Positions 1-64,000 of a DNA stretch of 64,000 nucleotides are shown piece by piece (positions within the stretch are counted from its first letter, which is position 1; every line of letters begins with the position of its first letter). The notes beneath the pieces are model-generated. The model had not been told where the DNA came from. It did not search any database and was given only the letters and a program-made list of their open reading frames with translations. Origin of the DNA: Halichondria panicea (lineage: Eukaryota > Porifera > Demospongiae > Suberitida > Halichondriidae); the NCBI RefSeq assembly GCF_963675165.1, contig NC_087377.1:7395122-7459121 (forward strand), in the 5' to 3' direction. The translations under genes were made by a program, and so were the position numbers.

Positions 1-895
1 ATCATACATGTACTTCTCTGAGACTCCAGGCATCTTTGCTGTGATCCTAGTCCACTGGGCATGCCTCATTACCACTAAAACTCTGTTCTCAATGCATGCC
101 TCTAGTCTGGTTTAGTTTTATTGCTCCTGCATGAGTTGCTGTGCTAGACAGTTCAGTCATACACCACTACATGCATTGCATTATATCACTCTTCTGGTTT
201 CTTTATAATCATGTCACTAGCCGAGGGTTTGCACTTCAGTGCTCTAGTTTCCACGTCAGCACAATGCACAGTACATCATAGGGTACAGCTAGGGATGATC
301 TCACACAAAAGGTTGTGAACAATTGATTCGAGGCTCTAGTTACATACGCTTCAACTGCATCCCATTGAATAGTACATGTGTAGCTTATAATTATGACCAC
401 AAATCTACTGCTTGTTTTTTCCATTAGCCACTCAAAATCTGTCATCAATTCCTTTTTTAGTCACGGTTTAATAAAGCTGTTGTGTTTGACTATTCTATTT
501 ATTTATAGTTGTCTAAACTGAACATGAATGTTTATATAATGAGTGCACTTTTCTCATAATTATTATGATTGTGGTTGTTGTTGTCATGGTAGCGTTCTAG
601 TAAACTGGTCAGCTTAGAATGCATTCTTGTAATGATACTTTTCCAGAGATTGATCAGACAATCTTTTTCATGGCATTTAAACGTACTGGTTAAACGGAGT
701 TAATCAGGGAGACTCCCATACCCATCGTATAATCCTGCGCATGCGTACCGCTGGTCAGCTTAGAATGCATTCTTGTAATGATTCTTTTCCAGACTTCACA
801 AAAGAATTTATTAACGTGGACATAATTTAGAGTTAATTACAAATTCGCTAAATTAGTACCCTTTTTCATTATCACTTGTCATATTCCTTTTGTAG
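1..895. repeat. Non-coding left edge with a 42-bp direct repeat
   Basis: No convincing coding exon is seen before 896. A 42-bp sequence starting CTGGTCAGCTTAGAATGCAT occurs at 605-646 and again, with about one mismatch, at 751-792, in the same orientation with a 146-bp offset. The rest is AT-rich. If the receptor-like exons that follow belong to a longer gene, its Ig-type exons would lie to the left of the window. Confidence 0.6.
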
Positions 896-1353
896 GACAA
901 CCGGCCAGTAGTGAGGGTGTTTCTGCCACAAAGCTGCCAAACGGAGATGCATAAGTGACTTGTGCTGACTCTGATGTCGTTTGTCTTGTTTTGTTTCAGT
1001 CTACCATCGCTCTCGACAGAATTCTAGTTGCTCTCATTGACTCAATTGCGAGTTCAACAACCTTCTCTGTCAGCGACACCTTTGCTAATGGCCGTGTGAT
1101 AGTTTACTCTTGGAATAGCTCACAATCCATCTTCGACGGGAAGGTATCACTCATTAGGCAACTCAATCCACCGACAAGTGGGTGTATTTGGTAGCTCATT
1201 TTCATACTGTTTACTGTGTTTTGTGTACAGGTGCACCTTCTACCTTGTCTCCTACCGACCCCCCACCTGTTACTGGGTTCCAATTTCCATTGGTCACAGG
1301 AGTAATAGCTGGTAAAGCAAAACAGTATTAAAATTAATGTTTAGTAAAAATAG

Positions 1354-1636
1354 TGTGAAAAGGTTCACTTGATAGTTGTAGATAAATGATATTGTTTCAC
1401 CAGACTGCCATGCACAATTTAACAACCAGTTTATATACTAATGCCTGCACTAATTGAATTCTATGGTTAGTCCTGATGAGTCTTGGTGGATCTTGAAGAG
1501 GCATGCTCGATCTTGAAGATGCATGATGAGTCTTGAAGAGGCATGCTCGATCTTGCCAGGTCTATGTGTGTGTGTGTTCTACTAAGAGTAACAATAATGT
1601 GCTAACATAATATAATAAACAACATCCATAATTACA
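1354..1636 (-). repeat. 3' LTR of outer element
   Basis: Begins TGTGAAAAGG and ends CATAATTACA on the + strand. It matches the interrupted copy at 3698-3938/8409-8490 with small differences, including one fewer copy of the internal GATCTTGAAGATGCATGATG unit. Confidence 0.8.
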
Positions 1637-1869
1637 TTATTACATCGTTCCCCTCTGAAAAAGAAAATCCGTCCCGGATTATACCAACAATCAGCCAAAT
1701 ACCGCATGAATCGATCAGGGGGGCGTCGTAATCGGTGAGGGTAATGTCGTTGGTGGGCTATCGGCTGAGCTGTAGCATCATTGTCATCTTCAAGCAACTG
1801 CAGGTGAGTGCCAGCAGGTGTATTGCTCGGTGAAAGATAGGCTGGTCTACTTTTACGGACATGTTCAAG

Positions 1870-2349
1870 TCAAATGGTTGGAGGACATGGTTTAAGCCGA
1901 TCAAAGTGAATTATCGGACGTTGACGTGGGTTCTGCAATCGATAAACTGAGTCCGATAGTTGTTTGAGGATTCTGTACGGTCCCGTCCATGGTCGGTGGA
2001 GTTTTCCGCTGACACACTGAGGAATTACTTTGGAGTGTACCCAGACCAGATCGTCTTGGGCATAGGCTTTTCCATGTGCTTTCTGTCTGTCCTGGAGAGG
2101 GGCACGGTTAGAGTGCTTCTGTGGTTGCACAATCCGGACACGCCTGGCACCATTTGCAAACATCCTTGTGATAGCCAGGCCAGTAGAACTGATCACGTAC
2201 TCTTGAGAATGTCTTCTCCTCCCCCAGGTGTCTCCTTTGTGCACCTGCGTGTGCTTCTTTGAGAATCTTGTCTCGTTTATTAACTGGAAGGACATAAGTC
2301 TAGGTGAGGTATCTTTTAGATACTGTCGATATAGTTGACCATTTTGCAC
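1870..2349 (-). pseudogene. Integrase C-terminal remnant (outer element)
   Basis: A 159-codon minus-strand ORF. Its C-terminal half reads like the last part of a Ty3/gypsy integrase: a VWVHSKVI stretch, then GKLHRPWTGPYRI, VYRLQNP and IHFDRLKP, the SH3-like/GPF-type module after the catalytic core. The N-terminal half does not show a proper HHCC zinc module in one frame and looks like scrambled flanking sequence. The DDE catalytic core is missing. Its neighbours are the protease remnant upstream and the 3' LTR downstream. Confidence 0.65.
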
Positions 2350-2483
2350 GCTGAGCTGCCGTCTTGTCGGTCTGCTCAGTGCTTTAATTTGATTTTCAGT
2401 TTTGGTTTTTTGTCTTGAAGTTTAGCTCGTAATACAGGTCCAATAATGGGGTCCTGAAGCTTGTGGTGTAACCGTTCTCGTCC

Positions 2484-2849
2484 TCAATATTGCATGTCAT
2501 TCCCATTGCGTGGTGGCTTTTCCAAAGGAATTGGTGGCTGTTGACAGATACTTAATTCTGCCTTCTCAAAATTGATGCTTGCCTTACGTTCTTGCAAAAA
2601 ATCGAGACCCAAAATGGCTTCTGTAGTTAATGGACTTACCACAACAACTCTTGTTGGATAACTGTGCCCATGCAGTGAAATGTCTACTCTTGCTTGCCCA
2701 TGCACTGTCAACGGACTCCCATCGACTCCTACCAGTCGTACTTCAGCCCATGGCTCCAATTGTCGCTGCATGTTGTCCCAGGCGTCCTTGTGAATCAGGG
2801 TGACTGCTGCACCTGTATCGATAAGAAAGGATAGTGCTTTTCCATTCAC
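2484..2849 (-). pseudogene. Retropepsin domain of outer element
   Basis: A 121-codon minus-strand ORF with a clear retroviral-type aspartic protease. The active site is FLIDTGAAVT near residues 8-17, followed by a flap-region VGVDGSPLTVHG and the ILGLDFL motif before the C-terminal helix. The family role is processing of Gag-Pol. In a complete element reverse transcriptase should follow; here the sequence jumps to integrase C-terminal remnants, so the RT/RNase H block has been lost. Confidence 0.75.
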
Positions 2850-3068
2850 CTCGCCTCCGACACGAAACCCGCCTGTAGGTGTTACTATAGATACTATTGT
2901 ACTCTATTGTACTTGTGTGAGTGTTTTTTAAACGTTGAGTCGTATTTTCAGTATATCTTTTCAGTATATCTACCGTCCTGCGTTGGGTCGCACAGGGGGT
3001 TAGAAGTTTTCCTGGGCCGTCTTTTGGGGGGCGTTGCATACTCTAGACGCATGGCCTGTCTTTCAATT

Positions 3069-3672
3069 TCACAATTTCACGATCAGAAACATCACTTCTC
3101 CCACCAAATCTGGCTGGCTACTTGCCTCCAGCTTCTCCACTCTGTCAATTAGCTTTTCTACAAGGGCAACCAATTTTGGGTCAGAAATACTGGGACCCGT
3201 GGTCCTCCAGCTCTGCTCCAGTGACATTAGCAACCTCCAGCTCAAGGGTTGCAGAAACAGTGGCGTCCAGGTTTGCAGGTGTCCTCTGTCGCACGCCAAA
3301 AGCGATCTGTGGGTTGTCCAGCTGAGCCAAATAAGCATTCAGGGCAAGCGTCTCTCGGGCTTTGTCGGGGTAAGCCTTGTCTGCCTGGAACAGGAGGTCT
3401 TCAGCTAGATCCGCCCAATTTTCAGTCTTCTTCTTTCGGCGGGTCTGGAACTCGGCCTGATAGCGAGTCTTTTAGCTTGCCGGCTCGAATCTTTCTTTCA
3501 GAGCTTCGGCTGTACTATTCAAACTGGCTTTTGTTTCGGCTGGTAGTCTCTGAAATGCTGTCTGGGCTCGTCCGGTCAATCGCACCTTCAGCCACTTTAG
3601 CTGGTTTGCTTCATCCCAATCATTGATCTCCACAACGTTCAGCTTCCTTGTCCATTGAATGCCTCTTGCCAT
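3069..3672 (-). pseudogene. Gag remnant of outer element
   Basis: Minus-strand ORFs starting at 3672 (MARGIQWTRKLN, then LKWLKVRLTGRAQTAFQRLP) resemble the Ty3/gypsy Gag capsid region, where a pattern of LKVRL.G.A...F..L is typical. The frame is lost after about residue 66. A coiled-coil-like stretch (LVALVEKLIDRVEKLE) is open in another frame near 3100-3180. There is no zinc knuckle. It starts just downstream of the 5' LTR, as expected. Confidence 0.55.
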
Positions 3673-3697
3673 TTTGCAATCCTGCCGAGCACGCCAA

Positions 3698-3938
3698 TGT
3701 GAAAAGGTTTACTTGATAGTTGTAGATAAATGATATTGGTTATTCACCAGACTGCCATGCACAATTTAACAACCAGTTTATATACTAATGCCTGCACTAA
3801 TTGCATTCTATGGTCAGTCCTGATGAGTCTTGGTGGATCTTGAAGAGGCATGCTCGATCTTGAAGATGCATGATGAGTCTTGAAGAGGCATGCTCGATCT
3901 TGAAGATGCATGATGAGTCTTGAAGAGGCATGCTCGAT
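3698..3938 (-). repeat. 5' LTR of outer element, first part
   Basis: Starts TGTGAAAAGG after CACGCCAA and matches 1354-1636. It stops at the TCGAT target duplication where the inner element begins. The remainder resumes at 8409 and ends at 8490. Confidence 0.8.
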
Positions 3939-4182
3939 TGAGATAACTTCAATAATTCATTAAATCAGAACTCTGATACATACAAAATACACAGGCTATT
4001 TATACAAAAACAATACTAGAAAGAACCTTCTAGAACAATAGTACAGAAATGACTAAATAAGAACATGAAACCACTAGAACTAACACAACACAGTATTTAC
4101 GGAATCACAGGTTTACAGTACAGTATTTACGGAATCACAAGTCTTTATCTTAATGTTAGTTCCATGTCATAAGGATACCACA
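3939..4182 (-). repeat. 3' LTR of inner element
   Basis: Starts TGAGATAACTTC and ends GGATACCACA on the + strand. It matches 8163-8403 except for three substitutions. The purine-rich tract CAGGGGAGGAAA (minus strand, 4183-4194) directly precedes it and serves as the polypurine tract. Confidence 0.9.
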
Positions 4183-4194
4183 TTTCCTCCCCTG

Positions 4195-5544
4195 TTAAAT
4201 GTTAGTGTACCCACCATATCGATCAGGCCTGTTGCGATTTCTTTGCGGATATTGTCGAGCTGTTAATGCACCAGTCGAGGGTGACTCATCAGGTGGGGTC
4301 GGAGACGGATCAGTTGACTGATCAGGGGAAACTTCAAAATCTTGCAAATCCTTGTGAGCTGCCGTATCGTCGAAATCGTTTGGATTTGTTATATCGTCTT
4401 GTGACGACTCGGTGGTGGAAAGAGAATGAGTTCTATCACGTATGTGGTCGATATGTCGACGTAGTATCCTGCCATCACCAATTTCCACTTTGTAAGATAC
4501 TGGTCCTGTCTGTTGTACAATGCTTCCTGGAAGCCATGTACCGTTTGTTCGGAAATCTTTGAGCATTACTTGTTGACCAACAGAGAATGTCCTTGGTTTA
4601 GCATGTTTGTCATGTTGCTGTTTCTGTTTCATCTGCTTGTCAGATACATTTCCCTCTGTGTTTGGTTTGAGGAGATCGAATCGTGTACGTGTGAAGGAAC
4701 AGTTCACTCGGTGAGACGTTAGTGGTAGCATGTGGAGTTGAGCGGTATGACAGTAAAAACTGAGCCAATCTTGTTTTCAAACTCAGTCCTTCTCTCTCTC
4801 CAGCTTTCATGGCTCTTTTGAACGTTTGTACAAATCGTTCAGCTTGGCCGTTCGTGGAGGGATGGTATGGAGCACTTCGTATGTGTCTTATGCCATTGGC
4901 TTGAACAAAATCGCTAAATTCTTGGGATGTGAATTGTGCACCATTGTCGGAAACAATCTGTTCTGGTAGTCCATATCGAGCAAATAGTGCTTGCAGTGCC
5001 TCGATCGTGTTTTGAGACGTATAGTGGAAGACATCTGAATCACTTCTGGCCACTTGGAATGGGCGTCTACAACCACTAGAAACATTTTGTTCAAGAATGG
5101 ACCAGCGTAGTCAATATGGATCCTTTTCCATGGGCTGTTTGGCCAAACCCAAGGATGGAGTGGTGCTACTGCAGGTTTAGAGGCTTGTTCCTGGCACGAT
5201 AGGCACGCTTTTGCTTGGTTTTCGATGTCTTTATCGAGTCCACTCCATCACACGTAACTGCGGGCAATAGCCTTCATTCGGGACATTCCAGGGTGGTTCT
5301 CATGGAGAGCACGAAGGGTCTTTGCATGCAGGTTCTGTGGAATGATTGTGCGAATTCCCCACATCAAGCAACCACTTTCGATGCCAATTTCAAGACGGCG
5401 GTTGAAATATGATTGTAGATCCGGTGTCACTTTCTGTGGCCATCCTGATTTGACATACTTTAACACCTTGCTTAAGGTTGGGTCACGTCGGGTAGCCGTC
5501 TGCACCTGCTGAGATGTTACAGGAAGAGCTTCGATTTGAGCCAC
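4195..5544 (-). pseudogene. Integrase region of inner element, frameshifted
   Basis: Reading 5544 down to 4195. The HHCC N-terminal zinc region comes first (HENHPG..RMKAIARSYV, then a TGA where Trp is usual, then C..CQ near 5200). Next is the catalytic core: VVVDAHSKWPEV with the first Asp, VSDNGAQFTS with the second Asp, and HPSTNGQAER with the Glu region. The C-terminal module follows (GQQVMLKD..., then ILRRHIDHIR). The frame changes near 5540, 5035 and 4700, and there is one nonsense codon near 5246. The C-terminal tail is acidic and Pro/Ser-rich. All three core catalytic positions are visible but not in one frame, so this is a pseudogene form of the integrase that would insert the cDNA. 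Confidence 0.85.
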
Positions 5545-8126
5545 ATTGAAAGTGTGAATAGCATTATAATGTCAGCCGTTTCGTACGAATCTTGTACTGG
5601 CAAGGGGAGACGTGATAATGCATCAGCATTGCTGTGTGCTTGAGTGGGCTTGAATTGGATATTGTAATCATAACCTGAGAGAAAAATTGCCCAACGTTGG
5701 AGACGAGCAGCTGCTAGGGACGGTATTCCTTTCTTTGGGCCAAATATAGCTGTCAGAGGTTTGTGATCAGTGATTAACGTGAATTTCCTGCCATACAAAT
5801 ACTGGTGAAACTTCTTGGTACCAAATACCAATGCCAGTGCTTCTTTCTCGAGTTGAGCATAGTTTTGTTCGCTTGTCGTTAGCGTGCGTGAAGCAAAACA
5901 GATTGGTCTCTCAGCCCCGTCTGGTAGTACATGAGAAATAACAGCTCCAATGCCGTAGGCTGACGCGTCCGCAGCCATGTTGATTGGTAGGTCCGGGTCA
6001 TAGTGGGTGAGCACATCAGATGATGTAAGTTGTTTCTTTGCTTCTGTAAAAGCTTCCTGACATTCCTGTGTCCATTCCCACTTATGACTCGCTTGCAGAA
6101 GTTGGTTGATTGGGTAAAGGATGCTAGAGAGATTCTTGATGAACTTTCCGTAGTAGTTCAGCAACCCGAGGAAGGAGCGAAGTTCTTGAACATTCTTTGG
6201 TTCTGGAGCCTGTGCAATAGCATCAACTTTACTTGGAAGAGCTTGGATTCCCTCTTTGCTGATCTGATGACCAAGATATTCTACCGACTTGGCCAAAAAG
6301 ATACATTTCTCCTTCTTCAATTGCAACCCGTGTTCCGTAAAAAGTTTGAGGACTTGCTCCAGATTGTGTAGGTGGTCTTCTTCATCCACTCCTGTTATCA
6401 ACAGATCGTCTAAGTAGCAGATAACGTGAGGCACTCCACGTAGGATGGTGTCCATCAGTCTTTGGAATATTGCTGGGGCTGACGCCACGCCAAAAGGAAG
6501 TCGACTGAACTGGTATAACCCTTGATGGGTGTTGATAGTCACGTATTTGGTAGAGTCCTTATCGAGTTCGACCTGTAGATACGCTTGTGACAAATCAAGC
6601 TTAGTGAAAAGGGAGCCATTTGCTAGTGTTGCGAATAGGTCTTCGGGTTTAGGCAAGGGGTACTGATCAACTTCAAGGTCTTGGTTGATAGTCACTTTAT
6701 AGTCGCCGCAGAGTCGAAAACGTCCGTCTTTCTTGGGAACTGCGACCAACGGTGCTGCCCAGTCACTGCTAGGTATTTTCTGGATGATACCTTGTTGCTC
6801 CATGCGGTCCAATTTATCTCCAATAGCCTCTTTGGTTGCATAAGGAACAGGACGTGGTTTGAAAAACCGAGGAGTAGCATCTGGCCGTACTCTGAGAGTG
6901 GCTTTGTGTGAGGTCACAGTACCTAACTCGTCCTTGAACAATGAATCGTATTCGTGTAACAAATTCTTTAGTGTACCTGCAGGGGGAGATTTGACAGTTG
7001 CAATACATTTCCAGTCCAACTGGAGGTACTTCAGCCAATTGCGTCCAAAAAGACTTGGTCCACTTCCAGCAACCACCACCAGCACCAGCCGAGCCACCTG
7101 TTCTCCATAATTAACACACACATTAATCTGACCCGTTACCATCATAGCCTCATCTGTATATGTCTTTAGCAAAATATTTGACTTACGCAGCTTGAATTTA
7201 GAGAACTTGGCCTTTCTGGTGGCCTCAGAGATAATAGATATTGCAGCTCCGGTATCGATTTCCATCTTGAGTGGAGTATCCTCGATCTTGACTGTAACTG
7301 TGATCGGCTGTGTAGAAGGCTCGGTCAATCGGTATAGGTGGTAAGTGTCAGCTTCTGAGTCGGTCGAGCTGTTCCCATCTGGTTCCACTAGGTGAGTTTT
7401 GAATCGTCTCTTCTCTGTCTTCTTGAACTGAGAGGGTGGGTTGGAGCGGCAGGCTGGTGCTATGTGTCCCTGCTTTCCACATGAGTGACACTCTGCATCC
7501 TTGAAACGGCAATCAGCTGCAGAGTGATTCGACTTTCCACAGCGGTAACAAGGTTGGTTTGGCTGCGGTCTCCTTTTGCTTTGTATGCTCTTGATGGAGG
7601 GGTTGCTGGCCTTGAGTGCTCTGGTGTTGCTTTCTGCTGCTTCCATTCCCTGTGCGATTTCCATTGCTCTCTTCAAAGTAAGTTCTGTTTCGGCTAATAG
7701 TCTTCTTTGCATTGCTTCGCTTCGGAGTCCTGCAACGAAACGGTCACGTAGGGCTTCAGTGAGATACGCCCCAAAATTGCAGTGTGTTGCCAGCTTGCGT
7801 AGAGCTGCATCGTATTCTGCTAAAGATTCGTCAGGGACTTGATCCCTTTTTTGAAAATGAAAACGTTCTGCGATCACCGCTCGTGTCGGTTCGTAGTGCT
7901 TCCGTAGTGCAGCAAATATTTCTCCCTTTGTCTTCGATTTGGGAGCCTCAGGTGCAAGCAAGTCACATAGAAGACTGTAGGTCGTTGCACCAATGGGAAT
8001 AGGTACTTGCTTATCATCAGGGACTGTATTCGCCGTGAAGTAGAGGTCTACCTGATCCAGGTAGGTCTTGATAGACTCTTGGTCTGGTCTGTAATTGTTG
8101 AGAGTTCCATAGTGTGTGGCTGCCAT
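5517..8126 (-). CDS. Gag-Pol polyprotein (Gag, protease, RT, RNase H) of inner element
   Basis: An 869-codon ORF beginning MAATHYGTL, 24 bases after the PBS. In order it shows: the Gag capsid region; two zinc knuckles near residues 190-225 (CYRCGKSNHSAADC and CHSCGKQGHIAPAC); a retropepsin (MEIDTGAAISII) near 290; reverse transcriptase with RLCGDYK, LDLSQAYLQ, LPFGVASAP and the active site CYLDDLLI near 570; and an RNase H with MAADASAYGIGA and LITDHKPL. In this lineage Gag and Pol share one frame. The ORF ends after the RNase H and integrase continues in another frame. It is by far the longest intact ORF of the nested pair. The Ty3/gypsy assignment rests on domain order; the exact clade was not tested. 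Confidence 0.92.
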   Translation of the reverse strand: MAATHYGTLNNYRPDQESIKTYLDQVDLYFTANTVPDDKQVPIPIGATTYSLLCDLLAPEAPKSKTKGEIFAALRKHYEPTRAVIAERFHFQKRDQVPDESLAEYDAALRKLATHCNFGAYLTEALRDRFVAGLRSEAMQRRLLAETELTLKRAMEIAQGMEAAESNTRALKASNPSIKSIQSKRRPQPNQPCYRCGKSNHSAADCRFKDAECHSCGKQGHIAPACRSNPPSQFKKTEKRRFKTHLVEPDGNSSTDSEADTYHLYRLTEPSTQPITVTVKIEDTPLKMEIDTGAAISIISEATRKAKFSKFKLRKSNILLKTYTDEAMMVTGQINVCVNYGEQVARLVLVVVAGSGPSLFGRNWLKYLQLDWKCIATVKSPPAGTLKNLLHEYDSLFKDELGTVTSHKATLRVRPDATPRFFKPRPVPYATKEAIGDKLDRMEQQGIIQKIPSSDWAAPLVAVPKKDGRFRLCGDYKVTINQDLEVDQYPLPKPEDLFATLANGSLFTKLDLSQAYLQVELDKDSTKYVTINTHQGLYQFSRLPFGVASAPAIFQRLMDTILRGVPHVICYLDDLLITGVDEEDHLHNLEQVLKLFTEHGLQLKKEKCIFLAKSVEYLGHQISKEGIQALPSKVDAIAQAPEPKNVQELRSFLGLLNYYGKFIKNLSSILYPINQLLQASHKWEWTQECQEAFTEAKKQLTSSDVLTHYDPDLPINMAADASAYGIGAVISHVLPDGAERPICFASRTLTTSEQNYAQLEKEALALVFGTKKFHQYLYGRKFTLITDHKPLTAIFGPKKGIPSLAAARLQRWAIFLSGYDYNIQFKPTQAHSNADALSRLPLPVQDSYETADIIMLFTLSMWLKSKLFL

Positions 8127-8149
8127 TGCTGTAGGCTACTTGATCCACA

Positions 8150-8162
8150 ATCCTCGTCGCCA
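8150..8162 (-). other. Primer-binding site (tRNA-Ser type) of inner element
   Basis: On the minus strand TGGCGACGAGGAT directly follows the 5' LTR. It is complementary to the 3' end, including CCA, of a serine tRNA of the GCU type as I recall it from animals. The same 13 bases follow the 5' LTR of the separate element at 9754. Confidence 0.75.
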
Positions 8163-8403
8163 GATAACTTCAATAATTCATTAAATCAAAACTCTGATAC
8201 ATACAAAATACACAGGCTATTTATACAAAAACAATACTAGAACGAACCTTCTAGAACAATAGTACAGAAATGACTAAATAAGAACATGAAACCACTAGAA
8301 CTAACACAACACAGTATTTACGGAATCACAGGTTTACAGTACAGTATTTACGGAATCACAAGTCTTTATCTTAATGTTAGTTCCATGTCGTAAGGATACC
8401 ACA
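8163..8403 (-). repeat. 5' LTR of inner element
   Basis: Matches 3939-4182. It ends GGATACCACA at 8403 followed by the TCGAT duplication. At the inner boundary the last bases merge with the PBS, so the exact U5 end is uncertain by 2-3 bases. Confidence 0.88.
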
Positions 8404-9003
8404 TCGATCTTGCCAGGTCTATGTGTGTGTGTGTTCTACTAAGAGTAACAATAATGTGCTAACATATAATAAACAACATCCATAATTACATTAGGAATAA
8501 TTGTGGTGGTGATTCTGCAATTGTTTGGAACAGGCATTGTAATTTGTATTATAAAAGATGCAGAATGAAGGTAAATAATATAATTATAAATTATAAGTCA
8601 ATGCACGTCGCTAGATACAAATACATTGACCTTGATACGCAGTAACTATTAAAGCTACCGAGTCAGATGGAAGAGTGGATTGGTGCTCAACGTTTGCAGG
8701 AATTGAGCAGCCCAACAAAGCTTTTGCTCCAGTATTCAAGAGGAACATTGCTTATGAGCAAACAAAGAAACCACAGAGATAGAGGATCGATGACTCACAA
8801 GCCCCGGTAACAACAGAGGGAGAGTATGAGAGCATTGAGCCAGTTCATGAGTACGAAGATGTGCTTCCCAAAAACTAATTAATTTTATATCTCAACATTT
8901 TTGATTTTACAAAACTAGATTTAAATTAGATGGGCATGGCCCGTCCTCCATTATTAAATTGCTTTATTCATTATTTTTGTGGTCACAATCTTTTGTAGAC
9001 CAA

Positions 9004-9207
9004 ACCGTATAGCACGAAATTTTCGCAGGTGCAAATTTTTTGCTATTTGGCTCCAGAGCCCTCAGTAGAAATGTTCATGGGATCTAATATTCGCGGTTAA
9101 TTGCCAGGAGACCACACCCACCAATAAGCAGCGCATGGGAGTGTATCCAGTTTTAATTTTCTGCCCTCGAAAAACGAAAACTTTTCACCTCACGAAAATT
9201 TCTCGCA
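9004..9207. repeat. MITE of the 'accgtatagcgcgaa' family
   Basis: Begins ACCGTATAGCACGAAATTTT and ends with the inverse-like CTCACGAAAATTTCTCGC. Related copies lie at 28626-28861, 58916-59135, 55341-55444 and 56007-56042. No coding capacity. Confidence 0.6.
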
Positions 9208-9753
9208 TATGCATGGATAACTAGATAACGCTAATAATGTAGTTCAAACAAATTCGTAGATCTAGAAGACATATTCAAGCGTATGACAGTGTGAGCACAT
9301 AGAGTAAAAATGGAAGCTTATACACGTTCAAATAAAATCTCAATGCAAGCATAAAGTTGTAGCTGTACCCATTTAGCCAGTACCATATCACAAGTATGTA
9401 AGTTAAGAAAGATTAACTATACACAGAATTCATTTTAAAAAGTCAAACCATTGTTCTCGTGGAATATAGTTTTTATACATCTGCTTTAAATGGTTCAACT
9501 TTGTATCTTGGAGTGTTCGTATCCTTCCTAGATCGATATAGTTCTCGTTTACGCCTGGAAAGCAGTTAAACTCAGGACTTTTAGTGTGAATCCTTTCCAG
9601 CATTTCCATGACACTGATGAGGATAACGTACGTTAACCATTGAAGTATTAGGTATAGTTTTCCACTACTTCATAAAGGAAATGTCACATCCTTGAGGCAT
9701 AACAACTCTTTCACTGAGGCGTTCTTCCTCCACTTTGGATTTTGTAATAGAAC
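9208..9753. other. No gene seen
   Basis: AT-rich sequence without a convincing ORF, exon or repeat. It lies between a MITE and the 5' LTR of the next retroelement. Confidence 0.5.
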
Positions 9754-10048
9754 TGTAGTAATGTGCATAGTGTTTACTTTTAGTTGTGTTAATTAACTCA
9801 TGTCCTGTGGTTAACTTTACTTCCTGTATTGTACTTTTCTGTTATTGTGGTTTCTGTTCGTTAGTAGGTTCTTTCTGTATAGTTGTTCTTTGTTCCCTTT
9901 GTGCCTAGCTATAGGGGCCCGCTCCAGGCGGCTCTTTGTGTATGGGAGCCTCTGCTCCACTGCCTTTTGTCTTGTACATATGCATTTTATCAGTTGTTGA
10001 ATACGATTTCACTAAACTCAAATGTCTGCATGAACCTGCGACATAACA
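9754..10048 (+). repeat. 5' LTR
   Basis: About 295 bp with TG...CA ends. The start matches the partial 3' LTR at 13998-14081. It should hold the element's promoter, though no clear TATA box was chosen. Confidence 0.82.
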
Positions 10049-10050
10049 AT

Positions 10051-10063
10051 TGGCGACGAGGAT
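10051..10063 (+). other. Primer-binding site (tRNA-Ser type)
   Basis: TGGCGACGAGGAT lies two bases after the 5' LTR, identical to the PBS of the inner nested element on the other strand (8150-8162). Confidence 0.75.
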
Positions 10064-10093
10064 TACAACGGCAACCAAACCAAGTACTACCCC

Positions 10094-11590
10094 ATGGCTC
10101 ATCTCTCAATCGGCACTATTGGCTCCTTCCAACCCAGCACGGAGGATTGGAAAGCGTATACAGAGCGACTTGAACTCTTTTTTGTCGCTAACAGCATTGA
10201 TGACGCAGGCATACGTCGTGCAACACTTCTCACCGTGTGCGGACCGTCAACGTATGGACTCGTCTGTGATCTCCTTGCTCCCGCAGCTCCTACCGAAAAA
10301 ACATTCGAAGAACTTGTTGCTCTGGTTCAGGAACACCAGCAGCCTACACCCTCACCCATCGTCGAGAGGTACACTTTCTTTACAAGAGTACAACACTCAG
10401 GAGAGACGATCAATGACTATGTGGCCCAGCTCCGCAAGATTGCTAAACACTGCCAGTTTGGCGAAACCCTCAACGACATGCTCCGAGACCGTATTGTTTG
10501 TGGATGTCGAGATAAGAAGCTCCAGTACAAGCTTTTGGCTGACCTTGACAGCGCTCTGGCTGTTGCAAAGGCATCGGAACTAGCTGATCGTGGCACCAGA
10601 AATCTCTCTGGACAGGACGCGTCTGTAAACCGTCTATTGGACAACCGTCGACGCAAGCCTCCACCCCCTCGGGAGAAACCTCCCTCAATTGGCCCAACAC
10701 AACCGTGTTTTCGTTGTGGTGCAGCTCATCCGGCAACTACGTGCAAGTTTCGCACAAGCACTTGTCACTACTGCAAGAAGCAAGGGCATATCTCAAAGGT
10801 CTGCAGAAAGAGAACAAGAGACTCAAAAGCAGACAAAACTGCATCTAGATCTACTAACCAGCTGACTGGTTCTGATGATGATGAGGAGGACACAGATGAG
10901 TACAGCTTGTTCTACTCCTCCGCTGGCCGCACTCAGCCAATCACTGTACCTGTTACTCTCAATGGACTGGATACGACCATGGAAATTGACACAGGTGCAG
11001 CCCTCTCTGTGATGAATGAACACACATACCGATCGCTGTGGCCTAAACGGCTCAAACCCACTTCAATCCGACTCAAGACCTACACTGGTAAGCACATTGT
11101 GGTAAAGGGCATAATTCGTGTGCACGTTCTGTACCAAGCACAGCAGGCTGAATTGGATCTCCTTGTTGTCGCTGGCAAGGGACCCTCCTTGCTTGGACGA
11201 GACTGGCTAAGACTGGATTGGCACAGCATTAAATACTCAACAATCGTGGCCGACGATCTCCAAGAGATCTTGGACAAGCATTCCACAGTGTTTGGGAAGG
11301 ACCTCGGGCACATCAAGGATGCTCCTGCCACTATTCATATTGATCCAGCGCACAAACCTCGATTTTGCAAGGCCCGTCCTGTTCCCTACTCTCGCTGCTC
11401 GAAGGTGGAGAAAGAAATTTCACGTCTTAAAGAACAAGGCGTTATTGAACCGGTGAAGTTCTCCGATTGGGCAGCTCCTGTCGTACCGGTGGTCAAGAAG
11501 GATGGCTCTATCCGACTGTGCGGTGACTACAAGGTTACTGTCAACACTGTGGCTAAACCTGACACTTACTTACCCTCTACCTCGCATTGA
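10094..11590 (+). CDS. Gag, protease and start of RT
   Basis: A 498-codon ORF starting MAHLSIGTIG shortly after the PBS. It contains a Gag capsid region (YVAQLRKIAKHCQFG), two zinc knuckles near residues 205-240 (CFRCGAAHPATTC, CHYCKKQGHISKVC), a retropepsin (MEIDTGAALSVM) near 298, and LLGRDWL after it. The N-terminal part of reverse transcriptase follows (VPVVKKDGSIRLCGDYKVT). The frame is lost near 11565, where RT continues in another frame from about 11560 (LPRIEDIFASLANG). Gag packages RNA, the protease cleaves the polyprotein, and RT begins in the same frame as in the inner nested element. Confidence 0.9.
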   Translation: MAHLSIGTIGSFQPSTEDWKAYTERLELFFVANSIDDAGIRRATLLTVCGPSTYGLVCDLLAPAAPTEKTFEELVALVQEHQQPTPSPIVERYTFFTRVQHSGETINDYVAQLRKIAKHCQFGETLNDMLRDRIVCGCRDKKLQYKLLADLDSALAVAKASELADRGTRNLSGQDASVNRLLDNRRRKPPPPREKPPSIGPTQPCFRCGAAHPATTCKFRTSTCHYCKKQGHISKVCRKRTRDSKADKTASRSTNQLTGSDDDEEDTDEYSLFYSSAGRTQPITVPVTLNGLDTTMEIDTGAALSVMNEHTYRSLWPKRLKPTSIRLKTYTGKHIVVKGIIRVHVLYQAQQAELDLLVVAGKGPSLLGRDWLRLDWHSIKYSTIVADDLQEILDKHSTVFGKDLGHIKDAPATIHIDPAHKPRFCKARPVPYSRCSKVEKEISRLKEQGVIEPVKFSDWAAPVVPVVKKDGSIRLCGDYKVTVNTVAKPDTYLPSTSH

Positions 11591-12189
11591 GGACATCTTT
11601 GCCTCTCTGGCAAATGGTAAATCATTTACTAAGTTAGACCTTGCACACGCCTACCAACAGATCTCACTGACGGAGGAATCCAAGGTCCTGACTACTGTCA
11701 ACACTCACAAGGGTCTCTTTCAGTACAACCGTCTACCGTTTGGGGTCTCAGCTGCTCCATCGATATACCATGGAGAGCCTCATGCAGGGTCTACCTCACG
11801 TAGTGGTGTATGTTGACGACATCCTCGTGACAGGATCCACTGAAGAAGAGCACCTCCGCACTCTAGAAGAAGTCCTAGACAGACTTGAGAAGGCCGGAGC
11901 TCGCCTGAAACGTGAGAAATGCAGATTCATGCTTCCCATGGTGGAGTACCTAGGTCACCGGATCTCTGCTGACGGTCTCCAGCCCACGGACACAAAAATC
12001 AAGGCATTGAAACAAGCACCCATTCCCCGGAATGTTACTCAGCTGAAGGCATTTCTAGGCCTCCTGAATTATTATGGCAAGTTTGTGCCAATCTGCTCGC
12101 CCCCCTTCACAGGTTACTACGGAAGGCTACTGCCTGGATTTGGGGCCCTGATCAGCAGAAGGCGTTTGACCAGGCCAAGCAAACGTTGA
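11502..12189 (+). pseudogene. Reverse transcriptase core, split over frames
   Basis: The RT continues in two overlapping frames: 11502-11816 (KLDLAHAYQQI, LPFGVSAAPS) and 11740-12189, which carries the active site YVDDILVTG and then VEYLGHRIS and LKAFLGLLNYYGKF. Frame changes occur near 11570 and 11770, and again near 12110-12190 before RNase H. All core RT motifs are visible, including the YVDD box, but this copy cannot make a continuous enzyme. Confidence 0.85.
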
Positions 12190-13589
12190 CATCAGACAGA
12201 GTCTTAGCACACTATGACCCATCTCTACCTCTCATCTTGGCATGTGATGCCTCGCCGTATGGAGTTGGAGCTGTGCTCTCTCATCGTTTCCCGGACGGCA
12301 CCGAGAAACCTGTGGCCTTCATATCCCGCTCACTTGGTCCGGCTGAAAAGAAATACTCCCAGCTGGACAAAGAGGGGTTAGCTATTATTTTTGGTGTTAC
12401 ACGTCTCCACCAATATCTGGTTGGCAGACAGTTTACCATATTGTCTGACCACAAGCCCCTGCAGCACCTATTCAAAGAGAACGCAGGTGTTCCTGTCCTC
12501 ACCTCAGCTCGACTTCAACGATGGGCACTCATCCTAGGCGCGTACAGCTACACGATCGAGTACAAGCCAAGACCAGACCATGCCAATGCTGATGTCTTCA
12601 GTCGTCTCCCCCTCCCAGAATGTGCTACCGAAGTACCGACCCCTGGAGAGAATATCCTGGCTATCAGCATGCTGGAATCCCTACCAGTCACGGCAAAAGA
12701 AATCACATCCTGGACAGAGAAGGATCCGGTCCTCTCTCGAGTTCGCCGTATGCTTGCTTCTTGCTGGAGAGACAACACCGACGCAGAACTCAAACCCTAC
12801 CAGCAACGACACACTCAACTTAGCCTCCACGATGGCTGTGTCATGTGGGGAAGTCGCGTGGTTATCCCACCTCCAGAAAGGGAGAGAATTCTCGAGGAAC
12901 TTCATGAAGGACACCCGGGCATCTCGAAAATGAAGAATCTCGCCCGATGTTTTGTATGGTGGCCCGGAATGGACAAAGCACTCGAAGAGAAAGTCAAGCT
13001 GTGTGACGCCTGCCAGCGAACCAGGAAACTCCCTCCAGTGGCACCGATTCAACCCTGGGAATGGCCAGAACGCCCCTGGGCTAGGCTGCACATCGACTAC
13101 GCTGGCCCTCTTCTCGGACACATGTTCTTGGTCGTAGTAGACGCCCACTCGAAGTGGATGGAGGTGAAAGCTGTACGGCACGCTACCACGGCTACTACCC
13201 TCACTGAACTCAGGTCGATCTTCGTGACTCACGGCATACCTGAATTGCTCGTGTCAGACAACAGATCAGTATTCACCAGTGCTGAATTCAAGGACTTTGT
13301 AAAAACACAAGGAATTCGACACACTACCTCAGGACCATACCACCCCTCAACAAATGGATTGGCAGAACGAGCCGTCCAAACCTTCAAGGCTTACATGAAG
13401 AAAGCCCCTGATGCCCCACTCAGAGACAACCTATCTCAGTTTCTCTTTCAGTACAGAATGACGCCGCACTCCACAACAGGCATCTCCCCATCTGAGCTAC
13501 TACTGAATCGCCGACCTCACTCTAAGCTTGACCTAGCTCCTGACTCAGAAAGTTCGCGCAAAACAGCTGAAGCAAAAGATTGGTCATGA
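12186..13589 (+). CDS. RNase H and integrase
   Basis: A 467-codon open frame. RNase H comes first (LACDASPYGVGAVLS, ILSDHKPLQHLF, HANADVFSRLP). The integrase follows, with the HHCC zinc region (ELHEGHPGISKMKNLARCFVWWPGM ... CDACQ) and the catalytic core: HIDYAGP, VVVDAHSKWMEV, VSDNRSVFTS and HPSTNGLAERAVQTF. The Gly usually seen after the second catalytic Asp-Asn is Arg here. The frame closes at 13589 shortly after the core, and the C-terminal module continues at 13600 in another frame. Confidence 0.9.
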   Translation: MTSDRVLAHYDPSLPLILACDASPYGVGAVLSHRFPDGTEKPVAFISRSLGPAEKKYSQLDKEGLAIIFGVTRLHQYLVGRQFTILSDHKPLQHLFKENAGVPVLTSARLQRWALILGAYSYTIEYKPRPDHANADVFSRLPLPECATEVPTPGENILAISMLESLPVTAKEITSWTEKDPVLSRVRRMLASCWRDNTDAELKPYQQRHTQLSLHDGCVMWGSRVVIPPPERERILEELHEGHPGISKMKNLARCFVWWPGMDKALEEKVKLCDACQRTRKLPPVAPIQPWEWPERPWARLHIDYAGPLLGHMFLVVVDAHSKWMEVKAVRHATTATTLTELRSIFVTHGIPELLVSDNRSVFTSAEFKDFVKTQGIRHTTSGPYHPSTNGLAERAVQTFKAYMKKAPDAPLRDNLSQFLFQYRMTPHSTTGISPSELLLNRRPHSKLDLAPDSESSRKTAEAKDWS

Positions 13590-13599
13590 TCAGCATGCT

Positions 13600-13947
13600 G
13601 TGGCTCGAAAGTTCGATGTTGGAGACAATGTCTATGTTTGTGATCTGCCCTCCAAGAAGGACTGGGTTCCCGGCACAATTGAAAGTACAGCTGGCCCTCT
13701 GTCTTTCAACGTTACCCTGATGACTGGTCAGACGTTTCGTCGACACGCAGATCATCTTCGCCCCCGCTCTACAGTCGAACAACAACCCCTGACTGATTGG
13801 ACCGATATACCAGAACTAGATCATGATACCGAAACACCCGACTTGAACTCTGAACAATCACCACCACCACCAACTGGCTCGACACTAGTTGGTCAGCTCG
13901 AGCGACAACCGCTCCAGACTAACTTGTGGACCATTACTAGTTTGTAG
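13600..13947 (+). pseudogene. Integrase C-terminal module
   Basis: A 115-codon ORF with RKFDVGDNVYVCDLP, WVPGTIESTAGPLSFNV and TFRRHADHLRPR, matching the C-terminal module of the inner element's integrase (GQQVMLKD ... ILRRHIDHIR). It is separated from the upstream integrase by a frameshift. A Pro-rich acidic tail ends 50 bases before the 3' LTR. Confidence 0.8.
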
Positions 13948-13986
13948 TGAGTTATTTTATATGTTGATGTAACGCTTCCATCTAGT

Positions 13987-14081
13987 AGGGGAGGAAGTGT
14001 AGTAATGTACATAGTGTAGTTGTGTTAATTAACTCATGTCCTGTGGTTAACTTTACTTCCTGTATTGTACTTTTCTGTTAT
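13987..14081 (+). repeat. Polypurine tract and truncated 3' LTR
   Basis: AGGGGAGGAAG (13987-13997) is the purine tract directly before TGTAGTAATG at 13998. LTR similarity runs for 84 bp and stops at CTGTTAT (14081). About 210 bp of the expected LTR is missing. Confidence 0.8.
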
Positions 14082-14296
14082 CTCTTTCCTTGGCAATCTG
14101 TTGTAGAAATTACAACAACGGTAACGAATCGTTATGATGAATTAGATGAAGTTGTATGTGAGCTCCTCCCTGACAAACAAACTGTAGTCTAGGTAACGGC
14201 CTTATCAGTCAAGTAGGCTAAAAATCTGTGTCCTTTGATGATGTAAGCTTTGATGTCTCTTTGTGCATATGTAGTTAAAAAAAAAAAAAAAAAAAC
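14082..14296 (+). other. Short open frame with a 20-A tail (possible retroposed 3' end)
   Basis: Immediately after the LTR break there is a 37-codon open frame without a start, ending TAG at 14190-14192 (...RYDELDEVVCELLP...). About 85 bases of sequence and then a pure run of 20 A (14277-14296) follow. This layout resembles the 3' end of a retroposed transcript or of a non-LTR element. I do not recognise the peptide. Confidence 0.35.
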
Positions 14297-14310
14297 CTTT
14301 GACTAGCTAG

Positions 14311-14360
14311 GAAGAGTAGCAGTAGTAGTAGGAAGAGTAGCAGTAGTAGTAGCAGTGCAA
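14311..14360. repeat. Short AGTAGC/AGT tandem repeat
   Basis: The block GGAAGAGTAGCAGTAGTAGT is repeated twice in direct orientation. Confidence 0.7.
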
Positions 14361-14838
14361 GCAGGACTAGACTAGATTAAAAAGTTGGTGGAACGAATAG
14401 CTGGCCTTTCTCTAAGCCACAAAACTGAGCAAGAAGCTGAAGAAGCAGCTAGACCGCAGAGACATGTACCTAGCCTTGAGAATTGGGAGGCGTGGCTCAA
14501 CTAGTTAGCCCAGCCCAGAGGAATTGTTACCGTAGGTACTGAACAACCGTAGTACGTAGAAGTAGGGCTACCCCTGGCTTTACTGAATTAACTAGCTGTG
14601 TCTGCTGTCTAGTTGGACCAGATTTAGTTAGATAATGAGGTAGAGAATAGTTGAGCGGTGCTGTGTGTAGCTTGAACTGTACTGGCTGGCAAGAATCTAG
14701 TAAGCACCCTATGCACTGATAACTCGTCAGAATGGAGGTATGTTCTAGGGATCTGGACAGCTGTACATCCAAAGGAGCCAGGGAGTGCCAATCATCTTCT
14801 CCCAGTCTCTGACACGCTAAACAAAACGAGCTAGAACT

Positions 14839-14903
14839 TAGTCTCGAATACCCGCCTCAACCTAAAAGCTGAGCTTTTAGGTTGAGGCGGGTATTCGAGA
14901 CTA
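14839..14903. repeat. Near-perfect 65-bp palindrome
   Basis: Two 32-bp arms (14839-14870 and 14872-14903) are exact inverse complements around a single central G. The left arm begins TAGTCTCGAATACCCGCCTC. It contains no ORF. It is the most perfect short inverted repeat in the window; see findings. Confidence 0.9.
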
Positions 14904-15001
14904 GCTAGAACTGGGAGTCCCAGCTAGAATTGCTAGCCGGATCTAGACTAATAGAATGACATGGAGGCGTGGTGAGGCCGGATCCACACTAATTGATCGA
15001 C

Positions 15002-15399
15002 CTAAAGACGCTCCTGTTCCAGACTTTCACGAATGGTAAGGAAAGGGTTAACGTGAGAGAAGGGGGCGTCTCGCTTGCGAGAGGAGGGAGCATCTGGCTT
15101 GTGAGGAGAGGGCGTCTGGCTTGTGAGCAGAGGGGGCGTCTGGCTTGTGAGAGGAGGAAGCGTCTGGCATGCATGGCAATCTTCGAGGATTCTTGATTTC
15201 TCCTCATCGCTGCGCACACATATCCTCCAGTCAGCTGCATCAGCAGCTTTGGTGTGCTTCTTGTAATAGAGGCTACCATTTTCAAACTTAAAGTTCTGCC
15301 TGCATTTTCTTCTAAAGTTTGCCTTCTCTGTTTTGCTGTTCTAGTAGGAGGGTATTCTCCTTTTCGTAAATAGTTTTCAATCTCTTGTAAATTCTCCAT
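15002..15399 (-). pseudogene. Integrase-like N-terminal fragment with tandem repeat
   Basis: Starting at 15399, MENLQEIENYLRKGEYPP, then after a frame change an NFKFENGSLYY stretch and VRSDEEKSRILEDCHA. This pattern (short helix, YP, 'F...NG.LYY', 'K.RIL..CH') is typical of the zinc-binding N-terminal part of integrases in GIN/KRBA2-like and related transposon proteins. The protein then runs into a 27-28-bp tandem repeat (15058-15172; GCGTCTGGCTTGTGAGAGGA variants, about four copies), so it is truncated. No catalytic core is present. Confidence 0.5.
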
Positions 15400-17680
15400 T
15401 TCTTGCTGCCTTCTTCAAATGACATGACTGTGAACGATCACTGGTTTTATACTATAGATCTAGCTGTCACTTGCTGTCAACTACAGGATGGAACAATTAA
15501 CCTTGCAACTTTGCTCTTCACACATGTAGATCTATAGGTCTACATTCCAGCTGTTACTTGCTGTCTACTACAGGATGAACACTTGCTTCATTGCTACCTT
15601 GCTACTACTAACCTTGCTCTTCTTCATTCTCTACTATGAGGAGTGCATGAATGCATGTAGATCTACTCCTGCTACTATATACCGAAGTTACATAGATGGA
15701 AACAGGTCACATTGGCGGGAACAAACATGTGCATAGGGGAGTCATTCACTCCTGGGGGAGTCACCCACACCTTAGGCAGGAATGACCGGGGGTCATTCCT
15801 CTGACAGCGGCACTAATTAAATTAAGCTATAGGCCAATTTAGTAGAAATGAAAAACATGGGCAAAAAATTTTTTTTCACAGGTGCTAACTTCAGCCCTTC
15901 CTCTTACCTACCTGTAAAAATTTGGCTCTCTACGAAGCTTTAAACAGGTCAAGCCCGGAGTTGAAGAAACTCACCGCACGTTCATTTTTTACAATGAAAT
16001 TTACTGTCTACGCGAGGGGAAATTCCCTATTATTGTTAATTATTTTTAACAAAAAAAGATTACAACTTGTACAGGACTATTTTATCAGCCCAGTACTTAC
16101 AATCATCAAGAGGAGTCAGGTATATTATAGCTCCACTTCTTAACAAACATAATTTAGCAACAAAAATTCATTAGAAAGAGCAGCTATCTAGCTAGCTAGC
16201 TTGGCGTAGATCCACTCTTGTTTCTTTAGATGTATGTATCCCGTGCCACTTGTCTTCATAAACCCTCCATAACAACCTACAGATAAGTAGTAAGTTAAGA
16301 TAGACACAATATCAATGTCACTTACATTCTAGCCAATAGACTATTGTTTCTCAGGCCTCCGACACTCGCAACGCCTGGGGGAACCATCCATATAAATGTT
16401 ATAGGACAATTTCACAGGGTTTCCTGGGCTCTCCAAGATGTGATCACTCATCCCATCAGGCCTGCTAATACTAAGCACAATGGCAGTGATACCAATACTA
16501 AATTAAAGGAGGAAAGCTTCTTGTAAGGCTAATAATAAGTTGGATCTAGCATATAGACGAATACTAAGTGAAAGGCCACCTATAATAGATCAGACAGGCT
16601 TCCTTAAGCTTTATGAAGAACAGAGACACTTTTTGTAGGCTCCATACAAGTGAGCGATCTATTATAAGACTGATACATGACACAGAAAGTAAGTACAAGC
16701 TGATAACAAGACATGAAAGCTACCATTGGAGCGACGGGAGTCTTTGTCTTTTTATTTCTTCGAAGATCCTTCCTAGATGCCAAGCAATCCAGCTACATAG
16801 CTATACTAGCTAGCTAGAGAGTCCTAGAATGCCTAGCCTTCATCTAACTAACTCGTCTTCTCCAGAAAATCTTTTACTAAGCTTTATGAGTATACGGAAG
16901 TGCCCGGAAAGCAATAATTGACTTCAATTATTCATGACGTTTGAGCGTCATCTGCTCAAGAGGGCGTTGCAATACTTTGTAGCGTTCCCTCGAACATATC
17001 TCAGGATAGAAAATAGCTAGGAGGTCGATCTTACGCTTTATCGGATTCAACAATAATAATAAACTCTGGTATACCCGCGTTAAGGGGTGTTTTCCTAGGC
17101 CCTGTCACATATTCTGTCCAGGCGGCGCAAGGATTTGAGTGTGAACAGCAGCCCTGGTGTTAGCCTCGACTCCAGCCCCTTGAATAGTGGGCCTGGTATT
17201 TACTGTTGGCGCGTGGGTGGACAATTAATTTATTATTTACCGTATTTTATCTCATTGAACGTTAAAACAGTAATTGTGATAAAGAACAGAAAAAAGAAAA
17301 AGGAGAGGCTACCTCTCTGTATATACTGTAGATAGAGACAGCTAAGTAAAACATCAGCTCTGTAGATTTATTCATTAACTTGAGGCTCGGATCGGATACA
17401 CACTCAGGCGACAAGTTAATCTCATAAGAAATTAGTTAAACCTGTGAGTAAAAAATAAATGTGGATAAGTACAGTGGCTGTGACGTAACATAATGTGAGG
17501 ACTACTTATTGATTTACACAATAGATTTACCATTGAAAGCACTATCCATTAATACACACTCAAGCAACAAGTCCGGATACACACTCAAGCAACAAGTCCC
17601 TCGGATCGGATACACACAAGTCCCTCGGATTGTAAACACATTCAGGCCACACAGTTCTCGGATCAGATACCACATACTTA
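15400..17680. other. No gene seen; minor repeats
   Basis: No convincing exon. ORFs up to 73 codons have no recognisable motif. Between 17385 and 17660 a motif GATACACACTCAAGCAACAA recurs three to four times in degenerate form. Confidence 0.5.
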
Positions 17681-17689
17681 CTCTGTGAC

Positions 17690-18060
17690 CAATTTTCGGC
17701 AAATGTCACAACAATACTTCCTTCCAGAGCTAGAGAGAATGGCACTGAACGTCGAACAGACACACCAACACTTTGAAGATGGCTTCACTCAGAGAAACAA
17801 GAGGAGAAATCACCATCACAACACTTCTTTCAGAGAGAGGTGCACTGGTCCTGTCAAGCTTCACATCAATCAAGAAAGGGAGTGTCTGGAAAGCAGATGG
17901 ACTTGCTCTGGGACTTGCCATAGCCGGTCGGTACGGTACCCACATAAACACCAGCGTACATACACTTCAACGCCTCCAGCTGCTTGTCTTTCAAGACTAG
18001 ACCTGGTTTTCCAACACAGGATAACGCGTACGCAAGAGCAGAAGAGAAGGTAGCAGCCAT
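17690..18060 (-). pseudogene. RecQ-like helicase N-terminal fragment
   Basis: Reading from 18060: MAATFSSALAYALSCVG, then LKDKQLEALKCMYAG, then the Walker A VPTGYGKS. After a frame change come FQTLPFLIDVKL and VVMVISPLVSLSEA (motif Ia). This order matches the start of the RecQ-family DEAD-like ATPase domain. The frame shifts right after the Walker A and again after motif Ia, and the DEAH box and HRDC parts are absent. The upstream end abuts the foldback repeat starting at 18066. It is a truncated gene copy, not a working helicase. Confidence 0.6.
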
Positions 18061-18065
18061 TACAC

Positions 18066-18824
18066 AACTTGGTATGAGAGGTGAATAGTGCCAAAAGAAA
18101 ACGAATTTGCTGTGTTAGGAGGCGGCGGTGTTTACTTGGTGGCGGCTTAACCTCGAGGGTGGCGGCAGGTGTCAGTTGTTGGCGGCGGCTTAACCTCCAG
18201 GGTGGCGGCGAGTGTCAGTTGGTGACGGCAATGTGGTTGGTGGCGGCGGCTTAGCCTAGAAAATGTAAAGGCCAGCCGTGAAGTTAGAACCACTTGACCT
18301 TAGCTAATAGAGAAACAGAGGGTTGCTCCTGTGCTAGCTAGCCTCGAGACCATGAGCAGCCTGATATCAGGTCAGGGCTAGAGCAACTGTGGTCTTGACC
18401 ACTCCACAATCCCTCCCAAACACTAAAAACAAGCTTGAGAAGTAGTCTGCCAATAATTAGTTAATTAAAGGTCAAGTGGTCCAACATTATCTTATTCACA
18501 TCCACACATTAATATATTCGAGGCTAAGCCGCCGCCACCAAGTAAACACCCGACATAACCTCGAGGTTAAGCCGCCGCCGCCACCGTAGATAGAGTCTCT
18601 ACACTCTCATGCCGCCACCAAAAAACACCAGCCGCCACCATAGATAGAAGAAGGAAACAGCCTCCGCCACACTCGAGGTTAAGCCGCCGCCACCTTCGAA
18701 GTTAAGCCGCCGCCAGCAAGTAAACACCCGCCGCCACCTTCGAGGTTATGCCGCCGCCACCAAACAAACACCCCCCTCCTAAAAACATCCTCCTTTTGGC
18801 ACTACTCACCCCTCATAACTTGGG
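18066..18824. mobile_element. GGCGGC-rich foldback element
   Basis: The ends are inverse complements: AACTTGGTATGAGAGGTGAA at the left and CACCCCTCATAACTTGG at the right, both next to GTGCCAAAAG/CTTTTGGCAC. Inside, units of GGTGGCGGCGGCTTAACCTC on the left are mirrored by GAGGTTAAGCCGCCGCCACC units on the right. An inner inverted AAGGTCAAGTGGT pair surrounds the centre near 18440. There is no ORF. A right-half copy lies at 63296-63458. This fits a foldback/MITE-like DNA element. Confidence 0.75.
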
Positions 18825-19054
18825 GCTAGATTTCTTTTTTCAATGACATCATTATAAATGAAACGGATATCAATGTTTTACAAACTAATGCGGAATAAGA
18901 ATACTGATAAATATACTGCAATTTACGATTACCCAGATTCTGGGTAATTCTGGCGCATGCGTAAACAGTGTATACCAGGCCGTCTTTCTCAGCGGCCTGG
19001 AATCGAGGCTACCCTGGTGTGAACGAGCTATCTTTTCCTAGTTGTCTTCTTGTT

Positions 19055-19385
19055 ATGCCTCGAGGCGTAGCCGCACGAGGGATACGGTAAAGCTGACTGT
19101 GTGTGTGTCTGTGTGTGTGTGTATTCCAGCTATAACTGCTCAACGGTTGCAATGTAACGAAAACTAACAGCTTCTATAGGCTTCTAGCCACGTTCTCTTG
19201 GATTTTGATTCGTGGATTAGCAAACTAAAGCTTCTTTCTCGAGTTATGGCTAGTTTGACTCACATTGAAGGCTGTTGCAGTCTCTTCAGAATCTTTCATA
19301 GCATCATCTGTCCGCACAAACTTTCTATTCAACATATGAGTTGGCCTTGCACTAAAGCACTAGCTTTTTGTTAGCTACAATACTC
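19055..19385. repeat. Dispersed repeat family A, copy 1
   Basis: Contains a GTGT microsatellite followed by a block with TAGGCTTCTAG, CTTGGATTTT and a terminal AGCACTAGCT/GTTAGCTACA. The same order recurs at 56890-57145 and 57545-57872. No coding potential recognised. Confidence 0.55.
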
Positions 19386-19942
19386 AGAAAATATCTTTTA
19401 AAACAGCTAGCTAGCATTAGCCATTTGTGAAATTGATCTCTTTGGACACACCCTTTAATTATTCCTGTGGATGTAATGCGCATGCGCGCTCATTCCCCAT
19501 GTGTGAGAAAATAATATCCCAAGATCCTCCTGGCAGAATCATCTTTGTCTTGAGGGCCTGGTATATAAGCCACAAAACACTACCATATAACAATATAGAT
19601 AACAATATGCATGTACACAGGTCTTTTCTTCTTAGATATTATATACACTGAACTACAGATCCTGGAAGAATCAATTTTCTTCTTTCTTGAGATCCTGGTA
19701 AGCCACATAATACAACAATAGATGCATGTAAATAAGTCTTTTCTTCTCAGTGACTTTATATAGATAAGCTAACTTTAATACTAATATAACACTCTAATAC
19801 TTTTAAGCGAAAGCAAAAACATGGCGAGAGGCATTAGCACAGCGCCAGCTTGAACACTAGTTTGAATAGTGTTGCTATGTGGTAGTCATTCAGCTTGATG
19901 CATAGCAACCAGTCAGCCAATCAGATGGGACATATATATCAA
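19386..19942. other. No gene seen
   Basis: AT-rich, with two diverged copies of a TCTTTTCTTCTTAGATATTA-type block near 19620 and 19740. No exon recognised. Confidence 0.4.
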
Positions 19943-20052
19943 TTAATGCACAGTGCCTCGGGGTTTATGACAGTAAAACACACCTCCCCCTCGGGCTTAC
20001 GCCCTCGTAGTCGGGAGGTTTACTGTCATAAACCCCTCTACACTGTACATTA
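19943..20052. repeat. Hairpin MITE-like inverted repeat
   Basis: Arms GGGGTTTATGACAGTAAA (19960-19977) and TTTACTGTCATAAACCCC (20019-20036) are exact inverse complements. The symmetry extends outwards through a CACAGTG/CACTGTA pair to TTAATG/CATTAA, and inwards through ACCTCCC/GGGAGGT. Confidence 0.8.
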
Positions 20053-20165
20053 ACTTCTAGGTCGGGGGGGGCCTAACAGGGAGGGCCCAAAATTTTATGA
20101 CACCGGCCCCCTCAGCTGCTGTTAGTGCAGTGTCACATGAAAATGAATAATTATAGGAATATCAC

Positions 20166-21326
20166 ATGTTCTACAAGGATAATGAATCAGCTTGCCCGGC
20201 GCCGGTGCCCATATCATCCGAGTATATATCTAGATCTCAGAGGAGGTACGACACGCGGTTAAGCTCACGTGACTGCTATTTCTTGATTGAAGGCAAGAAA
20301 GACAAAGAAGTCGTTAACAAACTTAACACATTCCAATCTTACATAGAAACCAAATCTTTCGATTTAGTATGCATAACTGAAACATGGCTGTACCAGATGA
20401 TTAAAGACGCCCAAATTTTGTCTCCAAACTACACAATCTACAGAAGGGATCGTATCTCCCGTGGTGGTAGGGTTCTAATCGCTGTTTCGTCTCACATACC
20501 TTCACAAGAAATTCCTACATGTTCGATTACATCTGTGGAAATGGTCACAGTTAAGATTTTTGCCCAACCAATATTTTATATCTGCTGTGTATATATCCCC
20601 CCAAATTGTGAGGAATCTTATCAACAACAACTAATTATGGAATTGAGAAACCTCCCATCAGACTATGATTTAATAATTACTGGTGACTTCAATGCCCCGG
20701 ACATCTGCTGGCCCTCACTTTCTGCCCATCAGTCATTCTCCAAAGATATCTGCAACATTTTCTTCTCTTTAAATCTCCTACAACTAATCAATTCACCAAC
20801 ACATGTGTGTGGCAACACACTAGACATAGTGGCCACAAACACTCCGGATAGGCTGAGGAATGTCATAGTGGACGATAAAAACAAGTTTTGTTGCTCTGAC
20901 CACCACTTCATCTCTTTTGGCATTGCCATCAGACATACTCAAGCTAGACCAGTGAAACCAAGAAAGATCCAACTGTATTCAAGGGCAGATTTCCCAAGTA
21001 TGGACACTCACATAACTAATTACCTATCAATGCATCCTTGCCCAGCACAAATTGACCCTTTTTGGAGTTTGATAACAAGCGCCTTATCTTCTGCTTGCCA
21101 GCTCTACGTGCCATCTATCACAATACCAAGAAAGAATCTCCCAAAGTGGTTTGATGGTGAAGCTAGGCATCTCCTTAAACAAATCCATACCATAAAACGC
21201 TCTGTTAAACGGAAGTGCACGGTGGCTAAGCAAAGAAAGCTTAACCGTCTGGAAGAAGAACTTACTAACAAACTAATCTCGGGTAGGCGTCGCTATGAAG
21301 AAAAACTTATCCAGAAAGATCTCTGA
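20166..21326 (+). pseudogene. LINE endonuclease domain
   Basis: The open frame runs 20166-21326, but only the part from about 20310 (VNKLNTFQSYIETKSFDLVC) is element sequence. Visible EEP endonuclease motifs are ITETWL (catalytic Glu), YRRDR, the GDFNAPD box and CSDHHFISF. The conserved N-terminal Asn region is lost with the 5' truncation, so nicking activity is unlikely. The C-terminal linker is basic (TIKRSVKRKCTVAKQRK). A single-base-type frameshift near 21320 separates it from RT. Confidence 0.85.
20226..20282. repeat. Left piece of dispersed repeat family B
   Basis: AGAGGAGGTACGACACGCGG and the following GTTAAGCTCACGTGACTGC match 62770-62810, where the sequence runs on into TTGTTGCTGGCTAGTAGC. 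Here that continuation is found only after the retroelement, at 23305. The LINE therefore sits in this repeat. Confidence 0.6.
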
Positions 21327-21329
21327 GTG

Positions 21330-22726
21330 CATCCAAACACAGCTCCAGTCAGTTAATTGTCAACTCTGTCCCTGTCACTGACCCCCTTGAACTGGCAAAT
21401 ATTTTCAACCAATACTTCCACTCCACTTTCTCTAAGAATAATTACCAACTCCCTCACACCTCATCTCTCCCGGCGCCGGCACACCAGCTAAGTAACCTCA
21501 CAATAATGCCTGAGGAGACATACAAATGTCTATTAGAACTTGATCCAAGCAAAGCTCCTGGCAGCGACAACATTAGTGCCCAGGTACTCAAAAACTGTGC
21601 CAACTCACTCACAGATGCACTCACGGAACTCTTCAACCTCAGTATCAAGAATGGCCACTTTCCGCAACATTGGAAAATCCACAAAATTCGTCCTATCCCC
21701 AAAAAGGGCTCCCTCACAGAGGTTACCAACTACAGACCAATCTCTCTTTTCAGCATTACGTCAAAAATCCTAGAGAAAATCATCTATAACAACATCATTG
21801 ACTTTGTTCGTGACAAGCTAAATGTTAACCAATTCGGCTTCCTCAAACATCGCTCATGCCTCAGCCAGCTCCTCATTTTCTACTCAAACATTGTCAACTC
21901 AATGGACAGCAAAATCCCAACAGATGTGGTGTACCTGGACTTGTCGAAGGCATTTGATACTGTATCGCACAATAAACTGCTCTACAAACTCTGGATGCTA
22001 GGCATAACTGGCCCTTTGTGGCAGTGGTTTAAAAGTTATCTTGAGAACAGACAACACTATGTAGAAGTTGAAGGCAAGCACTCTACTTTACTTCCTGTGC
22101 TATCTGGAGTTCCACAGGGGAGCATACTAGGCCCCCTTCTGTTTCTGGTATATATTAATGATCTTCTGGAAATTGTTCCCTCCTCACAAGTGTTTCTGTT
22201 TGCAGACGATACCAAGCTTCTCCAAACTCTCACCTCCAAAGGAAACTGTACCCACCTTCAATCTGATTTACTGGAAGTCTCAAACTGGTGTAAGAGATGG
22301 AACCTAAGCATGAATAATAGTAAGTGCAAAGTCATGCGCTTTAATCAGCCTGTACTGGAGGAGACCAACAGATACGTCATAGATGGAACCCTTATAGACT
22401 TTACGGACAACTACAAGGATCTTGGAATACTAGTATCGAGCACACTAGATTGGTCTAATCACTATTCACTCATCTGCTCTAAAGCCTATGGGGCTCTAAA
22501 CCTCATTAGAAGGACTGTCAATAGCAACATCCCCAACAAAAAGAACCTATACATCACACTAGTCCGCTCTCACCTGTCGTACTGTTCGCAACTATGGAGA
22601 CCTCTACACTTTAAGAATGTAACCAAGCTGGAACAAGTGCAGAGAAGAGCAACTAAATATATTCTCTGGGACTACTCCTCCAGTTACAAACAGAGGCTTT
22701 TAACTCTAGGCATATGCTACCCCTAA
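21330..22726 (+). pseudogene. LINE reverse transcriptase
   Basis: The first Met is at 21506, but the open frame extends upstream to about 21320. RT motifs in order: DPSKAPGSDNISAQVLK, RPIPKKG, NYRPISL, FGFLKHRS, YLDLSKAFDTVSH (first Asp), GVPQGSILGPLLFLVYINDL, and the catalytic FADDTKLL. The thumb region follows (YKDLGILVSS). All catalytic residues are present. The frame ends early at 22726 because of a 2-base-type insertion, and the C-terminus continues at 22714. Confidence 0.9.
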
Positions 22727-23100
22727 TGTACTGGCTGGAGCTGAGGGATATCATGTTCCTAGTCAAACACCTAAAGCAGCCCCAAGATAATTTCAACATA
22801 CGCGACCATGTTCGCTTTGTCACTACATCAACCAGGCTCGGTAGCAACCTAAAACTGTCACACAATTTCACCAGATTGAACAAAACACGACACTATTACT
22901 TCAATAGAGTAGTACGCCTTTGGAATGCAATGCCAAGCCTGGATCTGGAAATGTCGTACCGGAGAATAGAGAGACTCCTCTTCAATTTCTTCTGGGATTA
23001 TTTCAATACAAATTTTGACCCAGACAATCTATGTACTTATCATGTCATTTGCCTTGCTCCAATTGTATTATTTAATTTAATTAAAAATCCTTATTTCTAG
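22714..23100 (+). pseudogene. LINE RT C-terminal region
   Basis: 128 codons beginning MLPLMYWLELRDIMFLVKHL and ending before TAG at 23098-23100. It has the FNRVVRLWNAMP motif typical of the extreme C-terminus of CR1/L2-type ORF2 proteins. It is out of frame with the RT core by a small insertion at 22710-22716. Confidence 0.85.
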
Positions 23101-23269
23101 TATAGTACGTACTCCAGCTAGACTTTTAAGAAGTCAAAGACTGGCAGTGTGCTCTATTCCTTACTTATACTCAGTTTTTTATTCATTTTTGTTCAGCACT
23201 ACTGAAAAGTTAATAATAATAATAATAATAATAATAGCATTCCAATGACGACATTCAACTGGTGGCAAG

Positions 23270-23690
23270 TAAGCGCCATAAAGAAACAAGCTAAGAGCAT
23301 AAAACTCAGTGAATTTGTTGCTGGCTAGTAGCTAGAGTTTTACAAGTAGAGATTAGATTTGTTGCAACAACCAAGGCTCAGATGTTGGCAGTGATCCTAT
23401 CCTGAATGCAGGCACAGAATACTCTAAAACAGAATTACACTAAAAACAATAATATCTCAAAATCTAAGCGGTGGTTGAAACTGGTTGAAAAGCTATTTCA
23501 CATCAGTATAAGCCCAGCAATGAACCATCCTGATCTTAGAAACATCAAGTGTATTTCTTGAAAGATACACACCAAACCAAATCCACTATCAAAGTACACA
23601 GTCTTGAATGATATTCATGCACAAGTTAATGAGATTCATAATCCTTTTGGCTGGTCATGTGACCGTGTCGTACCTCAGAGGAGGCGGGAA
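23270..23690. repeat. Dispersed repeat family B
   Basis: Blocks such as TTGTTGCTGGCTAGTAGCTA, CTCAGATGTTGGCAGTGATC and TGGTCATGTGACCGTGTCGT reappear at 62765-63010 (same orientation) and 62107-62345 (reverse complement). The LINE at 20283-23236 separates a small left piece (20226-20282) from this main part. Confidence 0.65.
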
Positions 23691-23808
23691 GCACTTAACC
23701 TTTGCTTATTAGGTCTCTAATTGCCGTTGTGTTAATTGCATGCCAGTCTCATAAATTAGCCGCCCTTCCTAAGTGAGAGACCTAGGAAGGGCGGCTGATT
23801 TGTGAGAC
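23685..23808. repeat. Left member of inverted pair, with internal hairpin
   Basis: Reverse-complement partner of 25335-25478: both share GAAGCACTTAACCTTTGCT, GGTCTCTAATTGCCGTTGTG and TGCATGCCAGTCTCAT. Within each member a hairpin is formed by TTAGCCGCCCTTCCT and AGGAAGGGCGGCT. Together they frame 23809-25334. Confidence 0.75.
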
Positions 23809-24171
23809 TAACCAACAAGCTGAAAGACATCATGCAAGACAGCCTGGAGCAAAGAGCTTGCCATCAATAGAATCATGTCAGGGAACACTCCAAAACAACC
23901 AGCTATAAGAAGCCATCATCTATGATTAAAGAAGTTATATCCAGGACCATGCATGTACCACAGCAGAAGAGCCTGAGGCCTCCTTTTACAATGTATATAC
24001 GTTTATAGTGGACCGTACATGCATGCTATATGCAACAAAGGCCAGCTATTGAGAAGCCTGGCCAAAATCTCATCCGCCCTGTGTTCGACTGTGGGAGGGA
24101 GCAGCTCAATACTTGACTGAAAGTGGTCGTCGTTCTCTGTTTTACGTTTTAATCATCCATTCTCATTTACA

Positions 24172-24770
24172 CAGTTAATGTGCATGTGACGCTCATTCAA
24201 CTCCAAAATGATCTTGTTGTTGCCAAACCAGTTCAAGATACGACAAGAAATGAAGATTTTGATGAGCTCAAGCATTCTTCCTCATTAGTATTCACACCTG
24301 AGTTTGCCAATGTGGTCAATGTCGATGGATTGAGAATTAAAGACGGCAAGGTGTTTGTTATTTGGAAGTGGCAGGTGCTACATCCACAAGACAAGACGGT
24401 AATAATAGTGAGGGGAATTGCTGTTTGTTTTCGGCCAACGGAACCCTGGACTATTCAGACGCAGAGTCTGAAACAGTCACACACCATACCTTTCAAGGTG
24501 ATCGGATGTATTAAGGAAAAACTATATCCAGAAGTACTCTGAAAAGCAAGTGTACTTATTGACGAAGGTGTCCCTGTACCTATATATAGAAGTACATGTT
24601 GAACCTGACAATCCTGTGACTCCAAATGCAATTGTGTTGGATACGTAGTGAAGGAAGCACGGGATGCTGTGTACGATGCCCTCATAAGGAATGACATTAC
24701 TGTTGTAACATTCAAGTGGGTCAAATTAATGTTGAAGTACACATTAAGTACTGTTGTCGTCTAACCTAAT
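24172..24770 (+). pseudogene. Unrecognised decayed ORF
   Basis: Opens after an AG at 24170-24171 and runs to 24542. It shows a compact, well-mixed composition (GLRIKDGKVFVIWKWQVLHP, then VRGIAVCFRPTEPW) unlike random translation. The same protein-like pattern continues in other frames to about 24770 (YSEKQVYLLTKVSLYLYIEV, then KEARDAVYDALIRNDITVVT, FKWVKLML). Two frame changes or unrecognised introns are needed. I do not recognise the family. It lies inside the inverted-repeat-framed unit 23685-25478, so it may be that unit's own gene. Confidence 0.4.
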
Positions 24771-25334
24771 TTTGCGTTGATCGATTTCCAATGACTGCAT
24801 TAATTTAATTGTATAACACTCGCACGACTATAAACAATCATGTTCTAATAGCATTGTTCACCCACCACTCATTCATTTTTTGTTGTACATTTCTATTGAA
24901 ATTCAACCAAGTGCAGCAATAACATGCATCATAATTATACACGTATTAATAGCTGTTAGCCATGAATATAATGCTCATGATTATCAATGTCCAATTTATA
25001 AATAGTTGTGGTCAGTTATATTGCAGTAACTTGTGAGGGAGGATGATTAACTGGCACATTGTAGTATAAATTCGCACATACATCAAATGAAGGCATTTGA
25101 TAAAACAGTAATAATTGATGGCAACGAGGGATCCATTCGTTTGGGAGAACTTTCCTCCAATTTTAATACTTGACGGTGTGAAGTGTAAAATGTGCCCACC
25201 ATATCTCTGAAGAAGCATTCCACATCTTACATCTTCAGTTGTGGAAGCTCTTGAATGTTTGATATCTCATCAGTGCAAGTGAGAGAGATCTTTATAGTAA
25301 CTAGTAGTTCACTCCTGTGTACCCGTGGTTAGGC

Positions 25335-25478
25335 TCTTGAATCAGCCGCCCTTCTCAAGGTCTCTCCTCCCTCAGGTAGGAAGGGCGGCTAATTCATGAG
25401 ACTGGCATGCAATTAACACAACGGCAATTAGAGACCTGATTAGCAAAGGTTAAGTGCTTCGCGCCTCCTCTGATCTAC
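25335..25478. repeat. Right member of inverted pair, with internal hairpin
   Basis: Inverse copy of 23685-23808; see there. It ends 12 bases before the outer terminus of the giant element at 25491. Confidence 0.75.
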
Positions 25479-25530
25479 ATGTATTAGAGTTATTACACTT
25501 TCCAGATTGTGGCAATGGACTCTGATAAAT

Positions 25531-26306
25531 CAGAGATACAAAAGAAAGGGGATTGGAAACGAAATTTTTACGAAATTTTTGTGTGAAGCATTCCGCGTTA
25601 TAGGGCGTGGCTAAAACTACAAAGGATTATATTTATAGTCAGCATGCTCATTACCTGTCTTGACTGCTCTACAATGTGCTGTACATAGAAACAGTGAAAT
25701 TGATCATTTTTAATGTTGATTTTTCTAAAAAGTAAAGAGAATTTAGCTCTAAAAAGTCGACTAAGCAACGCAGCCACTATTACTAGACAAATAAATGCTA
25801 TGCAAGAAGAAATAGCCTTTACTATGAAGTCGTAGGAGGGACAGGCCCGTGGTGTGTCTAAAAGTATACTAAAGCAGTTTAAAGGACTATACTGCAAACG
25901 TTTATGAGCAGTACAGTTTATTTATAGCATGAAACCATTCTATGTAGCACTTAGATACATAATAACCAAGTCAAGCAATGTCCTTTGCTGTTTTGACTTC
26001 ACAGGAGGGACAGAGAAAAGTTGACATAGAGTAATTCAAGCTAAACTCAAAAAAATTGGAAACAGAGTAAAGACAACGGACTTAGAGCTTGTCAGTGGTA
26101 TAAGCTTACTTCTCTCAAGTATCTCCCAGGCCCTGAGTGATCTCTAGTGGATAGGAGAGCTAGAAACCAGGGATACAAAACCGTAGCGCAGTCCTCCATG
26201 TAATTATTTGCGAGCGCAATAATTACACGGAGTGCTTCACCGGATGTCAGTCCTTTTACATAGGGCGTGGGCGATCGTTTCCAATCCCCTTTCTTTTGTA
26301 TCTCTG
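25531..26306. mobile_element. 776-bp MITE, 7-bp target duplication GATAAAT
   Basis: Ends CAGAGATACAAAAGAAAGGG and the inverse CCCTTTCTTTTGTATCTCTG, flanked by GATAAAT at 25524-25530 and 26307-26313. A copy of exactly the same length lies inverted at 35090-35865. The internal open frames (e.g. 25598-25897) are identical in both copies because the copies are young, not because they are selected genes. No transposase. Confidence 0.88.
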
Positions 26307-26599
26307 GATAAATGGACCAACGGTAGATTACGTCATGAGGAGGCTGAGAGCCTGCAGGGTGGGTGGGGCTCACACAAGCCCCATGCATTACACAGTACAG
26401 AGCTAGAGCTAGACGCTCAAGTATCCCTGCAGCATGTAGATCTACTGTTGATTGAAGCATAGATAGTAGAAGAAGTAACGGAGTAGTCTCTCGAAACATG
26501 TCTGTCGATTTCTATATATCTATAATTGAAGCAACAATTTAAGAGGAACAGCTGGTCCAGGTCTCCTTGGTGTCCTTTCACTCCCTACACAAAGTACAA

Positions 26600-28160
26600 G
26601 CATTTAAACATTCTCGATATGGCTCCGTTGGTATCAAGTAAACCTGAAAATGCATTCGTTGGTCCATTAAAAATCCTATTTCAGTGGGTGGACCAACGGG
26701 CTGGATAACAAGCAAGAAAATAGTTTACTTACTTTGCACGCATTCTTTTTTATAGCCGTATCCGAGCTCATTTAAAAGCTTGGTGTCTTCGTTGGCATCA
26801 GGAAAACCTGCTCGTTGGTCCATACAGGAGGCCGTTTCTGGAAACTAGGTGGACCAACGGCCTGGACGACAAGTAAAAAAATAGTTCACGCACTTTGAAT
26901 ACATTCTGTGTTCCCCAGGTTGGTGTGATTATGAGCTCATTTCAAAGCTTGGTGTCTCCGTTGGCATCATTATAAACTGGAAATCCTGCTTGTTGGTCTA
27001 TGAGGTTTCCTGTTTCTGGAAACTGGATAGACCAACGGCCTGGACGACAAGTAAAAAAATAGTTCGCGCACTTTTAATGTAATGTGTTCTCCAGTTTGGT
27101 GTGATTATATGAGCTCATTTCAAAGCTTGGTGTCTCCGTTGGTATCATTATAAACTGGAAATCCTGCTTGTTGGTCTATGAGGTTTCCTGTTTCTGGAAA
27201 CTGGATGGACCAACGGCCTGGACGACAAGTAAAAAAATAGTTAGCACACTTCGAATGTGTTCTTTTTAATGTGTTCTCCAGTTTGGTGTGATTATGAGCT
27301 CATTTCAAAGCTTGGTGTCTCCGTTGGCATCATTATAAACTGGAAATCCTGCTTGTTGGTCTATGAGGTTTCCTGTTTCTGGAAACTGGATGGACCAACG
27401 GCCTGGACGACAAGTAAAAAAAATAGTTCACGCAGTTGAATGCATTCTTTTAATGTGTTCCAGGTTGGTGTGAGCAAGCTTGCATGGTGTCTCCGTTGGC
27501 ATCATTAAACTGGAAAACCTGCTCGTTTGTCCATAAGGTTTCCTGTTTCTGGAAACTGAGTGGACAATTAATGGCCTGAACGACAAGTAAGAAAATAGTT
27601 CACGCACTTTCTTTTAATGTGTTCCAGGTTGGTGTGAACTTCAAAGCTTGCATGATGTCTCCGTTGGCATCTTTAAACTAGAAAACCTGCTCGTTGGTCC
27701 ATAAGATTTCCTGCTTCTGGAAACTAGGTGGACCAACGGCCTGGACGACAAGTAAGAAATAGTTTACGCAGCTTGAATGCAATGTGTTCCAGGTTGGTGT
27801 GTCAGCTCATTTCAAAGCTTAGTGTCTCTTGTTTGCATCAATTAAAGGAAAACCTGCTCGTTGGTCCATAAGGTTTCCTGTTTTTGGAAACTAGGTGGAC
27901 CAACGGCCTGGACGACAAGTAAGAAAATAGTTCACGCAGCTTGAGCATTCTTTTAATGTGTTCCTGCATAGTTGGTGTCAGAGCTTGGTGGCTCTCCGTT
28001 GGCATCATGCAGTTACACTAAAAAACCTGGACGTAGTCGTTGGCCCATAACCTTTTCTGTTTTTGGAAACTGGGTGGACCAACGGCCTGGACAACACTGA
28101 CAGGTAAGAAAATAGTTCATGCAGCTTAGCTTGCATTCATTCTTTTATTGGAAACTCGAA
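26600..28160. repeat. Left subterminal array, about nine ~170-bp units
   Basis: Each unit holds CTCGTTGGTCCATAAGGTTT, a short hairpin (TTTCCTGTTTCTGGAAAC), then GGTGGACCAACGGCCTGGAC, GACAAGTAA, an ATAGTTCACGCA block, GTGTTCCAGGTTGGTGTG and GGTGTCTCCGTTGGCATCAT. GGACCAACGG-type cores occur near 26700, 26855, 27030, 27212, 27396, 27560, 27730, 27896 and 28078, with spacing of 155-185. A reverse-complement array is at 45320-46370. Confidence 0.85.
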
Positions 28161-28460
28161 AACCTGTTCCCTGCATGGTCTATCAGAATATCATATCCAG
28201 CCGGAAATTGGATAGACAACAGCCTATACAATAGGTAAGGTAATAAGTAACACACGACAGTCTGGTATGTACACTTTTACAGCTGTGATGATCACAATGA
28301 TATTTCTTGATATTTTTACTAATTCAAGTCTATAATTATTTGTTTACACAATTTGTCAGACTACTGTCATAAAAACTCATCATACAGCTGCATCAGACTC
28401 TATTATACATCAGACTGAATGAAAGCCTCACTGCGACTCTGTATGCTGAAATCTACAATG

Positions 28461-29088
28461 ACAGGGGCGTAGGCAGGAATTTGAGGAAGGGGGGGCTGAG
28501 CTGTTCGTGCCAGAAAGTACTTGGCGCGGAGCGCCGAAAATTCCGGTTACCGGAAGCCACACCCCCTAATTAATGACTCATTGCGCATGTGCAAGAAATA
28601 GCCACACCTTGCTTCAATTAATAATACCGTATAGCGCGAAATTTTCGAGGGGCTTAATTTTCGCGGATTTCGTGGGTTGGAATTCTACACGAAAATTAAG
28701 TCCACGAAAAGTGTTCATTAATAAGAATTACCTGCTATCATGCAAATATTTAAAGGCGTGGCTTCCGGTAAGCAGTCATTCCGCGAACATTGTGCAACGA
28801 AATGGCTTTTAGAGGCTAATCCACGAAATATAAGTGCCTCGAAAATTTCGCGCTATACGGTATTGCTAAAGCTAGCTAGCTAGCCGTAGCTAGCTAGCTT
28901 AGTTGCACTAAAGAATCAAAGTTACTAGTATAGTATAGCTAGCTCTTGGACATGCTGTTTGTCTGCCACTAATCTATACCTAATTCCCAGGCTGAAGACT
29001 CATCAGAGAAGGTGGGGCTCTTAGTGCAGTTTTTGCAGAGAAAGGGGGGGCTCCAGCCCCCAAAGCCCTCCCCCTCCCTACGCCCCTG
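28461..29088. mobile_element. 628-bp GC-ended MITE with 5-bp target duplication
   Basis: Ends CAGGGGCGTAGGCAGG and the inverse-like CCTCCCTACGCCCCTG, flanked by AATGA (28456-28460 and 29089-29093). Runs of GGGGGGG/CCCCC sit just inside. It carries another MITE at 28626-28861. Confidence 0.8.
28626..28861. mobile_element. Nested MITE of the 'accgtatagcgcgaa' family
   Basis: Begins ACCGTATAGCGCGAAATTTT and ends AAATTTCGCGCTATACGGT, an inverted repeat of about 25 bp, flanked by TA-rich sequence. It is nested inside the GC-ended MITE. Further copies lie at 9004, 55341 and 58916. Confidence 0.85.
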
Positions 29089-29299
29089 AATGACATTTAA
29101 GCTAAGAGCTCAGCTTGTCTACTCACTAGTGTATTTTTGTCAAATGTGGTTATACCCAAAACATGTGTGGTGATAATATTGTATAAGCATTGCTATTTGA
29201 TGTGGTTAATTTTAAACCTGACTAATCATTGAGTTATGCATGCTTCAGTAAGAAAAAGTCTCTCAGTTGAGTTCTTTGTTGTTTGACTATCTTCTATAA

Positions 29300-31485
29300 A
29301 TGGGTGATTCTAATGAGGAGCAGGCTGCTGCCACAGGCAGCGAATAAAATGAGTTCGAAGTAGCCTCGGTGAGCATTATGCAGCCTAACTAATTAGACTA
29401 AACTATAGTTCTGAATTGCTCTTCTGTGTACAGTAGTAGATATATATGGTTCGCTGCATGATAGACCTTTCTCCTATATCCGCTATATATAATCAAGGGT
29501 AAGGAATTCCAAGTTGGTTTGAACCCGAGATCTACCAAGCGTGACGTTGTTGATGAATCCAATTCACAGCATCCAGCAAGTTATTGATATGATGAGCTAT
29601 ATATATGCACACATGCATGGCATGCACGTTTGTTTACCCATGCAGGAACCAAAAAAACAAAAGTCTTGTGAAGAAGATGTAAGGTTGCGTGCACGTAATT
29701 ATAAAGTATAGAGGTGTAAATGTATAATGGCTTAGTATTCACTTGCTGTGTATATACAGCAAACCTTCGCAACATCTGCTTTTGCTAGGGCTCGATCCCG
29801 GAACTGTAAGCAGTGGAAGTCATTGTGCTCACGGGTATGTTTGATTAATGTTGTTTAATATGCATTTTAATTGGATTTGCCAGACATAATAATTATTGTA
29901 GCTACTATATCAGACAGGTCTCATCAAGAGATTCTTGTTCCTGCATGGATTTAACTATAGGAATACTGATGATGTGTATTTCCTCGCTTATCTGAGTTGG
30001 TCCATTTCTGTGGCTTAGCCTATATATAATGATTAATATGTATAACGTACTTCAATGTTGTTTTATTATATATATATTCGGATATATAATTATAGGCCGA
30101 TAAATGGCTAAATGGAAAGAAATACCAAGTGATTGTACCCAACTTTGCCATTCTCTATTACAAGAGGGAGAGGGGCCGGCCCTCTCAAATTGTTTGGAGA
30201 GGTAGGTCTACTACAAACCACAACACACTTGATTCATCGTATATATACCTATAATTATATCGACATGCAGGGTCTGAACATGCATATGAAATCGTTCGTT
30301 GAGAATGAAGCTGTAAGAGATGAATTTCTTAGAGCTGCAGCACAGTCAACATCGTCCAGTTAGTTTATGATGCTGTAGACATACAAATACACACACGCGC
30401 ACTCACTCACATACAACATGCCATATAGAATCAGAACAACCAGCTGGAAGGCAAAACTATCCACCTATACAGTACCAACCATTCCCATCTCAACAACAGA
30501 TTTCTCAACCTTGAAGTACAATGTGCTTGGAAAGCTTTCCAATAGAGTTCTCAACCCGTTTCGTAAGCATGCAAGTTATGATACACTTATAATAAGTGTT
30601 ACATTATCTTCATGCAGGTAAGAAAAAGGGATTTTATTGTGACTTAGACAGGCTGAGGTGGTTTCCGGAAGAACTCCGCTTCCAGTCGCCAATTCTGTCA
30701 CTTTTTACTGAGCAGGCAACACAAGACATTGTTCAATTCTTAAGCATGTGCATTCGATCACCTGCAAAGATGGATATACAGTGTGTGAAGGTATATAATT
30801 TATAGAGTGCACATGCATGGGGTAATCATAAAAGTTAAATTATTGACTTGCTTAGTTGCCCCAAATGCAATTTTTTTAGTCTTCTTAGATACTCCACGCA
30901 CTCCTTGTTTCGTGATGGGTTTTATTTCACGAATATTTATTGTATTAGGTGGCCGCTCAGGATGGAGTTGAATGTGGCATTCATGTGATACACAATATTA
31001 TGACAATGGTCAAGGTACGTGATGGTATATACGTAAAAGCATTCATGAGTATTTACACTAACACAATTGATCAGTTTTCTGGGCTACCTGCATCAAAGCA
31101 CCTGCAAAAGTCTGTAAACACTGCTGAATTACGTGGATTGATCCTGTTATCATGCTACTCCACTCAACAAAGGTAAAAAAAATGATTTTGGCTACTCCCT
31201 CATGTGTACCTATATACTGCAGCCAAAAGACATCTCACAGAGTCAGAAGGAGTAAAGGGTTGCTAATACAGATCTGCAGGTGAGTACACCATGCACACTG
31301 ACACACACTCATGATTGTGTTCATGCATTCACAAACGTTGATTGCTATGTACTTGTATATAATGTGTATATGAGCATGCTTCACTGCATGCTGGTATATA
31401 AACTATACCGACATTGTCTACTATGCAATAGACTGATGATGATGCCAGTGTATCTGTTAAGAAGACAGCAAAATCGAAGCCTTAA
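29300..31485 (+). pseudogene. Multi-exon gene with Ulp1-like protease motif
   Basis: Proposed exons: 29300-29368 (MGDSNEEQAA, in-frame TAA after codon 15); 29498 to about 29576; 29646-29678; 29760-29834; 30096-30201 (WLNGKKYQVIVPNFAILYYK); about 30271-30359; 30430-30525 (Gln/Pro-rich); about 30615-30790 (LRWFPEELR...); 30950-31014; 31078-31172; and a last exon ending TAA at 31483-31485. Exon 30950-31014 reads VAAQDGVECGIHVIHNI, fitting the Gln-x(4-6)-Cys-Gly end of Ulp1/SENP-type (C48) cysteine proteases. A matching catalytic His and Asp are not certain. Such proteases accompany several eukaryotic DNA transposon families. The intron after 29576 would need a GC-AG donor. The early stop and one phase mismatch near 30201 suggest decay. 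The first exon is duplicated inverted in the right terminal repeat. Confidence 0.5.
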
Positions 31486-32351
31486 CTGCTAACATTAATT
31501 GTATAGCTTGTATAGTATAGCTCAGAATGTTTATTTACTAATTATGTGCAATAATATAGTTACTAGTTTCCCTCATATAGTTTCTCATCTGTTATTCCCC
31601 CATGCATATAATTATATGATTGTGTTGTGTGTAATTTCTTCAGTCACCCCTTATTGTAACGCATGCATGATAAGTCAGAACAAGTGACGCCACAATTTTA
31701 AATTTTATATGGTTGTAAAAACAAAAAGTGCATGACAAGACCATCATGCATGTGAGTACAATAAAATTATACAATATTATACTTATAGTTTTTCTGATTG
31801 TGATATACCATAGATAAAATCCACAATGTGTGAGGAAATTTCTTTTATTCAGTGACGATTTGATTCTCTTCAAGCATGAATTGTTCTACCATCTGGCTGT
31901 TCAAGGCATCATATTGTCTATATAGGTGCTCATTTTGTAAGCACCACTGCATCCTGTATGATATATAAGTGCATGGTAATTAAAATCATATAATATACTT
32001 AACATACAATTATTATATACCTGAATGATTTGGCCAATGGAAATGATCTACTAGAAACCGACTGTGCCTGAAAAAGGAGGGCTCTCTATTCAAGCAGTAT
32101 TGGTGCATGCAGGTTGCAACTATTGTCGTATAATTATGATGACTTCAGGTGCTGCAGATACAAGGGCATATAATTATATTATTATGCAATTGCATGCCGG
32201 AAGAGTTCGTCCCGATATAGCATTTATACCTGATGAGAATCGTTCATATAAGATAGTGAAAGGAATGTTGGGGGATTCCTGAACTTCCATCAGTTAGAAT
32301 CCATAGCAAATTCCTATACAATATTGATGCAAATTAGTGTACCATAATTAT
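31486..32351. other. No gene seen
   Basis: Intergenic space between the + strand protease-like gene and the - strand zinc-domain gene. The short frame 32064-32282 has no recognisable motif. Confidence 0.4.
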
Positions 32352-32536
32352 TACTAGAATGTTTTGCGAGCATCAAACATTTGCAAATTTTGTGAGGGTT
32401 GATCAATAAAATCCGCAAAACCTAAATTATTACTAGTAAATACTTGCCAGAACACAATAGTTAGATAGCAAAGGGTCAAATTTTCTGCTGATTTGGCTCA
32501 TTCGCAAAGGTTTTTCACCCGCAAAATATTCTAGTA
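32352..32536. mobile_element. 185-bp MITE
   Basis: Ends TACTAGAATGTTTTGCGAG and inverse-like CCGCAAAATATTCTAGTA, bordered by ATTAT-type AT-rich sequence. No coding capacity. Confidence 0.7.
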
Positions 32537-32739
32537 ATACAGTATGAGGCGTAATAATTATAATTATCATGCATGCAGCATTACCATGCTGACAATATAC
32601 AGAGTAAATATCCCCTGTAGCAGTGATGGATGTCTTGAGCTTTTTTTTTGTACATACAGAGGATTTAGAACTGTCAGCCTTATAAATCTTTTGTTTTCTT
32701 AGTGAAGGAAGCTTTGGAAAGTACGATATCACATTAATG

Positions 32740-35700
32740 TCAGTGTGCATGGTCACCAGTACTAGACTCTGTGAAGTCTTGCGTAAATGGGGCTAATGAT
32801 AATTCCACAAGCCTTTTTAGTATAGGCTGAAATGCTTCAGTGGGGTAAGAAGGAAGACATTCAATTAAAGTGTACAGTACTGGAGCTTCCTTTTGTAGAA
32901 AGGCCATCTTTTTTGCATTTGACTTCAAGGAGCCAGAAGACTCCATTTCCTTTAGCATTTTGTGCACTTCTTCTGTAGGTGGTACCAAAGCACACACATG
33001 CAGGTGATGCTGAACTGAGAGCTTGCAGTAAATTAATCCAGTGCTTGCAACAGGAGACAGCTGTATCAGCCTCGTTGACTTCTTTAGCTATTGTGGTGAT
33101 AAGTTTGACCAAACTTGGTGCGTGCAAATGTAGTAATTCTAGAAGAGAAGTGAATTCATGCTGGCTTATACACTTATTTGTAGTAAACATCTTCAGCTGC
33201 GTGCGTGTTGTCTTGTTGTTTATGTATATCCGATCATGGAAACTAGTGTTGAAAGAAAATAAATACAGTTCTGTAACTTTTCAGCTGTCTGCATGATCCT
33301 AAACTTATCACAACAATAATTGCTGAATAAGTAAAACAGCTTTCGCCACACTGTATATATGATTACTATGATGAGAGGCACCTTCTACAAATGGATTCAA
33401 GTTTTGAATAAATCTGTGCATGCATGCTTGGCAAGGTTTGTTTTAGCTCAGGGAGGACTATCATTATAATTATATATAATCATTATACATGCAGTGTTTG
33501 ATCACATGGGAAAATTTGCACTTATCTTCCAGTACATGCAGCTGATATAGGGGATGAGGTTTTATGAACTCCAGAACCGTTGAGTTGGGACTTCCAGGGC
33601 ATAAGGTCTTTTCTGAATGCTAAACTAGTAGCATCCATGACAACAATGGGTGGACAATCTCCACACGCAGTGCACTGAAATCCTACTTGATAATCAATGT
33701 CTAACGGGTCAAGAAAGGCATACCACGACAACCGATAGTGATTGTATATGTAAACATATACTTATTAAACTGATCGCCGAATCCTGCATCTTCATGGTTT
33801 TTAACCAACACACAATACTGGGTATATATAGTTGTTCTGAAGAGGAAATGTATCGTTAATAGTCAAAGTGCACACACATGCAACCTTCCCAAAAGGAATT
33901 GATGCATAAAACCTCGCAGAATTTAACTTCATAGGATACCAGGAACTTGCCCATATTCAATAATCCTACTAGTTGGCCATCAACTTCTTTACGTTTCTTA
34001 CATCCTGAGCAATACCTAACATGCACTGTTTGGTCAATATAATAATTGTTATGGATTTATACTTCTAAAGCTACCTACCATTTGCATTGAAAACTGTATT
34101 GAACAGTATAATTTTGCTCCGTACAGATTCCTGCTTGTCTTCTTCATCTCGTGTAAGCGTACTGCACACTTTACAATATGTGTCGACTGAGCCCAAAATA
34201 GAAGTGTTGTTTACAATGTTGAAGCGATCAGCTACAGTACATGCCAGTTGTTGAGACAATTCACTTGATAAATTGAACGGTATACTGCTTGATGAAAGGG
34301 ACCGATACTGATGCACGTGCACTTGTCTATTCTGCTGCACACTATAGACATATCTTTTGCAATTTTATTGAGGCAGTCATGTTTATCCTCATCCGGGCTA
34401 TTCAATGCTTTCTCGACAATGTCCACATGTGAACAGTGTTGTTTATTGTATTTGCATGTACAACAGTACAGACCCCTTAATTGTTTATCATCAATACGAA
34501 CTTGTATATCAGCTCTTGTACATACCGCCTGCCCAATAGAGCATACAACCTGTAAATCATTATAATTATATAGTTGTGATTGGAGACGTACATGCATGCA
34601 CAATAGTGTCCAACTTACCTCTGTGCCAACATTTATACTGTAGGAGGTGTCCTCCTTGTGAGGTTCAATATTCAAAGTATACGAATGATCTGAATGGGTA
34701 TGAGGATAATTCATAAATATTAGCTGTGCATGCACTTTTTTAGAAGACATGTACCTGATAATTCTTGAGCTGATGTAATGTTGTGAATATTGTCAGTCTC
34801 TTGGATAATCAGTCTAGTTGCTTCGATGTGGATACATTCAGAGCCAACAATGCTTGTGAATGCATCATATGTGGAATCAACCGAAGTGGAGCAGCTATTT
34901 AGTAAGTGGCCACGTGCACTATCACAACTGCACCAGTATACCCACTGTATACCATCACTGAAGTGCAACCCACAGCGTGAGACGAAAAGAAACTCCATGC
35001 TCTGTGAAGTTAATAGATCAACAGACCAACTACATGAATATAATTATACTTCATCTCTCTATAATTATATTATATGCATGCAATTATACCAGAGATACAA
35101 AAGAAAGGGGATTGGAAACGATCGCCCACGCCCTATGTAAAGGGACTGACATCCGGTGAAGCACTCCGTGTAATTATTGCGCTCGCAAATAATTACATGG
35201 AGGACTGCGCTACGGTTTTGTATCTCTGGTTTCTAGCTCTCCTATCCACTAGAGATCACTCAGGGCCTGGGAGATACTTGAGAGAAGTAAGCTTATACCA
35301 CTGACAAGCTCTAAGTCCGTTGTCTTTACTCTGTTTCCAATTTTTTTGAGTTTAGCTTGAATTACTCTATGTCAACTTTTCTCTGTCCCTCCTGTGAAGT
35401 CAAAACAGCAAAGGACATTGCTTGACTTGGTTATTATGTATCTAAGTGCTACATAGAATGGCTTCATGCTATAAATAAACTGTACTGCTCATAAACGTTT
35501 GCAGTATAGTCCTTTAAACTGCTTTAGTATACTTTTAGACACACCACGGGCCTGTCCCTCCTACGACTTCATAGTAAAGGCTATTTCTTCTTGCATAGCA
35601 TTTATTTGTCTAGTAATAGTGGCTGCGTTGCTTAGTCGACTTTTTAGAGCTAAATTCTCTTTACTTTTTAGAAAAATCAACATTAAAAATGATCAATTTC

Positions 35701-36164
35701 ACTGTTTCTATGTACAGCACATTGTAGAGCAGTCAAGACAGGTAATGAGCATGCTGACTATAAATATAGTCCTTTGTAGTTTTAGCCACGCCCTATAACG
35801 CGGAATGCTTCACACAAAAATTTCGTAAAAATTTCGTTTCCAATCCCCTTTCTTTTGTATCTCTGATTATACGCACGAAAAAGATAATATACTTACATTC
35901 AAAGAGGAATCGATTCTATTGATTCCCTGTATAACAAACGACTGGAGAGAGTTGTCCAATGAGTTGAAAGCACACTGTTCATGTACACTGATGAGATATG
36001 CAGACAGCAATGGCACTGGAATTCCAGACGGCTCTGTTTCTGACTTTGAAACATTATCCTGCAATGGCATGATTGTAGAGATCTAATGTTTGAGTTTGTA
36101 CAATTACCTGTACTTTGTATCCGGCTTGACTTATATTGTCATAATTATCCATCAAAAGGCTCAT
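32740..36164 (-). pseudogene. Multi-exon zinc-domain gene of the 22-kb element
   Basis: Proposed exons on the minus strand: 36164-36108 (ATG), 36058-35897, 35001-34755, 34689-34619, 34549-34079, 34025-33885, 33783 to about 33522, and about 33190-32740. Splice phases agree for the first five. Features: C-x-C and Cys residues near SRCGLHFSDGIQWVYWCSCD; a SWIM-like LRGLYCCTCKYNKQHCSHVD (C-x-C ... C-x-H); YCKVCSTL; YCSGCKKRKEVDGQLVGLL; QCTACGDCPPIVVMDATSLAF. The last two resemble the C-terminal half of HMGXB3-like proteins as I recall them. Frame breaks near 34347, 33745 and 32990 show decay. A 776-bp MITE sits in the second intron. The role may be DNA binding or transposition; no DDE catalytic core was identified. 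Confidence 0.55.
35090..35865. mobile_element. 776-bp MITE, 7-bp target duplication ATTATAC
   Basis: Inverted, nearly identical copy of 25531-26306, flanked by ATTATAC at 35083-35089 and 35866-35872. It is inserted in an intron of the minus-strand gene, so splicing need not be affected. Confidence 0.9.
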
Positions 36165-36617
36165 TATGGCCCTCTTGCATGGTCACTCCTGAATTGAGTT
36201 GACACGATTCCCTTTCCCTGAACAACTCGGTGCATTTTCTTGATCTGACCTACAAATTGAACGATATAATACACACTTGGGATTAATTCACTTCTTCGTG
36301 ATCACTTAGCAATAGGTTGTGGATGGTACCGTATATTGGAGGATAGTTCTTTCTACTGCAAACTGCGAATGCATAATTCGCAATCGAAATAAACGCAAAG
36401 AAAGAGCATGCGCATGCATTTCGCAATAGCAATCAGGCTTGCATGTACATCAATATCGAATACCCCGCATTCATACCCATATAGATTTATACATGATTAT
36501 GCTTTAATTCTCTTACTATAGGGTAGTGTTTCCTCTTCTTCTTTAACTTGTTTGAGCAAAATGAATATTTATCTTCGTTAGCCTCTCGAATCCGTTTCCA
36601 TGAGTGGCTTATAACTA

Positions 36618-36645
36618 GATCATAGGCCTTCTATAATTGATGACG
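36618..36645. repeat. 28-bp direct repeat, copy 1 (copy 2 at 39331-39358)
   Basis: GATCATAGGCCTTCTATAAT followed by TGATGACG occurs at both places in the same orientation, one on each side of the 1.7-kb inverted-repeat element but well outside it. It may mark a local duplication. Confidence 0.7.
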
Positions 36646-36897
36646 TGTTTTATTGCCACGAGTGCATTTGTACATAGCACATGCACAATGATAGCTATAC
36701 ATTATTATAGCGACTCACTACATCAGTGTTGCAGATGTTGCATGAATGAATAGGAATCACCCATGCAGTGGTACCCAACCAATTATACTGATTACTCATA
36801 TACATGTCATTGGATACAATATATATATAATTGTACTATGGTTGCACCAAAGATCAAAGGCTTCAGTTGTAGTTTATACTACTTATACAACCTGTCT

Positions 36898-36963
36898 GAC
36901 CACAGCCATGGTATATGGCAGCTATACCCTAGTGTATAACTGCCATATACCATGGCTGTGGTC
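36898..36963. repeat. Hairpin with 24-bp perfect arms
   Basis: Arms 36898-36921 (GACCACAGCCATGGTATATG...) and 36940-36963 are exact inverse complements with an 18-base loop. It contains the palindrome CCATGG in each arm. Confidence 0.88.
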
Positions 36964-37527
36964 AAACTACATGTACAGCTAGAACTGAATACAGTATCCC
37001 ACCTTTGCAACAAAATTGACACACTGTTTCAATTAAAACAATGACACACTACTCAATTCAATCAATATTAGCAATATTAGAGTTAGAGAGAATTCAATAC
37101 AAAACAGACTACTAATGATTTTAGTCAACATAAAAAGAGCCAAGTTCGAGCGATGAATAGTTCCAAAAAGGAGGCAAATTTGAAAGAACTCCGTGATCGT
37201 GAATCGAACGATACTGGTTTGTTTGTGTTGCTTTTTTTCAACTTTCAACATTGGTTGTCACAACCTGCTTATTACATTGCTGCATGGGACCAGGAGCAGT
37301 AAGAAGGGTCCAGACTGCCAAGTGTTTCTCAGACTAAAGAGACTGCACTGCACTGGGCCAGTACAGTAGGCTTGTGGAATGATATTTTGGGGTACATTTG
37401 CACTCTTTGTAGACAAGTAGCACCAGTGTACTTTCTTGAAGTGCCTTCTATAAAGATGCAGAAACACAGCCTTCACAATTGCTTGCTTCTAAACATAGTA
37501 GTACAGTTCTAAACATAGTACAAGCCA

Positions 37528-39213
37528 GTTAAACTATGGCCTCTCGTGGTATATTTGCTTTACACGCTCGAGTAATCAGATAAACCATAGATGATACAGT
37601 ACTGACGTGGATATGAAACGTTTCAGGATTCCGGTATTCTGCTTGAAGCTATCATAGTAACGGGCATATCCGAGGTAATTTACTAGTTTTCATAAATTAG
37701 GCAATTTGTTCCAAATAAACGCCGAGGGAATGATCGAGGTTATACCAAGCAGCTGTGTAAGTGAGTTGGCAGAACTGGCCAGAGACAGACAAAAGAGAAT
37801 CTATGTATTAACAGAGAGGATATTGATGCTGCAAGTGTATTAAGCGAAGACAGTAGTAGTGACTGTGAGGAGGTAGAATGAGTAGAGGAAGTACAGTCCA
37901 GTGCAAGATGATATTTAACTATTAAATTAAGTCTATAATTATTATTTTATAGTAGATCTACCCCTGTACCCATGTAATTATATCCAAAAGCAAATCACTC
38001 AATGTTGGTAGCATGCATGTAGATCAAAAGAAGTGTGGCTGACTCATAACACTAGCATGAGATAAGCAAACGGGTGAAAATTGTTGATGATCTGTACGTG
38101 TACATGCTAATAGAATTTTATATAAAATAATAGTCTGAGAGTATTAATATTATTATAGTACACGATAAACTGTTTCTTGATCGTTTACGAAGTGGCTGTG
38201 AGAGAGACACATTCCAACTTGCCGGTTCGAAATTCCTATACAAGTGTAGATACACGGCACTTGAAAAGAGATTGGACGTTTAATGCTGTCTTCACCGATG
38301 GTGTTGCCTAGAGAAGTAGCACTCGAGTAGGTTCTGGGATAAATTTCACTTGATAGTATAATTAGCTAACATTTGGCAATTGATATCTTAGCTCAGCGAA
38401 AGACAACACTGCAATTTGGAAAGTTAATGACATGTACATGTACGTGTGAACTTATTGATAGAAATCATAATAGTAGTTAGTTGTAATAAGAACGTAGGAT
38501 TAATTTTTGTTTAACATGTACATGGATTTAACAGGATTTAACATATTTTTCTTGAGGCTGTATTTTTCCAATAACTTTACTGTATGCTTAGTTAATAGAT
38601 TCTCCTGCTGCATCAATACACGAAGGTTTTCATCAGCTAAATATGCAAAAAGTAGGCTCAACAGGTTTAGAAATAATCTCACGCAAAAAGTGCAACTAAC
38701 TCATGCTTTAGCCCTTTCTATAGCACTTAAACTTTCATAACAGTTGTCAAACATAGATTCTCCTCGTAGTTTACAGTGTACTTAAAGTATTACTACTGAA
38801 TGGTAACCTGAATATTTACTGTCCAAGCCAAAAATCTCACACAAAGTATTTTTACAGGAAAATTTATGCTAAAATATGATATTCTCCCATGAGCTTAGAG
38901 AAACTAGTCTTACCTACAAGCCCACTGCAAGTATCAATGTGTGCCGGTCATTTTCACCAGTTTTCAGACAAGGAACACTGTTTACTACGCTCTGGTTGCT
39001 ATATAAACATGACAGTTACAGGGTTTCTAACATAATCTGCTCGTTACGATGATAGCTTCAGACAATTCCCGTGGACCCCTCCGGATACTAGGCCGTTTCA
39101 CATCCACGTCAGTACTGTATCATCTATGGATAAACCAACTCGGCTGCGCCTCGTGGTTTATCAGATTACTCTCGCGTGTAAATCAAATATACCACTCGAG
39201 GCCATTGTTTAAC
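37528..39213. mobile_element. 1.7-kb inverted-repeat element, no clear transposase
   Basis: About 100-bp terminal inverted repeats. The left starts GTTAAACTATGGCCTCTCGT; the right ends ACCACTCGAGGCCATTGTTT-AAC. Inner blocks TAGATGATACAGTACTGACG / CGTCAGTACTGTATCATCTA match. The interior (37630-39085) is AT-rich with only short ORFs (e.g. 60 codons at 38500-38682). It is probably a non-autonomous DNA element nested in the 22-kb unit. Confidence 0.7.
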
Positions 39214-39827
39214 TATAACATATATACATGGGTATATATAATTATTATTATATAATAATTATAATAATTATACTCATGCATGGCAAATATCGTCATGGTC
39301 AATGTTGCTAGATTAAAAAAACCGATTCAGGATCATAGGCCTTCTATAATTGATGACGATATGATTGATGGATGTTATAGAGGTCCGGGATAATTATATT
39401 TATTGTTCGCCCAAAAATAGCAATATAATAATATAGATAGGAGAAGTATCAATTTCAGCCCCACTACGCCCCGTGTATGTATGTCGGGGTTTAGTGGGGA
39501 TTTGATTTGCATCAATATCCTGGGAGCCTGGGTGAAATCAAATCGCCTCTTTCCCTCCCATATACCCCCACTTAATAACCTCGGGATTTGACTATACACG
39601 CGTGCATGTGCTATACACTTCTCTCCATGGATATATTGCTGTTGTAAGTTTGTATACTAAGGAACTCAAATTCTCACCCTATATCCCGCACCTCAGGGTA
39701 ACCAAAACCCCACTATGTCCTACAGGGGGAGGGGGGGCAGTGGGGACTGACATGGATCGGTGCATAATTCACTTGTGCATGGTATCACTATTTTTATATA
39801 TATAGATCTAGGACTGAGGCTCAGTAT

Positions 39828-39968
39828 TAAATAATAAGGATCAATCCTATTTGTTCACGATATTAATCAAAGTCGATATTGTTATGTTCACATGAATCAA
39901 TGCTAGACACAACTGAATAAATGGGTATTGGTCACTAGCTAAATACGTTCAATGTTCAATATTCTCTA
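39828..39968 (-). repeat. 3' LTR, 141 bp
   Basis: TAAATAATAAGG ... CAATATTCTCTA on the + strand, base-for-base identical to 44839-44979 by eye. It is preceded by AGTAT. Confidence 0.93.
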
Positions 39969-40007
39969 TCTCCCTTCCAAGTCTTCAACCGAAGGATGAA
40001 AGACTTT

Positions 40008-43000
40008 TTAGTAGAGCCGGTCGGGGGGTTTTCTTGTCCTTGTGGATCGGCGTAGGGGCGGGGGAGACATAGGGTGGGGTGGGGATGGAGACATAGGGTG
40101 GGGTGGAGGTGGAGGTGGAGGGGATGGAGGGCAGTCAGTAGGATTGGCCACAGGGTCCGGGGCAGGGGTGCCTGGTGAGGGTGGTTGAGTGGGAGGTGGG
40201 GCGGTGGGTAGGGTGGGAGTGACATCAGAGGGTGGGAGGAGAGCCATGTCATCAAAGATTGATCTCCGCTCCCTTGGTGGGGATACTGGGGTGTATTTCC
40301 GTAGAAATTTTCTGTTCCTTAGGGTTGGTCTGCCGGATCCATCAACGCGGATGAGGTACTGGTGGTACTGACGAACTTCAATAACTATGCCAGTGCAATC
40401 CCATTTGTTGGGATGATGGCCAGTTTGGTTTTGGAGCCGTACTCGATCCCCTACATGTAGAGGTGTGAGGGATTTAGTGTGTTCACTCCACTTCTCATGT
40501 TGAATGATGTGGCGGTGTCTTAGTGCCTTTTCTCTTAAGTTGAGGGAGTCTCTCCAAGTGTTGTGTGGGCGGTATTGGCCGGGTAGGATCTGAATGAGAT
40601 CTCTGATGGGTCTTCCAAAGACGCACATAGCTGGAGAGAGTTTGGTACTTGGGTCAGGTGTGTTTCTGTACTGGAGGATAGCTTTCTGGAAAGCATCAAT
40701 GTTGAGTGATCCGTTGCGTCCAACGTTGCCGGTAATGAGTCTCTTGACAGTCTTTACGCCAACTTCTGCTCTGCAGTTGCTATGGGGGAATGCCACAGAG
40801 CTGAGGCGATGTTGCACTCCCCAAGTTTGCATGAATTGCCTGGTGGTGTGAGCTGTAAATTCTGGGCCGCCATCTGATGACAATTCATCGGGGATACCGT
40901 AAGTTGCGAACGTTTGTCGCAGGACGTCGATCAATCCTAGGGCTCCATCTTTAGCTCTTTCGACTATGGGCCAGTTGGAGTATCTATCCACTATGACAAG
41001 ATAATTGCAACCTTTGTAGTGACAGTAGTCTGCACAGATACATTGGAAGGGGTATTCCGCGAGGGTTGGTGGTGTGGGGGGAAGTGCCGACTGTGATGGA
41101 GCCATTCTGTTGCAGGGCGAGCAATTGGTGCGAGTGGCTTGGATGTCCTGTGTGATGCCAGGCCAAAAGATGGATGATTCCGCTTTTGAGATCATACTTG
41201 CTGTGCCTTGGTGGGCAGCGTGGAGAGCAGATAGGCATGCAGGTCTCAAAGAGGGTGGTATAACGATCCTGTTCTTGTATATCACAACGCCGTCGCTGCT
41301 GTAGAGGTGGTTTCTGTGTTGGTGATATTCTCTGATGGATTGTGGTAGGTCGCTTTTGAGTGCGGGGATACCGTCTTCGATGGTGGACAGCAGGAGGAGC
41401 ATGTTGTCATCAGATGATGTAGCCGTCTGAACTTGCTCCCAATTCACAGTATGTGTGGAGTGGAGTGTAGAGAGGAGGGTCTCCTGTAGTCCGTTTTCCA
41501 TCAGATGTGAGTGTAGTTGGTCCTCGGTATTGATGCCAGCGATTAGTTGGGTAGGAATGTATAAAGGAGGTGTATGGGCGATACCACTGCTATCTTTGAT
41601 GCTCTGGATATCGTCTTGGAGGCCCATTTTAGGTGGATGTGGATCACCTGTGGGGTATCTCGAGAGGGTATCAGGGGCTCTGTGCTTGATACCGGGGATG
41701 TGTATCATTTTGAAGTGGTATCGGAGAGTTTTTTCCTTGAGGTTGCGCAGTCTAGTGTTGGAGATGTTATCCATGGATCGGTCACCGAAGATCTTCAGGA
41801 GAGGTTTATGGTCCACTGCGATAGTTAGGTTTTTGCACCCAAGGACAAAGTGTCGCGCCTTGTCTAGGGCATCTGCCACTGCGAGTGCTTCGCCTTCAAT
41901 GGGGGCATACCGGGATTCGGCAGCGTGGGTGAATCTGCTCCCAACTAGAGTAATCTTCCATCCTTGTTTACAGCAAAATAGGTCAGTAGATGGGCAGGAG
42001 CAGTGTTTTTGAAACAGCCAGTAACCTATGCCGTTTTTTGACCAATCGGTTGCCAAGCATGTGGGTTTCGTTTTGTCGAAGATCTTGACTCCATTGTGGA
42101 TTTCTTCGATTATGGTCAACTTTGACTTGTCGAAAGCTTGTTGCAGATCTTCGTCCCAGTGGAATTTGTTGCTAGGCTTGAGTAGTTCTCGGAAGGGCAG
42201 CATTGTGTCAGTCGTGCTAAAGGCGTATGATACCTGGTTGATCAGACCAAACCAAGATCTTACATCTGTGAGGTTCTGTGGAGTTGGAAAGTCGGAGATA
42301 GCCCTGATATACTTCTTGCATGGTCGCACTGTGTCTGTCGTGATTTCGAAACCAGCGAATTCAACCTCGTCTTGGGCAAACCTAAATTTCTCGGGGTTGA
42401 GGGTGATGCCGTTTCTGCCACAAAGGTCTAACCAGTTGCACGCTTGAAAGAAGCTCTCTTCAATGGTATCAGACCACAGGAGGGCGTCATCCACACACTT
42501 TGTGTGATTGGGTATAGACGAGGCGATTTCGTCATATCTCCTGGTGTAGCCATCTCCCGATGAGATGTAGCCTTGCGGGGCTGTTCTGTATCGGTAGCGA
42601 CCCCAAGGTGTTATGAAGGTTGTATAGTGTCGATCTTCTGGGTGGAGTGGTACGCTGTGATATCCATTCCATGCATCAAATACCGATTTTTTCTTCCCCT
42701 GGGGGATAGATCTTGCTTGGTGGTAAGGTGATTGGGTATGGTGGGTTTCTCTGGTTGCGTGGACATTGAGGGGTTGAAAGTCGATGGTTCGTCTTGGCTT
42801 GCCATTTTTCTTAGCGCAGATGACCATGCGGTGGCACCATGTGACTGGTTCTCCAATGGGTACCGGTTCGAGGACTCCTAGCCTCACATCTCGATCTAAA
42901 TCGGCTTTGACCTCGTCTTGCCAATGGAGGGGCACAGGGATAGGTGAGTGATGAGCCGTGGGGGTTGCCTGGGTGTCGATTAGTAGTCTCATGGGTGGTC

Positions 43001-44225
43001 CATCCATCATGGGCAGGGTTTGGTGCTCACAGACGTTGAATGTGCTGGATCTGTAATAGTCCAGGAGGTATTGTGTGAGCAACTCTCTGTTGGTCTCTGT
43101 GGCTGAGTGTGGCATGGAGGTAGGGGGTGGTGGTGGTTTGGTCCTTCTGGGGCATCGACATTCCTCTTGGTGTGTGGTGGTAGCAACACTGACGGGATCG
43201 CTTGTGTGAGTCTCACATCTTTCTTGGTGCGATATGGTGACAGTATTGATGGGATCGCCTTTGCCCATTGTGGGGAAATTGTCGGGGATTATTCCCAGAT
43301 CCGTGCACCCTTCTCTGCTCAGGAACAATTTGTCGGTACAATCGGTGACGTAAACCATTTGCCTGGTTGATTTTTCTTCTCCATTGCTGTTTTTTCCAGA
43401 GAACCGCAGTATTATGGCACCTAGGATTTGTATGTTGTGGTTGTCCGCAGCGTGCATCTTGAGGTCAACGGGGATTAGGTCTTTGGTAGAGATTCCGAGC
43501 TTCTTAACTACTTGGAGGCCTGCCAAGCAACTCTGACAGCCTGTGTCGGCCATTGCACTGACAAACGATCGCTTGGGTGGTGTGCTGAGTTTGTATCCGA
43601 GTTGTCGATAGTCCTCTGACTCAACGCTCATCTGCAGTCTGACATACGGTTGAGGTTTGGAACGTTTTCTGATCCAATCTCCTGTGGGTTGGTCGAACAC
43701 ATGGTGGTCTAGCGTGACAGCTCTTGTGTTGTCCACCGCCGTGATGCCGCATAGTGTGTCGGAGATAGCATCCTGCCGTTCCGTGGCTTTTGTCGACTTG
43801 GTACTGTTCTTGGCTCTGCATACTCTCTCAAAGTGGTGTTCCTTGCCGCAATGGTTGCACGTGGTGTCGAATGCCGGGCATTCGGTCCTTCTGATCCTCG
43901 TCGGAGGGCTTCTTCCATGCCCTTTGGTTCCGCAATACGTACACGTCTCTTGTTCCTTCGGTGGGGGCCTTTTCTGCTTCTTGTATGAGCTACCGGATAG
44001 TGCGTCCGTTGCTTGGGGCAGGAGTAGGCGAGATGCTGACCGTTTGCCTGCCTCTTTTGCTTCCACAAACCTAAGAACCTGCTCCATCGTCATATCTTGA
44101 TTTTTGTCCCCCAATTTTTGTCCCCCAGTAGGTCTAATTGTATTTCGGTGTCCCCTAGGCCTTGGCATAGTACATCCTTCAGTATGGCCTCGGTGTAGTC
44201 CACGGTGGCGTCGCATCCTGTACAT
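40008..44225 (-). CDS. Pol polyprotein (zinc knuckles, PR, RT, RNase H, integrase)
   Basis: An uninterrupted 1405-codon ORF. The first ~35 codons overlap Gag in another frame and are probably not translated as such. Then: Gag-like MTMEQVLRFVEAKEAGK; Cys/His knuckles (CTYCGTKGHG, CNHCGKEHHFERVC); protease AMADTGCQSCLAG; RT with KKSVFDAWNGYHSVPLHPED and the active site KCVDDALLW, where Cys replaces the usual Tyr; RNase H with LATDWSKNGIGYW and IAVDHKPLLKIFGD. The integrase has the HHCC region, CADYCHYKGCNYLVIVDRYS, LSSDGGPEFTAHT and the Glu region HSNCRAEVGVKTV. The C-terminus is a long Pro-rich tail. It is complete and probably enzymatically competent by motif inspection, but joined to Gag only through the frame disruption at 44100-44127. 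Confidence 0.93.
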   Translation of the reverse strand: MYRMRRHRGLHRGHTEGCTMPRPRGHRNTIRPTGGQKLGDKNQDMTMEQVLRFVEAKEAGKRSASRLLLPQATDALSGSSYKKQKRPPPKEQETCTYCGTKGHGRSPPTRIRRTECPAFDTTCNHCGKEHHFERVCRAKNSTKSTKATERQDAISDTLCGITAVDNTRAVTLDHHVFDQPTGDWIRKRSKPQPYVRLQMSVESEDYRQLGYKLSTPPKRSFVSAMADTGCQSCLAGLQVVKKLGISTKDLIPVDLKMHAADNHNIQILGAIILRFSGKNSNGEEKSTRQMVYVTDCTDKLFLSREGCTDLGIIPDNFPTMGKGDPINTVTISHQERCETHTSDPVSVATTTHQEECRCPRRTKPPPPPTSMPHSATETNRELLTQYLLDYYRSSTFNVCEHQTLPMMDGPPMRLLIDTQATPTAHHSPIPVPLHWQDEVKADLDRDVRLGVLEPVPIGEPVTWCHRMVICAKKNGKPRRTIDFQPLNVHATRETHHTQSPYHQARSIPQGKKKSVFDAWNGYHSVPLHPEDRHYTTFITPWGRYRYRTAPQGYISSGDGYTRRYDEIASSIPNHTKCVDDALLWSDTIEESFFQACNWLDLCGRNGITLNPEKFRFAQDEVEFAGFEITTDTVRPCKKYIRAISDFPTPQNLTDVRSWFGLINQVSYAFSTTDTMLPFRELLKPSNKFHWDEDLQQAFDKSKLTIIEEIHNGVKIFDKTKPTCLATDWSKNGIGYWLFQKHCSCPSTDLFCCKQGWKITLVGSRFTHAAESRYAPIEGEALAVADALDKARHFVLGCKNLTIAVDHKPLLKIFGDRSMDNISNTRLRNLKEKTLRYHFKMIHIPGIKHRAPDTLSRYPTGDPHPPKMGLQDDIQSIKDSSGIAHTPPLYIPTQLIAGINTEDQLHSHLMENGLQETLLSTLHSTHTVNWEQVQTATSSDDNMLLLLSTIEDGIPALKSDLPQSIREYHQHRNHLYSSDGVVIYKNRIVIPPSLRPACLSALHAAHQGTASMISKAESSIFWPGITQDIQATRTNCSPCNRMAPSQSALPPTPPTLAEYPFQCICADYCHYKGCNYLVIVDRYSNWPIVERAKDGALGLIDVLRQTFATYGIPDELSSDGGPEFTAHTTRQFMQTWGVQHRLSSVAFPHSNCRAEVGVKTVKRLITGNVGRNGSLNIDAFQKAILQYRNTPDPSTKLSPAMCVFGRPIRDLIQILPGQYRPHNTWRDSLNLREKALRHRHIIQHEKWSEHTKSLTPLHVGDRVRLQNQTGHHPNKWDCTGIVIEVRQYHQYLIRVDGSGRPTLRNRKFLRKYTPVSPPRERRSIFDDMALLPPSDVTPTLPTAPPPTQPPSPGTPAPDPVANPTDCPPSPPPPPPPHPMSPSPPHPMSPPPLRRSTRTRKPPDRLY

Positions 44226-44725
44226 TGCTGGGTGAACTTACAGACGCTCGCCTGTCCTCTAAGTCTAGCTCCATACGCACGCACTGGTTCATCTCGGTCC
44301 TGTCTCATATTGTGCAGGGTCACCCTTGCTACCATGGTGTTTTCTTCTCTTACAGCTAGCCTTTTCATAGCTGCAAACACTTCGTCTTCAGTCATCTCGG
44401 TAAGGGTGCCCCGTGTGTTCCTAGTGAGGTCTCTTCGAAGCTCATCGTCGCAGCACTCTAGTAATTGGATGACACGGTCGGTTCCTGTCAGTCTGGTTGC
44501 CTTTACATAGTCGTCCCACCTGGACTTAAAGTACTGCCAGTCTTCTGTTGTGCCCGAGGAGGTTATGCCTGGTCTCTTCACCTTCTCGACCGCGGCTGCC
44601 TGTATTGCCCTGCTTGGTGCTTGGTGGCTGGTTGCATGGGCTGTGATCAATGCAGCGGCAATTACTGGGTCCACGTCCGGTGTGTTGTACTCGCACCCCT
44701 CTATTGGGCATCCGATTACTGGCAT
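44090..44725 (-). CDS. Gag protein
   Basis: A 211-codon ORF beginning MPVIGCPIEGCEYNTPD. An N-terminal C-x4-C ... H-x3-H zinc-finger-like element (CPIEGC ... HATSH) is followed by a capsid-like region (WQYFKSRWDDYVKATRL, LLECCDDELRRDL, VREENTMVARVTLHNMRQ, VRAYGARLRGQA). It ends soon after a 14-bp tandem duplication (44100-44113 and 44114-44127). The Pol frame reads the equivalent residues in the second copy, so Gag and Pol look like one frame split by this duplication. The start chosen is the first Met after the PBS, about 110 bases downstream. Confidence 0.85.
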   Translation of the reverse strand: MPVIGCPIEGCEYNTPDVDPVIAAALITAHATSHQAPSRAIQAAAVEKVKRPGITSSGTTEDWQYFKSRWDDYVKATRLTGTDRVIQLLECCDDELRRDLTRNTRGTLTEMTEDEVFAAMKRLAVREENTMVARVTLHNMRQDRDEPVRAYGARLRGQASVCKFTQQCTGCDATVDYTEAILKDVLCQGLGDTEIQLDLLGDKNWGTKIKI

Positions 44726-44824
44726 TCTTGGTTTTCGGTGGTGGTGCTCCTTAATTGGAGATAGTTATTTTCTGTTGCCTTCTGTTGCCTTCTGTCCGGG
44801 TTATCAGCTTCCTTTGTGTTAGTG

Positions 44825-44838
44825 AGTTGTGTCTAGCA
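44825..44838 (-). other. Self-complementary primer-binding site
   Basis: Directly after the 5' LTR, the minus strand reads TGCTAGACACAACT, the exact 14-base complement of AGTTGTGTCTAGCA inside the LTR. This is the arrangement used by self-priming elements such as Tf1, whose RNA 5' end folds onto the PBS. No match to a tRNA 3' end is evident. Confidence 0.6.
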
Positions 44839-44979
44839 TAAATAATAAGGATCAATCCTATTTGTTCACGATATTAATCAAAGTCGATATTGTTATGTTC
44901 ACATGAATCAATGCTAGACACAACTGAATAAATGGGTATTGGTCACTAGCTAAATACGTTCAATGTTCAATATTCTCTA
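44839..44979 (-). repeat. 5' LTR, 141 bp
   Basis: Identical to the 3' LTR. On the minus strand it contains AGTTGTGTCTAGCA (44925-44912), the segment complementary to the PBS. If transcription starts there, R-U5 would be about 87 nt. Confidence 0.93.
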
Positions 44980-45319
44980 AGTATCACTGTTGCTCACCGA
45001 GAATTCAAAGTCATCTTGTTCATTGCCTGTGGGAGCCTGCTCTTCATTACATTATACAGCCTAAGTATAGAATTAAGCTGATGCATATTCAGAAAGATCA
45101 GAGTTCATTAGATGTCATAATCAAACCGCAGCCAGGTTTAATCAACCACATCAAATAGCAAAGTTTATGCAACAACACCCACACACACATATTCAAAAGA
45201 TAGAGCTGTTGAACATTTTGAATGGTGTCTAACCACAGGATGTCAGGTCCCACACTGAGGCAGCATGCACTGTATGTAATAGTAGTCAACAACTGGAGAA
45301 ACATAATTATTTTCTTACC

Positions 45320-46370
45320 TGTCGTCCTGGCCCTTTAATTGGTCCATCGAATTTCCAGGAATAATTTTTATGATACTTATACGATGGGGCCCCATGCAGT
45401 TATCTTGTTTAATTAATTGATGCCAATGGAGCCACCAAACTTGGAAAGTTGAAACCAACACAATAAATGCAAGCTGCATGAACTCTTTTCTTACCCCTGT
45501 TGTCTGTTGGTCTACCCAATTTCCAGAAACTGGAAACTTTAATAGATCAACAACAGGTTTTCAATGCTAAAGGAGCCACCAAACATTGAAATGAGTACAT
45601 GAAATCAAACTGCGTGAACTATTTCTTGCTTGTCGTCCAAAGACGTTGGTCCATCCAGTTTCCATAAACAGGTAACCTTATGGACCAACGAGCAGGTTTT
45701 CCAGTTTAATGATGCCAAAGGAGACACCAAGCTTTGAAATGAGCTCACACCAACCTGGAACACATTAAATTATGCATTCAAGCTGCGTGAACTATTTTCT
45801 CACTTGTCGTTCAGGTCGTTGGTCCACCTATAGTTTCCAGAAATAGGAAACCTTATGGACCGACAAGCAGGTTTTGATGCCAACGGAGATACTAAGCTTT
45901 GAAACGAGCTGACACCAATCTGATACCAACATGGAACACATTAAATAATGCATTCAAGCTGCGTGAACTATTTTCTTACTTGTCGTCCAGGCCGTTGGTC
46001 CACCTAATTTCCAGAAAAAGGAAACCTTATGGACCAACAAGCAAGTTTTCTTTTAATTGATGCCAATGGAGACACTAAACTTTGAAAAATGAGCTGTGAC
46101 ACCAGCCTGGAACACATTATTCAAGCTGCGCGACTATTTTCTTACTTGCCGTCCAGGTCGTTGGTCCACCTAGTTTCCAGAAACAGCCTCCTATGGACCA
46201 ACAAGCAGGTTTTCCTGATGCCAACGAACCCCTGCAAGCTTTGAAATGAGCTGCCCACCTAGAACACTTTATGCAAGCTGGGTGAATTCTTTTATCAGTC
46301 GTCCAGGCAGTTGGTCCATGCACCTAATTTTAATAGGCCCCTTAGGACCAACGAGCAGGTTTTAATGATG
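45320..46370. repeat. Right subterminal array, about seven units (inverted)
   Basis: Units read TACTTGTCGTCCAGGCCGTT then GGTCCACCTA, TTTCCAGAAA, CTTATGGACCAACGAGCAGG and CCAATGGAGACAC in reverse orientation to the left array. Cores lie near 45320, 45497, 45625, 45805, 45983, 46147 and 46300. They are more diverged than the left array. Confidence 0.82.
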
Positions 46371-46727
46371 CCTGGAGCAATCAAGCAAGTGTAACATGCA
46401 ACACTGTTTGCTGTAGATCCTGTGAACAGAAGTTTGCAATGAAACGGATAAAGAAACTGGCAAACTGTAGGGCAACCCAGACATGCATTAAAAATTAAAA
46501 TGTGCATGCAGCCTTCCATATCCTTTTGCTTCAAGACATAGTACATGCTGCAGGGGGGTACTTTATATAACCATATTTTTCTGTGCTCTATTATCTATGA
46601 TATAACTAGTCTATATATCTCTAGCTAGCTGTGTGTGGTGGGGCTCACACAACAATTGCAAGCTGATACCACCCACCATGCAAGCTCTCAAGCCTCTATG
46701 ACGTAATCTACCGTTGGTCTATTTATC

Positions 46728-47624
46728 CATAGATACACGAAAGAAAGGGATGGGCAACACCCAGCACTTCGGTTGGATGAGGCGAGTTGCTAAAAAGGGG
46801 CGTGTAATGAGCAAAAAGGGGTGTGTGCACTCAAAATGTCAGTAAAGATATTAATAGTTTGTAGTATTATAGCAAACTGTGCTCTTGAGGAGACACTAGA
46901 TACACTTAGACATAGGCTATTAATCTTTTAGAGCTACTATATGCAAAGTGATGAGAAAGTGAGCTCCAAAGGGGGTGTACGTGTCAGTACACTCTACAAA
47001 CCATAACAGGTCTGTTTCCAAGTCCTTCAAATGCCATCTCTTCGATCTCACAATACAGATAAAGATACTTGTGTTCCACTTTCTAATACCTAAACTGTGT
47101 CTTAGAGCACTTCAAACTAGATTACCATGTACAGTAAGAGCAGGAGAGGTACGCAAACTTTCTGGACTTCGGACAAACGTTTCATGGTGCTGCTACTACT
47201 TCACTGCACTGAGAGCTGGAAAATATGCTTTGTTCCATGCAGTTATAAACACACTTTAATTCTGTGAAACGTACATGTTATAAAATTATTTCATATTGGA
47301 GATATAGGTACATAAACTGACAAATCGGTGTTTTTTCACACAAATCAAGCTAAACAAAAGAAAGCTCGGCACTAGCATAGCAGCTGTAGCTATCAGTAGT
47401 GCTGGGTGTATGTGTGCATGATGCCTGATTGCTTTGAATTTCTCTTTTAGGCCCCCTACGAGAAAAATAAGCAGATATAGGGATCATTGTGTACTTTCTT
47501 GAGCACAACTCGCCTCCAGCTTTGCTCGCTTTTATTCGATACAACCAGAGGGTGTGACGTCACACACTGCATTTACCTAGCATCACGTGGGGCGTTGCCT
47601 ATCCCTTTCTTTTGTGTATCTATG
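46728..47624. mobile_element. 897-bp MITE, 7-bp target duplication ATTTATC
   Basis: Ends CATAGATACACGAAAGAAAG and CTTTCTTTTGTGTATCTATG, flanked by ATTTATC (46721-46727 and 47625-47631), which is the reverse complement of the left MITE's GATAAAT. Its ends belong to the same family as 25531-26306 but the interior differs. Confidence 0.85.
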
Positions 47625-47940
47625 ATTTATCAGAGTCCATTGCCACAATCTGGAAAGTGTAATACCTCTCTATTATTATAGTCAATAATATTAATCTATA
47701 GTTGATAGGCGCTAGCTAGGCTGAGAGCAGAAGTTTAAAAGAACGCGTTAAAAGAATTTATCTCAGAGTCTATCAGCAGGTAAGCTAGTAGATTGTATTA
47801 TAATTAGTACAACCAGTAGGCTGTACTGTATAGGATTGACAGTGCAATTGTGTGTTTTCAATCATTGCACAAATTTTGATTGTAGATCATCATCTAATAT
47901 AGAGTAAGTCGCGAACTCCGTCAGACATCAAAATGCGTTA

Positions 47941-48216
47941 GGCCACTCCAAGTGATACTCTGGTTTCTGGTCCACCGCCCGCATCAGATTTTATTCTTGG
48001 ATTTCTATCTCATTATTGGATTTCTATCCCATTATTTCTACTACGCGTGCGCATAATGGTCATGTGTGGTACAAAATAGTGTGATAATGATATTCATTTG
48101 CAAAATAATGAGATTCATAAGGTGAAATTGATAATGACATAATGAGAAAACCCGCCCGCCCGCATGCAATTAGAAAAACTTCAGGACCAGAAACCAGAGT
48201 GTCACTTGGAGTGGCC
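47941..48216. mobile_element. 276-bp Tourist-like MITE with TTA duplication
   Basis: Terminal inverted repeats of about 35 bp beginning GGCCACTCCAAGTGATACTC and ending with the inverse (CACTTGGAGTGGCC), flanked by TTA at 47938-47940 and 48217-48219. The 3-bp duplication suggests a PIF/Harbinger-type origin. Confidence 0.82.
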
Positions 48217-48565
48217 TTAGGTAAAATGGCGTGTAGATCTAATGCACGAACAAAACAAGACTGATTCAAACTAATTACACACGTACACACTAACATGTGT
48301 AGTCTCGAATACTGTCAACCTGTTTTTAGAGTTAGCTTTTTCGTTGCAAAACACGTGCACGTTAAATGCATGGGCGTTTCGTGCTACTTTAATTACGAAT
48401 GTACTATATGCACATACAACAGAAATGATACAAGTATGGCATTCCGTGTTTGGTTGTCTGTGGTATACTTACATTTAGATCATGTTTGCCATAAATACTG
48501 CAATTTGATTGGCTAAAGGAAGTGTTCTACCCAACTTAGAAAATCATGAAAATCATGTACTTACT

Positions 48566-48643
48566 TAGCCTCGACCCCAGGCCGATCCGTCTCCAATTGA
48601 ACGCTTCGTTCTATAAAAAAAAATCGGCCTGGGACCGAGGCTA
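48566..48643. mobile_element. 78-bp hairpin MITE with 9-bp target duplication
   Basis: TAGCCTCGACCCCAGGCCGAT and the inverse ATCGGCCTGGGACCGAGGCTA, flanked by GTACTTACT (48557-48565 and 48644-48652). A similar CGGCCTGGAATCGAGGCTA sequence occurs at 18990 and 59140. Confidence 0.85.
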
Positions 48644-48781
48644 GTACTTACTTAGAAAATCATGTAGCAAAGATTAGATAAGAACATTCAAATCTGATTG
48701 GCTAAATACTCATGGTTGCTATGATCTAAAATGCTTAGACACTGTTTAGGAAGTTTCCACATGATTCAGGGCTAGTAGAAC

Positions 48782-49313
48782 CATAGATAGAAGAGAAAGG
48801 GATTGGCAACGGGGGCAGTTTACGTGATGCTTTTACATTGAATGTACACAGATGGGCCTGAAACCATCCGTGTTTCGCCATAAAAACTCCCGCGAAAACC
48901 CGGGAAACTTATTGTTTCTAATGCATACTCCAACACTTAAACACGTGCCCCCTGATGGTAGGTATCATTTAGAAATGAATAAATTATAATCTTGATTTTC
49001 GTGAAGTAGCTAGAGGTACACAGAGCCTCTGTCAGAGGCTTTTTCATGCTTGTGTTCTTATAGCACTTACATGTATGATAATTATAGCTAAGATTGTGTT
49101 ACTAAGTAGTGTGCTATGTCCCAAATCGCCACACAAATGAGGTGAAGTTGATGTTTAGCAGTAGAACTGCTTGTAGACTTTTTTTACAGACGGCAAAAAT
49201 AATTCTCATGAATTATCATGTTTAGACTACCACGTTAGAAGTAAGCCTCGAGGCGAAAAACGGATGGTACCGGAAGTGCATTCCGTTGCCAATCCCTTTC
49301 TCTTCTATCTATG
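48782..49313. mobile_element. 532-bp MITE with 7-bp duplication GTAGAAC, nested in a hairpin
   Basis: Ends CATAGATAGAAGAGAAAGGG and the inverse CCCTTTCTCTTCTATCTATG, with GTAGAAC at 48775-48781 and 49314-49320. It is surrounded by a second inverted pair (GACACTGTTTAGGAAGTTT at about 48738 and its inverse near 49377), so an older hairpin was the target. It ends 124 bases before the receptor start codon and may contribute to that gene's promoter. Confidence 0.85.
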
Positions 49314-49437
49314 GTAGAACCCTCACTGCGTTCGGGATACTACAACCAGCCCTTTGGGCTTCTAAATCATGTAGAAACTTCCTAAACAGTGTCTAACTAT
49401 TATATATACATGTAGGTTCATTATTGTTGGCGTCACA

Positions 49438-52400
49438 ATGGAGGCCCTATGGGTGTTGACTGTCATTACTATTGTGCTCACATATCTGATTGTTGCTGGA
49501 AAAGGTACATTTTCGACATTTAATGTGAGAAAACTAGCTATATGCATGTGGAATTTTTTTGCGTGCAGTGATACGTACAACACCAGTCACTGTTTATGTA
49601 GCACTGCAATGATCAACTGTTTGTTTGTTTGTTCTTATTTCTCACAGCTCAGTTCACAGTACAGCCAGTGTCAGTGGAGAGAGCTGAGGGACTGGAGGCA
49701 GTGTTTAGTTGTCAATATCAAGCAGAGGGATTGACTGTTACTTACGAGTGGTTTCTAAACAATTTAATAGTCGGAGACGGTACAGAAACTGTTAGAACAC
49801 TTCGACGTACTGGTGAACCAACTACACTGACAATCTTGGCCACTCCACAGCACAACAACTCTACTGTGTACTGTGAGGCTACAATCAGAAATGGCTCTAA
49901 TCGTCCATTTGAGATTTCATCCACAGCATCTCTATTTGTTCGTGGTGAGTCAATATCTTGATTGTCTCGGCATAATTTGTCGTTCTTTTATTACATTAGA
50001 GACGGTCCTCACTCCCTTTGTTGTTGCACCAAACACCATCACTGTGATATGGAATGCTCTACCTCTCACTGAGTATTGTGTGGACATCAACATGACAACT
50101 CTAGACTTCACTGAAACAGTGGCTCTTCATTCTGTGTGTGGACTGACTAATGAGTACATCTTCATGTACTCTAATAACAGTGTGTGTGCCAGATTCACTG
50201 TGACTCCTACTGATGGAGAGATGAGGGGAACAACCAGTGAATTATGTACCGGGTTATTTACGAGAGTAGAAGGTGTGTTTATACCATAATCATAGTATTA
50301 CACTTCTATAATATTATGCAGGTAGTGGAGAACAATATCGTATTCTTGAAACTAAAAGGAGCAAATTAGTCAAATTTGAGGCCACTGTGAGTATTCAATT
50401 TTAGTTGTTTGTTTGTTAGTTTTTTTTGGTTAGTTGGTTATATAGGTTGTTAGTTTACATTTTTTGTTTGTTGGATCTACTAGGTTCCAAGTTGTACACA
50501 GTTCACTCAGTATCGTGTGGACTCTGACCTATTGACTCCCTCCATCAACCTTCCAATCACGAACCCTCTTCTGTTTGATGGCTCACTCAGTTTCTCCCTC
50601 CCCACTGACAAGATGACAGAATACAGTGTCACACTGACTGATGAAAATGGAATAGACCTCGTGTTTGAGAACATTCCAATCAGTGAGTTCATCACGTTCA
50701 TTTGAGCTGATAAAAATATATTTTTGTGTGATAATTATCTCTATCAGGTACATTTGACGTTCAAGACCTCCTAGTGTCTGAATGTCCTGGTGGCGGTGGT
50801 ATTTGTGTGAGCATTGAGTATGTTGAAGGTACCCTCTCTCCCGGAGCTCTCGTCTGTGTGATACGTGTCGTTAATGAAGTTCTTGGAGAGCTAGAGCTTG
50901 ATTTTGCTAACATGAAACTTGTCACCATCCCTCGGAATCCAAGTGAGAATTTCACCATTCCTGTTCCTAGTGGAGAATACCGAGTGATTGCTTTTGATCT
51001 GGAGAACAACGATTTACCAAACATGCCCGTCTCTATGGTAGCACTCAGTCAAGACAACATGACAGTGAACTCGACTGGTGAAGGTACGTGCTTTGTGTGT
51101 TTTTGCTCTGCTATAATTATAAAAATTGTTATTTACCGTAGACATTACCAGTTCACCACCCAGAGAGGGCATTAGTGCAACCAAGTTAACAAATGGAGAG
51201 GTTAATGTGACTTGCTGTGACCGGAATTGTCTAGTCTTGTTCCAATCCACCACCATCTTGGACCGAGTGCCTGTTGGTTTCATCAACGCATCTGAAGTAT
51301 CAAATTCAATCTCTGTGAATGATTCAACTGTCCTCTCTTTAAATGACACCTTTGGTGGCTATGTGGTGGTGTACTCATGGAATCGTTTGGAGACCATCTT
51401 TGAAGGGGAGGTATCACTCGTTAGACGACTTGATCAACTCAATAGTACCTGTAAGTGCCTATGTAGATTATCACAACTGATAATCAATTATTCCTCCTCC
51501 TCCCTCATTCCTATTGCAGCTGCTCCCACTACATGTCCAACAGCTCCCACTACACCTCCAACGTCTGATCCACAAACAGACCCACCTCCTCCTCGTATGG
51601 AGTCCCTGCTGACATCAGTTATCGCTGGTGAGTTAAAAAACGTGTGTGCTAATATCATTACTTTAAGTAGCATGTGAGCTAGATACACTATTACTATTAC
51701 GACCTATTAAATAATTATAATATTATTATTATTTTATTATTAAATTATTAATTGATATAAGTTTAATTTAGCTCGTAACATCTCTCTCCCTGTTCAGGTA
51801 TTATTGTTGCGATGGTTATTATCATCACTTCGATAGTACTCATCATTCTTGTTGTTTTGTGTCTGGTGAAGAAATATAAACGAAGTGGCAAGGTGTTTTA
51901 TTCCAGGTACAATCATTATCAATTTGAATGGTACTCGTAGCAGTACGTAAGAATGTGGTTGTCATGTGCTACATCATCTAATTTAAAGTGTTCAACACCA
52001 TTTGCCAGCATTCATGTTAATTATGATCTACAAGCAATCCAATTAGGCCGTAAACATACTACATGTACAATTATTACGCGGGTGCATATAGTATGATTGA
52101 AATAGTGATGTTTCACAACAATATCCGTTTAGTAAGAATCTTATGTTCACATTTCTTAATGTTAAAATAATAATTCTCTTAATTCACAGTAACTCTGAAG
52201 GCGGCAGTGTGGTGAGTATTACACTTTATGTTGCAATGATAAACTCTCTACATTGTGTATTTGTGCTGATAATGCGCTGACAATGTGTTTTGATTGCGCT
52301 GACAATATGTTTTGATAGCCCCCACACGTAAGAATCTTTCCAGTACATAATTATGTTTGTACAAGTACTACATGTAGCTTCCTTGTTTACCCAAACTAGG

Positions 52401-55400
52401 AAGCATGTTTGTGTTCACTCATGAGCTAATGCTATGGTTTCGTATTAGTAACGTCCTGTGTTCATGTTTCAATATCCCCATCAGTGACAACTATAATTGC
52501 CGACATGTAGATACTGATTTTTATTAGTCATTTGAAGGTACATGTATATTTAGGTACTGCTACATGTACATGCATAGAATCAAAAAGTATCTACTCTTGA
52601 TACAATGTATTGTGTTTTCACAGGTTGTTATTCCACTATCAGATCCCTGGGGGACAAGGCTAGACAAGTCTAGCCTTGTTTCAGCAGAGACTGATCTGTA
52701 TTCGTGTTGCTTGAAGGAGTAAATAATAATGTTTAATGTGTGTTGTCTACAGGATGTGGGTGCCTTAACATCTCAAGTAGCATTTTACGATGTCGCCCGC
52801 CCTGAGAACATGTCTCTGGAACGCAACACGGCTGACACTGACGATACACCTCCACCAGGTTATGATGTCGTGCGTAAAGAGAACTTGCCAAGTCCTGAAT
52901 ATGAAACTGTACCATCAGCTAAGGCAGGCAAACCTACACCCACCACTAGTGATAACCCTCCACCTCTTCCCCCTCCTATGATACGAGGAGACAGTGATGC
53001 ACCTGATCTACCACCTGCCTACAATCCTGCCGTGGATAACGAGAGTGTTGTTGTTATGTTAGCAGAGAGCTCTATCAGCCACGGTGTGGAGAATCAGTCA
53101 GTAGATGGGGAAGTTGATGAGTCATTGAAGATAGATCTATCAGTCAGCGACACAGAACATGATGGTACTACAGAAGAGGCCATTGGTAGTACTGCAGCTC
53201 AACCAGATGTCAACCGTGTAGACACAGTTCAATGTGCAGAGAGTGGAGCTGGTAACAATGACCATGGTGGACAAGAGGCAATGATCACTGCGCAGGTGAG
53301 GGTAGAAGTAAATGTTTTCTGTGACGCTTTCTCCTTTGTCTCTTTTACATGATTGTGGTTTTTTGTAGCGCGTTTGTATACGTGTATACACACTTCAATA
53401 ATTCAGTACAATCAGTGTTTCATGTAAACATTTGCTAAATGAAACCGTGCATGACAATATGTGCATGCATGGTTACAGCCCATTGAGCAGGATACAGCTG
53501 CATGTAGTATAATACCCGTGTTGGTCATGTGTGTTTATGTGTATTGTGTGTCAACACGCAGCACCTGGTGATCCTTAAGTGTGTAAGGAAAAGCACCTGT
53601 GGTACATTATTATAGTGTGTCCAAATAAGCTCAAATGGACACAAAGCGCTCATTGTTACTTAATGCCAAGTATAGTTCATGCACGTACAATGCTACTTAC
53701 ATTGTACTGATTATTACCATTTTTTGTGAAGTTCCAGTGGTCTCCTCTGTAAGCACCACAGCATTTTCCAAACCTTCATCTCCTCGTATTATGGGAGGGG
53801 GAAGGGGTAGAGGGTTCTCACTAATGGTGAATGTAGGTTCGCCTGCCTTAGCTAATGGTATAGTTCCAGGGAAGGAAGCTCTACATGTCGGAAGCCTCCG
53901 TGCTTGAATACAATGACATCTTTTATAGTAATAGTAATAATAATAGTGGGAAAGTACATATTACTAGTCTCAGTCTGTGTCCCAATGTCATTAAGGCTGG
54001 ATTCATGTACATACGTTACAGGCATTGTGTGTCAGCATAATTATAGTAGACAGGAAGTGTTGTTTACTAAAATTAATTATTTTTGGCAAATTGACTTTAC
54101 AGTAATTATTAGCACCCCACTCACTCCCACGCAGCACCAGTACACGCTGGTGGTTCCCAAGCCAGCCAGCAGTGACGCCAAGGTAAAGGACTCGTCCACC
54201 GTCATTTATTCTGTGGTAGACAAGGAAAAACTCAAACCAGTCATCCCAACACCAGGTACTAGTGCATGTGTATACAATGAATGCTCTTAATTGTGGGACG
54301 GTATATACATGCAGTGGAGCCCTGAATGATAACCTGTTCAATTAATAGTGTTTCAGGCAGACATTATTTTTGGCAAAGGTATCAAGTAGTATACATGTAT
54401 ACTGTAGATACACACTATAATTATATTATTATGTGGGAGAATAAATTTTGGGGATAGTGCTTACTAGTACATGACATCGCGTGTCAGCTAATTCCCTAAG
54501 TAGAGACGGTTGACAGTTTCATGTGTGTACATGTAGTGTAACTCCAACACTTTGTGCTGGTAGTTTTTGAAACTAGTTGGGCTGCTTTCATCATGAGAGG
54601 CCAGATATCTCAATAACTTGTATATGTGTTATGCCTTGTCCTATAGTTGCCAAAACACAAGGGCAGTATATTCCGGTAGAGACCAACCCAGCCAACAGTG
54701 ATACCAAGGTGATGGACTCGACCAAGGTCGTCTATGTCGTGGTGGACAAGGACAAACTGAAACCAGTAGATCCGAACGACCCACCAGGTAGGTCACTCTT
54801 ATCCACTCTGAATATACCCTCTGACCTAATTTCTACCTACCTACTTATTCTTTGGAAGTGTTTGTTGTTTTTTAGAGCGTCTTTATCACAATGCTCATTC
54901 CCTTAATCCCACTTGCCGACTAAACGGAAAATGAATCTCAAAAGCCAGTCAAGTTTATCACCTCTCGTGCAACAATTGTTGTTTTGGGTGTTTATAATGT
55001 TATTATATCAATATTTCCTACCGCATTCAAGTCCTTTCAGGAGTGAGAATTTACCTCCACATACATAATTATACATTTAGGTTTCCTATGCAATATTAAA
55101 GGAAATGTTTCTCTTATTCCATACTTGATTGGCTGTTTACTGTTATAATTGTATTCGTGCATGTTTTCTTAGAGGACATTTTCCCTTATTTGGTGCTTTA
55201 TAGATTCACTGTTGTTCAGTTGTAGTCCATGAAACAACTTTCATTGTCTCCCTCTCCAGCTCTTCCACCACGACGCCCTGTCACTAATACTGAGGAGCTG
55301 CACACAGAGAATACACTAGGTGTGTGGTTAGTATACTTACAGCGGGTAATTTTCATGGGGAAAAATATTCGTGGTTGAAGGTCTGCATGACCACGAATAT

Positions 55401-56204
55401 TTTACCCACGAATGAAGCATTTTGCCCCTTGAAAATTACCCGCTATAATTATGGTACTTAAACGAAGTAGTTTTTAGAGTGGACACCATATAAATTATTG
55501 TCTTGTTTTCTAATATGTATATTGTACAATGTAAGTCACTTTAAACTGTGGGAAATTAAATGTTGGCACTGTCGTTCGTCAAGTGGTAGTTAATACAATG
55601 TCGTGATTGGTTCCACATTACACTAATTTCCCAAGAGTTCATGCAATGCAGGTGTGTCATTTATGATTGTGTGTACAAGTGAAATATTGAAAACATTACT
55701 TGTCACTCTAAGAAACATACATTTATATAATTACGTTTCCTATGCAATATTAAAGGAAATGTTTCTCTTATTCGGTGGATGTTTACTGCTAATTGTATTC
55801 TTGTGTTTTCTTAGAGGACATTTTTCCCTTATTTGGTCCTTTTTAGATTCACTGTTCAGTTGTAGTATGACCGGTAATTGTAGTCCATGAAACAACTTTC
55901 ATTGTTTCCCTCTCCAGCCCTTCCACCACGACGCCCTGTCACCAACACTGAGGAGCTGCACACAGAGAAGACACTAGGTGTGTGGTTAGTACTTACATGC
56001 TGCAATACCGTATAGCGGGTAATTTTCGTGGGGTAAAATGCAAATATGTCAATATGTCCTTTGGAAGCGAAGCGTACTATATGTACTATATGTACTATAC
56101 ATCTGTTTATTATTCTCAACCAATATCTCCCTCCAGCCCTTGCACCACGACAACGCCATCCACCCCCACCACCCATCCACGAGACGTCCTTAATAACTGT
56201 GTGA
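49438..56204 (+). CDS. Ig/FN3-like single-pass receptor with ITIM-like tail (16 exons)
   Basis: Exons: 49438-49504, 49648-49944, 50000-50272, 50322-50386, 50484-50682, 50748-51083, 51142-51450, 51520-51627, 51798-51906, 52190-52211, 52753-53295, 54135-54255, 54647-54787, 55260-55319, 55918-55977, 56137-56204. They sum to 926 codons with consistent phases (mostly phase 1) and no internal stop. Signal peptide MEALWVLTVITIVLTYLIVA; Ig domain in exon 2 (VFSCQYQ ... STVYCEAT); FN3-like region in exon 3; several beta-rich ectodomain exons with N-x-S/T sites; Pro/Thr stalk; TM in exon 9 (VAMVIIITSIVLIILVVLCL followed by KKYKR). The tail has YDVA, GYDVV, YETV, PPAYNP, two ITIM-like sites (VIYSVV, VVYVVV) and Pro-rich repeats, ending LITV. 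No kinase domain. Likely a surface receptor that recruits SH2 proteins; function inferred. A micro-exon around 52320-52330 or 52625 is possible. Confidence 0.8.
52654..52679. repeat. 12-bp inverted repeat in receptor intron
   Basis: ACAAGGCTAGAC, two bases, then GTCTAGCCTTGT. Perfect arms in the intron before 52753. Confidence 0.85.
53296..54134. other. Long receptor intron; nothing else firm
   Basis: An open frame at 53635-53907 lacks splice support and recognisable motifs. Otherwise AT-rich. Confidence 0.4.
55082..55990 (+). repeat. Tandem segmental duplication carrying a 60-bp exon
   Basis: Intron sequence TTTCCTATGCAATATTAAAGGAAATG, the AGGACATTTTCCCTTATTTGG block, CATGAAACAACTTTCATTGT and the whole exon plus GTGTGTGGTTAGTA donor context occur at 55082-55340 and again at about 55734-55995. 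The two exon copies (55260-55319, 55918-55977) differ at only a few bases. Exons 54135-54255 and 54647-54787 are an older, more diverged pair. Confidence 0.85.
55341..55444. mobile_element. 104-bp hairpin MITE in receptor intron
   Basis: AGCGGGTAATTTTCATGGGG and the inverse CCCCTTGAAAATTACCCGCT form the ends, with an inner ATATTCGTGGT/ACCACGAATAT pair. A related half copy starts at 56007 (ACCGTATAGCGGGTAATTTT). Confidence 0.85.
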
Positions 56205-56889
56205 GAACATAATAACTTCAAATAACTTACTCGGCATATTAGGCACATGCACCTCTTTATATTAAATGTAATTTACTAACACGTACATTGCACTGCTGCT
56301 TGTGGCATGTAGATGATAGTGCTGTTATTGCTGCTTTAAATTTCTTCTGACTCTTCATGGATTGTATCAAATATCGGTAGAAACTGGATGGGTGGTCTAT
56401 GCATGCATGCATGCTCTAAATCAATTCAAGTTATTATGGTATAATTATTAACCGAGGCCGTGCCGCGACCAGCGGGTATAGTAGTCCGTTGGTTTGTTTG
56501 TTTGTCTGTCTGTTTGTAATTTTGAGCCTGCTCACCTGGATGCCATAGCTCTGCGTTTACAGCATGGGTAGCCTTCATACAATAGTTTTAACAGATTTCA
56601 ATGTTAAAACTTCGTTGTCGTATATATAAGCGAGCAAAAGCTAAAAAGCTTGAACTTCCACGTTGGTAGCTCTATACACGCGACCATTATTCGAGGTAAA
56701 TCTACATAATTATTTGCAGCTGAAGTGATCCTTTACCGATCTCTATATAATAGTTATAGACTGAGTCCAAGGTCTCTATGGGGTTTTGAGACCTGAAGGC
56801 CCGAGGCTGTAGCATCTCGAGCGTAGCGAGGGTGCTACTAAGGGCCTGAAGGTCTCAAAACTCCATAGTGACCGTTGACGAGGCCTATA
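56205..56889. other. Receptor 3' flank; no gene seen
   Basis: AT-rich sequence with a short GTTTGTTTGTCTGTCTG run near 56490 and a CGAGGCTGTAGCATCTCGAG stretch near 56800. No clear poly(A) signal was chosen. Confidence 0.4.
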
Positions 56890-57145
56890 ACTGGTTTAGA
56901 ATAGTGCTAAGCAAGCTAGGCTATATTAACACAAAGAAGACTCTGAAACCAAGAGTTTCTACAAGCCTCAAGCAACGTTAAAGCTTTGCTCTGGCTAGTC
57001 TACATAAAAAAACTCACATTGATGAAGGCAGTTTCTGTTTCTTGAGAATCACGCATTGCAAATAAAAAGTTGCTATTGTCATAGTAGTTAGCTCTGCACT
57101 AGAGCACTAGCTATTGTAGCTGCAAGAGAGAGATAAAAGCTGCAA
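56890..57145. repeat. Dispersed repeat family A, copy 2
   Basis: Shares AGTTTCTACAAGCCT, GCACTAGAGCACTAGCTATT and a terminal GTAGCTGCAA with 57545-57872 and, more weakly, with 19055-19385. Confidence 0.5.
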
Positions 57146-57544
57146 AGCGGCACTGCAGAACGCAAAACTTTAAAAAAAATTAATTTTTAATGATGCACTG
57201 TATCATCGTTACTATGACTTCAACATAAACTGTGTGATGTTGCCATGTTCCATACATGTTAATCTTGACATCATCTTGCCTGTAGGCATAATCAGTATAA
57301 TAGACCTACTTAGAAGACCTCAGGTCCATAAGTGAAATAATGGACCTCTCAGTGACCTATCAGATTGCAGTATTACTACAAGCATTTTCTAATAAAAGTT
57401 ATTAGTTTGTTGCTTCTTTATTACCTTCGGTTTTTATAGATCTATTTATTCATGTCAACAGCCGAGGGTTAGCACTTCTGTGCTCTATACTTTACAATCT
57501 CTTTGAATTACTGGATGTACTATTTTTTCATGCAGTTAGATTTT

Positions 57545-57872
57545 ATTATGCCTCGGTGCGCATGCGCAAGCGAGGTATACGTAGTGTGTGTTTGTGTGTG
57601 TGTAGACTGCTACAGCTGCTCAAGGATGAATCAAGTGCAAGTAAGAGTTTCTGTAGGCTTCTAGTAATGTTTACTTGGATTTTAATTCGTAGATTTGCAA
57701 ATAATTGCCTATGATTATAGTTTTTGCTTACTTGGAATGCCATTGCAGCCTTTTCAGAAGAGTGCGTAGCGACACTCGTCCATGGAGTGTTGCTACTCTA
57801 CTTAGTAGTTAGCTCTGCACTAGAACGCTATAGCTATTGGTAGCTGCAACAGTGAGAAAGAGAGCTGCAAGG
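57545..57872. repeat. Dispersed repeat family A, copy 3
   Basis: Starts with a GCCTCGGTGCGCATGCGC block and a GTGTGTTT microsatellite, then GTAGGCTTCTAG, ACTTGGATTTTAATTCGTAG, AGCTCTGCACTAGAACGCTA and GGTAGCTGCA. Confidence 0.55.
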
Positions 57873-58915
57873 CTCTACTGATGCAGCCATTAATCTTAGC
57901 TTGAACTTTTGGCATCGAGCGTTTTTAATAACAGTCATGGTCGATCATTACCCACTCTTTGAGTTTCCCTGGATTCTGCCTGCATGCAGCAAATTAAATG
58001 CAAGATTGTTCATCATGTTCATTCATGATAATTATAATAATTATGTGTGTGTAAACGCTATTAGTAGCTTTATGTTATGTAGCTTTGACACCTCCACCGA
58101 GGCATCAGCATCCGCGGTGCTTTCATTACTATAGGAAAAGTACCTTATAGTTTAGTCTCATTATTAGGCCAAACAAACTCAATTATTAATTTCTCGTCCC
58201 CGCCCACTCCTACCTGATACCTTATGCCACCGCTTGCACGCTCATTATATATGCCTGATCAGCCATAATGATCATAAAGCTACCTTTTTGCTTGTTGTGC
58301 GCATGATTCATGTAAAAGTTGATAAGGGATTATAAGTACAGAAAGCAAATATCGTGACCGTCCATGACATGCATATACACAAACAAAATTGTAACATTGA
58401 GGACTATAGGTATAGGGACTCACTTCACAGTATATAGACTCTCACTGTTCTGGCTCTCTGAAGTACGGTCACCTCGATAATTTATACTGGTCGTTTTGTT
58501 TAATTGGCACAGATTGCTAGCTTACTGCACAACACTCGTCCTGAAATGTGGGCACTTACTATTCCGGATACTGGTCAGTTCTGACTGGCGCCCCAAACTA
58601 GATTTTTAACATGAAGCACTAAGTCCCACAGCACATGTATAATTATCATGTCTGCTACTTATCATGCACCTCATCATACAAAAAAGACTGCTAATGTCAA
58701 TATTGAGTGCACTTTCACGGTTGTAGTTTTGTGTACCAGCATCTCGACCAGTACATATGGCCAGGTCAGCTTACAATTTTTTAATGAAGCAATGAATGAG
58801 ACTATATATTTGTTGCCCAGTGAGTGGGCAGATTAAAGCAATCCAGTGCTCGATCTGTATATTATGTCATGTTACATCACTACCAAGCAACCATATATTG
58901 CACTGCACTGACATT

Positions 58916-59135
58916 ACTGTATAGCGCGAAATTTTCGAGGCACTTATATTTCGTGGAATGGCCTCTAAAAGCATTTCGTTGCACAATATTTGCGGAATGA
59001 CTACTTACCAGAAGCCACGCCTTTAAATCTTTGATCTAGCAGATACTTCTAATTAAAGAACAATTTTTGTGGACTTAATTTTCGTGTAGGATTGCTAACC
59101 CACAAGATCAGCGAAAATTAAGCCCCTCGAAAATT
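58916..59135. mobile_element. MITE of the 'accgtatagcgcgaa' family, one end lost
   Basis: Begins TACTGTATAGCGCGAAATTTTC and runs parallel to 28626-28861 in inverse order, but stops at CCCTCGAAAATT, where GAGCGGCCTGGAATCGAGGC follows. The right terminus is missing. Confidence 0.65.
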
Positions 59136-59159
59136 GAGAGCGGCCTGGAATCGAGGCTA

Positions 59160-59665
59160 ATGCTATATACAGAAGGAATATTCTTACTATGAAGTCGTGG
59201 GAGGTCAAGGCCCATGGTGTCTCTAAAAGTATACTAAAGCAGTTTGAAGGACTATACTGCAAACGTTTATGAACAGTATACAGCTTATCCATAGCATGAA
59301 ACCATTCTATATATATATATAGCACTTAGATAATACATAATAACCAAGTCAAGCAATGTCCTTTGCTGTTTCGGCTTCACAGCAGGGAAAGAGAAAAGTT
59401 GACATGGAGTAATTCAAGCAAAACTCAACAAAAAGTGTAAAGACGACGGACTTAGAGCTTGTCAGTGGTGTAAACTTACTTATCTAGAGTACCTCCCAGC
59501 CCCCGAGTGATCGCTAGTGGATAGGAGAGCTAGAAACAGTTGAAATACAACCTGAGTACGGTAAAGACTACAATATTCGCGAGCGCGAAATTATAACGCG
59601 GAGTGTTTCACCCGTTGACACAGGGCGGCCTGGTCGTTTCCAACCCCTTTCCTGTTCTATCTATG
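59160..59665. mobile_element. Truncated relative of the 776-bp MITE
   Basis: Parallels the right two-thirds of 25531-26306 (shared AGTATACTAAAGCAGTTT, CAAGTCAAGCAATGTCCTTT, GGACTTAGAGCTTGTCAGTG) and ends in the family terminus CTGTTCTATCTATGG. The left third is replaced by the preceding MITE remnant. Confidence 0.7.
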
Positions 59666-60946
59666 GTTTTATAGGCTACTACCTAATGCACTAGTTGTGG
59701 GAAAAAAACCTAAAAATTTATTTATCGAATTCACTAAAATTCCTCAAAACACATGTCTTTAACAATTTATCGTGCTGGGCAATAATACATAATTCTTTGA
59801 TTCAATCCTCTTTTTCTCCAGGCATAATAGCTTTGTTGCCTTTTGACCTCTGAGATGAAAGGCATATGGCATATTGCACTGTGGCCAGTTTTCTGTATAA
59901 TTATGGCATACAGAAAGTTGACCTTTTGGTGAAGGTTCCCACCTCCCACCCAAACTGTCACATCATTGATTTTATATAGTGAGTCTTTATAGTGACACTC
60001 TATGGTTCCTGTGGGAAATTTACTAGTGACACACTATGGTTCCTGTGGGAAATTTACTAGACAGCATATGCATGGTTTCGATGCAGTTATTGTAATTCCA
60101 ACCACCAAACACTTTTTTAAATAGTAAATATTACATGTATTGGAGTGGCAGAGGCTGAAATAAAAGTAGGTATAATACAGGCTATAAATTATAATTACGT
60201 ACACAATAGTTGCGTTCAGACAGAGAGGTTGGAGTCCGTAATGGTGAGATCCACCGATGCATGCAGCTATGAAGGGTGACTTCGAAAATCTGGCGCCTCT
60301 CAGACACATGAGATAGAGGATCTGAGTGGTGAGAAAGATATTCTACATCTTAGCCAGCCAATGGTGGTACTGTAAGGTTGCTTCCATTTGTTCGAGAGCA
60401 TGCTGGCTAGGCAAGCTGCAGCTGCTGGGCCAAGCCCACCTGTGGTAGTGAAGACAAGGGGGGTAAATGATAAGTGCTTGACTTATCTTATACGCTGTTG
60501 TTCGTAGTGCCTCTTTTTTTTAATTCTCCTGACGGCGATAAGATGCAGATAATGAGGAGCGTCTATTCTAGGGACCAAACGGGTTAAAAACCCTAACGTT
60601 AAAACTTCCCCAAAAGCCATTGGCCAACTACATCTATAGACGGGAACCATTCAGTCGGTTTGCGGTGGTTCTGTTGAATGTTTCACTTGTTATAGGTTGT
60701 AGTGCCAACTCCATGGGAGGTTTCTGCGATGCTGTGATATCTCTCAGCTCATTGTGCCTTATTGAGGGGAACCCTCCTCTAGGGCAGGAGAGGGCATGTT
60801 GCACTGAAAACGAGTGGCCACAGACACAGTTTGAGGGGATCTGCGATGGGGACCAGCCATACTGAAGAGCAATGGCATCACGGAAGGCTGTTTTATGGAG
60901 TGCAAAGTCGTGCTCTTCTAGCGTTAATTATAACACAGTGAGCCAG
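59666..60946. other. No gene seen
   Basis: AT-rich, with a short tandem CACTCTATGGTTCCTGTGGG duplication near 59995-60050 and an 81-codon ORF (60620-60865) with several Cys but no motif I recognise. Confidence 0.4.
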
Positions 60947-61800
60947 TTAGCTAGCTGGAAGCGGCTTTTTCTCGGGACTATTAGCCACTTCTAGTCCTGT
61001 ACGTCTTCTTCTTTCTTTTATTTTGTTCTTTGTGTTGATTTGGTGTAGGAGGACTTCGTATGGGTAGTTTTTGTTTTGCGATGCTATTAAGTCAATAAGG
61101 GGTTTTGTCACCTGTTGTGATGCTTTATATTGATCTTCTGCCAACGACGCAGGATTTTCTATATTTAAACCTCCTAGGCGAGCAGGGAGGGCAAATAGAC
61201 TCCTCTCAAGATCGTTGGGTGCCTCTCTGCCTATTAGTTTTGGCAGCAAGGTGGTTCGAATAGAATTCTCCAGGGGAAGCAGTAGTTGGTCAATGCCTGG
61301 GGTATAGTTCTTGAAAGGTAAGACCATTTACTTGCAAGGCCGTAAGTGATAGCACCGTAGGCTGCATATATGGTTGGCTGTCTGCCATTTCGACAGTTTT
61401 CAATTTCCGGTATCCAGTGTGATACTTTTCCTGTGACAAAATCAGATATGAACTCCTGCTTGCCAATCGGGGAACCTATATATAGCACTGGTCTTCTTTC
61501 TGTGGTGATGTTGACCTCAAAATCCCCAAATATCTGAGAGGCGGTGGAGAGGGAGCCCATCTTTAGTGACTAGCCAAGTTTTCTTGGGGTTAACAAAGTA
61601 ACCAAAAGGTGGACCCAGTTTTGCCAAGTTGTCCCACCATTAATTTTCTTCAGGTCAGAAATTTTACCTGCAGCAGCAGTGGCGTCATCAGCGCACCAGA
61701 TTTGTTTTAGGTCACGTGTTTCCGTCGTCAATCTGGGGTTTTGTTGCTAGGGTATAGAAGGGCATTGCCAAAGGATCTCCTTGTGTGGTGGGTGCCCTCT
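60947..61800 (-). pseudogene. Reverse transcriptase fragment of an unassigned retroelement
   Basis: From about 61800 downward, across several frames: TQGDPLAMPFYTLA; WCADDATAAAGKI, the catalytic A/Y-x-DD box with Cys; KLGPPFGYFVNPKKTWLV; DFEVNITTE; GSPIGKQEFISDFVTGKV; YAAYGAITYGLASKWSYLSR; LLPLENSIRTTLLPKLIGRE; DLERSLFALPARLGGLNIEN. This set is familiar to me from RT-like predictions abundant in marine invertebrates. I cannot place it among named clades with confidence. At least four frame changes are needed, and the N-terminal half is missing. Confidence 0.65.
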
Positions 61801-61873
61801 TGAGAAAGCAGGGTGTTGGCACCTAAAAGAGATCTGTGCTTTCTCTGTAGATGTTAATTAAAGCAGTGGAGAA

Positions 61874-61889
61874 GGGGGGGGGGGGGGGG
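61874..61889. repeat. Poly-G run (16 G)
   Basis: An uninterrupted run of 16 G. A C-rich stretch (about 14 C) and GGGGGGATATCCCCCC follow at 62356-62394. Confidence 0.85.
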
Positions 61890-62106
61890 CAAAGAGTTTG
61901 AATGTTCCACCAAAAACAGAACAAACTACCAAATTTTTTTTTTCATAATTATATATACGCAGAAGTGCTGGTTTCTATATGCAGCAAATGGTTTTCAAGG
62001 CAACTAGATATTACATGGCAATTCATGCCACAAACAGTTTATTGGCCCTTGTAGTAGATACTGATCTCGGGCCTAAAGGCCCTTGACCACAATCTACTAC
62101 CGGGCC

Positions 62107-62345
62107 AATCAGAGGAGGTACGACACGGTCACATGACCAGCCAAAAGGATTATGAATATCATTAACTTGTGACGAAATCATTCAAGACTGCATGTGTACA
62201 TGTACTTTGATAGTGGATTGGTTTGGCGTGTATCTTTCAAGAAATACCGTGACTTGATGTTTCTAAGATCAGGCTGGTTGATTGTTGGGCTTATGCTGAT
62301 GTGAAACAGCTTTTCAACCAACCAACACTTAGATTTTGAGCAGGA
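62107..62345. repeat. Dispersed repeat family B, reverse copy
   Basis: AGAGGAGGTACGACACGGTC, AACCAGCCAAAAGG-like and ATGTTTCTAAGATCAGG blocks match 23480-23690 in reverse complement. Confidence 0.65.
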
Positions 62346-62764
62346 TCATACAGGGGGAAAGGGGGGATATCCCCCCTAGCCCCCCCCCCCCCTTTGAAGT
62401 ACTAGTTGTATGACTAAGTGTCCATAGCTGGGTATTGAGTTGAACTTTTTTTTAGCAAAATTGTCTGGTTACTTTTCTCATTTCCCCCTCTACTTCAAAA
62501 TCCTGTATGACACCCTGTTGAGATATTATTGTGTTTTAGTTGTAGTTTGAGTGTTTAATAAGTTTCGTGCCTGCATTCAGGAATCACTGCCAACATCTGA
62601 GCCTTGATTCTTACAATAAACCTAACTGGTTGATTGTTGGGCTTATGCTGCATGCACACAAAATATAATCAGTATCTAAATTAACACTGAATGCACAAGC
62701 AAGGTTACACTATATATATGTAATAGTTATTACATGGCTATGAGTGCCACAAGCTGTTTATTGG

Positions 62765-63010
62765 CCTGCAGAGGAGGTACAACACTCGGTTAAGCTCACG
62801 TGGCTGCAATTTGTTGCTGGCTAGTAGCTAGAATTTTACAAATATAGATTTGTTGTAAGTATCAAGGCTCAGATGTTGGCAGTGATCCTATATCCTGAAT
62901 GCAGGCACGGAACTTATTAAACACTCTAAAACAGAACTACACTAAAACAATAATATCTCAAAATCTAAGTGGTGCATGGTTGGTTGAAAAGCTATTTCAC
63001 ATCAGCCATG
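62765..63010. repeat. Dispersed repeat family B, uninterrupted junction copy
   Basis: Runs AGAGGAGGTACAACACTCGG, GTTAAGCTCACGTGGCTGC, TTGTTGCTGGCTAGTAGC, CTCAGATGTTGGCAGTGATC without the LINE seen at 20283-23236, so it shows the empty-site arrangement. Confidence 0.65.
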
Positions 63011-63295
63011 CACAGAGTGCTTTAACTTATTCCCAGACACCCAGGCTCCACTATATATAATAATGGCTATATAGTCTGTAAAAGGTGTACGTGTCAATGC
63101 ACTATTACTGCTTATATGCTGTATTTACTCACGTATATGCATGCCTCCATGGCAGGTTTGTATATAACATTTTTTTATCTGTACAATGTAAGTCACGTCT
63201 GTGAACTGTATGAAAGTAAATTTTGGGACTTGACACTACAAACTTGGCTATAGAAGTAGTCTGCAAGAATTTAATTAGCTAAAGGTCAATATGGC

Positions 63296-63458
63296 AAGTG
63301 GTTTCAACATATCTTATTCACAGCCACCTTAACATATTCGAGGCTAAGCTGCTACCACCAACTATAGGATAAGTAAGTTGCCGCCACTTTCGAGGTTAAG
63401 CCGCCACTACCAACTAAACACCGCTGCCTCTACATTTTGGCACTATTCACCCCTCAGA
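63296..63458. repeat. Right half of the GGCGGC foldback family
   Basis: AAGGTCAATATGGCAAGTGG, ATTCGAGGCTAAGC, TTCGAGGTTAAGCCGCCACT and TTTTGGCACTATTCACCCCT follow the order of 18470-18824. Confidence 0.7.
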
Positions 63459-64000
63459 CACAGTTGTATGATTGTGTACAATGTTAAAAATGAAAGTTAT
63501 GGTGTCGTATATTATTTTGATCTTTACCAGTCCCTATACACCATAATCATTGTTCATATAGGTGACTGCATTGTAGCTGTACTAGAGTCTATACAGTCAT
63601 ACTATAACTAGACTGTATTTTCTACTAGATCTATATACTAGCTTAATTGGCATGCACACCTAGTACTAGTATACTTTGATAGATGATTACACTAGTTTGA
63701 CATTCCTTCTGCTTGCAATTGCAGGGACATTCACTGTAGCTGTAAAAGGTAAGTTAGCTATGCATGGTCTATAGGCATTATTTTGCTATTCTGCAATTAG
63801 GTCCCAACATCACCTTGTGTTTGTAATGTTACCATAATTATTCAGAGATTGTGGCTGTAATAATAGTACCATAAAAACTCGATTTAAAGCGACACATATG
63901 TTTTGCAAAAGTAAAGTTTTAAAGTACACAAAAAATTATATGGTGCTAATAATTATGAGCGAAATGTCCAAGTGTCGCTTATTTAGAGGGTCGCCTTAAA
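63459..64000. other. No gene seen at right edge
   Basis: AT-rich with short ORFs only. A possible short exon near 63722-63746 (ending before GTAAGT) cannot be supported alone. Confidence 0.35.

What the first reader, a model, noticed from the sequence alone, without database searches (positions are those of the whole stretch)
25491..47664. A 22-kb inverted-ended unit that looks like one giant DNA transposon
Both ends carry, in mirror order, the same outer terminus, the same inner motif, arrays of the same ~170-bp unit and the same exon-like block. Total inverted sequence is 2.7-3.9 kb per side. Two internal genes (Ulp1-like protease motif; SWIM-like/Cys-pair zinc protein) face each other. This matches no element type I can name with confidence. 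Giant transposons with internal cargo (Zisupton-like, Teratorn-like, Starship-like) are known elsewhere, but the subterminal arrays here are distinctive.
Basis: partly seen in the sequence, partly recalled or inferred. Interest (0 to 1): 0.88.

Follow-up and report, generated by a model that had tools for sequence, protein, structure and literature searches.

The report
Sponge transposon with repeated end motifs
This is one copy of a roughly 10-kb cut-and-paste transposon family in the breadcrumb sponge, swollen to 22 kb by other DNA that landed in it; its two ends carry arrays of a repeated motif that also occurs near the very tip, which suggests many docking sites for its transposase.

Summary
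The inverted-ended unit is real. It is one insertion of a DNA transposon family in the sponge Halichondria panicea (host). I count 11 two-ended sites and 3 one-sided fragments.

It is not giant. Copies without large inserts are 10.3-10.6 kb; six extra stretches make this one 22 kb. Cores are 97-100% identical. Exact 7-bp target duplications occur at 6 of 11 sites, 6/7 here, none at 4. Empty sites were found for 3 of 5 sites searched.

The one gene recognised is a spliced KDZ transposase (PF18758), disrupted by my exon model in all 11 rows checked. No Ulp1 match lies in the window.

The distinctive part is the subterminal arrays (6 + 5 units of ~170 bp). Their word TGGACCAACG, best or tied-best conserved in 4 of 6 elements, also sits in the terminal repeat. 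I read the arrays as transposase-binding sites (inferred).

Filing: KDZ clade, but neither Zisupton/Dileera (8-bp duplications) nor Kyakuja (no terminal repeats). New variant of a known kind.

The parts
25480..25486 (.). left target-site copy TGTATTA (right copy TCTATTA, 6 of 7 match)
25487..25530 (+). outer left terminus GAGTTATTACAC...GATAAAT (first 44 bp)
25531..26306 (.). nested 776-bp non-autonomous element in the left terminal repeat, 7-bp duplication GATAAAT
26307..26377 (+). inner part of left terminal repeat, with TGGACCAACGG
26687..28141 (+). left subterminal array, 6 units
28464..30678 (.). stretch not in the other copies, in place of ~335 bp there (type not determined)
31790..34507 (-). 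transposase exons 6-12 by my model (31790-31954, 32022-32133, 32234-32314, 32586-33193, 33591-33835, 33887-34026, 34080-34507), disrupted
34619..35028 (-). transposase exon 4 by my model, disrupted
35090..35865 (.). second copy of the 776-bp element, between exons 3 and 4, duplication ATTATAC
35897..36253 (-). transposase exons 3 (35897-36058) and 2 (36108-36253) by my model
36830..39213 (.). stretch not in the other copies (type not determined)
39828..44979 (-). nested Ty3/gypsy LTR retrotransposon, 141-bp LTRs identical, flanked by AGTAT on both sides
44980..45048 (-). remnant of putative transposase exon 1 (acidic N terminus), cut by the LTR element
45467..46372 (-). right subterminal array, 5 units, inverted to the left array
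46669..46727 (-). inner part of right terminal repeat, with the same word (one base different)
46728..47624 (.). nested 897-bp non-autonomous element in the right terminal repeat, at the same target GATAAAT as on the left
47625..47668 (-). outer right terminus (GAGGTATTACAC... on the minus strand)
47669..47675 (.). right target-site copy TCTATTA

Best explanation
The unit is a KDZ-class DNA transposon that moves by cut-and-paste. Its own spliced transposase, presumably a DDE enzyme with an RNase-H-like core, recognises both ends, excises the ~10.3-kb element and inserts it with a 7-bp staggered cut. The ends are long: a terminal repeat of about 100 bp with TGGACCAACG some 45 bp from the tip, then an array of ~170-bp units with the same word, in many units also with a mirror-image partner about 27 bp away. 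Most likely the transposase binds this word in the tip and in the units, so each array loads enzyme and helps to pair the ends. Afterwards this copy decayed and gained six extra stretches, two of them small elements at the same spot in both terminal repeats. Shown: multi-copy unit, ends, target duplications, empty sites, KDZ domain, shared word. Inferred: cut-and-paste chemistry, DDE catalysis, binding to the arrays. The confidence given is for the KDZ transposon; for binding to the arrays I put about 0.5.
Confidence: 0.93

Rival explanations
1. The arrays are transcriptional elements (promoter- or enhancer-like repeats, or hairpin-forming nucleic acid) rather than transposase-binding sites.
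For: The right array lies about 0.4 kb upstream of putative exon 1 of the transposase gene. Two of three stretches folded as single-stranded DNA are more stable than their shuffles (z -5.1 and -4.5).
Against: A second array of the same unit lies at the 3' end of the gene in mirror orientation. The word TGGACCAACG is shared with the terminal repeat. The third folded stretch gave z +0.7; it was cut through the dyad, so it is uninformative.
Confidence: 0.25
2. The arrays are passive by-products: a subterminal segment amplified by slippage and unequal exchange, then homogenised between arms.
For: Units repeat head to tail, differ by small indels, and have other well-conserved words such as AAAATAGTTC. 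The mirror arm is not specially conserved.
Against: Unit numbers are nearly constant (5-6 left, 4-5 right in 6 elements). A leading conserved word is also in the terminal repeat.
Confidence: 0.22
3. The 22-kb structure is a segmental inversion or an assembly artefact.
For: Inverted duplications can be misassembled; one copy (C13) does carry an inverted half.
Against: Other loci carry the same pair of ends with different flanks, target duplications and empty sites. No long reads of the window itself were available.
Confidence: 0.02
4. A true giant transposon with cargo genes (Starship-, Teratorn- or Maverick-like; these names are recalled).
For: Size of the window copy; mirror-image ends.
Against: Six extra stretches account for the excess. 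Copies without large inserts are 10.3-10.6 kb. No cargo domain was recognised, though the unspliced-frame scan is weak, because it missed the KDZ gene too.
Confidence: 0.02

Closest known systems
Zisupton (KDZ clade; fish, fungi, algae, nematodes)
   Same: KDZ transposase domain PF18758, multi-exon gene, terminal inverted repeats (the last two for Pristionchus from passages of PMC9297572)
   Different: Zisupton makes 8-bp target duplications (passages of PMC12730594); here 7 bp. Two papers hold both 'Zisupton' and 'subterminal' (listing, not opened).
Kyakuja (KDZ clade; fungi)
   Same: 7-bp target duplications (passages of PMC12730594) and a KDZ-clade transposase
   Different: Kyakuja has 5'-CA..TG-3' termini and no terminal inverted repeats (same passages); here GAG..CTC with inverted repeats of about 100 bp
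hAT elements such as Hermes (working analogy only)
   Same: Subterminal repeats recognised by the transposase's own DNA-binding domain, including a quasi-palindromic pair (passages of PMC10368747)
   Different: A different transposase family; the Hermes repeats are short AAGT motifs, here ~170-bp units with a 10-base word

Membership tests
[quoted passage not shown]
   duplication exact at 6 of 11 sites, 6/7 in the window, none at 4; empty sites at 3 of 5 searched
KDZ (Kyakuja-Dileera-Zisupton) | KDZ transposase domain PF18758 | tested here: met
   35.0 bits, cut-off 26.6, in a composite of exon peptides from two copies; many homologues carry the domain. The six-frame genome search with the same model did not list this family's loci
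KDZ (Kyakuja-Dileera-Zisupton) | associated Cys cluster (CxC4, PF18717) | tested here: inconclusive
   26.5 bits against a cut-off of 26.9; precomputed in homologues P0003, P0011, P0028
KDZ (Kyakuja-Dileera-Zisupton) | RNase-H-like DDE fold | tested here: inconclusive
Zisupton or Dileera in the strict sense | 8-bp target duplications | tested here: not met
   7 bp; 8 bp for those two per passages of PMC12730594
Kyakuja in the strict sense | 7-bp target duplications | tested here: met
Kyakuja in the strict sense | CA..TG termini without inverted repeats | tested here: not met
   GAG..CTC with long inverted repeats
KDZ sub-lineage by phylogeny | position in a transposase tree with reference Kyakuja, Dileera and Zisupton | not tested
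   no named reference sequences were at hand
Giant cargo transposon (Starship, Teratorn) | tens of kb with cargo genes in the unit itself (recalled definition) | tested here: not met
   unit about 10.3 kb, one recognised gene; the excess is absent from the other copies compared
Ulp1-bearing transposon | Peptidase_C48 domain | tested here: not met
   23 matches listed in the genome, none in the window; six frames, exon by exon, so a diverged or finely split domain could be missed

The most novel reading that the evidence does not exclude
This sponge family defines a further end architecture within KDZ: 7-bp target duplications combined with long inverted repeats and two subterminal arrays, about eleven units in all. 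The KDZ transposase would assemble along 1-1.5 kb of each end rather than at a short terminus. If so, the arrays would be needed for mobility. That would fit the lack of short non-autonomous derivatives with these tips: of the 22 terminus matches (up to 3 mismatches), the two closest lie 7.4 kb apart, and all sit at the copies or the 1.77-Mb fragment. Derivatives with more diverged tips are not excluded.
Probability: 0.35. Interest if true: 0.6.

Novelty: new variant of a known kind. Interest (0 to 1): 0.42.

Why it matters
Kojima 2025 (passages) says that of the three KDZ groups only Zisupton was well characterised as a transposon with terminal repeats and target duplications. A young animal family with exact ends, empty sites and a clear repeated word gives a concrete, testable end structure for KDZ transposition: which sequence the transposase reads, and whether many subterminal sites are needed. 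It also shows how nested insertions can make an ordinary transposon look like a giant one.

Tried and rejected
Giant cargo transposon: rejected, because the other copies compared lack the extra DNA. Ulp1 protease: no match in the window. Facing genes: only minus-strand coding was recognised; the second long frame is a nested gypsy element. Segmental inversion or artefact: made very unlikely by the other copies and empty sites. Unspliced six-frame Pfam scans of one copy (also frames of two window inserts) found nothing relevant and also missed the KDZ gene, so their silence about cargo is weak. The structure comparison lists no KDZ protein; that absence says nothing. The joined-flank search gave only left-flank matches for the window site and nothing beyond its own flanks for C8 (4.03 Mb).
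Full report
WHAT IS THERE. A self-comparison of the window shows mirror-image ends. Reading both ends gives outer termini GAGTTATTACACTTTCCAGATTGTGGCAATGGACTCTGATAAAT from 25487 and GAGGTATTACAC... inward from 47668. Both are followed, after an insertion, by the same inner segment with TGGACCAACGG (one base different on the right in this copy), then by arrays of a ~165-185-bp unit.

OTHER COPIES. An array stretch searched against the same 131-Mb genome gave 153 matches, mostly in paired, mirror-image clusters (a lower bound by the tool's own note). A 30-base terminus pattern with up to 3 mismatches gave 22 matches and 0 for its reversed control. I fetched ten stretches in 20 pieces. I count 11 two-ended sites (window C1; C4; C8 at 4.03 Mb; C8 at 6.06 Mb, followed in tandem by a second, one-ended copy; C9; C10 at 2.36 and 5.82 Mb; C12; C13; C17; C39) and three one-sided fragments (C1 at 8.24 Mb; C8 at 1.77 and 2.51 Mb; not read through). 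Copies without large inserts are 10.3-10.6 kb. The cores of 11 rows (the window, both members of the tandem pair and a partial C39 included; C13 left out) are 97.0-100% identical.

WHY THIS COPY IS 22 KB. Compared with the others, the window copy has six extra stretches. Two are a 776-bp element with 7-bp duplications (25531-26306, GATAAAT; 35090-35865, ATTATAC). One is an 897-bp element with a related terminus (46728-47624, GATAAAT read inward). One is a Ty3/gypsy LTR element (39828-44979; LTRs 141 of 141 identical; AGTAT on both sides; Pfam reverse transcriptase, RNase H and integrase). Two are of undetermined type (28464-30678, in place of ~335 bp in other copies; 36830-39213). The 776-bp and 897-bp elements sit at the same target in the left and right terminal repeats, splitting the outer 44 bp from the rest on both sides.

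INSERTION EVIDENCE. Exact 7-bp target duplications: C4 TAATAAC, C17 AATTAGC, C39 GTTCTGC, C8 (4.03 Mb) GATATCA, C12 AGACTCT, and C13 TGTTCTC (there one half of the element with its flank is inverted). The window has TGTATTA/TCTATTA, 6 of 7. None at C9 (its right tip is damaged), both C10 sites, and the C8 tandem pair. Joined flanks of five of the six sites prepared were searched (C39 was left out). C12 and C17 have a paralogous empty copy 19 kb and about 10 kb away on the same contig. The C4 junction lies 17 bases inside a dispersed repeat; I aligned one of its uninterrupted copies. Each of the three aligned empty sites has one copy of the target; in C17's a base of the target is missing. The C8 (4.03 Mb) and window sites gave none.

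HOST. A frame beside the C10 (2.36 Mb) copy is 100% identical over 98% of its length to Halichondria panicea LOC135342168. The NCBI contig lengths 6,998,024 and 6,571,531 equal those of contigs C10 and C13 here.

THE ARRAYS. Allowing one mismatch, TGGACCAACG or its complement occurs 26 times in the window copy (25 in terminal repeats and arrays, one in the 28464-30678 stretch) and once in the remaining 41.8 kb. In the window copy nine such words have a mirror partner CGTTGGTCCA starting 32-37 bases upstream, often with an inner GTTTCC/GGAAAC pair. Because the units were picked by the motif, I repeated the comparison with units picked by a different anchor (TTCAAAGCTTGGTGTCTCC). TGGACCAACG was then the best or tied-best conserved 10-mer in 4 of 6 elements (W, C17, C9, C10a) and was outranked in C4 and C8b. 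The mirror arm scored only 0.48-0.65, no better than the unit average of 0.60-0.70, so the word is the firm feature and the dyad the weaker one. Unit counts were 6+5 in four elements, 5+5 in C4 and 6+4 in C10a. The same word lies about 45 bp inside the tip. An 11-base match between terminal repeat and unit is reached in 10 of 2000 dinucleotide shuffles. A 34-base signature of the unit has 112 matches in the genome and 0 for the reversed control; those listed (capped list) lie in the loci above. Position, mirror orientation and sharing with the tip suggest transposase-binding sites. This is inference.

HOW IT MOST LIKELY WORKS. Transposase loads on the words in both arrays and on the one near each tip, the ends pair, and the enzyme cuts at GAG/CTC and joins the ends to target DNA with a 7-bp stagger. 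Hermes is a published precedent for own-transposase binding to subterminal repeats, including a quasi-palindromic pair (passages of PMC10368747). It is an analogy, not kinship.

FILING. The transposase places it in KDZ. Kojima 2025 (PMC12730594, abstract and passages) gives 8-bp duplications for Zisupton and for the Dileera element Zisupton-1_PGr, and for Kyakuja 7-bp duplications with CA..TG termini and no inverted repeats. This family has 7-bp duplications with long inverted repeats and GAG..CTC tips, so I do not file it under any of the three. The Pristionchus paper (PMC9297572, passages) found terminal repeats but no duplications. Paper searches: 67 papers with Zisupton or Kyakuja, 30 listed; 12; 0; 20, 15 listed; 2 with both Zisupton and subterminal; 2; 0. 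Apart from the three papers named in this report by PMC number and call, I saw listings only. None of the listings showed a report of subterminal arrays in this clade, but the original Zisupton and KDZ papers were not held, so one there cannot be excluded.

VERDICT. A real, well-delimited transposon family: an ordinary class with an unusual end architecture. Interest moderate.

Noticed in passing
window 25531-26306 and 46728-47624: Two different but related small elements sit at the same target (GATAAAT) in the left and right terminal repeats, which points to strong site preference. They have CA..TG tips and 7-bp duplications, as reported for Kyakuja, so a KDZ relative might move them.
   Followed up: partly
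G000 C8:6064139-6082990: Two almost identical copies in tandem, with the junction exactly at one transposon tip and the second copy starting just before the exon-1 ATG; looks like one-ended or aberrant transposition.
   Followed up: partly
G000 C13:1824000-1833570: A copy with one half inverted together with its flank; the 7-bp target copies still match in the inverted sense.
   Followed up: partly
G000, 53 KDZ match rows: KDZ domain matches elsewhere in this genome, none at this family's loci; their ends were not examined.
   Followed up: no
window 5517-8132, 10037-13586 and 20157-22723: Ty3/gypsy-type and endonuclease/reverse-transcriptase frames lie left of the element; the window is dense in mobile elements.
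   Followed up: partly
terminal regions of copies C8 (4.03 Mb), C10 (5.82 Mb), C12: These copies also carry foreign sequence within about the first 100 bp of one end, so the tips seem to attract insertions.
   Followed up: no
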